Positions 1-64,000 of a stretch of 64,000 bases of DNA are shown one piece after another (position 1 is the stretch's first letter; each line of letters starts with the position of its first letter). The position numbers and the translations under genes were made by a program. The notes below the pieces were generated by a model. It was not told where the DNA came from. It did not search any database and saw only the letters and a list, made by a program, of their open reading frames with translations. The DNA comes from Heterotrichella gracilis (lineage: Eukaryota; Sar; Xanthophyceae; Tribonematales; Xanthonemataceae): positions 124,001-188,000 of the forward strand of contig JAULBX010019965.1 in assembly GCA_032358255.1 (NCBI GenBank). Direction: 5' to 3'.

Positions 1-28
1 CACCCCAACCTTCCTCCCCTTGTCCCAG

Positions 29-2937
29 GGTGGGAAATTGAACGAGGCCACCAAGGAAGAGATCGTGGAGGTGGTGCAGCTGGGTGGCCGCGAGGCGCTG
101 TGGTACCGCGTGCAGGGGCCCATCAAGGTGGCGCTCCTGCGGGCCACAACCGCTGATCTGGATGGCAACTGCTCCTTTGAGCACGAGCCACTGTACTGTG
201 ATGCCCTCAGCCAGGTGGGTGACATGCATTCCCGCCATTCAGGAGTGGGTGCAAAGCTGGGTGTCGGGGTGAGGGAAGGTTTACGATGCCTCATGCGTAG
301 AGCCACTGTGATGTGACGCACTTGGCCATTGGATGTAAAGTGGAGGGTTGCAAAAGAAAGCGTAAAATCAGATGGAAGGTGGGAATGGGAATGAGATAAG
401 GATACCTCTTGTTCCATAGTGCAGATGCACTTTTTCAGTTACTGAGGCATCAAATGCGCAGAATGGGCAACTCCCTGGGCAGCACATATCGCTGACGCAG
501 GCCTGTTGCGCAGGCTATGGCGGCGCACAATGCAGGGGGGATTGTGATAGTCCAGGTGAAACGGGTGGTGGAGCGCGGCCACCTGCCAGCCAGGAGTGTG
601 CACATACCTGCGGTGCTTGTGGATAAGGTATGTCCTGCAATTGGGTTTATTCAGCTTGGAAACGAGTGAATGGTGTATGGCTCGCAATTTTTAGGGTTTA
701 TGATTTTTGTCTACCGTATGCATGCAGCTGATGGTCTGCAAGGTGGTGTGCCTCTGCTGTTTCCCCACCGCCCATGTGGTGTCCATGTTGGCTTGAGAAT
801 TTTGAGCAATGTGCACCATAATGCTTCATTACAGGTGGTGGTGGCGCCTCCGGAGTACCACCCTCAAACGTTTGGCAAGGGGGTGCATGATGGGTCACTC
901 AGCGGGGAGATCAGGGGCCCCTCTTCGGCAATTAGGCCCCTGCCATTGGACGAGCGAAAAATCATGGCTCACCGGGCCCTGCTCGAAATCACCAAGCCGA
1001 ACTCTTTGGTCAACCTAGGGGTCGGGGCGCCAGAGGTGGGTAGGACGCTGCCAGGGCTTGGTTTACTGCCTATCAGAATCTGTTTCATGGGTCATATACT
1101 TGTGTGATGTGGGCGCTATTAACGTTCCAACATGGGAAAGCTCAAATTGGCATGGGACACATCCCTTTGCCATAGCTGGTATGCAGTGTCTCAGTTTGAC
1201 TGGTAAGGCAGCAGCCGTTGCTGCATTTGCAGTGCAATGCAACGCTGGAGTGTGGTGATGCCTGCGGGGGTCCTGTGCAACTGCAGAGTGTGTTTATGCA
1301 CTGCAGGGCATTGGGACCCTGGTTGTGACGCACCCCGGCATCAACCCAGTGGCAGCAGGGGCGCATTTGAGCACAGAGGCAGGCATTTTTGGGGGGGTGC
1401 CGCAAATGGGACTGGGATTTGGCACTGCCCGCAACCCACACGCGATCGTGCCCACCTCCACCATGTTGGATTTTTACAACGGGGGCGGGATTGATGTCAC
1501 TTTCCTGGGCATGGCAGAGGTAAATATTCATAATAATTTAGTATCTGAGTTGTGTTGTATGAGCTCCCATCCATTATGCTTATTGCAGCATGCAGTCACT
1601 CAAGAGGTCTGTTGTAGAACTGGAAGCTGCATGACTTTTTTAAAGGTTTAGGGTTCTACTTTGGGTTCAGGGCTAAGGGTTGGTTGTAGGAATGGTAGCT
1701 GCATGGCTCTTGTACCCATTGCTGCCGGCTTTGCACAAGTGTGCATACTGTGCGGCGCAGCAAGGACACGCACCTGCTTGGGTGTGCAACCTCCACCCCT
1801 CAGAGGCTTAATGAAAGGGTTCAGGAGGTCCATGAGGACTTCAATGTACCACCTCCTTGTTGGTTGTTGACACCCACTATTGGTTCAGGTGGACGGAGAC
1901 GGCAACGTAAACGTCAGCCGCTTTGGCCAGCGCATGCCTGGCTGTGGTGGCTTCATAGACATCAGCCAATCAGCTCGCAAGGTGGTCTTCATGGGCACGT
2001 TCACCACAGCGGGGCTCAAGGTGGGGGGGCAAGAGTGTGAGGGTTAGGGTTTAGGGTGTGGGCGAAGTGGTGGTGTTCATGGGCACATTCACAACCGCGC
2101 GGCACAAGGTGAGGGCAAGGGGAGGGGCTGGTGTAAGTGCTAGGGTTTAGGGTTTTGGTGATGCGGTGGTGTTCATGGGCACGTTCACCACTGCAGGGCT
2201 CGAGGTGAGGGGGTGTGGGGAAGGGGGGCGGAAGGGGAGGGTGTGGGGTGATTGCCTTGTGACCCTTTGGCAATGGTACGATGTCATGCATACAAACAGT
2301 CAACAATGAGGCTGAAAGAGCAACAAAATTCAGTAGGTTGTAGACCCGGTAGTGAATGGGTCAACATTGAGTGGGCAATCTAGGCACGCTGCAATCCCTG
2401 CTCCTGAACAGCAAATACAAACCCCACCTGTGGGTGCGCAGGTGGCAGTCCAGGGGGGCAAGCTCACCATCAGCAGTGAGGGGAGGCAAACCAAGTTCCG
2501 GCGGCGGGTACAGGAGAAGACCTTTGCCGCCTCGTCAGCGGGAGACAAGGAGGTCCTGTATGTTACTGAGAGGGCAGTGTTGCGCCTGCTGCCAGGTGAG
2601 GTTGGGTTGTACCGTGGATGTGAACGAAAGCTTGGCAGGCCTTCGGCTAGCAATATTGTCTCCAAATCCCCCTCGCATTGCGTACACAGGAGATGCTGCA
2701 AACGTTTTACCTCCTTTCTTCCTGTCCGGATCTCTTGTCCCCCCCCCCTTCATTTGGCTGAGATCTGCATGTCATTGAGGGGAGATTTGTTTTCTGCTGC
2801 CAGGTGGAGCAGGGCTGGAGCTATCTGAGCTGGCTCCTGGAGTGGATTTGGAGAGGGATGTGTTGTCTCATATGGAGTTCCGCCCGAAAATCTCACCACA
2901 GCTCAAGGTGATGGCAGCAGGCATCTTTTGCCCGTGA
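29..2937 (+). CDS. Acyl-CoA:acetate/propionate CoA-transferase (family I), 3' part
   Basis: The enzyme moves CoA between short-chain acyl-CoAs and free acids. Exons read directly: 29-214, 514-627, 835-1035, 1307-1519, 1889-2020, 2442-2595, 2804-2937, all joining in frame and ending in TGA. The first exon follows a pyrimidine-rich acceptor and already encodes mid-protein sequence ([15 protein letters not shown], then [14 protein letters not shown]), so by comparison with the family about 150 N-terminal residues lie upstream of the window. Exon 1307-1519 carries the catalytic-glutamate segment [10 protein letters not shown] and then [18 protein letters not shown]. The C-terminus [12 protein letters not shown]...GIF matches the family end. 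Between [10 protein letters not shown] (ends 1035) and GIGTLVV (starts 1307) the family normally has about 10-15 more residues (GVAAVAAEEG-like). A small exon near 1190-1260 with an AAAVAA stretch could supply them, but I could not fix its borders. The YdiF/Pct family call is firm; substrate preference is not readable. Confidence 0.88.
2060..2215 (+). repeat. Two extra copies of a CoA-transferase exon edge
   Basis: The last ~40 bases of exon 1889-2020 (encoding [11 protein letters not shown]) plus its donor recur twice in the following intron, near 2069-2110 and 2162-2215. The copies are separated by GGGTTTAGGG-type runs at about 2040-2055 and 2143-2155. The copies lack an evident acceptor, so they look like unused exon-edge duplicates. 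Confidence 0.85.
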
Positions 2938-3815
2938 GTGACACTGACAGGTTTCCGGATTACAGTCGCATGATCTGGCAACGTGCGAAATAGCAGAGCG
3001 CATTGGAGAGGAGGCCTGAACGTTCCATACATAATGTATAATAATTGCACAATAAGCAGGAGTGATTGCAAATTTTCCAATAAATTCCATGGAGCATTTT
3101 TAGCTCGGCCCATGGACTGCTGCAGCAGTGGATGCGTGCTATAAGGGACAATGCTGCATAATTTTTGCAAGTTAAAAATGGATTCATTTTTCACCTTTCC
3201 TCATATTTCCCATTTGTTTTTTTAAGATTCAGGTTGCGGTATATATCATTGGCCACAAGGGCGCATGCCCATGAACTTTGTGGATGGTGTCACCATGCTG
3301 ATTCTGGTAACAATTCATAAGGGTAGCAGGATCATCCGGGCCGGGCCAGGCTGTTGGAACATTGCTGATTCAATCTGATCCAATTTGGGTCAATGCCAGG
3401 TGCTCATTACACTGCGTAATATTTCTTGAGGCGCCTTGCTTACAGTTTAGACCTGGCACGTGTAAACGTTCACGAAACCTTTTGCTAATCTATGATACAG
3501 TCGCTGCAATGATATGGTAACATTTATAGATAAACGAATGGATCTATCATGCCATTTGGTGGCATGTTTCGGTTGTCATGCTGTTCACACACGTGCATGC
3601 CATATGGACATGCCTGTTTGGTTCATGTGCATAAGTTATACCCATAGGTTAAACCCATCTGATGCCCGAGACGGCCAGCTGCAGTGGAACCAAATTGAGC
3701 AATGCGCCAGCAAAGCTAGTCAATCTTTGCCAAATGCGGCAAGCTGATGAAAGAAACAAAAGAAAACCCTGAAGGTAATGCACAACGAGTGCAACTGAGC
3801 TGAAGGCCCCTTCCG
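2938..3815. other. Convergent intergenic region
   Basis: This is the 3' flank shared by the CoA-transferase and RAB3GAP2 genes. It is AT-richer than the coding parts. I see no convincing exon, RNA gene or repeat. Confidence 0.6.
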
Positions 3816-6800
3816 CTAGCTTTCCATGTCAACCCCTTGTTGTTGCTTGTCTCCATTCACACAGCTCGCAATCTGCCCCGTCAGGTCCAAAAGGTGCCCT
3901 GTGTCCAAATCCAGGAGGTGCACAGCGCCGTCCTGCAATTTGGACCCCTGGGGCTGCGGCAGGATGCCAAAGGGCCTCACACTGGAAATGAGCTGTGCGT
4001 GGTGGGTACTTGTGCGCAGGGCACATATTCGGCTGCCTGTGCACATCTGCAAGAAGGGGGTCATGAGTGGGTATAAGTGGTATCGTGAACACATTACTAT
4101 TGATGAGTAGGTGCGGAAACGCTGGATTTACAGACAATATGTTCACAAGTTGTGCACTTTGTGGGTCTCATTGGGGTCATCTGCCACGGGGTCAGCATAG
4201 CCGAATGGCAACCATGCTGCATAGCCTAAGCATATACACAAGTAATATTTGTTGTGCAAGCCACATCCTTTGCCTGATTTTGCTCCAAAGTTTGACAGTC
4301 ACGTGCACAGCTCGCGGAACGCCTCACCTCCCACACCTCCACCACCTGCCTCAGCGGCGCAAAGATCACCAGGTGCAGCCGCCGCACAGGACCCCCGGGA
4401 TTTGATGACAAAGGCGTCTCGGGAGAGCTGCTGGGCCCACTCGCATGGTGTTGGTCATGGCCTGTGAGTAGCCACGCCAGCTGTGCATCACGATACCCCT
4501 TCCACACCCTCACGACCGCCACTGTTGCTGTGTTGATGAGCAAAACCCTGCCTAGGTTGTCTGCGGCAGCTGCCAAGGGACCCCTGTAGTAACAGCATCC
4601 GAATATCTTAATTGGTTCAACTCAATGGCACTTGATGACAGTGGATCATTTTACTATGCATGCAGGTGAATTAGCTTTGGATTGACATTCAACAATCAGT
4701 TTGGGCGCCATTGACGAGCCTTGAACCAGGACGACTTTAATAATCACTGGGTTTAGGGTTCATCCTGCTCATAAATGCAAGTACAGAGTATACAGCATTT
4801 GCCAGCCAATGCACGCCACCAAATGGTGTTGCCCCTACCTTGGTGCAACTAGCAGCCTGGTTACAGTGCGGGGGCTGTCCACAAATACCCTGTACAGGGT
4901 TGCCGGCTCCCCTGGGGCTATCACTTCTTTACCCCCCTGCTTACCAACTGTAGGGACCTTGGAAGACAGCCAGGAGGCGACACCTGCAATTCGCAAGCCA
5001 CACTTTGGAGTCAGACAATCACTGATTTTGAGTTCTTAAAGCAAACTTGAAGCGACCACTTGGGGCTGTCAAATGGTCATCTGCAGCATTGTTTGAGGAT
5101 GATAGTCACTTCAAATTGAACACGCATTTGCAGTTAGCATGATGCGCATCTGCGAGCCATTTGCGGATGCAGCATGGTGCATTTCAACGCAATTATGCAC
5201 TTTTCCATCTAAGGTACACCTATGGGAAAAATTATCATCTATATCCACTCCATTAAAAAACCTCCCTTACAGGACGTTGCTGTCGCGCAACAATAAACAG
5301 AATACAAGATAAAGATGATGAATTTTAGCACAAAACAACACACACAGAGAATCCAAAGCATAAGAACAAACAATATACAATAAACAAATCGAAAACCCGC
5401 ATCCATGTATTGCGCACCTGCGCGCAGCCCGTCCTCCTTGCCCACCACCACACTGCGGGCACGTGAGTACAGCCCGCTGGCCAGTGCGCTGGCTGTGCTG
5501 TATGCAAGGTCAAGGGAGCTGGGGTGATGGGTGTCGTCAACCTGGGCAGGGGGGCACCATCGATCAATGAATCACGATTGCCATCCCACCAGGAATCGTC
5601 ACATGCCAGTGTGGCAGGAAAGCATGCATCCAACCATAGTGGTTTCTTGCAATCATACCACAACATGGAATGCCGTTGTCCATGCGGCGTTTACTAATGG
5701 TGAATTCTCCTTCATGGGTTCTTCTTTGTTTGTAGTCAATTCAGGTTGGTTGTTCATGTACATACGGTAGTCATTGTGTAGAATTCAGTACCTGGAACGC
5801 CGCCACCGCTGGTCCCTTGCCCACCGTGAGAATGACCGACGAGCGGCGGGCTGTCCGACCTGTGAGGGAGGCGTACAGGCTGGGCGGGCACACGCCGATG
5901 CACAGCCCGTCGTGGCGGGGCCCTGGTAGGAAGGAAGGAAGGAATATTAAAGGGGCTGCAGCGCCGTAGCCATCCCTGGGAGCTCCTCACACCCTTGTCA
6001 ATCGGCCATAGACAATGACACAGAGTGCAGGGCTACCGCCTGCACTCTGGAGCCAGGAAAAATTGAGGCGCCCCAAAGGGCGGGTAACCCTCATGCAAAG
6101 ACAAGCCTAAGCAGGCGAGGGCACTGGCCACCAGCAGCTGGGCGTGCCTCCTGGGAGCAACCTCGTGTCAGGCGGGCCCTGGTAGGCATAAGAGGGGGAT
6201 GGTAAGAAATATATATATATGACAAATATATATTTTTAAAATTTAACATCATTAATTTTGATTTTTGCATTTTGTTTTAAAACTGCACTTTTCAAAGCAA
6301 GCCGCCCACACGAGGTAATGCTACTGCAGCGCCGCCGCCTTGCCCCCGCACCCATTCCAGCACACCCATCACATGCACCCACGGCACCCAATCCCCACGT
6401 GTGCCACGCACCCACTCCCTTGCCCAGCGCCCACTTGCTCACGCTGACATCAGTTGCAGCAAACAGCCGCGCCCCGCCCCCGTCCCCCTGCGCCGCCCGC
6501 ACCAGGCTGTGCAGCTCCAGGGCCGCCACCTTGGCCACCGCATCCGCACACACCACGCTCACATCCTCAAGGAGCTCGTCGGGCTGGAGGCCAGCGCCTG
6601 CGGGGTGTGGGTGTGGGTGTGGGTGTGGGTGCCACATGCACTGGGAAAACATAGAAAATGAAGTTTACGCCAAAAGGGGTACCAGGATAGGACTGCTTAG
6701 CGTGCTGAGCTGGGTTGGAAATTAAATATGATTGAAATACGTTAAAGTAGAGTATGTGCACTGGGGTATGGTACCGGTTCAGATGCTGAAAGGCAACAAT

Positions 6801-7834
6801 GCATGCGTGTGTGTATCCTTGCCTGCCGTGCGCGCGTGTATGTGCAGCACCGGGTGTGTGTGGAGGGGGTGGCGCCAGAGGGTGGCTCCAGCAGGGGTGG
6901 TCAGCTGCAGGTGGCCGCTGCTGGTGCCAAGCAGCAGCGCAGCACCTGGAGAGGGGTCAGCAAGAAGGGATGAGGGGGTGCTGTTTCTCACAATAGGGAT
7001 CGATTCAACTGTGTGTGATAAAGGAAGTCCTCTGGTGTATCTTGCCGCGGGTGACTGACATGATGGGTATTCTTCGCCGCATGTGCAATGCAATGCTTGA
7101 CATGCAAAACATGATGTGTCAATGGAAACGGCGTTCTTATACCCTTATGATCCTACCCTGGTTGCCACCACCTGGCGTTCAATTTGGTCGGTGCCAGCTT
7201 TGTAATGTTATACTGTACTAAACATCAACCTTCCATGAAATGCTCCAACGTACACGTTATTTACCAAAATGCTTGTGCATGTGAGTGCGCCTACCTTCTA
7301 GCTGCTGTGCAAACACAATCCAGTGGACAGCGGTGATATGCTCTGGGGGGTTGCACACGGTGGCGTGGTGGTGGCGGCAGGGCTCCCGGTGGGAGTCGTA
7401 GGTAAAGACCAACACACTGGAACCCACGCCTACTGCCAGCTGGTTGCTGTGGACAGAATTGGCAGGTTGAGCATGCTGTTCATGACATGAGTTTTTAGCA
7501 CTAGTGAGAGGTTGGCTGGGGGGTTGGGCATGCTCTTGAGGGATGTGTGCCAGGCAACAGGTGTAACGCCACAATTTGCTGAAGGGGCTAGAATTGCAGG
7601 AAAGCCTCTGAAAGAAGGCTTCCGAGCGAGCTCACAGCTTGAGTGGCAGTGGCAAACGTGCATGCATTGGATATGCATGCATGTATGGCATGTACATGTG
7701 CACGGTAACCGCTGGGGAGAGATAGTTCTTCCTTACCCATTTGGATGCAGGGAGAAGCAGACGGGAGGTGAGGGTGAACAAACGGCCCCGTTGTAACCGT
7801 TGCTCAACGCGCTTGTGACAAACGTGGGAGTCAT
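3816..7834 (-). CDS. RAB3GAP2: Rab3 GTPase-activating protein regulatory subunit (RAB3GAP2-like)
   Basis: Non-catalytic partner of RAB3GAP1; in animals the complex regulates Rab3 and Rab18 and acts in membrane traffic and autophagy. Exons in transcription order: 7834-7737, 7446-7295, 6945-6823, 6597-6424, 5922-5792, 5541-5418, 4983-4839, 4583-4328, 4046-3816. They give 477 residues with every junction in phase. The ATG at 7834 has an in-frame TGA just upstream. Matches to the PF14655 N-terminal domain are clear: AVHWIVFAQQLEG then LLLGTSSGHLQLTT (family VGF.SGYVRFYTE), SSVILTVGKGPAVAAFQ, STASALASGLYSRA, LAAAADNLGRVLLIN, and the signature VWKGYRDAQLAWL. The last exon ends soon after the region HLLDLDTG. 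The long C-terminal domain of animal RAB3GAP2 is absent, so the protein is essentially the N-terminal domain. Two introns use GC donors (after 6823 and after 6424). Confidence 0.9.
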
Positions 7835-8514
7835 GCAGAGGCTGTCTCAGCACCCCATCGTCCAACCCCTTTACACACGGTTGAAATAGCAGAGAGAATT
7901 ATCGCGAACTTATAAACGGCGCGAATATGATGTTGTCACAGGTAAGTTGCCTTCAGTGAATTAGGGCAGTTTAGTGGATGTCACAAGCTGTTGGAAGGTG
8001 GGGGGATCCTGTGGGGATGGTACCGGTCAGGATGTGCTATCGCGTCTCCATGCAACGTTGAAGACTCTTGCGTTTAGCTTTATCAGTCAGCAGCGACACA
8101 TAACACACTGGGCTTTGCTGGGTTGGTGTTACATTGGGTGGTTAATGGGTAAAGGGTAAAAAGGGTATGACTGTATCAATATTTACGGGCAGGTAAAAAG
8201 GTACGTTCATGTGCATGAGACCTACAAAGCACCGAAGTGCACTCCACACGTACGTCTGAGCTTGCTCAGTGTATGCAACTGGCAAACCTAAGCGGACTAC
8301 AGCACGCTACTTGCTGCATTATTGCTATCCCGCACCTTGTGTGTGTGCGCAAATTCACCCAGGTGTCATTCTGACTTATCTCACTTCAAACCAACTTATT
8401 TGCTGACACAGCTGTACTTGCGTTTGCGTTTTGCGTTGTGGGCAGTTTTGCGACGCACTATTACAGTATTGCGACACCGTGTGGGTTGAGCAGGTCGTCG
8501 AGACAACAGTGCTA
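7835..8514. promoter_or_regulatory. Shared divergent 5' region (RAB3GAP2 / CHY-RING ligase)
   Basis: A 680-base gap lies between two divergent start codons, so it should hold both promoters and 5' UTRs. No TATA-like element stands out. Inferred from gene orientation only. Confidence 0.45.
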
Positions 8515-9704
8515 ATGGAGAGTGGGAATGAGGGTGTGAACGAGGTTGCAAGTGATTTGTCGGACGACACACGAATGGCTGAGCAGGAGGCCACCACTTC
8601 CCACGCCGGCGAGGCTGATGGTGATGCGGCGTTGGCCAGTGCGTCAGTGACTGAGGAGGAACAGGCAGCGCTAGACCAGGGCAAGGGGGAGCATGGGTGC
8701 CAGCACTACAGGCGGAGATGCCGCTTCCTAGCGCCCTGCTGCGACGAGATGTTCTGGTGCCGCCACTGTCACAACGAGGAGAAAAACACCAACGAAAAGG
8801 TGTGTTGCAACCCGCTGCATTGAACCAATTTCGCTTGACCACACGGGCATTGCCCTTGTCCTCAGTCGGGGCATGCGTTGTGTGGGTTGTGTGGGACAGC
8901 AACCGTGGGTGACTAGCTTTGGCAGTAACCCTTGGCTATTTGGGTATAGGACTTTAAAAAGAAGCACGAGCTGGACAGGGCCACTCTCCGGGAGCTGGAG
9001 TGTGCCCTGTGTGGGACCAGGCAGAAGATCAGTGGCACCTGCACCCACTGCGGGGTGGCCTTTGGGGTCTACTCCTGCATGAAGTGCAGCTTCTTTGACG
9101 ACGACCTGTCCAAACAGCAGTTCCACTGCGACGCCTGCGGCATCTGCCGCGTGGGGGGCAGGGACAACTTCTTCCACTGCAAGACCTGCGGCTGCTGCTA
9201 CCACACACAGCTCAAGGTGGGATATGTGACACTCCCTATGTGACACCTCCTGATGTGCCTGACAACAGGGTCTGGTCTCAGGTATAGCAGGCGGTTGCTT
9301 ACCCTCCTCCTTGCTTGCAGGACAACCACGTCTGCGTGGAGAACAGCATGCACCACAACTGCCCCATCTGCTTCGAGTACCTCTTTGACTCGGTGAGGCC
9401 CACAGCCGTGCTGCGGTGCGGCCACACCATCCACACAGACTGCCTGCTGGAGATGGAGAGAAACCACCAGCTGGCGTGCCCCATCTGCATGAAGTCCTAC
9501 ATCGACCTGGATGGGCTGTGGAGCAGGATCGATGACGAGATCGCGGCCACGCCCATGCCGCAGGAGTACGTTGACTGGAACGTGAACATCCTGTGCAACG
9601 ACTGCAACACCAACTCCAGCGTGCCCTTCCACATCCTGGGGCTCAAGTGCCAGCAGTGCAACTCGTACAACACCAGGCGCATTGCCGGGGAGACGCACCA
9701 CTGA
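8515..9704 (+). CDS. CHY zinc-finger, RING and zinc-ribbon E3 ubiquitin ligase (RCHY1/MIEL1 type)
   Basis: Predicted RING E3 that takes ubiquitin from an E2 to a substrate; relatives are human RCHY1/PIRH2 and plant MIEL1. Exons 8515-8799, 8950-9216 and 9321-9704 give 311 residues, all phase 0. Residues 1-55 are acidic and Ser/Thr/Ala-rich. The CHY finger starts at GCQHYRRRCRFLAPCC, followed by FWCRHCHNE, CALCGTRQKISGTCTHCG and further Cys pairs. The CTCHY segment is FHCDACGICRVGG...FHCKTCGCCY. The RING spans about residues 198-240 (CPICFEYLF ... LRCGHTIHTDCL ... CPICMKS). The C-terminal zinc ribbon has CNDCNTNS and CQQCNSYNTRR. All expected zinc ligands appear present, so it should be active. 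The family is usually 250-290 residues; the surplus is the N-terminal extension. An in-frame open stretch runs upstream of the ATG but has no earlier ATG. Confidence 0.95.
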
Positions 9705-10440
9705 CGCCACCAGTGATGGTGGCATTACATCAGTGTTGGTGGCGCAGAGAGGGATGCCATCAGCGATGGTGGCATTGCGTCAGTGATGGTGGCGCATACA
9801 GGGCAGCATTTGACTCTCTATTCAGTACTGCTTTGACATCCAGCCGTGTTTGTATTTACAAGACTAAGTTTACCACAAGGGGTCGATGCCTGGTCTTGTA
9901 AGGTTGTATCACATAATTGCACTATACTTTGAACATGGCACTGACTGCGCCCACCTTGGGGTTGCAGATAATTTTTCAACAGGCTATATTTGCTGAGTTA
10001 TCACTGTCTTTGTCATCCATATTTTCACGGCACTTTGCACCTGTGCAGTGCGCAACTTATGGCTTTCTTATCGCATTGTTTATCTGCAACTTGTGGAAAC
10101 ACCGGGACGTTGTGTTTTATTGAAAACAGAAACCCAGTAGACTACAGTAGCAGAAGGAAAAAGTTCAAAATGGTTGTAACATATGCGCAGCAACATTGAC
10201 CAACGCAGCTAATCCTGCATCTATCTTTTAACTGCATAAGAAGAGCCCATATCTGCAAACTGCCATTGCCCAATGAACACAGAGAGAGAGAGCTGGTGTG
10301 TGAGTGCGGAGGCACCCCATCCAGTAGCATTCAACTCGTGTAGCATCTCGAATGTCTCCATCAAGGTGAAAAACATCACTATCTCTTGGGCACATGGCAA
10401 GGCCCAGCGGTAAGCTTGCAGTGACCTCACCGCCGACCCT
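9705..10440. other. Convergent intergenic region with a small TGATGGTGGC repeat
   Basis: The 3' flanks of the RING ligase and EAF6. Right after the stop, at 9711-9800, there are four imperfect copies of a CAGTGATGGTGGCA-like unit. The rest shows no gene. Confidence 0.6.
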
Positions 10441-11112
10441 TCACTGCAATGCCCTGCAATTCAGTGGACTCTTGAGCACTACGCGGCCCTTCACAGCAGT
10501 GGCATATTGCGAATATTGCGTGAGGAGCATTTCAGCCATACCTTTTGAGCAAAATGGACCTTCCCTTTCCCAGGAGCCATACCATTGGCTTCCACCACGT
10601 TTTCCAATGCTTGCTGTTCAAACTCTGTGGTCTGCAAGGCGCAAGGGTGCTCACCATTAGCAAAGGCTTGCCACAACCCAGCACTTTGACTTCACAAAAA
10701 GACACTCAGCCATACCGCAGGAGAGGTTTTGGAGGACAGACTTAGTGCCCTGTCCTCCAGCTTGAATAGCCGGTTTCGTTTGCGCATGGTGTCTTTGGAC
10801 GAGAGGAAACCGTCAAAGCCCTGCCATACACAACACCTGCATCAGCTCCATGCTGCAGCAACAACCATAACCCATCTTCAAAGAGCCTTGCCTACCTTGA
10901 AGACTGTTCCATTCTGGCAGTAGTCCGCTTGCAGGTACTGGGTCTCAAGCTCATACAGCTACAAACAGCAGCCAATATTAGGTAATTTGGTTGCCACACA
11001 AAGCAACCCCGGGTGACGCCAAAAAGTACAATACCTGTTTCTCCAGCTTCATCAGCTCCGACTCCTGCTGGTCCTGCTTAGCTTGCAGCAACTCCAAAGC
11101 AGAGGATGTCAT
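10441..11112 (-). CDS. EAF6: Chromatin modification-related protein EAF6 (MEAF6)
   Basis: Small subunit of NuA4/MOZ-type histone acetyltransferase complexes, acting in the nucleus. Exons in order: 11112-11035, 10958-10896, 10820-10716, 10631-10542, 10488-10441. All are multiples of three and give 127 residues. The N-terminal helix (ELMKLEKQ) leads into LYELETQYLQADYCQNGTVF, then GFDGFLSSKDTMRKRNR and FKLEDRALSLSS. This is the family pattern of a coiled-coil helix, a Y-E-x-x-Y-L motif, a G(F/W)D motif and a basic stretch. Animal MEAF6 is about 190-200 residues and yeast Eaf6 about 113, so the size fits. The last two exons are not conserved in the family and rest on splice-site and phase fit only. 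The ATG at 11112 is the first that leaves a sensible N-terminus. Confidence 0.85.
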
Positions 11113-11941
11113 GGCTACCACCCAAAGCAGCCCCCCAAAGGCTACAAAAACGGCATGCAAGACCCCAGTAATAACTCCCAAAAGCAGTGTCCAAGGTAAA
11201 GGCAGCCGGCCAGTACAAGGGGACGAGCTTGATACCTCTAAGAGGTTGGGTGCTGGCCCTCAACGAGTGTATGTACTCTTCACTGGGAACCCCGAGATCC
11301 CCTGTGCAGGTCTCAGCCTGTTGGGCACAGCACGTAAACGACGAGCACACTCTACGCTACAGCCACGTTTACCCCCAATCAGATGGGCAATAGGATGTTG
11401 CAGTTTAAGCCCTGCGATCCCAACGAATGTTTCGAACTGCAAAAGTTTTCACAGCTGCTGACCTGGCAACCCTGGCCACGCGGCGGTTCCACCTCGCTCT
11501 AACCCCCTCGTTCCATTTCAGTTATTTCACGTTGACCAGAAAGTCAACGGTGGCCAAAACAACAAATCGTACGGCAAACCCTGGCTAGGCCGAAGCTCAA
11601 AGGCAGTGCCTGACGTAGTTGTAGCCAGGTAAAAAAGCGAGTGTTGATGTTAGGTTTGCAGGTGCGTAAGGTTACCTTGTCAGGGGAGTCTTGGCCGGTA
11701 CAACGGCAGGTAGGCAAAACTTGCAGCAAGACCCGGGTTAGGCCTTACCCCGGGAGGCAGCAGTGATGTCTTGAATAAGCCTTTCTTCGGTTGCTTGGCT
11801 ATTGGCTTAGGATACCCTTGTATCCAACGTGCAGCAAGCCCGCGTTGTCAGCAAGTACGCCCAATCAGTGTATTTGAGCTTGGTGGGGCAGCAAACAGTT
11901 GTCCAGCCTTGTCCGTGGCGCAGCGATAATGGTTCCATAAG
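11113..11941. promoter_or_regulatory. Shared divergent 5' region (EAF6 / MPS1)
   Basis: An 829-base gap between divergent start codons. It probably holds both promoters and any 5' UTR introns. No recognisable elements were identified. Confidence 0.45.
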
Positions 11942-14900
11942 ATGGCCACCTCAACGCCTGCGTCTTACATAGACAAGGAGAACGTTGGGGCCACGGGAGT
12001 GACCAGCAAGTCCGGGGCTCATCCATGGGGCCTGTCAGCCAGGAAGGTGCTGGCTCGCAGAGACAACATCACCCCTTTGAAGCCACTAGGGGACGCTTCG
12101 CTGTCGTTTGCGAAGAGCAAGAATGATAAGCTCCTGCCACCCAGCCTGGTGAAAAAGCCCCTGTTAGGCCAGGAAGCCACGCAGGTAAGGAACAGCCCAC
12201 ACCACACTATGGGCTGGACCATCAAGCCCTCTGCTTCCCAAGCACTCTGTGTGCCAGCATTACGAGTGTGTACTGGCTTGTGCAGAAACAACCTACCAAG
12301 GCAGGAAGCACAGAACAGGAGGGCTCGTGGCAGCGGGAGCTGGACCACTACGTCAAGCTCCACAGCCACAGCAGCGCAGAGGTTCAAAACACACGCCTCA
12401 ACCTCGCAAGGTCACTGAAAGCCAACCCAGAGGCAGCACAGGCTTGGTGGGACTTTCTGAGCTTTGAGGAGAAGCAGTTGGCTTCGGCCTCGAGGCATGC
12501 AGAGCACCTGCAGCTGCAAACAGCTCTGTTCCAGTTGTACCACTGGGCCACAAAACAGCTGCCAAGGCATAGCAACCAGAGCGATGCATACCTGGAGATC
12601 TGGCTAGGATATGCAAAGCATCAGTGGTATGGCTTCTGGGTCACTTTTCATCCTTCCAATGGCTGTTCCGCGAGCATCCCAAAACAGTGCGTAATATGGT
12701 AAACTTTGCTGCAGGAAACGGAGTGAGGATGAGGCCAGGGACATATTCAAGTCCCTGCGGAGTCAGCATATAGCTGGCCAGAATGCAAACCTGTATGCAG
12801 AGTGGGCCAGCTTGGAGTATGCATCAGGCTATGTGGACAAAGCACACAGCGTCCTGGCCAAGGGGATCAAGGAAGGTGCTCGTCCAGTGAGGTACGGTGA
12901 AGGTTGCACCCTGTTGAAGAAGATGAGGTGGCAAACTGTTATACTGAAGATGTTTAATACTTTGCAGCAAGCTCCAGTCGTTGCAAGCGCAGCTGCAGAG
13001 TGGCAAGGGAGGGCGGGAAGGGGCGAGGCAGGATGCAGGCAGCGCAGCAACTCACTGTAGTGCCACGTCCTTGCACACCCCCAGCGTGGCAGGGAGCAAA
13101 GCAATGGCGCCATCGCCGTATGGCCAGCAAGGATCCGTGTTCAAGGTACGTTGCACCACAAGTACCTGCGTTCACCGCTGCTAAACCCCTGCCCAAGATT
13201 GCGTCACATCACGTTATATACTCCACCTGCTTGCAGCTGCAGGAAGCCCTCCCCAGCCTCAACCTGAATGCAACTCTGATGGAGGACTCCACCATGACTG
13301 GCCACCAGCCCACTTCGGCAAAGAACAACCACACGGGCTTCACAACCATGACAGGTACAACCGCAAAGGGTATGTAACAATGGTTTGCCAGCTTGTTCCT
13401 TGTCCCAGTTCATTGACCCTTGTTTGCTTTCTTACCTAGGTGGAAGCAGCGGCAGCCAGGGAAGCGGGCTAGGGGAGGAAGCAACTGTCAGCATTGACGA
13501 TTTGCCAACAGCCACCATGGGCTTGGAGGCGCAGGACAACACCCTCATTGTGAACAGGAACCTGAAGGGAGGACAGGACTCTGCATGCAAGTCTAAAGCA
13601 GACAGCCTCGTCAAAGGAGCTATGCCACGCCGCATAGGTACCCTATAACCATTGAGGGATTCACACACTCTGCAAATCACATGCAATGCAAGCATTGCAA
13701 TTCCAAGCTTTGCACTTGCACTTGTCAACCACTCATAAGCACCGAGCATGTCCATGCACTCAAATCCCAGTTGGAGAGTGTGTTGTTCATGCCACAGGGT
13801 TGCTGGGAGGTCCAGCCAGGCGGATACTTGCAGGCGGATTTGGCCCACAGCCAACCATGCCTTCCAGCAGTGCTGCGGCACTTGACATTGCATCCCGCAA
13901 GCGCAAGGCTGAGCTGGATTCACAGGCGCCTGCTGTACTGCAACCAGCTGCCGTGGCGCCCAAGCGGCGGCCGTCACCACAGCCTGAGGTATGGCACATG
14001 AGTTTTTAACATAGTGAATCAATGAGAGCCAGCCTGGTTACTTCCAGGCTACCCGATGCACGCCATGCTCTGCAAGCAATGTGCGCATGGGCACGTACTC
14101 AGTATTTGCATATGCTCACTGCAGAACCGGCGAATTGCTGAACCATTTAGGCCCTCATCGCGCCTGCAATCGGACCAGCAAGCTGGGGCGCATGGCAGCA
14201 GAGCAAGGCACGCTGCTCCTGAAAGCCCCGGACCCAAGCAGGTAGGTACCCACTGACCCCACACTGGAGCACAGACTGCGCCAGCACATCTACCACTACC
14301 TCCCTAGCCACACGCTTGCATCACTTGGGAATGTAGCCAAAGCAGATAGTCGCACGCCTATACAATTAGTCTTTCAGTTAATCACTTGCATCCCCGCCAT
14401 ATGGGTAGATTCACCCTAATCGCATGCCGAGACAAGATGAATTCTTCCTCATGTTGGCGCGCTGCATGCGTAGGTTGTGCTGGATGACACCACCAACGGG
14501 GAGGACTGCGACACCAACGACGTCACGGTGCCACATGTCATGTCCAAGCTGGCGGAGAAGGTCCAGCGCGCACACATCACCTCATCCGGTGCAGACAGGA
14601 GGGAGCCATCCACGCCTGCAGATGACCACCCTGGCCCCACGCAAGAGGACCCGGATGCAACCAGGCCACTGGCACACCTGTCTGCAGCAGCAAGGTGTGT
14701 GTTCTGAGCACCCCCTTTTGGATAGGAAGACACCATCTTCAGTAAGCATATGGGGATGACTGCATGGATTTCGCAATGCACCAGGGGTGCCGTAGTGCTG
14801 GCATGTGCATGCATACCCATCCAACATGGTGCATTCATTTGTGCCCATCTTTTTCATGTAGGCGAGCGCCATCGTCCAGGGTGCTCAGCAACCAGGTGGT

Positions 14901-17900
14901 CATTGGAGGCTCCGGAGAGGTCAAGGTGGAGGCGCGGTCCTCAGGCAGTGCAGGCCACACCCAGCAGGACCGCATGCCAGCGCCCAGGGTGGAGCTCAGG
15001 GCATCTGTGCCCGCAGCTGTCCCCAGCGGCCAGGTGGTGATTGATGGATCAGGCGGTGTGCTGGCCCCCCGCCAGGTGCCGCTGGCCCCGCGCCAGGTGG
15101 TCATCGATGGGTCTGGTGGCGTGAAGGTGGCTGGGCGGCCAGCTGATGCCGCTGATGCGCAGCTCATGCCCCCACCCCCGCATCCAGCAGCTGCGAGGAT
15201 GGATGCCAGTCGCAGGCCGATGCAGGCATTGGCACCGCCCAATGTGCAGCAGCAACAAGTCAGGTAGGCAGCAAAAAAGTGGTTCTGCACAGCGGCCGTG
15301 GTGTGCTTGCTGGGTGTTGCCAATGGGATGCGCCGCCCAACAGAACATGAGCACCGGCAGGCACTGCATTTAGCTACTGGTGCACATGTGTATTTTGGTA
15401 TGATTGCTCATGATGAACCCATGATCAGGGAGTATCAGCGCCCTGGAAACCAACAGCTCCCTGATGTTCTGTGTGCAGGGCTGCTGCTCCTGCAGCAGCA
15501 GTGCAGGTCATGGTCCCGCAGCAGTGCCGCATCCGTGAGGACGAAAACATTGTGGTGGTGAATGGCGTGACATACACCAAGCTGGAGTGCGTGGGGCGGG
15601 GTGGGAGTAGCAAGGTGTACAAGGTATGGCTGGCAGTCATTATATACATTGATATGACATGCTGCACATTACCGTGTCATGAGGGTGCACTTCATATCAG
15701 CATGCGCTGAGCAGGCAATCAGTGGCTTGATCAGTGAACTTTGCGCTGGGGCCAGCGGGAGGTTGGCATAGCGGGTGCACTAGCCACCTGCACAGCCAAC
15801 AAAGCATTGACAATGGCGACAGTGGCGACACAACCCTGCGGCAATGCTGGACAAGCACGCCATGCCAAGCATTATGTCGCTGGTCCGCAGGTCATGGCCC
15901 CCAACAAGAAGATCTTTGCGCTGAAGCGCATCCGACTCCAGGGCCGGGATGCGGAGGCGGCTGCGGGGTTCCTGGACGAGATTGTGCTGCTCAAGAAGCT
16001 GAAAGGGAAGCCCAACATCATCCAGCTCATTGACTCTGAGGTGTGGCGGGTGGTGCATGGCATCATACATGCTGGTCTGCACAGCGACTGTTCATTGTCA
16101 TGCCAAGCTGGAAAACTGCCGGCTAGCCCTGATGCTCATCATGTACAGACCATGATGGCTGGCTGCTTGGATGAAAATATAAATATTAAAATATTTTTGA
16201 AAATAATATTCCTAAAAATGAGGAAGAATAAGGAAAGAATTGAAATAAAATGCATGCCCTGCTGCACGTGTTGAAGGAGCACTGGCCGTCGCTCACCCCT
16301 GGTTGCTGCTCTAGGTTATGACGGTTGAGGGCCTGATCTACATGGTGATGGAGTTTGGGGATATCGACCTGGCGCGCCTGCTGGCCAAGAGGGAGAAGGC
16401 GCGGCAGGAGATGGCACAGACGGATGTGGACGAGAACTTTATCAGGCTGTACTGGGAGCAGATGCTGCAGGTGCGTGGCGCATGCACTCATTTCCTAATC
16501 TTTCACAATAAAAGGCTTGTTGAGAACAGATGCTTGCAATGCCGCACTCCAATCCAAAACGCATACAATTTTCACACCACTCAGCAAGCGCCTGTTGTAA
16601 CACGAGCGCTACCAGCAGGGCAAAAATGATTTCAATCGCTTACGCAAGCCGATGGACCTGTGCAGGCTGTGAATACCATCCACGAGGCACGCATCGTCCA
16701 CTCTGACCTCAAGCCCGCCAACTTCCTGATGGTGGAGGGCCAGCTGCGCCTCATTGACTTTGGCATTGCCAAGGCCATCTCCAGCGACACCACATCCATT
16801 GCCAGGGAAAACCAGGTCGGCACGCTCAACTACATGTCGCCGGAGGCAATCTTGGGGGGGAACAATGCTGCCCCAGGCATGCCGCAGATGAAGGTATGGT
16901 TGCGCTGTGGATCTCCCCGCCCAACTCCTATCTTTGCCGTGGCGCGCGTGCCCTCATCTTCAGCCAGGTTGCCCTGTGTAGGGCAAGCCATGTGTCAGCC
17001 AAACTGTGGTGTTTAGGGTTCCATGAGGGTTTGAATAATGGGTCTAAACCTAAAGCACTGCTCGCCCTGTGCAGGTCAAGCGCGCCTCTGACATCTGGAG
17101 CCTTGGCTGCATCCTGTACCAGATGGTGTACGGCCACACGCCATTCTCTCACCTGCCATTCATTCAGAAGATGCACGCCATCGTGGACCCCAACCACCGC
17201 ATCAACCTGCCACCCATGGCCAACTCGTGCCTCATGGACGTCATCAAGCGGGCGCTGGATCGCAACCCAAATACGCGGATCACCATGAAGGTGAGGAGGC
17301 CTTGCCCTGGTTGCCGGCAGAGTACCTTTTATTGCAGCACAAAAGTGCATGTGGCATGCCAGTTCTGATCATCTGGCAAGCCGTCAGATGCTACACCTGC
17401 ATGCGATTGATAATCTGGCAGCAGCAATGTGTACACACCATGCTAATGGCATTCTGCACTTCTGCGGCCATTGCCAGCAGCCTCCCAACCATCGTCAACA
17501 CTTTTTGCAGGAGCTGTTGCAGCACCCCTTCCTGCGGCCAGTGAACATGCCTATGGTCAGCAGCCAGGCAGCGGCGGCCAGCGGGTCCATTGAGCTGACC
17601 ATGGACCAGCTTCGGCGCATGCTGACGCAAGTCAAGGGGGCGGGCGCAGCGGCTGGGTCCATGGATGTGGACAGGCTGTCTGAGGAGCTGTTCAAGCAGC
17701 TGGCCAGCGGGGAGGCGCCGCACATGGACCTGGGCAGGGCCACGGCGCAGGTCAGTTATATAGTTAGTTGCATCGTTTAAACAATGCTGCCAGAGCAGCT
17801 GTCAGCCTTGCACACGCGGCGCCAAGCAGGTCTACAATTTGCTGATCTTGCACGATGAAGGTCCCGCTAGACCAGCCATATAACGTGCGTTCCAGCAGAC

Positions 17901-18746
17901 CATGCATGCGGTGAAGGATGACGGGGGCAGTCTGTTGGCGGGCCTGGCCATGCATGCATGCAGGGTTGGTGATGCGTGCACATGGCTGGGTGCAGGTGCG
18001 GCAACCTGCAGGCCCACTGCAAGAAGAGGCGCGGTCTGCGCGGCCACCGCCACCGCCTGTTCCGCCCCCTACCCGGCCGTCGCGGCCAGCGGCACCACCC
18101 GCCGCCCCATCAGTTGGCATGGGAGCAGTGGCAGCGGCGGCGGCAGCAGCAGCAGCCTCCAGGCATGTGCGGCACTGCCTGTGCAATATGATGGTGCACT
18201 TTGCATTACTGCTCATCTAGTCTGCAACCTGGTTACGCACAATACATATTACAATACTGCTGACCTTCGTGTGCCCGCCGATGGGCTGAGAAGGCAGGTT
18301 GCCACAATCAAGATGAGATGGTGCAAACTCATAGGTGCAATGCAATCCACATGCACAACTGTGCCCACAATGTGCATGTGCAGATACTGTGATTTGTGTA
18401 AAAGGCTGAGATGTTGGTTGATGCGCAGGGCTGCCCGGGCAGTGAATGTGGTTGCGCAAGTGGAGCAGTCGCGCATGCAGGCGCCACCTCAGCCCAAGCC
18501 AGCTGAGAGCAGCTTGGAGGCAGCCATCAGCAGGGGCATTGCAAAGTTCAGATTTGATGACACGGCAGGTGCGATGGCAGCCGCTGTATGGGCATGCAAC
18601 TGTCAGTGTTTGCAAAAAAGCGTGAAGCAATATGCATCAGTCGTGGGGGTTTGTTGATTGTTGTGCTTTCTGCTTCCTTAGTGGGCATTTGATGTGCAGG
18701 TGACACCACGCACGGTGGAGACGCCACGGCAAATATGACATCGTAA
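11942..18746 (+). CDS. MPS1: Dual-specificity spindle-checkpoint kinase MPS1/TTK
   Basis: Kinetochore kinase that starts spindle-checkpoint signalling. Nineteen exons: 11942-12184, 12286-12626, 12715-12891, 12968-13145, 13237-13354, 13440-13637, 13798-13988, 14125-14241, 14474-14694, 14862-15263, 15479-15623, 15891-16040, 16315-16470, 16666-16893, 17075-17290, 17511-17750, 17996-18162, 18429-18568, 18700-18746. They total 1224 codons before the stop, every junction in phase. Residues ~95-250 form the N-terminal TPR/HAT-like module ([35 protein letters not shown]). A disordered linker with a repeated QVVI-GSG unit follows. The kinase domain spans about 757-1035: glycine loop [11 protein letters not shown], lysine ~789 (FALKRI), catalytic [11 protein letters not shown] (Asp ~893), LIDFGIAK (Asp ~910), [11 protein letters not shown], and [17 protein letters not shown] in place of HRD is normal for TTK. 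A Pro/Ala-rich tail follows. The intron 18163-18428 has a GC donor. Confidence 0.95.
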
Positions 18747-20223
18747 CCCGTGACGAATGGTACAGTTGGCGGGCTGCCAAAAGATTGCCATGCGTGCCCA
18801 TGCCCATCTGTCCCAAGATGTTGGACCGGATTACCATGATTCTATGGTTCGAAACCATTGCGCGCAGCTGTATGTACCGCATCAATATATTTACCCTGAT
18901 CTGGCACAATGAGTCGAATGGAACAGTCATTGCTTTTCAATTCCAACGCCGTGTTTTATTCTACGCCCCCTAGAGTTGCTGTTCCTACAAACATATAGGT
19001 TGGCCACCACACTACCACCCAATTGGTTTTCTTAGATAGTTGATCAAGCACCGTCAGTGTTGACACGTGTACCCAATCCCATCTGGCTGCAACAGCATCA
19101 GCCAACGGGTATTTTATTCTACGCCCCCTAGAATTGCTGTTGCTCAAACATGTACGTTGGCCACTACAGTACCACACAATTGGTTATGCTTAGATAGTTG
19201 ATCATCCACCAAATGTTGACCAATTCACATCTGGCTGCAACAAGAAAAGGTGATTTGTTTAATCCCGCGTGGAGAAAACCATAAATTCATGAGTTGCCAT
19301 GGTGCAAACTTTGAGTTCCTAATGCACATTCAGACCAGGTTGCATGCATTTGCCCCGTGTCGATGCTGGCATATCATGCATTGCTACATGGCCTAGTTTT
19401 TATGGTGGGATCGCCTTTACACAACCAAGCTCACAGTCAAAGCATTGGATCCACGTGCAGTCAGCAAGCTTGAACTGAGCAGTTACTGATGTATCGGTAG
19501 GCTATTAGCAGCAGTTAGTATCAGCATTCATATTGGTGTCGAACATGAAATTCACAACTTTTGAGACGCATCGATGCCCGTTGGTATCATCATCAGACAG
19601 CTGTTTCCTGCTTAAAATGGCCCATGGCCGCTGCCGCAGGGTCATAAGGTACCTCATTACCATAACTTTAAATTTCAAGTCGGACTTGCCCTAGGTGAGA
19701 CAGGGCTCAGAGCCTTGAATTTATAACAGCAAAGCAAATTGCCCTGGCAATGCCATTGCAGCTCCGGGAGCTGGACCAGAAGACCCTTATAAGATCCTTT
19801 TAGTCTAAGAGTAGAAAACAGAAAGAAGGCCAATGGCATAATTCAGGCGGCATAGCAGCTACGCATAGCCAAAGTGTGCAGTCAATCAGGTAACTTATCT
19901 CTTAAAGAGTAAAACGTGTTAGTTCAAAACGAGCTCAACCTAACATGATATATGCAGGCGCGCATGAACTTCATCAAGTCTGTCAAGTCATGCGAACTTC
20001 TGTGGAAAACTGAAAAACCGTTTGAGTTTGATTGCATGGGACCAGGCTAGTTTGACTGCCCATGTGTGTTGCATCAATTTTGTACACCAGCATTTGTTCC
20101 ACTTGCCCCTGCCTATGGTAACTTATTCATACAAACTCCAGCCTGCTTCTCCGACTCATCCAATCTCATCCACAGGAATGGAAACCACTCTGCTATCTCT
20201 GCGTTGAATCCTGACACTCCTCT
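18747..20223. other. Convergent intergenic region
   Basis: Lies between the MPS1 3' end and the acidic-protein 3' end. Apart from the tandem duplication at 18954-19250, it holds no ORF with family resemblance, RNA gene or strong inverted repeat that I could recognise. Confidence 0.6.
18954..19250. repeat. Two-copy tandem duplication (~158 bp)
   Basis: Copies begin at 18954 and 19112 with TTTTATTCTACGCCCCCTAG. Both contain a TTGGCCAC...CAATTGGTT block and TTAGATAGTTGATCA, and end near CATCTGGCTGCAACA. They differ at scattered positions, so the duplication is not very recent. Non-coding. Confidence 0.85.
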
Positions 20224-22301
20224 CTATGCTGATGCGGTGAGTTCCTTCTTCAATGCCTGCAAGGCAGCGTGGACGGTATGAAAAACTATATAGTATAGTA
20301 TAGTATGCGCTATGAGAAACCATATGCGCTCCAACCCAGTGTGAAATGGCATTTCCTTGAGCAATCCGCTCTGTTTTCAATCATTCAGACGCCCATCAAC
20401 ATGGTGATGTACGCAGATGGGGAGGCCAGTGATGGAGGTAGTAGCCTCATATGCAAAGCAAGTGTCAGCACAACCCACCTGGAGGCAGGGCGCTTCAGGG
20501 TTCACGCCCGCCAGTGATTGCAACACGTTGCTCATGAAATTGGCGTCATGGATCAGCGCCTGCACCTCCGCAGCAGCTGGCTTGAAAGCAGGCCCCACAG
20601 GCGCCAGCGGCTGCCTCTCATTCCTCCTCCGCCTGCTCAGTACACACAATGCACATCACATCCTTGCCGTGGCCTGTAGAAACTTGCCTAGCAAATCAAC
20701 ATGCATCCACCCATAGCAATTGCACGCCATGCGCTCCTGCTCTGCACAAACACGAGCTGCTGGATGTTTACAGCCGGCCTCTCGTCCCAGCCTGCCACCC
20801 AAGGCAGCACCATGACAAACAATCCGTGGTAAAAGACTATGGGGCGTAGCACCCTTAATTAATGACTTGCGTTTTAGCATAAAAACCAGAACAGCAATCA
20901 GCCGTGCACAAGCTTGTGCCACCCAGCCCTGTCCTGGCATTGTACCCCTTTTGTATGTTCCTTGCCTGCAAATCCTGGCGTGGCACACTGACACAGCCGT
21001 ACCTGCTGCCACTGGCCGAGCCGTGCTGGTGGTCCCTGCCAGGTGGGGACTGGCTCCCATGCAGCGACCGCGACCGCCTCCTTGACGGCCTCCCCCTGCC
21101 CAAGGCACCCCCAGCTCCCGCCTGGGGCATGACAGGGAAGGCCCCGCCCCCCATCAAGTTCATGGGCAACCCCATGTGCATCAGCAGGGCCAGCGGGTTG
21201 CCTGCATTATTGATGAATTGGTTGGAAAAATCCCATGCATCAATTAAATGTGTACAGTATCCTTCAGGGGCACACAAGGCAATTAGCCGATGACAGCTCA
21301 GGATGCCTGGTACACTTCACAAGCCTGTTGCATACATTTGAGCAGTATGCCATATTAGCAGTCAGCACATGCAAACTGGCAACATTTTCACAAGTTTTAC
21401 CTCCATAGCCTGCAGGCACTGGGTAGCCTGCTGGCAAGGGGGGGTACCCTCCGCCAGCCTCTTCCTCATCCCCCTCTTCATCCCCTTCCCCGTAGTAGTC
21501 ATCCCCTGGATGCTCCTCCTCGCCACTGCCCACCTCCTCGTCGCTGCCTGCCTCCTCCCACTCCCCGTAGTTTGAGTCGTCGTGGTCGCTTGTGTAGAAG
21601 CTCTCAGATGGCAGGTCTGGCGCTGCAGCAGCAGTGGAATGACCTTTAGGGTTTGAGTAGCGGTGAAATGACCTTTAGGGTTTGGGTTAGGGTTTTAGGT
21701 CAATTGCAGTCGTCGAGTTCACTGGTGTTACAAACTCTCCGTTGGCAGGTCTGGCGCAACGAACCACTCAATTAGGGTTTGTTAAGGTTAAATCCAACTT
21801 ATGCAGGAGCGGTAATTGAGGGCATTACTACACAGTGCACTAGAAAAGTATGAAGCCCACCCAGGCAGCATGGTGCTGCAGGAAGCCTGTCACTGGGCAG
21901 TGTACACCAACTGTGCGCCCACCCTCAGAGTCGTCCTTGCTGGATTCTGTTGCCAGGGCAGGCAGCAAGTCATCAGCTTCGTCGTTCTGGTTTGCACCAC
22001 CAGGGTTGGCATGGTGTGCTCCTCCTGCGTCTGAGCCTTCGCTGAGGTCCTCCCCGCTGTCACTAGTGTGGTCTTCAATATCAGTGGCCAGTGACGGGAA
22101 GCTGGCGTCATCGTCAGACAGCCCCGGTGGCTCATCGTCAGACGGCAAGCTGGGCATGGTTGGCTCTGAACCATCCAGGTCATCGTCATCGCTGTCTTGT
22201 CCATTCAAGGAGGGTGGGCGGCTGGCCTCCCCATCGGAGGACAACAGGTCTGGCATGCTGACATCGTCAGAGGGATGGTTGGGTCCGTTGGCAAGTGCCA
22301 T
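20224..22301 (-). CDS. Acidic protein with Rpn10-like C-terminal tail, function unknown
   Basis: Exons in order: 22301-21923, 21622-21401, 21201-21003, 20632-20479, 20256-20224; 328 residues, all in phase. Exon 1 is Asp/Ser-rich (e.g. DSDDDDLDGSEPTMPSLPSD). Exon 2 is Glu/Asp/Gly-rich (SFYTSDHDDSNYGEWEEA, GDEEGDEEEAGGGYPPLP). Exon 3 is Met/Gly-rich, then Arg/Ser-rich (RRRSRSLHGS). Exon 4 has a basic RRRRNERQPL and then NFMSNVLQSLAGVNPEAPCL, which resembles the C-terminal FMSxxLxSLPGVDPxDP motif of proteasome subunit Rpn10. No VWA domain is present, so it is not Rpn10 itself. The start is uncertain: the ATG at 22301 sits just inside an apparent acceptor (22307), so an upstream coding exon is possible. 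Asp/Glu runs suggest a nuclear or chaperone-like acidic protein, but this is inference. Confidence 0.7.
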
Positions 22302-24440
22302 TGGTACCTGCAGAGCAAGTTGCTCTGAGCAACAGGCCACTAGCCATGAGTGAGGCCATGAATGCATGGTGCAATGCAAACCCACTTGTCCTACACTCTC
22401 TTGACATTACTGTTTAGGTATACTGCAGCTTGGGTGGGTGAACCGCTGACATACATGAGGCATTATGGGTGACTGCAGGGCATCAAGGCTTTTGATAGGT
22501 GGCAAGGTGTTGTGCTTGGGTGCTGTCACAATAGAACCATGCAGCAACAACCCAACAGGGTACGACAAACACAAAACGACAGTTTGAAAAGGAGCTACAC
22601 AGCTCAACGCTACACAAATCTCACCCAGAAAACCCCAAAGTGGATATACCTTCCAACTTGGCAGGCTAGAATGCTCTTTCTTCCTAGAATTGGTCCTGCG
22701 ACTATCCAACGACGTTTGGCCATTTTGTCACTAGTACTCGCCCACTCGGCAGGCACCGCCCTCACTGCCTGGTCTACACTCGGGCATGACTCGCAGTTTA
22801 GGGACACACCATACCTGGAATGCTTGACTCTGCACGCACAAAAGGCTGTTTTGAAGACCTTGGCCAGCGAGTTGGTACCGATAGTGGACTAGGCTTCTGC
22901 AGCCCAGCACGGCATTGTTGATACTCCTCTAGCGTACCTGCGTACGAAGCCGAATAAAGAGCTATGCGGGTGTACTTTAAAGTCTCGCGTTAACACGGGG
23001 TTTAGCAGTGCACACGTCGTCGTTTGGCATATGCATGCCAATGGCAAACTCCCCGTTCTGTCACAGCCCAACCATCCCCCTGGCAAGGGTTTCAGTGAAG
23101 GGTTTTGGATTTGAACCCATCCCACTCCGTGCGTTGGCGTTTGGCACTCAAGACTCACGTCGATACCTGATACCTGTTCTTCCATTGTCTGCCAGCTGGC
23201 AGCAAAGGAACAGTTTCCATCTGTAGTATGGCCCCCATGCCATGGTTGCAACCCAACTGCCATGCCATGGCCCTGCCGCCCTTTTGAAATATCTATCTAT
23301 CAATGCCATGCCTTGCCAATGCAATGCTCGGAGGTAACTGCAGAACAGCAGCAGCACTTCACCCACACTTTACTATCCTCTTGATCATAAGTTACATGCA
23401 CATCTCCCACCTTTGACAACGAACCTAGCCAGGAGAAAAGGGCAGCCGCGTTGGTGTCCTGAAAACTGGTGTTTTTTTGCTGACTGGTTCATGCCAGCGA
23501 CAGATGTGGAACCATCGAGGTGAACAATAATAACCAAACATGACTGACTGACCATTTCAAGATCCAAACCATTCTCCTAGCCAATGATCAGCAAAGACGA
23601 GCGTGCCAGTGAAATATGTACCCAACAGCGGGTACAAACATGTCACTTTGTTTCACGCATTTATGTCACTGTAATGTTCCAGTCCAGGTCTCCATTCATA
23701 TTGTGCGCGTGGTACCAGAAAGCATTCCAACCCCTAATCCACTACTGAGCACCAATGTCTCAGCCCCCGACTAGAAATGAGGATGGTTGTTGGCGATGGG
23801 AGAAGGCATACCGGTACGAACAATCAACCTCGTTACGTAAAACCCGGCACATTCAACCCCGATACAAAACCACCCGAGGACGCCGGATTACCTTGATGCG
23901 CAAAAAATTCCGCACCAGCAGCACATGCGCACTCTCAACCTCCAACCGTCATGAAACAAAAAGAAGCGCAGGGTGCAACCCTGTGCACCTGTGAGGCAAT
24001 GCTCCTTCTAGTCAATCCTGTACAGGCCTTGCATGCTGCAGGCAGCCACATGTTGTACATTTTTAAAACCCTGATTTTATCGTTAGAAGACAACCATCCC
24101 CTCCCAGGACTTGTGGGAAACCAGCAGTCTGGTATCCAGGGTCTGGATGCAGGCACAATGACTGCATGTCCTGAAATCACCGGCTGCTCCCAAAGTTTGC
24201 CACAAACTACTCAGACACCCCCTTTCCCCCCCTCCCCCATCCGCCCTGACGCCACATGCAGTGCCTCTTCCTCTGCTGTACCAACAGCCCCTTCCCAATC
24301 CCCTCCCCCGTCCTCTCCCTCCCTTAGGGATCCCCTCCATGCACCCCCTTCCCCACCCACTCCTCCACCGCCTGCGCTTGACTGAAAGTCGACCTGCCCT
24401 GCACAGTCCCCAATCTTGCCCCCCTGCCCCCACACACCAC
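22302..24440. other. Intergenic region between two minus-strand genes
   Basis: The proximal part (22302-23000) should hold the 5' region of the acidic-protein gene. The distal part (about 24219-24395) carries degenerate copies of the last exon of the neighbouring coiled-coil gene; for example CTCCTCCACCGCCTGCGC recurs at about 24360 and 24543. No separate gene seen. Confidence 0.5.
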
Positions 24441-27400
24441 TCACGCCGCAACCAGCCCCTCCTCTTCTGCCGAGCTCTCCGCCCGCAGCCCTCCCCCCCT
24501 CCTCTCCCTCACCTCCCGCTCCACCCGCGCCCGCTCCTCCCGCACCCTCTCCTCCACCGCCTGCGCCTGGCTGGCATCAGCCATGTCCTGGTGCAGCTGG
24601 CGCTGCTGGGAAGCTGCGGCGCGGTACATGGTCGCTGCGCGCGCCTTCTGGCGCTCGGCAGCCGCAAGGGCGGCGGCCTCCTGGCGCCGCAGCTCGGTGG
24701 CTTGCCTGGGGGATGGGTTGATGATTGTGGTCAGGATTAGTGCTGGGGACCCTCGCGGTTTTTGCGATTCGCTTTACTAGCCCTGGGCTGGCGTTCAGTA
24801 ATACCGGCCGCTTTTCAAGAATATTACCGCACCCCAGTCCAGGGCTGGGATGCAAATCAAAGCCGGAGGGGGAAATGCTGGGGACCCTCGCGGTTTTTGC
24901 GATTCGCTTCACTATCCCTGGACTGGCGTTCAGTAATATCGGCCGCTTTTCAAGAATATTACCGCACCCCAGTCCAGGGCTGGAAAGCAAATCAAAGACG
25001 GGGGAGGAAATGCTGGGGACCGGTTTTTGTGATTCGCTTTACTAGCCCTGGACTGGCGTTCAGTAATATCGGCCGCTTTTCAAGAATATTGCCGCACCCC
25101 AGTCCAGGGCTGGATTGCAAATCTAAGCCGGGGGGGGAAATGCTGGGGACCCTCGCTGTTTTTTTCATTCGCTTTACTAGCCCTGGACTGGCGTTCAGTA
25201 ATATCGGCCGCTTTTCAAGAACATTGCCGCACCCCAGTCCAGGGCTGGGATGCAAATCAAAGCCGGGGGGGGAAATGCTGGGGACCCTTGCGGTTTTTGC
25301 GATTAGCTTCACTATCCCTGGACTGGCGTTCAGTAATATCGTCCGCTTTTCAAGAATATTGCCGCACCCCAGTCCGGGCTGGTATGCAAATCATATATCG
25401 CATGATAATATTGAGTAAGGGTAGAGGAAACAGTGGACAGAAGGGCACTGCCCTTCTCTTTGCTAACTCCTCTTTGTTAACCAACATGCCAGGTCAAGGG
25501 CAGGCTGCGTAGCTAATTATTCATTTATTCAAATTGAGTATGGCTAACGCATCAGTACTCAAGCTTTGCTCTCCATGTGTCGCGGCACACACCATACATG
25601 ACTCAGGATTGGCAAGTCAAGGGACACAGGGTTTAGGGGTAAGGGTTCCAGGGCGGCCTCCTGACCCCTTGTAGAGCGTGGCGCCTATAATATGCCATAT
25701 CAACGAAATTTACACATAAAAAAGTCCAGTACTCATCTAGCTGATCACGAAGTGCGAGACAATGTTCTACACACTTTTAAGCATTAATATAATTTCATTT
25801 GATTATTTAAACCAAAAAAAGTAACACACATAGAGATGGGGAAAACTGCTTGCAGCTGCTCACCTCCAAGCATTAATTTAATTGTATGAAAAATAAAACG
25901 TAACATAAATATATGTATGTCGAAAAATTGCTGCAGCTGCTCACCTCTCCAGCTCCGCCAGCTTCTGCTCCAGCTCCCGCACCTGCGCCACCTTCTCCTG
26001 CACAACCCTGGCAGGCACTCGAGCCTCGGCAAGCAGGTCCTTGCCTCGCTGCAGCAGAAGCCCCGCGGCCTGGTCGGTGTTGGAGGCCTCGATGGAGGCG
26101 GACAGGGCTTCGATGGCCTGGAACGGGGAGGGAGGTAAGGGGACAAGGGGGCGGATGAAGGCTCTGATGGCATAAACGGGGAGGAAAATGTGGGTCAAGG
26201 GCCTGCCAGACAAGGTGGTAAGCATGTGTGTGCATTAGATGTGGTAACCCTAAAACCCTAGTAATAACACCCCTGGTTGAACCGAGGCACCCCTCAAAGC
26301 ATATAATTATAATAAGTAGAAGTAATTATTATATATAGAGCATATATTTTTAAATACACCTTCAACTCCTCTGAAAAGTAGTTGGCCCCCGCCGCCCACC
26401 TTTTGTTCCGCCAGCTGTGAAATCTTGGTGGCCTCAGCCATTGCCTCCTCATATTCAAGCGCGGCCCTCTCGGCAGCCTTGCGAGCCCCAGCACTCTGCA
26501 CTGCCATGCGCCCATACTCGCTCTGCACCTGTGGCATTGTCCAGGGGGGCATCATATTGGTTGTTTGAAGCCGACACCCTTGGTCTACATCTGCACTGCA
26601 TTCTCAACGCGGACGTTTCATTGTTGAATCGTTGAAATGAACATTGTTCTGTGTATTCAGTGTAATGTGCAGTGCAGCCATCCCTGCGGCCTCGCGGGCT
26701 CTGCACCTGCACTCGACACCTCCATGCGACCATACTCGCTCTGCACCTGCACCATTGTCCAAAGACAGGGGCTCACTTGGGCGGGGAACCAAAATTGCAG
26801 ATCAGGACGCGGTGGAAGATGGACGCAGGGCAATACAATAATTGTTGCAATAATCATTGTAATATGACAAATTTATGTGTTGTTACCGTACCCTTGGTCA
26901 AAGCAATGGAGCCCGGCCAGATATAAATATATTCTTTTCATTTACACATATACATACACATATAAATATGTATGCAAGTAGATAAACAAATAAGAGCCCG
27001 CGCTATTGTCCACGCTGTCACCACATGTTGCCATGTGTCCCTGTGATCCGGCACGCCCACCTTGCGCTCACAACTGCCGACAATCGCAATGCGCAACTTG
27101 GCCGTGCCGGATACACCGACACACAGCATCATTTGGTGACAGCGTGGGTAGGTCCTCTGTGGCCATAAGCCTAATCATTGTAATATGACAAATTTATGTG
27201 TTGTTACCGTACCCTTGGTCAAAGCAATGGAGCTCGGCCAGAAATAAATATAATTTTTTCATTTACACATATATATACACATATAAAATGTATGCAAGTA
27301 GATAAACAAATAAGAGCCCGCGCTATTGTCCACGCTGTCACCACATGTTGCCATGTGTCCCTGTGATCCGGCACGCCCACCTTGCGCTCACAACTGCCGA

Positions 27401-30400
27401 CAATCGCAATGCGCAACTTGGCCGTGCCGGATACACCGACACACAGCATCATTTGGTGACAGCGTGGGTAGGTCCTCTGTGGCCATAAGCCTATACTCTT
27501 GGTCTTATGGGGCCAAACCCTAAACCCTAAACCCTAGAATCTTGATGTTATGGTGTATATGGGACTAAACCTTGAACCCTAAACCCTACACTCTTGATGT
27601 TATGGTGTACATGGGCCTACACTGATGCGATTAACATCAGCACAATGCAATTTTGCCACCCACCCCACACACTTTATGGTAATGGTTGGTGTGAGCGCCA
27701 ACTGGAATGAACATTGATCGCAACATCCACTGCGCTGTGGCAATTGCATGCCGTTGCGCGCTGACGTAGCCTGTGCTCCAAGCAATGCTACTGGCTCAAT
27801 ATTGCATATGCAGTCTGCAGGACTCATGGGCTTCACAAATCCATGGCCACTGCGATTGCGGGGAGATCACCTAATAATCACATGAAAAAAAGACATATAC
27901 CATAGCCCACACAAGCCCAATGGGACTGGAGTGAACACTGGTTGAAGATTAACCTAAGGGTGGAATGGATGTCATTGACAATGTGACCGAGGCGGAGGCA
28001 TGGGTATGAAGGTGGGGAAAAGCTGCGGCATGTCTGGTGCAAGCAGTGACCCTGGCGGCTATGCAAGCAAATCTGTCAAACAGCCATGGAACTTTGTGAG
28101 ATCTGCTGTGGGCCTAAAAAGATGGAGGTCAGAGGTGAACATGGCATCGTGGGTGTCAACACCACTGAAGCTGTACACTTCCACACCCATGTCGTAGACC
28201 CAGCACAGGACTCACTGAATTCCATGTTCGGTTGAAATCTCTCCTTGCATAGCCTGCAGGGTCACTGCTTGCACTAAACCAAAACACGCTGCCATAACAT
28301 GTACACGTACGTAACGACCCACAGCTTATGCAACTACCAGCAGCTCAATCCCCATTACCAGGGATACCATGCCCCAGGGATTGTGTTGGTCCCCACCTTG
28401 CGTATGGTTTTCTCCCCCAGCTCCTCAGCTCCACCATGGATTGCCATCCCCCCCTTTCCCCCGCCACCTCCCACCTTGAAAAGACATTGCCGTTTCCTTG
28501 CGGAGGAGCGTAGTTATTTATTTGGCCTTTCCCTTCCACTTGAGCAATGTCGTCCCCTATACATGCCTACCATTATTAGTGATACCATGCCCAGGTGATT
28601 GTGTTGATCCCCACCTTGCGTACAGTCTTCTCCTCCAGCTCCTCCAGCTCCACCAACTTGGCCACAGCCCACCCCCCCTCCTCAACACGCTGGCGGGCAA
28701 GGGTGAGCAGGCCCCCCAGGCGACCAACCTCCGCACGCCTGGGAGGGAGGGGTTTAGGGTTTAGGGTTGCCATAATGTTTGTAGGGTTGCCACAACCTGC
28801 CACCACGTACTCCAGTGGCCCTATTGATGGCGTGTGGCTTTAGGGAGCATAGTATGCTAACCCTGTACTAGGTACATCCACCACACACGCCCACACCTCA
28901 ATCGCATCGTGCAGCTCTCCATCAACTTCAAACCCTAAACCCTAAACCACATCCCACACCCCGAACACATGGGACCAAAACCGCCTGCAATCGTTTGACC
29001 ATCTCCCACCCTGTAGATTTGCAGCCCTTTCCCACCGCGCTGTAAACAACCAACCCCTCCACCCAACTCCACACCACCACCACCTCCCCACAACTCATCT
29101 CCATGCTCCCCCCTCCCCTCCCCCTGCCAACCCCTGCTGACCTGGCAGCCAGCCACACTCAAGTGGGGCGTGTCTCGCAAGGAGGGTGGCGGCAGGTGTG
29201 GACACCTACGCAGCATACAACACCATACTAATTATGCATACTCATTGGCGCTGTGGAGCCCAGAGGTGACTGTTGCGGGGCCGCTGAGGCCCTCCTTTCC
29301 AGTTCTGTGGGCTGTACTACACCAACGAGTACGCATACCTTGCATGGTGTTGAACTGGTTGTACCCTTTGGCTACTCACCTCTTGTCCAGCTACTCCAGT
29401 GCCTGTGCATTAGTGGCCCTGGCCATCTCCTGTAGCTCCTTCACCAACTTGAAACCCTAAACCCTAAAACACACCCCACAACACAGGACAGAAACCCTTC
29501 CCGCGCCTTGGCCATCTCTTACCCTGAAGAAATGCCACACCAACCTGTCGTTGAGCTCCTCCACTGCCTTACCTTCTGCGCATTGGTGGCCCTGGCCCTG
29601 CCCAAGGGAGAAAGCCATGTGCACATCAAGACAGCCAGGCACCGCAGCAGGCGACAGTTGCGTGTGATCAACAATCTCAGCATTGATCACAAGCAGTTGT
29701 CGCCTGCTGAACTGCCTTGCTGTCTTGACGCGCACATGGCTTCCCCCTTGCTGTGCAGCTCCCCATCAGCTTTCTGGCCTCACCCACCTTGAGCTGCGCC
29801 CTTCACCCTATCCAAGGGTTTGCATCCCGCCATATCACACCGCAAACAATCCTACACACATATGACACCATACCCACCTCTCCTTGAGCTCCTCTAGCGC
29901 CTTGGCCTTCTGTGCCTTGGTGGCACAGAACTTAAAATCCTAAACCCTAAAATCACACCCAAAGCAGCAGCAAAAAGAGCCATTGCAGACCATGGCCATG
30001 TACCGCACCCACCTCTCATTGAGCTCCTCCAGCGCCTTGGCCTCTGCGCCTTGGTGACCCTGGCCCTCTGCTGCAGTCCTCCATCAAATCCTAAACCCTA
30101 AAATCACACCCCACAGCACAGGACAAAAACCGCCTGACACGCTTGCAATTGACCATCTCTCACCCTGAAGGAAAGCCACATTTACCTCTTGAGGAGGGCC
30201 TCCCTTGAGAGGGCCAGGGTCATGAGGCGCAGAAGACTTCGGCGCTGGAGTCTTCTGCCCCTTATTGACCCTGGCCCTCTCAAGGGAGGCCCTCTTCACG
30301 GGAGAAGCCAGTGTGCGCATCAAGACAGCCCATCAACTCGTGCAGGAGACGCTTGCTTGTCGCCAACCTTCTTGGCATGAAAGTATGAATGACAACCAAC

Positions 30401-33400
30401 GCCGAGAAAGGTGTTGACAAGCAAGTGCCGCCTGCTGAGCTGCCGTGCTGTCTTGACGCCCACATGACTTCTCCCTTGCCGTGCAACTTTCCCATCAGAT
30501 ACCTGATCTCACCCACCTTGTGCTGCTCCTTCCACCCTATCCGAGGGTTTGCATCCCTCCCTGTGACACCGCAATCACCCCGGCCACCCACACCCGCATT
30601 ACACCCACCACACCCATCTCTTGTGGAGCTCCTCTAGGACCTTACTGGCCCTGGCTCCTCCTACAGCTCCTCCATTCACAGTAAACCAGACCCTAATCAA
30701 TCTCACACCCATGAAACAGGAAAAAGGCCCTTGCAGACCATGGCCATCTACCACACCCACCTCTCATTAAGATCGTCCAGCATCTTGGTCTTCTGCGCCT
30801 TGGTGGCCCTGGCCCTCTCCTGCATCTCCTCCATCAGCTCCCTTGCCTGACCCACCTTGAGCTGTGCCTCCTCTGCCTGCTGGGACTGGGCGGAGGAGAA
30901 GGCGCGCAGGCGATCCGCCTCCTCCAGGAGCGCCAGGGCGCGGGACTCGAATATCTTGGAGTGCTCCCTATGATGGCAGTAAACAATTCAATAAAAGAAG
31001 TCGGTTCATTATGATAAGGTATTTGTGTCATGATTTGAGCTGTCCCTCCCCTGCCTGCTGGGACTGGGCGGAGGAGAAGGCGCGCAGGCAGCCTCCTCTG
31101 GTAGAGCCAGGGCGCGGGACTAAAAGATTTGGAGTGCTTTATGGATGGCACCCAAAAGACAAATTGGCAATGTAAAAAAAAGCTTGTTGTGCATACTGCA
31201 GCACCTGGGCATGAAATTCAAGGGTAAAGGTGCACCCTAGGTTGAGAAATATGTATACAACATGAAAAAAGATAATATGAATCATTTTCTGGACTTGTAA
31301 TCACTCACGACATAGCCACCGCCTCCTTTGCTCCTTGCGCCGCCATCGCCTGCCAGGCCCGCCCCTGCTGCAGCGGCTCCTGCGCATCCATGGCCACCGC
31401 CTCCTCGTGCTGCTTGGCCAACTGGGCCTCCTCAAGAAGCACTTGCAGGTCCTTCTGGCAACGGGGCAAAAGGGAAAGTGGTGTGAGAGCGCGGCAGGGT
31501 AATTAACAAGAATTCTGTTGTTTTTTAAATGTGGTTTTACAAGTTTATAAAGCCTTGTATAAGCTGATCTTGGTGATGTGGTGGTAAGATCCAGCGCCAC
31601 CTCCTCGCGCTGCTTGGCCAGCTGGGCCTCCTCAAGAAGCACAAGGAGATCATCCTGAAGAGGGGGGCCCAAGGGGGTGAGGCAGCAACAGGGCGGATCG
31701 GAAGGGGGGCATTTTGTTTGTGGTTGTAATGTGTTCCTGATGGTGTGGGGCTTGTGCAAGGTGGCCTTGGTGGTCTGGGGGTAACATGCATTGCCACGGC
31801 TTCCTCGCGCTGCTTAACCAGCTCAGCCTCCTTGAGAATCACCTGCATGTCCTCCTGGACTCGGCAGGGGGGGTGTGGGGTTGTGGGCAAGCAAAGGGCA
31901 GGTAACATTGTAGAGGATACTTCCAATGGGGTGCCCACAGAACTGGTAAAAAGGGAAACAGATGGCACCGGTGCGCGAATGGCAGGAGGCTGGCAGTGTG
32001 TAAAACATGCACTTAGTTGGATACTGGTACTTCATGCCATACTAGTAGGCGGGTAAGGGCTCCCCAGCAGCGCTAAACCCTCCCTACGAGCGCATACATG
32101 CATACTATCATGGCATAGGATATCCCATCCCAACAGGTGCATGTTTTGGCCACTGCCAGACCCCGGCCGCTGGCGCACCAGTACCACCCATTTCCCCATT
32201 CACCAGGTTTGTCAGACTGTTGGGGACTGGTATTCTGACCGTCTGACAACAGCAGCCAGATCTAGAATAAAGACAATTTTAACTTCACCTCTGGCTCCTG
32301 AAGTGGTGCAAGCGGTTCCGGGACTAGTGTAGTGACAAGCATGAAGAGTACAAGCAGCAAGATACAAGCCCCACTGATCTTATATTCTCAGACCCATTGC
32401 ACTGCCACCCCTCTCTCCCCTCCCTCCCCACATTACCTTGATCCTGTTGGCTTCCGCCTCCACCTCAGCTGACTAGCCTATTATATATACACTTCTATAT
32501 TTATTTGCTTTCTCCTAATATACCTTGATCTTGTTGGCCTCCCCCTCCACCTCAGCACTGCGCCTAACCAATTGCCCCTCGAGCTGCATGACAGCCGCAC
32601 CCTGTTGACTCGTTGCACTACCACCGCCACCTCCCGCCCTCCCCCCCCGTACCTTGATCCTATTTGCCTCCGCCTCCACCTCAGCAGCACTGCGCTTGGC
32701 CTCCTGCCCCTCCTGCTGCATGACAGCCGCGCCCTGCTCGGCCACCTCTGCTTTCTCCACAGTGGCATCCACGCGCGCGCCCTGCACCAGCGCCACGTCG
32801 CGGGCTTCGGCCGCCTCCTGCCGCATCTCACGCGCCACGCGGGTGACCGCAGCCTCGTGGGCCGCCTCCTGGGTGGACATATCGTTGCCAAGGGTGGTAA
32901 AGGTGGTAAGGGAGGGAGGGAGGGAGGGAGGGAGGAGCGAGGTAAGGAGGGAGGGAGGTGGGTAGGTAGGTAGGTGGTAAATAGGTAGGTAGGTTTCCTG
33001 GCCACATTGCAAGAATGGCGATCAGCGTTGACACCCGCCGGTCCTAGGTGGCCTCCTACTGGCCATGCAATCTTGGACTAGGGGGTTTTTCCCCATAAAT
33101 CTCATGGCATGTTCAATTCTTCAAGTAACGGGTATTCGATCAACTACCGACACCATCAAAAAATTATGACTTCTTTAAATATCAATGGCATTGCTTGATC
33201 AATATCCTTGGTACTACTAAGGATGAACTGTTTGTTTGGTTCAATCCTACAAATTTGGCCACTGCCACTCAATCTGCTCACACTGCAGACTGTGCAGACA
33301 GGTCAGGGCAGCGTAGATGATAGGTTGCCAAGGACCACTTTCCAATCCTCACGGCAGAAATTCAGACAGTCTACACACTGCAAGAATAAGACAGTGGTCT

Positions 33401-35625
33401 TTGCAATTTACCATCTCTGCTGCCTTGACCAGTCTGCACATTGCACAAGGTGAGCAGTGGAGTGTAATGCAGTGATTTATCAGGTGTGACAATGGTTTGC
33501 AACACTTTTTATCCACGAATAATCAGGCTGATAAATTCACCACTTGTGATGCAGTCATCAACAATGGCAAATTTGAGAATTGTCCTGAGCATATGCCATG
33601 AATAAAGGTTCATCTCCAATCATTGTGTTATTACATTATGTTGACTGAGTAAGATTCAGGTGTCACATTGCATGGTTTCAAAAAAGAATCAAATACACCC
33701 AAAATATAAAGTTTCACTATTACCACTGATACGAGTAGTTTGATGGACAGCACACCCATTACCCACCGTCGCCGCCTCAGCGTGCACCACAGGTCCCGCC
33801 CGAGCCTTCTCCGGGGTCAAGGGCTGCTCCACAGGCGTGATGGGGTGGGTGGGAAGCACCACACCCTCCGCTGAAGCCGCCTCCCCCACAGGCAGCTGCC
33901 CCACAAACACCTCCGGGGTCTCGCGGGCTGTGGGAGCAACAGGGGTGGGTGCTGGGGGTGGTGAGGAGGGGTGGGTGGGTGCCATGGTGGTGGTGGTGGT
34001 GGTGGTGGTGGCGGCAGCAGCGATGGCTGCGCCGGTTGTAATAGCAGGACCCAGTGTGGCATGGGTTGCTGGTGGTGGTGGTGATGTGGGTGCCATGGTG
34101 GTGGTGGCAGGGGTGGTGGTGGCGGCAGTGGTGGCGGTGCCAGTGGCAATTGCAGGGGCCACCGCGGCATGGGTTGCTTTGGACTCCTCCACGAATTGGT
34201 CAGTCCCTGAGGGACCGCCGGTGGAAGGTGGGACAGTGGCTGTGTGAGGGGTAAGGACGATGGCCCCAATGGGACGTGTCAGTCGGTGAAGCGGCGGTCC
34301 CCATCTACTAGATGTCGATGACATGACGTACGCTACCAGGGTTGCTTCTTGCGTGCACATTAAGGGTTTAGGGTTTAGGGTTTAAGCTAGCTATGGTGTT
34401 ACTCAAAACCCCTCATCTGAAGCCTGGAGGTTAGTTTCACACTGTTCCCATTCCTTAACCTAGGAGTTAAGAAACTGCTGCTGCAATAGCATGCCCCAAA
34501 CTTTGCACAAATTCACAGGGCATGCGATTGCAACAGCCATACCTGACTCGTAGGGAAAATGTGAAACTATAGATGGGAAAAAATGGGGAAAATGGGGGGA
34601 AATGGGGAAAATGTGAAGCTATAGATTTAACGCAAAAGTAGCTTTGGGTGCACAGTCACCATGGTGAGGACAAACCTGCAGGATAGTCCACACACCTGCT
34701 GTTGCGGCAGCTACCCCACCCGCTGCAGCCGGAGCTGTCTCGTTAGGCGGGCTCATGCCGATGGAGGTCTTGAACTTTGCAGCAGCGGTGCGCAGCCGGC
34801 CCTTCATGCCGCGGGGCTTGCCAGTGGCACCTTCCTGGGTGGGACCGCCCTGCACAGGACATCGCAGTTAAACACCCTCTATTTGTTCATGACACCATGA
34901 TATGGCATGGCACGCTGTCACTGCTCAAAACGCTCTCCTGTAATTGTAATCCTATCATGGATTTTTGATATTTTTATTTAATCGTAATGGTCCGCAAACA
35001 AAGGGTTGCCAGTACTTCGCATCAAAACTACTTTACTTCAAAGTGCACATATGTCAAGATGCTGCAACCTTTCACCAGACTGAAAATATACCTGCCATTA
35101 ATGTTGCTTGCCTTCCATAACCATCTCTGTTGCTTTCATTCACAGTGGGATTTAAAAATGTACATCAGAGGCCAAATTCAACAACATGCTATGCACGCAT
35201 GGGAGGGTTACCTGCTGTGCCGCCTGCGCCTCCCTCCCCCTCCACATCTCAAGCACAGACCCTGTCTGTGCAGGCTCAGCTGTGCGCGACTCTGTGTCAG
35301 CCACATGGCCAGCCACCGCTGCATGGGTGCTGACAGGCGTGACAGGTGTCACATGCTGGCCACGTGTCAGGATGGGGCGCGGCTCCACCTTGGCCACAGG
35401 GGTGGTGGTGGCGGGTGGTGCAATGGGGGCACGTTGAGAGCCCCCTCCTTCAGAGCGATCTGATACTGATTGCATCTCCTCATCAGCTGACTGGTAGCTC
35501 TCATGTTCCAGGGTGGTGGTGGTGTCTGTGCGCTGCATGGCGCTCCCTGCGTCCCCTCCATTGTAGACCACCTGCTCTGCCGGGGCGTGCTGGCCTTCAA
35601 GGATCTGGCCGCCGCCCTGTGCTGC
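24441..35625 (-). CDS. Large Ala/Glu/Lys-rich coiled-coil protein (N-terminus not resolved)
   Basis: Exons in order: 35625-35212, 34849-34696, 34239-33767, 32868-32653, 31454-31309, 30967-30761, 28738-28615, 26528-26400, 26117-25945, 24705-24441. The sum is 767 codons with every junction in phase, ending in TGA, which strongly supports the model. The first part is Thr/Pro/Ala-rich and disordered (RTDTTTTLEHESYQSADEEM; MAPTSPPPPATHATLGPA). From about residue 350 it is almost pure coiled coil (EAAHEAAVTRVAREMRQEAA, LLEEAQLAKQHEEAVAM, RALALLEEADRLRAFSSAQ, AALEYEEAMAEATKISQLAE, VREERARVEREVRER). No enzymatic motif or signal peptide; a structural or stress-type role is only a guess. Exon 1 has no ATG at its start, so an upstream exon is likely, or translation starts at 35697 by read-through. 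Introns carry many exon-edge copies, so cassette exons may lengthen the coiled coil. It lies head-to-head with a second coiled-coil gene at 37207. Confidence 0.75.
24741..25395. repeat. 135-bp minisatellite, five copies
   Basis: Copies start at 24741, 24876, 25011, 25141 and 25276, each with TGCTGGGGAC. The period is 135 except copy 3 (130, missing bases after GGGGAC). Copies are highly similar and share CCAGTCCAGGGCTGG and GGCCGCTTTTCAAGAA. It lies in the last intron of the coiled-coil gene. As 135 is 45 codons, the array is open across long frames on both strands, but splicing removes it. Confidence 0.95.
26851..27492. repeat. Two-copy 321-bp tandem duplication with internal inverted repeats
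   Basis: Copies run 26851-27171 and 27172-27492 and are nearly identical, so the duplication is recent. Each contains nested inverted repeats: CCACGCTGTCACCA at 27010-27023 pairs with 27134-27147, and ATCCGGCACG at 27046-27055 pairs with 27103-27112. The second copy has the same arrangement at 27330-27467. A ~140-base foldback (MITE-like or structured RNA) is thus embedded in each unit. Intronic in the coiled-coil gene; CCCTAAA runs follow at about 27520-27590. Confidence 0.9.
29606..29747. repeat. Long foldback hairpin 1 (~65-bp arms)
   Basis: The left arm 29606-29671 is complementary, with scattered mismatches, to the right arm 29683-29747 around an 11-base loop. The inner stem is strongest: GTGATCAA/TTGATCAC and GCAGGCGACA/TGTCGCCTGC. 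The outer stem pairs AAGCCATGTGC with GCACATGGCTT. Confidence 0.85.
30194..30294. repeat. Foldback hairpin 2 with a perfect 29-bp outer stem
   Basis: 30194-30222 is perfectly complementary to 30266-30294 (29 of 29). An inner 10-bp stem GCAGAAGACT (30229-30238) pairs with AGTCTTCTGC (30249-30258) around a 10-base loop. The whole 101-base block is one hairpin. Confidence 0.9.
30300..30475. repeat. Foldback hairpin 3, related to hairpin 1
   Basis: The left arm 30300-30365 and right arm 30413-30475 are complementary with mismatches (GGGAGAAG...ATCAAGACAGC against GCTGTCTTGACG...CTTCTCCC) around a ~47-base loop. Its sequence and flanks match hairpin 1, so the two are copies of one module about 700 bp apart. 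Confidence 0.8.
31588..31854 (-). repeat. Two exon copies (LLEEAQLAKQ module), one a candidate cassette exon
   Basis: The 5' part of exon 31454-31309 recurs at 31660-31588 (VLLEEAQLAKQREEVALD) and at 31854-31786 (VILKEAELVKQREEAVAM). The second has an acceptor (GTCCAG) and a weak GTTACC donor, is 69 bp, starts and ends in phase 0, and could be spliced in as 23 extra coiled-coil residues. Confidence 0.75.
32437..32601 (-). repeat. Two copies of the 3' edge of exon 32868-32653, one in-frame
   Basis: 32601-32524 encodes AAVMQLEGQLVRRSAEVEGE and ends NKIK before a GTATAT donor. It has an acceptor (CAACAG), is 78 bp and phase 0, so it is a plausible cassette exon. A shorter third copy (SAEVEAEANRIK plus a GTAATG donor) ends at 32437. 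Confidence 0.8.
32888..32998. repeat. GGGA/GGTA simple repeats
   Basis: Purine-rich stretch of tandem GGGA then GGTA units (best at 32910-32935 and 32960-32995), intronic in the coiled-coil gene. Confidence 0.9.
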
Positions 35626-37206
35626 CTGTGCAACGTGTGGGGGGAGCTGTGAGGGGGTTTTCCAACAGGAGGGGTTTCCATGCAGTGGGGCGCGCATCCA
35701 TGCAAGCCTGTGGTACCAGGCAAGACTGCTTCAATCAGGAATTAGGCTGGGCTGGGAATTAATGCACATGGCCACAATATTATTTAATCTATTCAGCTCC
35801 TGGAGCTGATGAACCATTAGCTTGGCTCATATATGCTGGAAAGGTCTGCCAAGGACTTTCAAAGGAGTGGAGTCCATAAGGCATAGGATCAACGTGACAC
35901 ACAGCAGGTGAATCCACAGCGGCTGCTCTCGCCCACACCGTGCTGTGGCACCCACAAGCAGGGACTCATGGAGCACCCAAGTACACACGGAGTGCATGCT
36001 AATGGCGTTTCAGGCCCATATCAACAACTGGAAAGCCAGAGTCTGCTTTGTGACGGTGACAGGCAACGCCCCGCACCCATCAGCGTGGTTGGCAAGACCC
36101 ATACGAGTTCTACTCCTAGACACTTTAACACGTACCTCTGTGGCACCTGCAAACACGTTCCTTATCGCCTGCATCGCACCCAGACTGGGTCAGACTCTGA
36201 CCCCTTGGCAAGCTGCTTGTGCTGCACTAAAGCGTGCAAAATCGGCACCAAGAACACGATACCGGTCCACCCACAAAGTGAAAATTCTGCAGGACCTCAC
36301 GGAACGACTTTCACGAGACTCTGGAAAGGCAAGCCTTTATCTAAGCCCTTGCGTATCAGTTCAGACTGGCATCTGCTTTTGCGAGCAGTATTGGCCATGC
36401 CCTTAAGCTTGATAGCGACCCTGATGGGGACTTTGCGCTCGCCCAGAACGTTTTGCACGAGAAAGTCCAGCTAAGACCGCCTGCCATGTGCACAGCAGGA
36501 TTTTAGTCGGTCGCCACGTGTCACTTCGGCAGGTTGTTGAGCATACATGTCAATGCATGTCAGCCGCTTCGCAGCAGATGCATTCCTGCTTCCGCTTCCA
36601 GCCAATGCCGAATCCGACTGGGCCGGTGCCGAGCAGGGACAAGTACGCCGACGCAGCCTGTTTCTGCCTCTGCAAAAGCAAACGCGGCTGGCAATCAGGT
36701 CTTCTTTGCAACGACGTTGTTACACTACTTCCGTTCCCAACTGCTTGCAACAACGTATAGCGCGTTGTGATACTGGTATACGCCGCTATAGTAATCGGAG
36801 GAGCAAGTGTGTCAACCCTTGGTCAACTTCAGGTAACCCAAACCCCCAGCGGCGCCCACAACCCTTTAGTGAACCTTTTTTGCACGTTAGCGCGGGCTAT
36901 CACCCTTGCATCGCCTGTTACCACCCAGCTGCAGCACTGCCTTGTATGTCTTTCTGAATTTTGTCTTCCAGGGTGAACAGGGACTCAGTTGCCCCAAAAC
37001 AACTGAGTGTTGTTTGGTGTGTCTCCTTGACTCCTTGCAAAATGCCACACACGCAGTGCTGGCACAATGATCCACAACAAAAGCTTGGTGGAAGTCCTAA
37101 ACCTGAGTTTGATCCATGTGACCCTTGGTGTTCTATTGCAGGGCGTTAGCAGACCAGGCTTTAAATTTCCAAGCTCCTGATTTCTGCACACAAGACAGAA
37201 GACACC
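35626..37206. promoter_or_regulatory. Head-to-head region between two coiled-coil genes
   Basis: Should contain both promoters, 5' UTRs and probably the unresolved first exon of the minus-strand gene. Two overlapping plus-strand ORFs (35908-36474 and 35945-36406) show no family resemblance and I do not call them genes. Confidence 0.45.
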
Positions 37207-40200
37207 ATGCAGGCCCTCAGGTCAGCAGCAGAGGTCATGGGCCTCAAGAACAAAGAGGAGCCAGAAATCACCCCATCCGCCTCCTCTGACCCCGGCTCAC
37301 CACCCATCATGGAACGCACCGTGGACCCAGCCAACTCCACAGTCTCCACCACCACAACCTACGCAGACGCACCACCTGGTACTCCCGAGGAGGAGGTCCA
37401 CCGCATTAGCACCACCCAGACCACCACAACAGTGACTACTGAAGAGCCGGTGGAGGGTATTGAGGGCCAGGCCCCGGTGTGCGAGACCAAGGTGGATGAG
37501 GAGCTTGAGGGCGCAACATTTGAGAGCGAGGTAACTTCTAGATTAGATTTGATGGCACTTTGTATGCCTAATGCACCTCATAAGTGCATTCAACAATGTG
37601 GCAATTGATCAAACCTGTGTGAAATACACTGATAGCTTCAAGCCATGGGCTGTCGCTAAACGCTCTGCAATTGCACAGCCATATTGCCTGTAATACCTAA
37701 GTATAGCGGAAATTACGCCAACTAGTTATTGCACGCGATGGCGCAGTGCAATTGATGAGCATCTAGCAACAGGCCAGGTGCCATGTTGTAGGTGCCATTA
37801 CATGAAATGCTGACTGCATGGGAGCTCGGATGCATTTGTGGGGCGCTGTTGCTCTATGGTTCTCTTGCAGTTGCATCCCAGTAGCAGTTCTCAACTTATT
37901 TGACCCTTGATTTTGAAGCCCTGTCTCCTTCTGCGCAGGCCCAGCCCGACAAGTTTGACGTGGCTGAGGAGAAGACCAAGGAAGCAAAGATCCATGCCGG
38001 GGCCGCTGAGGCGCGCGATGAGGCTGCGTTTGCCGCCGCCAAGAGCGCTGCCGCTGCCACAGAGCAGGCAGAGTGCTACCAGAAGACTGTCGAGCGCATG
38101 CAGCAGGAGGTGGAGGAGGTGACAAGTGGGGAGAGCGAGAGGGAGCATGCCAAGGAGCTGGCAGATACCTTGCAGGAGGTAGGGTTTAGGGTTTTAGGGT
38201 GTGTGAGAATGGGTTGTAGCGGCCTGGTAGTGTATCTATCTCTAGTGCAGTATTGTGGATTGAAACTCTCAAAGATTGTTTATCTGACTAAAGGCTGTCT
38301 GGGCTTGATAGGCATCCAGCTGGCTAACACTCCTTGTACCCAGTTGCCATACATTGGCACTCACCTTGCATCTCAACGCCTCCCCAGGCGCCTATCTCGG
38401 GACAGCCTCACTTGAAATATTTATGTTTCTGACTGTGACCCCCCCACCTGCCATCCCCAGGTGAGGAAGGAGGCCGAGGCAGCAGAGCAGCAGGTGGTCC
38501 AGGTGCGCCAGGAGGTGAAGGCAATGGAGGAGGAGCTCCCCCAGCACCTGACCCACGCGGAGCAGGCTGCGCGCGCGGCTGCCCAGGCCAAGAGCAGCGC
38601 CGAGGGGTTTGAGGTGAAGGCCAAGCGGGTGTGGGAGCAGTCTGAGAGCGCTGCCAAGGAGGCGGAGAAGCAGCTGGTGGCGGCGCAGGAGCTGGAGGGG
38701 GAGCTTGCAAAGGTGGGGATGGGGCTTGGGGACTGGATGGGGGATGTTGTTGCATTGAGAATATTGAGATTATTTTGTACATTTATATGGACATGATGTG
38801 CAACTGTACACTGGCCCTGATACTATCATAGCAGATAAATCCCAAATTTTGATTGCTACACTGGTGAGGCCAATGTTTGAACTCACCCTAATCTGCTGGA
38901 TGAGGAGGGAAAATGCATATTTTAGCAAATTTAATTTAAATGCCTTGTGCAGGTGCACGCTGAGACCAAGCGCGCCGAGGAGGATGCCTGGGAGCTCACC
39001 AAGGAGGCGGAGAGGGTTGGCGTCGAGGCGCGTGAGAAGGCCAAGGAGGCCAACCGCCTTGCGCGCACCTACTGGGCAGCTAAGGACAAGGCGGCTGAGA
39101 TGGAGGAGGATGCCAAGGCCAAGATGGAGGCGGCTGAGGCCAAGGGGAGGGTGGCTGACCAGCTGGTGAAGCGCGGGAAGGAGCTTGAGGAGCGGGTGCA
39201 GGCGGCGAAGAAGGCTGCTGAGTACGTGGGCGGGGTGGGGTGTTGCATGTGTGGAGTCCTTGTTTGCGCTGCATACATTACACATTAGAAATGCATTATG
39301 AATGACGGCGCATCGTCACCATGCTATGTTGTGCTCAGGGTGTTTACAGATAAAATGCTTGGCGCTGCTTGTGCAAGACTGAATGCTCAAATCTGGCTGT
39401 ATTGCTGGCAGCGGAAGGTATGCAATGTAACTGACCATCTCCCCATCCCCCTGCAGCGAGGCCAATAAGCGCAAGCTGCGCATCCAGGAGGAGGCACGCA
39501 CACCCACCGAGCAGGCCCAAGCCCAGTGGGCCGAGGCAGAGTCACATGACCGCGAGGCCGTGGAGTCGCGCCACCTGGCATCCAGCCTGGAGGCTGCTGC
39601 CGCTGCCAAGCTGAAGCAGGCAGAGGAGCCTGCCAGGCGCGCCGAGGGTCTTGAGCACGAGGCCCAGGAGCTGGTGCGCCAGCTGGCGGAGGCGCAGCGG
39701 GAGGCGGGGCTGGCGGAGCAGAGGTGGGTGTGGATGTGGATGTGGATATGGGTGTGGGTGTAGAGGAAGAGGTAGCATTGAAGCACTGGGGATTGATTTC
39801 GTGTTGCTGTTGCAAAACAGGTCTTTCCTTCTTCTTTTCGTGTCCCTTTCGACTGCCATGTGCGGCACACTGTCATGTGAAATTTGGAGTGATTTTATTT
39901 ATTTAAATGCAGAAGCTGTCAAGGCTGTAACAGTTGTCCTTACATTTCCTCTGTGCCTGTGCAGGTACACCGCCAAGCTTGCGGAGGTGAAGCGCGTGCA
40001 GGAGGCTATCGAGAGGAAGAGGGAGGTGGCTGACAAGAAGATGGGCGACTATGAGGCGCTGCGCCAGCAGGCTGACCTGTCCCGTGAGAAGCAGCAGGAG
40101 GCCTGGAAGGAGGCCAAGGAGGCAGGGGACCAGGGCAGTGCGGCACAGACAGGTACGCTGACCCTAGTTTAGGGTTGAAAACCTAAACCCTATAGTAGGA

Positions 40201-40802
40201 GATGTGGAAGGAGGCTAGGGAGGCAGGGGACCAGGGCAGCATGGCACAACCAGGTACACTGACCCTGACCCTACACCCTAATGTTACCTTTTGAGACAGC
40301 TTCCTACCAATTGGATTTAGTGCGATTAGTGGCTGGGTTGTACCTGGTCTGTGGCATTGAGAGGAAAAGCTTGGATGTTGTGGAAGCATTGCCAGTGAGA
40401 AGTGTGGAACAGCAGTGTCTACCTTTTGAAAAGATGTTAAATGGCAGTGCAAGGTTGGCATGACTCATTTGAAATGCAAGTGGCAAATTAACGATTGCCA
40501 ATTGGTACAAACATTGATCATTATTTTAGTATGTGCCATTTTGTCTCTGACGAATATGGTGTCAATGCGTATTTCGAATGGTGCAGGTTGCCGCATTGTA
40601 AAGCATAGGATTAAACTTCTATCTGATTTGTTGTACAGGCATTGGGAGCAGCATGGACAAGTTGGAGGACACCAAGGCATGGAGCAAGGTGGAGCAGGTG
40701 CACGGTGAGACTGAGACCCAGACTGTGAGCAAATCAAAGGAGGTGCACACCGAGACACATGAGGATATGGAGGAGCAGCAGAAGCGCGCACTGGCAGCCT
40801 AG
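37207..40802 (+). CDS. Ala/Glu/Lys-rich coiled-coil protein
   Basis: Exons 37207-37530, 37939-38178, 38461-38712, 38953-39221, 39457-39723, 39965-40152 and 40639-40802 give 567 residues, all in phase, ending in TAG. Residues 1-108 are acidic, Thr/Pro-rich and disordered (STVSTTTTYADAPPGTPEEE). Residues ~109-510 are continuous coiled coil with Ala/Glu/Lys heptads (AEEKTKEAKIHAGAAEARDE, AKMEAAEAKGRVADQLVKRG, EARTPTEQAQAQWAEAESHD). The tail is charged (DMEEQQKRALAA). No known domain recognised; composition is reminiscent of LEA-like or striated-fibre/cytoskeletal proteins, but that is a guess. The divergently placed neighbour has the same overall plan (disordered Thr-rich head, coiled-coil body), so they may be ancient paralogues. 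The donor after 38178 sits in GTAGGGTTTAGGG, i.e. a telomere-like run supplies the intron start. Confidence 0.85.
40197..40260 (+). repeat. Copy of an exon 3' edge and donor
   Basis: Repeats the end of exon 39965-40152 (GGCAGGGGACCAGGGCAG at about 40121 and 40222, period 101) including the GTAC donor and CTGACCCT. TAGTTTAGGG and CCTAAACCCT lie between the copies. Confidence 0.9.
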
Positions 40803-42249
40803 AGTGGAATGGGCAAAATTTGGCGCATGATGCAGCCGACAAATGTACTGCTTTACATAGGTGATCAGTAACCCACCAGCTCTAGCCTTGGCTAGCTCTA
40901 TTTTGGCAGTGCTAGAAAGTGAGTGAGCAAATGGTTCCTTTGCTACCTGTATAGCGTTGGAATGACTGTTGATTGCTGTGATATTAACCTGTTGAATGAA
41001 CTGTTTAGGTGTCTGCAAAGGTTGCTTTAAGCAGTTGGCAGGCCCAGTTTGTGTAGCAATTACCTCAGCGACAAGGTAGTGCTCGCGATTTCCCTTTACG
41101 CAGCGTCATGACATATGGATACCATATGTCGATATATTTACGTGAAGCTTTTACAAGCTGGGTGAACGCGAAGCCGCTTTGGCTAAGACCACAGTTCAGT
41201 GTTTGTACCATGTCACCGTGCCGCCGACGGAGGTAGGCTGTTGTGTATTGTGTACACGGAAATGCTTGAAGAATGCATTGTGTGCACGGTGTTGCAATAG
41301 CTTCTACGTTAGCAGTCATGTGCAGGCAAATGGCCATGTCTGAACCAATGCATGCAGCAAATGGGCACCGCCTGTCAGTGAGCTATGATGATTAGTGTTT
41401 TTGTTTCTGAGTCAGTTTACAGTTTTGCAATGGCTATATGTGTGCTTCAAACTGAACAAGATCCTTATCTTGCTTTAATCAAGTTGTGCAGGGCAGGGGC
41501 TACACTTTTGTGTGTATGTAGTCGCATTTTGTGCTGAATGTTAATGTTGTAACGAGTATAACGAGTTGCCAACCTTCCTTACAAGTACGATGTTCCATGC
41601 CCAGTTTGTATATCTGGAAGAAGTAATGATTTGAACATTATGTGATTAATATGATATTAATCACGATTGAAGGCCCTGTGGCAACATGTATGACGCCTAC
41701 CATGTACAGGATGCCTGATATGTGAGCTGTTGCTACAAAACTGCGTTGCGTGCAAGGTGCATCAACAGCTCCCAACCATAGTTTGACAATAAGGGTGACA
41801 AACTCGCAACAATACTCCGTTGCATCAATAAATTGGAGTGATGAAGCTGGCTAGGAAGGTCCAGAATGCTACCATAGAATGTCCTATCTCCCTTTGCATC
41901 ACACATGCCTGCTGTTGTTTACAGCAATGAATAATACTTGCATAGCTACACGAGTTCACTACATCCACAGCAGGTTTTTTTGGGAGGATGGTGGACAGTT
42001 TCAAATACTGACAGGAAAATTGGTAAATAAGCGCTGCCTGGACTTGCACACCAGATCGTGCATCAACAATGTAGAGGCAATCTCCATCTAGAAATGCTTT
42101 AAAAACTATTAAGGCTGTGAAGATGGCATGGCACCAATATACAATACAATGCCCTAGCAGCCGGTGCTGCCCTGCTCTCCCGCTCTGCAAATTTGACCAA
42201 CCCCTGTCTGTCTACCACATCGCTGCGCCCGGCTCGAAAATGGTTGTGG
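40803..42249. other. Convergent intergenic region
   Basis: About 1.4 kb between the coiled-coil gene and ATP23, AT-rich. No exon, RNA gene or notable repeat recognised. Confidence 0.6.
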
Positions 42250-43216
42250 TCATGGTCTCCGATCAAACGGCGCTGTGTCCATGAAGCAGCCCTCAAACAC
42301 CCGCAGCACCGCGTCCTTGGCCTTGTCCCCGCCACAGTGTGGGTTCATGGCAACCGACAGCTCAGCGCGCCGCTTGACGCACACCTGGTGCTGGCCTGCA
42401 ATGGACAGGTTGCCCCGCGCCACCTCCTGCATGAAGCTGCAGTCGCCGCTCAAGCTTGCCGCCCGAATCTGCACGCCGCACCAGCAGCGGTGGGTGAGAG
42501 TGAGGGCACGTTGTTTGGCTGTGAATCAGGTAATATCCATGTAGTGTCATATAGGGTCAGATACAGGGAATGGAGGTTAAGGCGTATGCTGTAGGTTGCA
42601 AGGAATAGTTGTGCGCACCTCACTGCAAGCGTGGTGGTCGCAGTTGGTCCAGTCCAGGTTGGCTGCTCGGCAGTGGTCGTAGGCATGGATGAGCTCATGG
42701 GTGAGGGTGTTGTTCACCTCCGCTTGCGAGGTGAGGTGGTTATGACATACAACCACCTGCAGCTAATCAACCCATTCTTCAGCAAGATCAGCGAAACATA
42801 GAGGCGCTTGCTTTAAGGACAACCACAGACCTGTGCAGGGGCGGTTCATATGCATGCATTTGCAATGGCATGGCAACGTGACCCACCCCGTCTGGAGGCC
42901 TGAAGCCTCCTCCAACCTCTTGGTCGCACTTCTCAACTCTGACGAACTTCTTGTTCACTTGGCAACCAGCCTGCAGCACCCAGGCGTCGCCTTCAGCAGC
43001 TGTTTCGTCGCCTGTGCATTGCATGCATATGCATGCATCCTGTCATACCTTGTTAAGTTCTTCAGCCATGAACCGAGCCTTCATGTCCCACTTCAAGGAG
43101 TAGTCCACCATAGACTCCATACGCTCTCTAGTGACACCTATCCACTGCTGGTTGGTGCTGGTAGACGCGATGTCAGGCTCTGTGCTGCCTGCAGCATGTT
43201 GGTCAGATTCCGACAT
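42250..43216 (-). CDS. ATP23: Mitochondrial inner-membrane metalloprotease ATP23 (peptidase M76)
   Basis: ATP23 matures and helps assemble Atp6 of the F0 ATP synthase, facing the intermembrane space. Exons in order: 43216-43049, 42970-42887, 42756-42619, 42468-42250; 202 residues, each exon a multiple of three. The zinc-binding motif HELIH is at residues ~104-108, inside TLTHELIHAYDHCRAANLDW. Conserved cysteines are visible: AGCQVNKKF then VEKCDQEVGGGFRPP, CDHHACSE and AASLSGDCSFMQEV. The C-terminus VFEGCFMDTAPFDRRP matches the family end (CF.D..PF.R.P). The catalytic residues are intact. In exon 2 the acceptor CTGCAG at 42971-42976 was chosen because it alone keeps phase and aligns with the family segment SGCAVNK. 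No strong presequence is visible, as is common for this family. Confidence 0.95.
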
Positions 43217-43495
43217 CGATCTTGCAAACAAGGAAGACTGCCCGACGCACAGCTACAGTACAAGCTAGTGACTGCTACAAATACTGTCTATAGTTATTGC
43301 TGTTCTGTTGAAAGACGGTGTCAGGACAGGGTTTTGGGTTTTAAGGAGCCCATACAAAGGCGCTATCACTGATACACTGATATCAATATCAGACCCATGT
43401 CGTCTCATATAGGCAGCGGTTCCACTGTGAACTTCGCAGTACGCACGTCTGCTACCGGGAAGTGTTGACACTGGGGTACCTATCGCTTGGTCGCG
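43217..43495. promoter_or_regulatory. Short divergent promoter region (ATP23 / SPF45)
   Basis: Only 279 bases separate the two start codons, so a bidirectional promoter is likely. No specific elements identified. Confidence 0.5.
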
Positions 43496-46209
43496 ATGTT
43501 CAGCAGTCTGTATGGCGATTTGCCGCAGGCAAAGAATGTCGATGAGAAGCCAGAAACGGGCAGTGCAGGGTGGAGCATCTCCTCCCGGTTAGCGCCTCCA
43601 GTCAGACGCCCTTCGCTCAACCCACCACCGTCGGTACTGCGGGCGGGCAGAGGCAGAGGCGATGCTGTGCACAGAACTTCGGATGTGGGTGTAGGCCTCG
43701 CCCCCATCCAACCAACGTCCATCTTCAGCTTGAGCGGGCCTCTTCAAGACGAGTATGACCCAGCAAGGCCAAACGACTACGAGAAGATTCGTGCTGAGCG
43801 TGAAAGGATGCGGCGAGGGGCGGAGCTTGAGGCGGAGAGGCAGGAGCGCATGCGGGAGATGGAGCGGGAAAAGGAGCGAGCGGTGGGTGCATATGCATGC
43901 ATATGGAAACTGTGCCGTTTTGGTCCTTTCACGATGCCTCTTCACTTATAATGTGGTGTAAAACTCAATGTGGGATATAGTAGCCTGATTGTAACCATAT
44001 TGGGTTCAACCTCATGCAATGCATGCACGACATGTGGGTAACCAACAACCCCAATGCTGCTTGCCCCAAGTTGCCAAATCACACCAAAAACGGTTCCATC
44101 AGACCGCAGCATACAGCACGTCACTCTCGGTATTTTTGCTGAGTGGGTGTCGCCTCACCTTGAAACTACGACAACCCCATGTTGCCCCATGCATGGACCC
44201 CATCTGCCCCTTGCATGCAGGATCGGGAGCATGAGCGAGAGCAGGAACGGGAGAGGGAGCGGGAAAGGGACAGGGAGCGGGCACAAGAGGAGATTGCCGC
44301 CCGCAGCGGCTCAGACCGGTCTGCACTCAGCGTGAGCGGGGAGGAGGCCTTTGCCCGGAGAGCAAGGTACGCACCCATGGCGCACCACTGTGCACACCTG
44401 TAAAGCGTTTGGCCACTGGGGGTGCCATGAAAAGCACACCACATGTGTGCCATGCACGATTTATCAAGACTGGTCGGGGTAGGGGTGGGGGAGCAACAGG
44501 TTCAGTGGAGTTGGGGGTGCGTGGTGCGCCCAGCCAAACTCCATGCGCGCATCCAGTCGCCCCAAACCACTCCCACTTGCACAATGGTTTTGTTGCCGCT
44601 AAGGATGGCATGGCATGTACATCAGACGCAATGTGGTGCTGACCAAACCATCATGTGGTCGTGCGCAGCTGGACCCTACCTAGGGTTTGAGTGGGCACAT
44701 GTTGCGATTTGCTGTGTGCGAGCCATGGAGGCTGGCGCACACCAGTGTAATCCAGTGTCCTTACGTCTCACAAGATGCTTTGTGATGCTACATAATGCAA
44801 ATAATAATATAATGATAATGATGATGCAGGTTGAGCGGCAAGTCCAGCGGTTTCAGCGACACGCCAGACTGGGACAGCGGGCGGGGCGGCCTGGGGATTG
44901 GCGCTGCCCCCGCGGCCCCCGCAGCAAACGCCGCCAGCTCTGAAAAGGGCATGACCCTTGCCCAGAAGCTGATGCGCAAGATGGGGTGGAAGGATGGGCA
45001 GGGGCTGGGGCGCGAGGGGCAGGGCATCACCACGCCGCTGGTTGCGCAGAAGACCGATGTGCGGGGGGGCGTGATAGTGAATGCGGACGAGCGGCGAGGG
45101 GATGCAGGGCCCCCTGAGAAGAGGCAAAAGGTATAGCTGGCACCTCCCATGGGACTGTAGGGTGTAGGGTTTGATGTTTGGGGTTTTCCTTGAATGCACC
45201 AGATGTTTAGGGTTTCTGACAAAGCACCAGGTGTACCTGTATGGTGGGGTACCTCAGGTCTGGTGTCGTGACAGGATTTTAAAGGCATGCGGTCATGCAC
45301 CATACCCCTGACTTGCATTGATAACCTATCCTAAGGTATTTGGCATGCACCACGCTCAACCCCACGCATGAGCCCTACTGCATCGCCATCATGTACACCC
45401 GCACCACCTGCACCACCACTTCCTTGACATTGCACTGGCGCTAGGCATACCCAGCAATGCTCCCCTGGCGATCAAGCTGGGCGCACATGTACAGGCACTC
45501 ACCCATGCAATGTCCGCAGGGCGTGCCCCTCCAGGGCCCCCCCACCAAGGTAGTGCTGCTGCGCAACATGGTGGGTCCCGGTGAGGTGGATGAGGAGCTT
45601 GAGGATGAGGTGGGCCAGGAGGCGTCAAAGTACGGGGAGGTGCAGCAGGTGAGGCGGGGGGAGGTGTGGTGTGTGCGTGTGTCATGTGTATAGAGAGTGC
45701 AGGTGAGGATGGCGTTGCATGTGTAAAAGGTGCAGCAGGCAAGGGGTATGGGTTGTGGGTTGTGTGGTTGCCTGGGGCCCTGTATTTCCGACTGCAATAC
45801 CTCATTATCGACGTGCCAGCGATCCCTCATTGCACAGTAGACGTGCCGGCAATACCTCACTGTACTGTAGAAGTACAGGGGGGGCAAGGAATATCAGCAT
45901 AACCACCACCACCAGCATCAGTAGCAGCAGCACCACCACCCACCTACCCAAGTCACTGTGGCCGGCCCCTTACCCCCCTACCCCCCCCCCACGCAGGTCC
46001 TCATCTACGAGGTGACCGAGGCAGGCTTCCCCCACGACCAGGCTGTGCGCATCTTTGTGGAGTTTGACCGACAGGAGGCTGCCACCAAGGCGCTCATCGA
46101 CATGCACGGCAGGTTCTTTGGGGGCCGCCAGGTGCAGGCCACCTTCTTCGACCCAGACAGGCTGGAGAGGAACCTGCTGGCACCACAGCCGGGCGAGGTG
46201 GAATCGTAA
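43496..46209 (+). CDS. RBM17: Splicing factor 45 (SPF45/RBM17; plant DRT111)
   Basis: Nuclear second-step and alternative-splicing factor. Exons 43496-43882, 44221-44366, 44830-45130, 45520-45648 and 45997-46209 give 391 residues in phase. The start MFSSLYGDLPQ and the segment PTSIFSLSGPLQDEYDPARP match the family N-terminus. An Arg/Glu-rich region (EREQERERERERDRERAQEE) precedes the G-patch at about residues 219-262 (MTLAQKLMRKMGWKDGQGLG, then GITTPLVAQKT). The C-terminal U2AF-homology motif domain includes VVLLRNMVGPGEVDEELEDE and VRIFVEFDRQEAATKALID. It keeps the UHM Arg-x-Phe signature as HGRFFGGRQVQATFFD. The stop codon TAA lies inside TAAACCCCTTAGGG, a telomere-like run, and the whole tail is copied again downstream. 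Confidence 0.95.
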
Positions 46210-46341
46210 ACCCCTTAGGGTTTTTTGGGAGCCATCAGGTGTAGGCCACATTCTTTGACCCAGACAGGCTGGAGAGGAACCTGCTGGCGCCACCGCCCGA
46301 GGAGGTGGAATCCTAAACCCCTTAGGGTTTTGGGTTTGAGC
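46128..46341 (+). repeat. 107-bp tandem duplication of the SPF45 coding tail, stop and 3' flank
   Basis: ACCCAGACAGGCTGGAGAGG occurs at 46151 and 46258 (period 107). Both copies end GAGGTGGAATC(G/C)TAAACCCC followed by TTAGGGTTT. The second copy lies after the stop and is non-coding. Confidence 0.95.
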
Positions 46342-47210
46342 TGTGTCCTTGAGAAGGATTGTGGCAACAGAATGTGGACTGTGGCGGTGCATGCGCTGGC
46401 GCTGAGGAGGTTGGGAGGGACGTGATCCTGGGGTGTGCTTGTGGAGGTGCCGGGGGAAGAAAGGGTTGTGTGATACGGCTTTTGTGGCTATTTATAAGGA
46501 GGAGGGATAGTACGGTGGTACTACTTGGTGGACTGCTGTAGCAGTTTTGCCACACCGTAGCGTTGTAGGAGGAGGAGTTGGACTTTCTAAAGCGGTGGGG
46601 TGGGCAGTTATAGCCGGTGCAAATCAAAAGACGGTTGGGAAAACTGCTCAACGGCCTTCAGCTGCGTGTCCCCTTTCTTCCTTTCTTCTGTCATGGGAGA
46701 ATTATTGGATAATTTGCTTTCCGCCTTGCCCTGTGATCCACCTTCACGCTTCGCCAGAATCAGAGCCTATACCTCCTGCAGACTACTTTGGTGGTCACTT
46801 AGCTGTCAAATGAATCCTTGCAAGAGAGTTTTAGGTATGCAACATATTTTGCACAGTTTGCCCGAGGTCAAGAGTGGCCACAAGCGTGGGGTGTCTTAGG
46901 GGTGTCAACGCTGCAAACCCTATTGTAGGGTCCCTGTGGCAGTTCAATGCGTGCCACACTGCTGAGAAACCAGTGTCATACCGTGGAAAAGACTTAGGAA
47001 GCGAAGGAGTGCATACTGCTGGCGTACACATGGCTGCCTTGTCGCCGGTTGCTGCATTCGTGTCCATCTGTTTGTGACCAGTACGGCACATGCATGCATA
47101 TACAACACATGCATGCAGTGAGATTGCAATCACAGTTCGCTTCCTTCAGCCCCAACCCCCGTCTTTAGGACTCCAAAAAGCCATTACATATGCTTTGAAA
47201 AAGTTCAGCG
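46342..47210. other. Intergenic region between SPF45 and the reductase
   Basis: The genes are co-directional, so this is a 3' UTR and then the promoter of the reductase. No exon or RNA gene recognised. Confidence 0.55.
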
Positions 47211-50200
47211 ATGTCCTGGAGTGTGTACACGCGGCAGGCTTTTAAAAAGTGCCCGAGCCACAGAAGAGCGGAAGCTCACACATACAGTTGCACCCTGAAA
47301 ACCCAGCTTGGAGGAAACAACCTCAATACTTCCTGTCACGCCAGCTTTTCACCCACAATGCTGCAGTCCAGACAGCCCTTAGCAGCACCCATCCTAGCTG
47401 CCCACCACCCACCCACCAAAACAGCCCTACTATCCTCCAAACCTCACAACCCCCGCCACATCAGCCACCAAAAGATGACGCCTGGACGCCACCCGGCAGC
47501 AAGCAGGCCACAGCGCGTGTGCCCGCAGGCAGCGCCATCAACATACGCTGAGCCGGATCAGCCACAGCCACAGCCACAGCCACGGCCAGAGGTGGTGGTG
47601 CCAGCGCAGTATCAGCGGCTGGTGGCGCGGCGATGTGGGGGATCCTTCCGTGAGGTTGCTGAGGTGGAGCAGGTGGCCACATCCACACCAGGGCCAGGGG
47701 AGGTGGGTGCACACAACCCTACCCAAACCCCACCCCGAACCCTAAAAGATTGTGTCTTGCTGCAAGCTTGGCTGGACATCTGTGGAACAGTGGGAGCGGG
47801 GGTGTGCAACCCCACCAAACTCTACTTGAGGTGTCACATAGCATGCTTGACTGTACCATTGTGAACACGTTCCCTTGCCGCCATTCGTCCTGCAGTCCAT
47901 TCATCGTGCAGTCCAAGTTCTGGCCATGTGTTAATCTTGCTCGGTTGGGGGCACCTCTTTGGTGTGTGAAGGTGACGCACGAATGCAGATATAGCTGTCA
48001 TTGCATGCTGTGCAGCGCTGCACTTCTCGCTGGGCTGGCATCACTGTCAGCACTGCATAGGGTTAAGGTCATATATTCATCTGAAACCCTAAACACGTCC
48101 CGCTGAGGTGGCATCACTGACAGCACTGCTTTGAGACTGGTCCCTCTCGGATGCTGGTACGGGATTGTGACCTGTGGTGGTGCGGCTGGTGGCGCAGGTC
48201 CTGATCAAGGTGGAGTATGCTGGGATCAATGGAGGGTGCGAGACCTTCAGAGCCAGGGGAGAGCATCTGTAAGTGGTACCAGGCGTCTTGGTTTCAGCAA
48301 CAGCATTCTGGTGCTAGTGGCGAGGCAAATTGGCACTGGGAATACCGTCTTGGTATCAACGGGGGCTGTTGCCACGGTAGATGTGCATGGGGATTGTTGA
48401 GGAATTGCAGGTCCCTGTCACATCCTACCTGCACATGCAGAATACAATGCGTTGTGAATATCATGCCATGCCTCTGGCGGGGGATAGACTTGTGCTATGC
48501 AATACTTTATTGGGTAATATACATGCCCAGTGCGCAGGTTATGCACCTACTGGCTGTGAACATCACTGTTTGAGAGCATTGATCTGTGTGCGCTGTGATT
48601 TCATCAGGCATGTTTGTCGCGCCAGCTGCTTGATGTGATCACATGTGTGCGCTGCATTGTGAACTTGCCACTGGCGGGGATTAGACCTGTGCTATGCATT
48701 ACTTTATTGAGTAATTTACAGGCCGAAGCGCATGCTATGCACCTATTCGCTGCAAAGATTACTAGCATTGTTTTGTGTGCACTGTGTACTGTGATTCCAT
48801 CAGGCAAGTTTGTTGCGCCAGCTGTTTAATCTGATCACATGGGATTCTTATGTGCAGGTTTGCCAAGAATCAGGGCGTTGGCACATTTGCGCTTGGCGCT
48901 GAGGGGTGTGGGGTTGTTGCCGCTGTTGGGCAAGATGTGGCGTCACTGCAGGTACTGCTGGGTGTTTTGGTGCTGGGTACATCTGGGCCACATTTATGCC
49001 CCCTCCCATACACTTAGCGAAATGTCAACCTGCTTTCAACTGAGACTGCTGGGGTTGGGCCAAGTCATGACATGCGACTGGACTCTATGGAATCTATGAG
49101 CCATTAAATTGAATAAAATGTTGCAATATTGCGTTTGCAACACAAATATGCATCTGCAGGTGGGTCAGGCCGTGGCTTTTAACGGCGCCAATGGGTTTGC
49201 AGAGTACGTGACCGCAAAGGCAGCCATGTGTACTCCCGTGCCTGAGGCGACAGCTGGCGTGGCGGCAATCACATTGTCTGGGGTGGTGGCGGCTGCGGCA
49301 CTCAAGGTGAGGGTGGAAGCCTGCACAAAACATGCTGTCAAAACCATTGCAAAGCCGGGTACATACAACCATCAAAGCCTTGTCATAGAGTTCATTGCGG
49401 TATTGCGGTATAGGGCTTGCCACAAAAAAGTTGGATGGGACATCCCTGCAGCTGATACGTCTATACTGCTAGGTTACAGTTTACTGCAAAAATGATAAAC
49501 ATGCAGCCCATATGTAGAATTTGAGCTATTCTGACCAGTTGGACCCTTTGGGGTTGTGGTGCAGGTCACTGCTGGCCTGCAGCCAGGCCAAACAGTGCTG
49601 GTCACAGCAGCAGCTGGCGGTACTGGCCAGTTTGCTGTGCAAGTTGCCAAGGCGATGGGGTGCCATGTGGTTGCCACGTGTGGGGGGCCCAGCAAGGTGG
49701 AGGCGTTGCGTGGGCTGGGGGCTGATCGCATCATCAACTATCGGGAGGAGGTGAGGGGGTGAAACGATTCTATTGCACGCGGCACTGACGTGCACCACTC
49801 TGTGGGATACTTTTGAGGTATAGCTACTGGTATAACGTATATAACAACCGTCTGGTCTTCAAGCTTGCTGAGTCCAAGCCAGCCTTCAGAGGTCCAATCA
49901 AGTTGCTGTTACCTGGGTGCAGCAGCAGTTTTCTGTTATCAGGAAAATTGGCGGAAAGCTGATCATGATATCCACAGATTCAGAGCTTTTGAGTCTTGCA
50001 TGCCATTCCGATGCCACAGCCTTGCACGTAACTTATGCAACTTTTGTGGCGCGGCATTACGCATTGGCCCTGTGTGCAGGACGTGGATACGGTCCTGGCC
50101 AACGAGTACCCCCAAGGGATTGACGTCATCTACGAAGGGGTAGGAGGTCAGCTGCGCAGCACCGCCTTGAGGCACCTGGGGGATCATGGTAAACTGCTGA

Positions 50201-50787
50201 TGGTGGGATACATCTCAGAGTATCCCCACACATCATCCCCAACCAAGCCTGTTGATGAGCTGCCTCCCAGCGAAGAGATCTTCTGGGGAGGCCAAACCAT
50301 CCAGCGCGGCAATCAAACGATCTATGGGCAAGTTTGGCCAACGGTGAGCCCTACAAACTGGTTCTTTGTTCATATCCCTTATTCCTTATATAAGGTTTAC
50401 AACGGTGAGCGTACAAACAAACTGCTTGTTGCAGAGAATTTGACAGAGTCTGACATGGCAGTCAGCAATGAATATGGTATCAGCAAAACCCAGGTCCAGG
50501 TGTTGCATGTGCTTGCTGGTATTGTTGCAATAATGACAACTGCCACACACGGTTCAATACATCGTCCATGGATCCAAGTCATCGTCCTTCACTGAATTGC
50601 ACTGCTTTCTGCACAGGATCGTTCCAAGCTGGTAGAGTGCAAGAAGGAGGTTTTCGACCTCTACTTCCAAGGCAAGCTTCAGGCTCTTATCGACCCTCAG
50701 GTCTTTGAGGGTCTGGACCGAATCCCGGATGCCATTGACTACATGCTGGAGGGGACCAATGTGGGCAAGGTGGTTGTAAAGCTGTAA
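47211..50787 (+). CDS. Medium-chain dehydrogenase/reductase, ZADH2/prostaglandin reductase-3 type
   Basis: NADPH-dependent quinone or enone reductase of the MDR superfamily. Exons 47211-47702, 48198-48268, 48858-48951, 49160-49306, 49565-49750, 50080-50343 and 50617-50787 give 474 residues in phase. After a basic, Ser/Pro-rich N-terminal ~100 residues containing QPQPQPQPRPE comes the GroES-like part (EYAGING.CETFRARGEHL segment; GTFALGAEGCGVVAAVGQDV). The Rossmann fold shows TVLVTAAAGGTGQFAVQVAK and VVATCGG, then GADRIINYREE and GIDVIYEGVGG. The insert ISEYPHTSSPTKPVDELPPS and the end VGKVVVKL fit ZADH2/PTGR3. The first ATG (47211) gives a leader that could be an organelle transit peptide; a second in-frame ATG at 47358 is an alternative start. 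Substrate unknown. Confidence 0.9.
48448..48840. repeat. ~204-bp tandem duplication in a reductase intron
   Basis: Copies start near 48448 and 48652 (TGC(G/A)TTGTGAA, TTTATTG(G/A)GTAAT, CATCAGGCA(T/A)GTTTGT, TGATCACATG). Clearly diverged, so an old duplication. Intronic. Confidence 0.85.
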
Positions 50788-51895
50788 CATGTAGACATGC
50801 TTAGGGTTTAGGAGACGATGTTGGAAAATCACAGGAAAAACATATTGGGGATTATTTTTGTTGGTATTAGAGTAGATAAGCGGTGTAGATGATATACCAT
50901 ATACCACTTTGCTTGTATTCTCCTGCATTTTGCTCGAAAACATTCCCTTGCTGTTGCTGTTGACCCACAAAGGAAGACAATCGCAACAGCAATGGTTAAA
51001 AGGCAACCACAAGTTTTATTACGCAGAAAGTATGTAGCAAGATAACTGGTTTTTTATTTCTGGCGTCAGTTCTTGTCACCGGTGCTGAGTATTGACCTTA
51101 TCAAGGGCCATTGCTATGCATCTAGTGTCGCGTTGCTCATTGCCATGCATGGCCCCAACACTTGGCCTTGCCTGTTACCAAACATCTGTGTAAGACAGCT
51201 TCTTGATGCATATGTTGCAAAATCTTGTTCGTTTCTATACAAGCGCCAGCCCAGCCCACCGTCTTTCACCAGCGCGTTGCAGCAGGATCTGCAATGCATG
51301 CATATAGCGGCCCACTGCCAAGGCTTGGTTCCCCTCCAGTTATCCTCTGCTCTTTCTCAGCACCTAACTTCCAGGTGGTCAGACCACCCTGGATGCTTCC
51401 GGATGCCAGCGCCATCCGGATCCCGTGTCAGCACCTCCCATGACTAAACCCCACACGATTTGGTGTGTCAGCGTGTCCCGGCGTGAAAAGCGCGTTGTAG
51501 TCGCGGTTTGCACACCTATAAAAGCCAGCTGTATTGCTTTCATTCACACAAACGCGCACCTATCCACTCCTTTATGCCCCATCGACCACCTGTCTCCTTG
51601 CAGTCTGCCAAGGATTTGAAATGCTCGGTTAAACCTGATCTGGCTTTCGTCGCCCGTCGTGTCTGCTTTAACCTCCTCCACCACCACGAACTTCAAACTC
51701 CGAAGGTAGGTCTATGCTGTGTCAGCAAACGGCAGTGTTTTGGAACAGACTATCTCGTGCAGTGCTCCAAACGTTAACCGTGTTGCCTCCAGGTCAGGGG
51801 TCAATAGCGGTCCGTTGCTCTGGCCCCTCACTCAGTTAACACCCAATGCCAACATTGCAGGGAAACAAACAACCTGTCTTCCAACTTTCACAACG
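50788..51895. other. Intergenic region upstream of the membrane-protein gene
   Basis: Holds the 3' end of the reductase transcript and the promoter and 5' UTR of the next gene. GGGTTTAGG at about 50803 is telomere-like. No gene recognised. Confidence 0.55.
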
Positions 51896-54800
51896 ATGGC
51901 AGCAATCCGAAGTCCCTTGAGGACCCCACTGCTGCTGCAAGTGGCGATGCTTTTGGCGGTGTGCGACCTCGCAATCGGCCAGACCAGCGCCACCCTAGGC
52001 CTCCACCACAAGTACAAGTACACTTGCGGTAAGCAAATTGAACAACGAGTGCAAAACAAGCTGATCATGCCTATGGACGTTGATCACACGCTTTGCAGCT
52101 GGTTCCGGAGAGCTTTTTCACTGGCACATGCATGCATGCATCTGCTTTTGCCTTTTCGTCTACACCCACGGCCACCACCACCAGAACCCGAACCCTCTAA
52201 GTATCCAATGGTTGGTTCAACCCTTTCTCTACGCCTGCGCAGGTGGCATGGAGAACCTATACAGCGGGTCAAAACAGTCTTCCATGGTTGGCTTCAACAA
52301 CCCCTAAAAGACCCTGGACAACAGCTGCGATAGCTGTGCCTCCACCCGGGCAGACGGCACGCAGTTCTGGGCCATGAGGCTGGTAGGAGATTGCAAGAAA
52401 CCCATCCGTACAGACTTGGTCCAGTGCAATGCATGCATGCCTGGGGAGGTGTCTGTGCGTGCAGTTGGCGTTTGCACGCACCTGTGAAGGAATAGGACCA
52501 CGGCACAAAAACATGCCTGTCCTGAGCAAGTAGAGCAGATACTGGTATTTTGTCCATTAGCCTGAATTTAAGAGCCCACAGCCCACCAGTGTGAAGTTTG
52601 AAGTGAGTAGGTCCCACCCACCCACAGCCCTCAAGGGCAAGCCCCTTAAGTGGAAGCATCCCCTACTAATTTGGAGGTAGGGGCCCCGCAAACGCCGACT
52701 GACAGCTCCCCTCCTGCCCCTGGTGCAGCCCAAAGCCACCGCCCTGTCTGCCATAGAGATATCCAGCGGCGGCATCTCCCACGCCACCATATCCGTTGGC
52801 TATGACTCGGCCAACGGGGGCACACTGAACCCAGCCTGCGCACAGGTAGGGGTTTAGGGTTTAGGGTCCCTGCCGTGATTGGTCCTGGTGTCGTATTAGC
52901 CAAGCTATTACGTACATAAAGACAGCTTGAATTCAACCTGTGTCAGCTGTGGGTGTGCTGCTTACTTACCTCATAGCCAAATCCAGTTGCCTTGCACCTG
53001 TGTGGAGTCAGTAAGTCACCAAGAACCCTAAACCCTAAAGCACCTATTGACGCCATTACACCCAAGTACGGTGACTGACTCCCCCAGGCCCCTCCTTTCC
53101 TCCCCTTGGTGCAGGACATTTCCATTCCCACCGGCATGCGCATGTTCATCCCCTGCCAGGGCCAGGGCACCTACATCCATCGCAGCAGCGGGCTACGGCG
53201 TGTCGGTGTGCGACATCGCCATGCACACGGTCCAAGGCGTCACGCTAACAGGGGTTCCAGACCCCTCCCCTGCCCCCGAGGAGGATGACTGGATGGGCAG
53301 CACCTACCACATGAGCGATGCGGGGATTGTGGCTGCCATGATGGACGTGCTGGGGGCAGCTGACATGCCCTCGTGGGTCAACCTCACGGCAATCATCTAC
53401 GCTCTGCCGCTGGTCAAGGACAATGGCGCCAGGGTACGTGCCCAGCAAAACCCTAGAGGGTTTGATGGATTACATAATGCATAAAGTGTTTCTGGTGGTT
53501 CACATGTGTATAGATAGTGACCGTATAATGGCTCGAGATCCAATGGGTAGAAGGGAAATGCCTCCTCTGCGCCTAATAATAAAAACAGGCAGATTTCCCT
53601 TTCTTCCCTATTCCCTCAGCCAGCGCAACCCCAGCCATTGTTCACTAGCACACTGCACCCTTCCTCCCCTTGCTCCTGACCCTCGCCTCTCCTGTCCTTC
53701 CACGACCTGCAGGTGTACGACGTGAGCGTGGACTACTATGGCTTCCGAGGCCAGCTGCAGGCAAACATGTACTACAGCGGAGGCACCAAGCTCATAAAGA
53801 CGCTGACCCTTAAGGACTTTGTCAACAGCATCAGCCCCGCGCAGGCGCCTGCACAGCCGCCGTCATTGGCCCAAATGAATGTCACCGTCACCATGCACGT
53901 GCTGGCAGGTGAGAGGAACATGCACTTCTGTGATTGAGCAATAAATTCTGCGCATCCCTACCCCATTCTTTTGGTGCTTTTAACAATATTAAAACCCTTG
54001 GTCCCTATAAACTGCACATTGTAACTGAATGGCAGCATGTTCATTTTGTACTCTAACAAAAGCCCTAGCCCAACCCTACCCCTCTTTTTCCTCCCCGCGC
54101 AGACGCTTGCATTGCCCTCAACACCATTGCCAAGTACAAGCAAGAGGCGCTGCAAAGTGCGCTGGCCACCCTGCTCCAAGACGATGCACTGGCGGTGACA
54201 ATCACAGCAGCCACCGCCACACACACCACCACCGCTGCTACCATTGGCACCCGCCGCCTGCTGGCCATCCCCACCACCCCCATCACCCTCGACCTGGTCC
54301 TTGCCGCCCCTGAGGAGGGTGTTGCAGTGGAGGGGCTGGTGGTAGCGGCGGCTGATGGCAGCCTGGCCAATGCAATGGCCAGCCTGGAGCTGGCGATCGC
54401 ACCCGGATCTGACATCACCATCAATGGAGAGGTGGGGGACCTGTGCACCGACTAATTCAACCCTAAACCCTAAACTCTAAATCAAGTGTGGAGCAGCACA
54501 ACTTCTTTGACTGACTGGGGAGCAAAAGAATACATTAGCTGCAGAGTCATTGCGCGCACCACGCAACGCCTGTGCCCACTGCACGTGAAGAATCCTTGCA
54601 CCCCATTGATGGTATGTGTCTCACCCCGCAGGAATACCCCATTGCCCTGGCTCCACCCGCAACCATGGTGCCTGGGTCTGATGGTCAGAGGAACGCCACC
54701 ACCACCACTACCACCATCGGGAGCTCCCACAGCCACACCGCAGCCGTTGCAGTGGCGGTGACACTGACCATCATCATTGTGCTGGTGATGGCTCTGGCTA

Positions 54801-55569
54801 CCCTGGTCTTGGTGAGCACCACTGCACCTGCCCTACCCTTAACTTCTAGGGCTGCAACTGGACCAACATGTCACAGTAGGCTCCACGCCTGTTTGTGCGC
54901 CACTGCATTAGCCCTAAAAGTAAACCACAAGCCCTAAACCCTAATCCCGGCCCACATCCTCCAAGCCTATCTGTGTGCTCTGTCAATCTCTGCACCATGA
55001 CCTGTAGGACCACTTTCTATTTTTTATGTAGGCCATTATCGATAATCAGCGAAGTAGCTGATCACGAAGGTTTGCATAATAATTTGCTTGTTAAATTTTC
55101 TGAGGCAAGCATCGTGACCGAATCAGGGGTTAATGATGTTTTCAGTAGGATGCTCGTGCCATCCTGGCTCACTCCCCGTTGCCTGTTGCAGGTTCGCCGA
55201 CGCAAGGCAGCCCGCCCCCCACCTATACCCCAGAAGGATGCCAGCAACCATTCTCACCAGCCAAAGCCCGTGAAGGTAGCAAGTTACTGGAAAACGGGAA
55301 TGCCACATGTCGCACTCAAGCCAGGCAGTCCCCACACCCCAGTGACTGTTGTCACAGCAAATGGCTCCCAGGGAGGGGAGGTGATCCTTGATCTGATCGT
55401 GAAGGTGGGGAGGTCAAGCAAGGGGGGGAGGGACATGAAGATGCCCAAGGTGGTCAGGCCCAGGAGCACGTATGGCAGCCATCAAAATGTGGCCGGCGCC
55501 TCACCAATGTATATGATGTGGCCTGGGGAGATTGGTGACCTGGACCTGATTATGAACCACAGCTTGTAG
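51896..55569 (+). CDS. Secreted-type single-pass membrane protein, unknown family; possibly a pseudogene
   Basis: Exons 51896-52028, 52243-52382, 52729-52845, 53115-53433, 53713-53908, 54103-54431, 54632-54811, 55192-55569. The N-terminus is a signal peptide (LLLQVAMLLAVCDLAIG). The ectodomain has Cys pairs (NSCDSCASTRADG; CQGQGTYI; VSVCDIAMHTVQG) and Asn glycosylation sites. Exon 54632-54811 carries a transmembrane helix (AVAVAVTLTIIIVLVMALAT), followed by basic RRRKAARPPP and a Pro/Lys-rich cytoplasmic tail. I recognise no family. Two defects: an in-frame TAA at 52305-52307, with coding-like sequence continuing (KTLDNSCDSC), and a frame change inside exon 53115-53433 near 53180 (319 bases, one more than phase allows; GQGTYI then AAGYGVSVC). 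Splice sites and the other phases are intact, so either sequence errors or a young pseudogene is possible. Confidence 0.65.
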
Positions 55570-57029
55570 GCAGGTGCGTTAACCATTGCCCGCTTCCTCA
55601 GGCTGCAGAGTAGGCCTGTACTCAGCCAATTGTACTGGGGTATGACATGACGGGCCCTGACCTCATGGCAGGGCATTGCCCAAGCGTGAGGCAGACTGCA
55701 AGTGCATGGACCATGCCTTGTGCGCTATTTGCATATACAACCCTGGAGATGTCCGTTTGCAAAACATCTCCAGGTGCTTGACCTCGTGCATTAGGAGTAC
55801 AAGGCTGGGCATTGGCTCGTGCTCTACTTTGCCTTCCCTATATTTCTTTGATGCAAGACATCTCATCAGATTTTTGACCATGTACAGCATTTCGGATGTT
55901 GTATTACAATCGTTGTTATCACGTGCATGTGAAAGCACCAATGTTTGGCTTGTGCACTGCTGGATTTCTTTGTTCCCCCGGTTGTGCCCCTGCACGCCAA
56001 GGCAGTAGCTGGTGTGACGTTCCCTCTCACACCCTCCTGAATGGATGCGTCCACCTGACGCTTAATGTTTTGAATTACATTGTGCTTTTGTGATAGGTTT
56101 TATGTTTTATTCCTGTTTGTAGCGGTGTTGTTTTTCCCGACTTGTGACATGTATATGTTGCCTATTTTCTGTCACAAAGTAAAGTCAGTGTTTTTGGTTG
56201 CCTATTTTTGTGACAATTTGACTTGTCTGTTGCGACACAGCTGTTTGCCTGTTGGACGCGCCAGGAGTGAAAATTCCAGATCCTGCTTGCGCCTTTTTGC
56301 GTAATTTCATTCCCAAACGCTATGCCATGCAATGTTCACTGCAGTATCTCTTGTTGATATGCAGGTTGTGGTGTTGCAGTAACCAGAGGGTGCTTTGCTA
56401 AGGGGCACTTGATGGCATATTGCCTATTCTGTGTTACTTTTAGGTGCCATACAATACACATGGCATTACCCAAGTTATGTATCAGTACTTCTGCATGAAC
56501 CCTTTTGTGGTTGTGCGCCTTATGTTGCGTTGGGTCATACGTTTTTGGTAGCATACAGGCGGTGGTGGCCTGCCTGTTACCTTATATCCTAAATGCACCA
56601 GTGGTGTGATTTCTCTACAAAGCACAAGTCACATGGTCACCTGGGACCTTTCCATTCTTGTCGTAAGAAATCAGACAAAACTTTAAAAATTCCCCAATTG
56701 GTTTAAACCTTGAGGTTAATTATTGTTTGCTTGGAACCCTTCGTTAGGATTTCGCTGTCTCCAAAAAACATGCAGCATTAATTCGGCGCAAGGGCGTTGA
56801 AAGGCGGAGCAAGTTAACAAAGGGCCACTGCCTCGGGATGTCTCTTCGGTTACTTGACCTTCTTCACTGCTTACCTGGTTTAAGTCAAACGTGCATGCAC
56901 TCGTGAGTATGCATGCACCCGAGCCGCAAATGCACCCCCAGCCGTAGCTTCTTAGCAAGTGGCAAGTGCGTTCAGTTTCGACCAGCTATACTTCGTTGGA
57001 TGGGAAATTGACAGAGCAGGAGGGCCAGG
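55570..57029. other. Intergenic region upstream of the channel gene
   Basis: About 1.46 kb, TG/TTT-rich in the middle. Presumed 3' flank plus promoter of the mechanosensitive channel. No gene recognised. Confidence 0.55.
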
Positions 57030-60000
57030 ATGGCAGACGGAAAAGCAGGCACAACGCATAGTGTCCCTAGATCGCCAAAGGACCATGTCATCAAGATGGG
57101 CCCTCTGACTCAAAGCCCCACACGAGGAGTCGCTCCACCCCCACAACTGGACCCTATCAACGTGCCAAGTGGGCCTATCCTGACCCCGCAGACCTCCGCT
57201 GCTTCCTACCGACAAGACATCAGTTTCATACCCTCAGGTGGGGCCCCTGGTGGCAAATGACTGTGGTCGGGTGGAGCGGTGCCATGTACAAAAAACATGT
57301 GCATGCACGCTTTGCCCCTGGCTGGAGCTGCAGCAGTGACATACATGAAAGTGCAACGCTTTAAGAGCACCATGGTGTGGTCTGTTCGTGTCGTGGTTGC
57401 TTGTAAACACTGTTAGTCCACTGCAGATGAACTCGAGCTGGAACTCCACCGACGAATAGATACCGAGATTGCAAGCATAAACGAGTCAGGGACTCTCACG
57501 GCTGAGGTAAGTGCAAAGTATTGCGTTATTTCTGGTTCCCAGAAGCCTGTCAGATAGACTGTGTCTTGAGTTTCCTCAAAGGAATCCACTGCCCTAGGGC
57601 ACTAACCTTGGCCCCTGGTTTATCTTTGCGCAGAATCTTGAGCTGGTGAAACAAGTTTTACAGTCTTTCAGTGGAGCCGATGCCAGGTTTGCAGGCGAAC
57701 AAGGTGAGGTTTTGCACCTCCAACCATGACTGGTCCACAGATCATGTGCGGCCACCGCCATTACACTTGGCAGCGGTCAGAATGTCAGCATTTTAGGGTT
57801 TAGGGTGCACAGATCCACCAACACTCCTGCTGCTCCAATGTGGCTTGTGCCATTGGTCCAAGCTGACAGTAACAAACAGCAGAGTAGGCCAGAGCCTTAA
57901 CTCCGGGTGTCAACGGGTGGGAACTCTCCATCCCCATGTACCCACAGTCGTGAGCGACCTGCAGGGGAACAAGTGGGCAGCCCGAGGGGTGAGAACGGGG
58001 TACTGCACGCCTCAGACAGGCCTGCTACCGCTGGCATTGCCAAGTTCAAACACCTGCTGAGGAAACGACAATCCAAGGCGAGTCGGTGGTTCTCCGTGCC
58101 AAACCCTACACTAAGGGTTTTGTGATGGCAGGATGAGGCCGAAGTGCACCTGGTGCTAGCTGCCATGATGCAAGTCTGGCATTCGCGTTTTCACTCCGAA
58201 GATTGTTGAAATGAAGTCATGCTGCATGCCAAATTGCCCTCCGAACTGAGTGTGCGCCACATCCACCCTCAGAGTGTGCGTCATGGCATCACCATGCCTC
58301 CCAAAAGCATTTTGTCATGTTTGTCGTCGCGCCACATCCACCCTCTCTACACAAGGGCTGAGGACCTGTGCTCTAGGACTTCATGGTATTGGCGTCGAAC
58401 CGCTGTGGCGACCGCCTTCACACACGCTACCGTCACACACGCTGCATGACATTCACATACATATGACATGCACATACCCTCACACCTCGCTTCCTGCCCA
58501 CCAGGATATCACGAAGCCTCCCACCAACCACCAAGTGGGAGACGACCACCAGCCCATCCTGCCCTCACCCTCGGAGCCATCAGAAGGCAAGCCCCCTGTT
58601 CCCAATGGCAAGGCACCGGGTCCCAATGGTTCGGTCCCCACCCCGCGCCCCTCTCACAAGCCCTCCCCCTTGTCTGCCATCGGGGAATGCCCCACTGAGG
58701 AGGGCAAAGAGGCCAGGGAGGTGGACGACGTGATCACGGTATGGTCGGTGGTTTTGCTGTAAACATGATTCTGCGATGATTGGAGGTGCCCCATAGAAGC
58801 GTGAAGTTCCAAGCGTAACAAGTAACAAGATCCAACCATGGCATATGAATGCAACCAAAACTACAAACAAATATTCATAACTGTACTGCCAGTCAGGCCT
58901 GTAGCTGTGTTTGCCATCCAACCATTGCCATTTCATGATGCACCCACCTTGATCCTCCTTGCTGATCCGACTACCAGATGGAGGACTTGGATGACGAGGA
59001 CGACGATTACGACGACGATCTGGCGGGCATGATCAAGCGCAAGATGGGGCGGCGCAAGTTCTGGGTGACCGCTACGCCCATACTGGTGTCGGTGGCGTTC
59101 CTGGCAGCGGGGCTGTCACTGCTGCTCACAGATTCCAATGCGGTAGGGCCCTGCAGAATAAAACCCTAAACCCTAAACCCTCAATGGTTTCGGTGGCGTT
59201 CCTGGCTGCGGGGATGTCGCTGCTGCTCACCGGGTCCAATGCGGTAGGGCCCTGCATAACAAAACCCTAAACCTAAATGCAGTGAGGTGTGGCTCTGACT
59301 CAGGGCCAAACTCAGGGCCTTTGATTAGCAAACCACAAACTGCAAATGGTGCTGGTGCAGCCACCCATGGGGATAGTCATTGAATAAGTATTCCGCCATG
59401 TCCAGAGCAGGCACCCCAAACCCTACGCCGCAGAGCTGACTCCAGTGCGCGCTGTGGCCCTGGTTCCTGCTGCTTGCCTCCCTGGCGCACTGGCTATTGC
59501 CCATGCTATCATCAACCCTCAACCCCAAACCCTGTCTCCCAAGACCCACAGAGCTGGCTTGATTACGCGCTGTGGCGCTACTCCCGCTGGTTGCCTCACT
59601 GGCGCACTGGCTATTGTCCTTGCTGTCATCAACCCTGAAACCTGAACCCTGTGTTGTCCCATGCCCCGCGGGGCTGGCTCGACTACGCGCTGTGGCGCTG
59701 GTTCCTGCTGTTTGCCTCCCTGGCGCACTGGCTATTGCCCGTGCTGTAATAAACCCTAAACCTAACCCTGTCTCCCATGCGCCGCAGGGCTGGCTCGACT
59801 ACGCGCTGTGGCGCTGGTTCCTGCTGTTTGCCTCGGTGGTGCCTGTGTACTGGCTGGGCACCCTGCTCACGTGGGTGCTGTCCAGGTTCATTGAGTGGCA
59901 GTTCTTCACAAACAACAAGGTGGTCTACTTCATGTACTCAACAAGGGTAAGTCTCCTGTTGTGGGTCGTTTCTAGTGGTGATTTTACTGTGTGTTTACTG

Positions 60001-63000
60001 TGTGTTTTACTGTGTTTTACTTATCATGCGGAGGACAAGGTTCAGCCTTTGTAGATAAGAACGGCTGGATATGGTAGGAGGAGGTCCCTGTGCCCTAATT
60101 TGCAAACAGCACGCTCCACCCCAAGGTACTCTGTGCAGACACACGCTGCGCGCGCTTTCATCTCACTGCTTTAGTCTGCCCCTGTCACCGCCTGTCAGCA
60201 GAACCATCGACACTTCCCATCATCATCTCAAACCCCAGCACTTGATTGCCCAAAAATGCCCCCCTTATGCATTGCAGAAACGCAAAGCACGCCTTGATCC
60301 CCATGCTCCTCCTGCCCCTGCCTGCTTAAACCAACACCCTAAACCCTACCTGTTACCCCTAAAATGCGCCCATTGTGCATTGCAGAAACACATTGCGCGC
60401 GTGTTCATCTCGGCGCTGTTCCTGCCCCTGTTTGCTGGCCTCATGTCCAAGCCGGTCAACTCGGAGGACACAAGCTACAAAAACGTGCACAGGATCTGTC
60501 TGCAGGTGAGCGCCACGACCTGAGCCCTTGAGCCGGTCCCTCGCCCTTAATGCACATGTCCTCAAGAAAACCCCCTTCAAATGGTCAATCAAATGATCAA
60601 CAATTGCCCCTGCTTCCTTCGTACCATCAACCCTGCATCAAGTCAGCATCGAAGACCTACCAGCCCTCAGAATTCCATTTGCATCCGGTCTCGATTTCAT
60701 CGCTAATCTGCTCACTACCTTCAAGTTATCAGCATTGCCTGTGGCTGGCCCTCCCCTTCCACCCCTGGCCCGTAGACCTTTTGTCAGATCACTTACATTT
60801 ACATCCCCCATTTCCACTTTCAGTTCACCTTCATTGTATCCCTGAGGCTCTCTTACCCCCCACCCTCTTTAGATCATCGGCATCATCACCCTTTTCTTTA
60901 CCGCCAACCTGCTCAAGACCTTCATTGCCAAGGCGGTGGGGCTGCACTTCCACAAGGAGACATTCTTCATAAAGATCAAGCAGGCGCTCAGGCAGGTGAG
61001 TGCTCATTGGTATGTGCACCACAAAGATCAAGCAGGCGCTCAGGCAGATGAGTGATTATTGGAATTTGCATCACAAAGGACAAACAGGCGTTCATGCAGG
61101 TGAGTGAATATTGAAATTTGCGTCACAAAGGACAAAGAGGCACTCAGGCAGGAGAGGGATTATTTGCATCACAACCCTCGACACGCAGTGCCATCTGTGC
61201 AATTTCCACAAATTCAAGCTAGAAATTCTGGCCAATGGAAGCATCTGCATTTTGACACTAAGCGGGAGTCGGACTTGGTTGAATTTTTTGGTGGGCTGTA
61301 TGTGCGTGAATGGATTCATCCGGCCCATATCAGTGCTTTGACCCACCAGCAGCGGGATGGGATCACCAGCTTGCATACAGCCAATAAGGAGTCTCACCCA
61401 AAGCCACCGCTGGCTGGGTGCTGCATTACAGCTGTCAGGGTGTGGGGGTAGGGGGTGGTGGGTCAAGCGCGCGGGGGATGCATCATGTACAGTCACTCAG
61501 GAGCGTGTGAAACAATGGTTGGTATTGCATGGCCTTCAAGTGAATATTTCTCTATGCCCATTACCAATGGACCTCTACGCCTCTTACCGATGAGTCACGA
61601 CAATTATGAATGTGTTGTGGCTGTGCCCCAGGAATATTTCCTCCACGTGCTTGCACAGCCCCGGCCCCATGACTTCCCCCAGCCGGATGTCTCATATGAC
61701 GAGTCCATGGACGAGGGGAGCGCACACCCCAAGCAGAGCAAAAAGGTGGGCCTGCAACTATATGTGCACCTTACATTGAATGGTGGGAACAATCTTTGTA
61801 TCGCATGAGTATGGGTGCAAATATCACAATGACATTTCCCCCCTCACCTTGGAACTCCTCCAGACAGGCCATTTTGTTAGGCAACACACTCAGATGAGTG
61901 CGCCCCCATGGTGTTGTAGACCTATGTATACCTATGTGTTGTACTATATGTTGTATAGACTCTGCAGCCCTGGCGATGATGTGGGCTTGATGGGCATCGC
62001 TGCCCCCTACATCAAGCATGAGTACATAAACATGTGATCTTGTTTTCTCAAAGGTAAAAGCTGTTCCCGCGGCTGAAACAGGAGAAAGTAGGTGCCCGTT
62101 TCCACATCCATACAGCCTATGCATGCATACGAGTACATTCACGATTTGCAGCTCAGCAGGCTGGTCTCCCTGCATTGCCTCTCCAAATCTTAGTTGTGGC
62201 CAGTGCACCCTCTTGGTCTCTCTAGGCACGATGGTGCCAACATGGATACGATAAGGCAATTCCCCACAACTCGGTCTTCTGTCCACAGCGTAGCCCCCCT
62301 CTATTTCATTTTCAGTGTTTGTTACAGGTATTACTATTGAATGAAATGACTTTTTCCCCTCTCTATTCCGCGGCGCCCGATGAAATGTTTTCCACCTCCG
62401 TCTGCAGCTCAGCACGCTGGCCTACCTGGGCCTGCGCCCCTCCAAGTCTGTTCAGGACCTCAACCCGCCAGAGGGCTCAAGGCTGGCCTCGCCCTTCGAC
62501 ACCAAGCCAGTGCCAGGTGGCGGTGGCCCACCCCCTACCGAGCCCCCAACCCTCACCCACCTGGCTCGCCCCAGCAAGCGCCACCTCAGCAACGAGACAT
62601 CAGAGGCCATGCAGGTGTGCACACCCACACATCGCACCGCGTATCACCAGTCCACCCGCAGCCAAAAAAAGTCGAGAAATGAATAAATATTGTAGCACCC
62701 TTGACGGGGCACCCCCTCCCCTCCACACATGGGATTCGTGGCTGTTTTTCGTAGTGGCTGTGTGCATGTTAGCTATTGGCATTTTCATTTTCTTACTTTT
62801 TGTCAAAGCCGGCGTTTTATGCATACATGCGGCAAATATCTGATACTAAAGCAGACATCATGTTTGTTTCATTTTCACTCTTTCCAGGTTTTCTGCTGTC
62901 TGTTAATGCCGCTGTCCAAGTTCACTATGTGTATTATCTTTCTCCTTTTCCTTCCTGCAGGAGGCCATGGAGCTTGCTGAGCGCACCAGGGAGCATGACC

Positions 63001-64000
63001 TGCAGGGCATCTCAGCCATGCAGAACGCAATGCGCAGGGCTTCGATGGCGGAGCAGGTACGGGGCAACCCCTAGGTTGTAAAGGGTTCTGACAGGCGCAG
63101 TGGTGACTTAGAATTACGGTTCTTGCAGAGGGCAGTGCGTGGCAGAGAAGGTGGGGGAAATCTATCGCCTCGTCATTTAGGCTGACCTCGTTGCATGTCA
63201 AACTGCTGACCTCATCATGCGTGTATGCTGACCTTGTCGCGGGTCACAATGCTGACTCATCTGCATGTATGTTGACGTCACAGGCGGCGGAGGATGGACG
63301 CTTTGGCCACCACTCTCGCCAGGGGTCGCGCATCAGCGAGGAAGGGGCCAGCCCCAACCTGGGATCCCAGGCGCAGCGGGGCCCCGCTCGGGTCAGGACG
63401 CAGATCAAGTAAGGGGTTGGCTGGGGAGTTGGATCGGGGTTTGGTCGGGTTTGGACCTGGGGTTGGATGAGGATGGACGCGTGCTGGCACGCATGCGGGT
63501 TTGGGCAGGTTGGTTAATTCAAACTCTTCCTGTTGGTGACAGCCTGGAAGTGGCGTGAATGCAATGGCTTGCAGTGGTTTGCAGTACCAGTCCTCTGATC
63601 CCATTCCCACCAACAGAATTCCTCAGGACCATCAGCCACATGCACCACCCCACGTACCCAAATTCACCCCAATTCCAATCTCACGACATCTGACCATATC
63701 CTCCCATCCCCTCCTCCTCCACCCAGCACCAACACTCTCCCTAACCCTCAACCCCCCCAATGCAGCACCATCCCCGGCGACATCGGCCACATGCTTGCGC
63801 ACGCCCCTGTCACGGACCCCCGCAACCTCTCCCGGGGATCAGACCTGGTGGGCGCTGAATTTGACCCCAAACGCATCAACCGCCTGGCCAAGCACATCCG
63901 CACCACGCACCTCAACTTCACGTTTGCGGACAGCATGGGGCGGGCGGTGCACTCTGAGAGCGTGACCACTGAGAAGGAGGCCAAGAAGCTGGCGTTCTAC
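57030..64000 (+). CDS. MscS-like mechanosensitive ion channel (MSL10 type), 5' part
   Basis: Stretch-gated channel of eukaryotic membranes. Clear exons: 57030-57237, 57427-57506, 57634-57703, 58505-58738, 58978-59142, 59788-59946, 60386-60505, 60873-60995, 61632-61745, 62408-62614, 62961-63056, 63284-63408 and 63766 to the window edge. Between 57948 and 58140 at least one more N-terminal exon exists (DLQGNKWAARG or KFKHLLRKRQSK), but its frame is unresolved. A long disordered cytosolic N-terminus ends in an acidic run (MEDLDDEDDDYDDDLAGMIK). Hydrophobic segments: FWVTATPILVSVAFLAAGLS; WRWFLLFASVVPVYWLGTLL; RVFISALFLPLFAGLM; IIGIITLFFTANLLKTFIAK followed by FHKETFFIKIKQAL, which is the MSL hallmark (LFF..NLLKT...FH...FF.RI..AL). 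A long Pro/Ser-rich loop comes next, then RINRLAKHIRTTHL and SVTTEKEAKKLAFY, as in MSL10 before the pore helix. The pore helix and MscS domain lie beyond the window. Confidence 0.88.
59187..59250 (+). repeat. Copy of a channel exon 3' edge and donor
   Basis: Repeats the end of exon 58978-59142 (encoding SVAFLAAGLSLLLT.SNA and the GTAGGGCCCTGCA donor side) about 110 bases downstream. CCCTAAACCCTAAACCCT lies between the copies and AAACCCTAAACC after the second. Confidence 0.95.
59430..59787 (+). repeat. Three copies of the 5' edge of a channel exon
   Basis: The acceptor-side part of exon 59788-59946 (GGCTGGCTCGACTACGCGCT, then TGGTTCCTGCTGTTTGCCTC) recurs at about 59440, 59549 and 59670. Each copy is followed by GCGCACTGGCTATTG and a CCCTAAA-like run. 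Only the last unit continues into the full exon. Confidence 0.95.
60134..60385 (+). repeat. Two copies of the 5' edge of a channel exon
   Basis: The start of exon 60386-60505, with its acceptor (GCATTGCAGAAAC...), recurs at about 60134-60195 and 60268-60330, each keeping the CTGCCCCTG stretch. AAACCCTA occurs just before the real exon (about 60335). Confidence 0.85.
60996..61160 (+). repeat. Three copies of a channel exon 3' edge
   Basis: The end of exon 60873-60995 (AAGATCAAGCAGGCGCTCAG plus a GTGAGT-like donor) recurs at about 61025, 61079 and 61129, period about 51-58, diverging with distance. All lie in the following intron. Confidence 0.9.

What the first reader, a model, noticed from the sequence alone, without database searches (positions are those of the whole stretch)
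1880..61160. Recurrent duplication of exon edges with telomere-like spacers across unrelated genes
In at least six genes here (CoA-transferase, both coiled-coil genes, SPF45, the MSL channel, and more weakly RAB3GAP2), the 40-120 bases at an exon edge, with its splice site, are copied one to several times into the adjacent intron or 3' flank. The copies are often separated by CCCTAAA/TTTAGGG runs of 1-4 units. Both acceptor-side and donor-side edges are affected. This looks like a single genome-wide process, for example break repair with telomere-type repeat addition plus templated re-copying, or an RNA/cDNA-linked event at splice sites. It would also be a steady source of alternative exons. 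I know of no standard element class that fits.
Basis: partly seen in the sequence, partly recalled or inferred. Interest (0 to 1): 0.85.

Follow-up and report, generated by a model that had tools for sequence, protein, structure and literature searches.

The report
Telomere-flecked duplications at exon edges
In this algal-looking DNA, short pieces at the ends of exons have been copied into the neighbouring intron, often beside scraps of telomere-type sequence; this most likely reflects ordinary small duplications from DNA repair that survive where they do no harm, not a new mechanism aimed at splice sites.

Summary
I count 24 local direct-repeat clusters in 64 kb; 15 span an exon edge, 13 on a donor or acceptor side. 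AAACCCT leads all 1,172 tandem 7-base units (131 11-mers against 11 for the next). Two details fail: RAB3GAP2 shows no such repeat, and the SPF45 case copies the end of the coding region, not a splice site.

A single process aimed at exon edges is not established. Geometry alone predicts 7.9 edge clusters of 24 (P 0.0015); allowing edge copies to stay recognisable 1.5 or 2 times longer predicts 9.9 or 11.4 (P 0.02, 0.09). Telomere-like runs coincide with clusters about 2.3-fold above chance (P about 0.02, runs masked first); homopolymers do nearly as well. Runs outside clusters mostly lack flanking duplication and, within introns, sit no nearer splice sites than chance. Whether extra copies were ever coding is unclear: 4 of 16 carry stops, yet 7 of 10 loci show low dN/dS.

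Best reading: ordinary short tandem duplications from break repair or template switching, tolerated across exon edges because one splice site still works, with short interstitial telomeric runs as breakpoint or filler in a subset. No second genome could be compared.

The parts
1889..2020 (+). CoA-transferase exon whose donor-side edge (1981-2020 plus donor) is copied
   Evidence: Protein homology to YdiF across the exon and the next one, with no counterpart of the extra copy; gene model
2021..2264 (+). Intron start holding two extra copies (about 2069-2117, 2165-2213) with TTTAGGG runs at 2044-2057 and 2141-2155
21575..21757 (-). Unnamed gene: start of exon 21401-21622 copied upstream (homology begins one base before the exon); AAACCCT runs at 21645-21654 and 21674-21683 in the spacer
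24222..24573 (-). Minus-strand coiled-coil gene: doubtful low-identity (69%) duplication at the end of exon 24453-24705
26458..26761 (-). Coiled-coil gene: acceptor-side edge of exon 26400-26522 copied upstream, no telomere run
28352..28655 (-). Coiled-coil gene: donor-side edge of exon 28615-28738 (weak model) copied 218 bp away, no telomere run between copies
28907..30868 (-). Coiled-coil gene: several decayed copies of a donor-side exon edge, interspersed with four CCCTAAA runs (28930, 29452, 29939, 30090)
30857..31150 (-). Coiled-coil gene: acceptor-side edge of exon 30761-30967 copied upstream
31397..31866 (-). Three copies of a small exon region at 200-bp spacing, kept in the predicted protein
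32391..32736 (-). Coiled-coil gene: donor-side edge repeated
40093..40266 (+). Plus-strand coiled-coil gene: donor-side edge of exon 39965-40152 copied; TTTAGGG then CCCTAAA filler at 40167-40192
46112..46331 (+). SPF45-like gene: last coding bases, stop codon and a degenerate AAACCCCTTAGGGTTT copied into the 3' flank; no splice site
   Evidence: SPF45 homology
48021..48129 (+). Intron-only 36-bp duplication with telomere-like spacer (non-edge case)
59072..59277 (+). MSL-like gene: donor-side edge copied once; CCCTAAA run at the intron end of both copies
59426..59842 (+). MSL-like gene: acceptor-side edge present four times (three intronic copies plus the exon), with degenerate CCCTAAA at the start of each unit
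   Evidence: homology near the exon start to FLYC1
60249..60436 (+). MSL-like gene: acceptor-side edge copied upstream; CCCTAAA run 60336-60348 in the spacer
60967..61174 (+). MSL-like gene: donor-side edge in four copies of 52 bp with no telomere-like sequence between them
24741..25393 (.). 135-bp minisatellite, about five copies, inside an intron; comparison case without exon edge or telomere run

Best explanation
These are ordinary small tandem duplications (units of about 50 to 220 bp) made by break repair or template switching anywhere in the genes. A duplication wholly inside a coding exon is removed by selection. One wholly inside an intron is neutral and decays at both copies. One across an exon edge is tolerated, because the copy next to the exon body still gives a working splice site and the extra copies become intron; its exon partner is partly held still by selection, so the duplication stays recognisable longer. 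Independently, short AAACCCT runs (interstitial telomeric sequence) are common in introns of this genome. They act as breakpoints, or are added as filler, in a subset of the duplications. Shown here: the duplications, the runs and their modest co-occurrence. Suggested but not settled: that the copies decay without coding constraint. Inferred: the repair mechanism, the role of telomerase or of the runs as fragile sites, and the survival bias.
For: 15 of 24 clusters span an edge; expected 7.9 from geometry, 9.9 to 11.4 with 1.5- to 2-fold longer detectability, 13.6 with 3-fold. Counting only the 13 splice-side clusters gives P 0.019, and 0.32 at 2-fold. Nine of 24 clusters touch no edge. No run lies in a coding exon (0 of 32); 31 of 32 lie in annotated introns, with strand use 16 against 15. 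15 of 32 runs lie outside clusters and as a group have no flanking duplication (Mann-Whitney P 0.22). At 40093, 59072, 59426 and 46112 the outer flank also scores as telomere-like (P 0.028-0.049), so there the unit ends at the run. 4 of 16 copies hold in-frame stops and pooled dN/dS is 0.35 (bootstrap 0.21-0.60). Mammalian short interstitial telomeric runs are inserted at double-strand breaks, sometimes with direct duplication of the target (PMC7215372, passages and section 2.5; PMC2246262, two passages). Small tandem duplications arise at breaks with 3' overhangs by CST-Pol alpha fill-in (PMC8355091, passages).
Against: For the 20 BLAST-detected clusters the edge excess stays nominally significant at two-fold detectability (15 of 20 against 10.7, P 0.036; 9.3 and P 0.008 at 1.5-fold; P 0.17 at 3-fold). 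dN/dS is 0.11-0.25 at 7 of 10 loci with a value (1981, 21575, 26458, 28352, 30857, 46112, 59072) and 0.46-1.04 at three (40093, 60967, 59426); I expect roughly 0.55 for a constrained exon against a neutral copy, so some copies may have been under coding constraint. Two of the 15 runs outside clusters (1645, 17011) have flank similarity above the 95th percentile of controls, 1645 above the 99th. 26 of 27 collapsed runs are intronic where 66% of non-coding DNA is (P 0.0002), which plain random insertion does not predict; my intergenic class is small and poorly annotated.
Confidence: 0.6

Rival explanations
1. One coupled event: a break in a transcribed gene leaves 3' overhangs; telomerase adds TTTAGGG to an end and CST-Pol alpha fills in the other strand, so the overhang sequence is kept on both sides. 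The result is X - telomere run - X, and repeated events give several copies. (Overlaps with the best explanation for a subset of loci.)
For: Co-occurrence of runs and duplications. At 1981 and 60249 only the junction scores as telomere-like (P 0.017), and at 48021 it nearly does (P 0.052), while the outer flanks do not. All three pairs of opposite runs closer than 200 bp stand in the order TTTAGGG then CCCTAAA (28750/28930, 40167/40182, 52850/53024; positions), the order expected if both broken ends were extended and joined. Each half of the mechanism is documented elsewhere (PMC8355091, PMC7215372; passages seen).
Against: 15 of 32 runs lie outside clusters, as a group without flanking duplication. 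Eight of the 15 edge clusters hold no exact run of 10 nt (24222, 26458, 28352, 30857, 31397, 32391, 46112, 60967). At four loci the run belongs to both copies, so it is at least as old as the last duplication. Three pairs in one order is weak (1 in 4 for all alike).
Confidence: 0.2
2. Pre-existing intronic telomeric runs are fragile and cause slippage or fork stalling, so duplications end at them; runs come first, duplications later. (Overlaps with the best explanation for a subset of loci.)
For: The run, or a relic, sits at the outer end of both copies at 40093, 59072, 59426 and 46112. Runs are common in introns.
Against: Homopolymers of 7 or more show a similar association (5 of 18 clusters against 2.1, P 0.048), so the effect may be a general one of simple repeats. 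At 1981 and 48021 the outer flank has no run.
Confidence: 0.3
3. A process directed at splice sites (RNA- or cDNA-linked, or reverse splicing) copies exon edges.
For: Edge share above the geometric expectation (15 of 24 against 7.9, P 0.0015).
Against: In the copies read in sequence (28352, 40093, 59072, 59426, 60249) intron sequence beyond the splice site is copied too, so no spliced template was used. Runs have no sense bias. The stop-codon end of SPF45 is also duplicated. The excess shrinks once detectability is allowed for.
Confidence: 0.05
4. The extra copies are, or were, alternative exons or alternative splice sites kept for function.
For: dN/dS is 0.11-0.25 at 7 of 10 loci with a value. 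Extra donors keep GT in 6 of 8 copies read (1981 two of two, 28352, 40093, 59072 one of one each, 60967 one of three; sequence). The 31397-31866 exon copies stay in the predicted protein.
Against: 4 of 16 copies have in-frame stops and 5 of 16 have gaps; per-locus codon-position counts do not differ significantly from one another (P 0.19); one of three extra acceptors at 59426 and two of three extra donors at 60967 are lost.
Confidence: 0.12

Closest known systems
Short interstitial telomeric sequences inserted at double-strand breaks (primates, rodents, horse)
   Same: Short runs of the telomeric unit inside chromosomes; a minority in mammals come with direct duplication of flanking sequence (PMC7215372 section 2.5; PMC2246262, two passages)
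   Different: Here the local density is high (32 runs in 64 kb), nearly all are intronic, duplications are often multi-copy, and no empty orthologous site could be shown
Small tandem duplications from staggered breaks with CST-Pol alpha fill-in
   Same: Local direct duplications without dispersal
   Different: PMC8355091 (passages seen) describes duplications at induced breaks in mouse and human cells; telomeric filler was not among the passages that I saw
Intron turnover by tandem duplication of exonic sequence (Drosophila near intron pairs; potato RdRp)
   Same: Tandem duplication that includes a splice site or proto-splice site, with one copy becoming intron (PMC2891723 abstract and one section; PMC4974935 search listing only)
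   Different: Those create or move introns; here existing introns appear to be lengthened
Plant telo boxes
   Same: AAACCCTA motifs dispersed in genes, with telomerase at free 3' ends proposed as source (PMC3022908, passages)
   Different: Telo boxes are enriched in 5' regions and less frequent in Arabidopsis introns; here runs are intronic

Membership tests
Interstitial telomeric sequence | Tandem units of the telomeric repeat, far above chance | tested here: met
   32 runs of at least 10 nt against 0.35 in 20 shuffles; AAACCCT first of 1,172 units. That TTTAGGG is this organism's telomere repeat is recalled from plants and many algae, not shown
Interstitial telomeric sequence | One-step insertion shown by an empty orthologous site | not testable with these tools
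   No relative found in viral contigs with two window proteins and no own genome held
Small tandem duplication from staggered breaks | Adjacent direct copies, not dispersed | tested here: met
   40 of 41 self-BLAST rows lie within 1.5 kb; the one long-range row is a telomere run
Small tandem duplication from staggered breaks | Dependence on CST/Pol alpha or end joining | not testable with these tools
   Needs experiment
Introner element or other transposon | Similar copies at many unlinked introns | tested here: not met
   Within this window only: no repeat at E <= 1e-3 shared between different genes apart from telomere runs; terminal inverted repeats were not searched
Intron gain by tandem genomic duplication | New intron created inside a former exon | tested here: inconclusive
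   CoA-transferase and MSL-like joins align to homologues without inserted residues once the copy is left out; ages of the introns unknown
Alternative exon | Copy open in frame and under coding constraint | tested here: inconclusive
   Pooled dN/dS 0.35 (0.21-0.60), 7 of 10 loci at or below 0.25; 4 of 16 copies with stops
Process targeted to exon edges | Duplications at edges beyond geometry, selection and detectability | tested here: inconclusive
   15 of 24 against 7.9, 9.9 or 11.4, P 0.0015, 0.02, 0.09; 15 of 20 against 7.5, 9.3 or 10.7, P 0.0006, 0.008, 0.036

The most novel reading that the evidence does not exclude
In this lineage the chromosome-end machinery (telomerase plus CST-Pol alpha) routinely works on breaks inside transcribed genes, so each repair leaves a telomeric run together with a duplicated flank. 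Over time this is a main source of intron growth and of spare splice sites, concentrated at exon edges.
Probability: 0.12. Interest if true: 0.65.

Novelty: new member of a known kind. Interest (0 to 1): 0.36.

Why it matters
If only the ordinary reading holds, the window is a clear example of how exon edges collect spare copies, a route to longer introns and a trap for gene prediction (my own predictor called several copies as exons). If the coupled telomere-repair reading holds, a genome dense in such scars would let one study telomerase action at internal breaks from sequence alone.

Tried and rejected

SPF45 and CHY-RING proteins found no relative in viral contigs.

RNA- or splicing-linked origin: rejected as main reading, since runs have no sense bias and the copies read in sequence keep intron sequence. 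A donor-side TTTAGGG / acceptor-side CCCTAAA orientation rule looked likely by eye and vanished in the collapsed count (Fisher P 0.41). Splice-site proximity of runs (8 of 26 within 25 nt against 3.2-3.5, P 0.008-0.018; 10 of 26 within 40 nt against 5.0-5.5, P 0.01-0.03; 11 of 26 within 60 nt, P 0.07-0.14) comes from runs inside clusters; outside them it is 3, 4 and 5 of 14 against 1.9, 2.9 and 4.3. Transposon or introner: rejected for this window.

Controls for the run-cluster association, runs masked, E <= 1e-3: homopolymers 5 of 18 clusters (P 0.048) and 7 of 20 sites (P 0.018); dinucleotide repeats 1 of 18 (P 0.60); GGG/CCC pairs 8 of 18 clusters (P 0.52) but 30 of 120 sites (P 0.014).

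Papers looked into without use: PMC8469720 (stwintrons, passages), PMC6549138 (Chlamydomonas telomeres, passages), PMC12636532 (Auxenochlorella, passages).

Failed or superseded scripts: the first gene-finder settings gave 530 introns and were replaced. The script printed the subset edge tests and then stopped with an error before the codon counts were complete; one search used wrong frames for two exons; only one search is used for codon counts. Rows dropped and choices made by hand: I left out very small exons, predicted exons that are duplicate copies (among them 2151-2204, 24324-24398, 26720-26755, 32437-32583, 46245-46304), and weak predicted genes (5832-6973, 9069-11112, 29391-30617, and the plus-strand model 31211-35652); I kept the three 31397-31866 copies and exon 28615-28738 and set the last CoA-transferase exon by eye. 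To the 20 clusters that I merged from the BLAST rows I added the four TRF arrays with units of 30 bases or more that BLAST had missed (9706, 27506, 45810, 63174); shorter-unit arrays were left out. The codon counts leave out four edge clusters (24222, 28907, 31397, 32391).
Full report
What the window is. The window is nuclear-type DNA of an intron-rich eukaryote, 47-59% GC by 2-kb step; no genome is held for it. A small gene finder trained on the window (refined) with Pfam or PDB matches gives: a CoA-transferase (29-2938; YdiF homologue), RAB3GAP2 (minus, 3816-7446), a CHY/RING protein, a Mad3/BUB1 region followed by a protein kinase (two models that I take as one Mps1-like gene), an acidic protein without Pfam match (minus), two genes facing away from each other that look coiled-coil (minus 24453-35625, not scanned; plus 37207-40802, no Pfam match), a Peptidase M76 (minus), SPF45, a zinc-binding dehydrogenase family protein, a protein at 51896-55449 without Pfam match, and an MSL-like channel (no Pfam match; FLYC1 and MSL10 in PDB). 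The curated model has 93 exons, 81 introns (median 282 nt) and 16.9 kb of coding sequence. The lineage was not established; green-alga-like is an inference from the telomere-type unit and the plant-type channel.

The repeats. Self-BLAST at E <= 1e-3 gives 41 rows, 40 of them within 1.5 kb. I merged them into 20 clusters and added the four TRF arrays with units of 30 bases or more that BLAST had missed, making 24. Fifteen span an exon edge: 13 a donor or acceptor side, one a whole small exon, one the stop-codon end of SPF45. One of the 15 (24222) is weak. In the loci that I read base by base (1981, 40093, 59072, 59426, 60249, 60967) the copy next to the exon body keeps the splice site that the model or homologue requires, and the extra copies lie on the intron side.

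Is the edge excess real? That null is unfair in one direction. An exon partner evolves slowly at two of three codon positions, so an edge duplication should stay recognisable longer than an intron-only one. A 1.5-fold longer life gives 9.9 expected (P 0.02), two-fold 11.4 (P 0.09), three-fold 13.6 (P 0.34). For the 20 BLAST clusters the figures are 7.5, 9.3 and 10.7 against 15 (P 0.0006, 0.008, 0.036). Counting only splice-side edges: 13 of 24, P 0.019 at equal and 0.32 at two-fold life; dropping the two doubtful clusters as well, 12 of 18 BLAST clusters, P 0.007 and 0.15; outside the minus-strand coiled-coil gene, all edges, 8 of 14, P 0.010 and 0.13. The life ratio is my assumption. So a real edge preference is possible but is not shown.

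The telomere-like runs. AAACCCT is the leading tandem 7-mer by a factor of 12 (131 overlapping 11-mers, in 28 runs of at least 11 nt). There are 32 exact runs of at least 10 nt: none in coding exons, 31 in annotated introns, one just past the dehydrogenase stop codon. Orientation relative to the gene is 16 TTTAGGG and 15 CCCTAAA. Nine clusters hold a run where 3.3 to 3.7 are expected from circular shifts (P 0.002 to 0.006). When runs are masked before clusters are detected, 7 of 18 are hit against about 3 (P 0.016 to 0.025); at E <= 1e-5, 6 of 17 (P 0.05 to 0.06). Homopolymers, taken as a control, give 5 of 18 against 2.1 (P 0.048). The 15 runs outside clusters, as a group, have no flanking duplication above background (P 0.22), though two of them exceed the 95th percentile of controls. 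They lie nearer exon edges than random non-coding positions (median 80 against 157, P 0.004), but that null includes long intergenic stretches; within introns there is no excess near splice sites (4 of 14 within 40 nt against 2.9). Runs and duplications are therefore associated but separable.

Which came first? I scored telomere-likeness of the junction and of the outer, ancestral flank against 60-nt non-coding windows (segment lengths differ, so P is approximate). At 40093, 59072 and 59426 junction and outer flank both score (P below 0.05); at 46112 the outer flank scores and the junction nearly does (0.059). There the run is at least as old as the last duplication. At 1981 and 60249 only the junction scores (0.017), and at 48021 it nearly does (0.052), as expected if the run was added as filler; at 60249 the outer flank may hold a decayed run (my reading of the sequence, not significant). 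At 21575 the junction scores (0.010) and the outer flank nearly does (0.059). At 26458, 28352, 30857 and 60967 there is no run. No single order fits all loci.

Fate of the copies. Across 16 copies of 11 edge clusters, differences from the exon fall 25, 30 and 54 at codon positions 1, 2 and 3; pooled dN/dS is 0.35 (bootstrap 0.21 to 0.60); four copies carry in-frame stops and five carry gaps. By my estimate an exon under normal constraint with a neutral copy gives about 0.55, and two constrained copies 0.1 to 0.2. Seven of ten loci with a value lie at 0.11 to 0.25 and three at 0.46 to 1.04; the codon-position counts do not differ significantly between loci (P 0.19). The stops favour neutral decay, the low values leave room for past coding use in some.

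Mechanism. Steps shown: local duplication, retention of the inner splice site in the loci read, telomere-like runs at some breakpoints. Steps inferred: the breaks, the repair route, and survival by selection. Known processes suffice. Mammalian interstitial telomeric runs are inserted at breaks, occasionally with direct target duplications and head-to-head runs (PMC7215372; PMC2246262). Small tandem duplications come from 3'-overhang breaks filled in by CST-Pol alpha, the telomere fill-in complex (PMC8355091). A model of telomerase adding single units at free 3' ends in transcribed plant genes has been proposed for telo boxes (PMC3022908). Tandem duplication with one copy becoming intron is described in Drosophila (PMC2891723). 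Nine text searches, read as listings of at most 20 papers each, showed no paper on exon-edge duplications with telomeric spacers; subscription journals are mostly missing from that library.

Verdict. A real pattern, most of it ordinary: short tandem duplications seen through a survival filter, in a region rich in short interstitial telomeric runs. The association of runs with duplications is the part worth testing genome-wide.

Noticed in passing
24741-25393: Intronic minisatellite of about five 135-bp copies, 91% alike, close to but not over an exon edge, without telomere run.
   Followed up: partly
26851-27493: Tandem duplication of about 321 bp, 98% alike, so probably young; part of it (27010-27147 against 27330-27467) also matches in inverted orientation at 77%.
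   Followed up: no
31397-31866: Three copies of a small exon region at 200-bp spacing, retained as coding repeats in the predicted coiled-coil protein.
   Followed up: partly
28750-28948, 40167-40192, 52850-53039: All three pairs of oppositely oriented telomere-like runs closer than 200 bp stand in the order TTTAGGG then CCCTAAA.
   Followed up: no
21645, 28750, 59750, 60336: The four runs within 40 nt of an acceptor are all CCCTAAA in the gene's sense, and could supply a branch-site-like CTAAA/CTAAC (branch consensus recalled); four cases only.
   Followed up: no
46200-46235: A near-palindrome AAACCCCTTAGGGTTT directly at the SPF45 stop codon, present after both copies.
   Followed up: no
L083 381-536, L039 4885-5290, L086 1852-1986: Metagenome contigs titled Bacteroidales carry dense arrays of AAACCCT-type heptamers; if the contigs are truly bacterial, the unit also arises without telomerase.
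   Followed up: partly
11942-18568: A Mad3/BUB1 homology region and a protein kinase in adjacent models, probably one Mps1-like gene.
   Followed up: no
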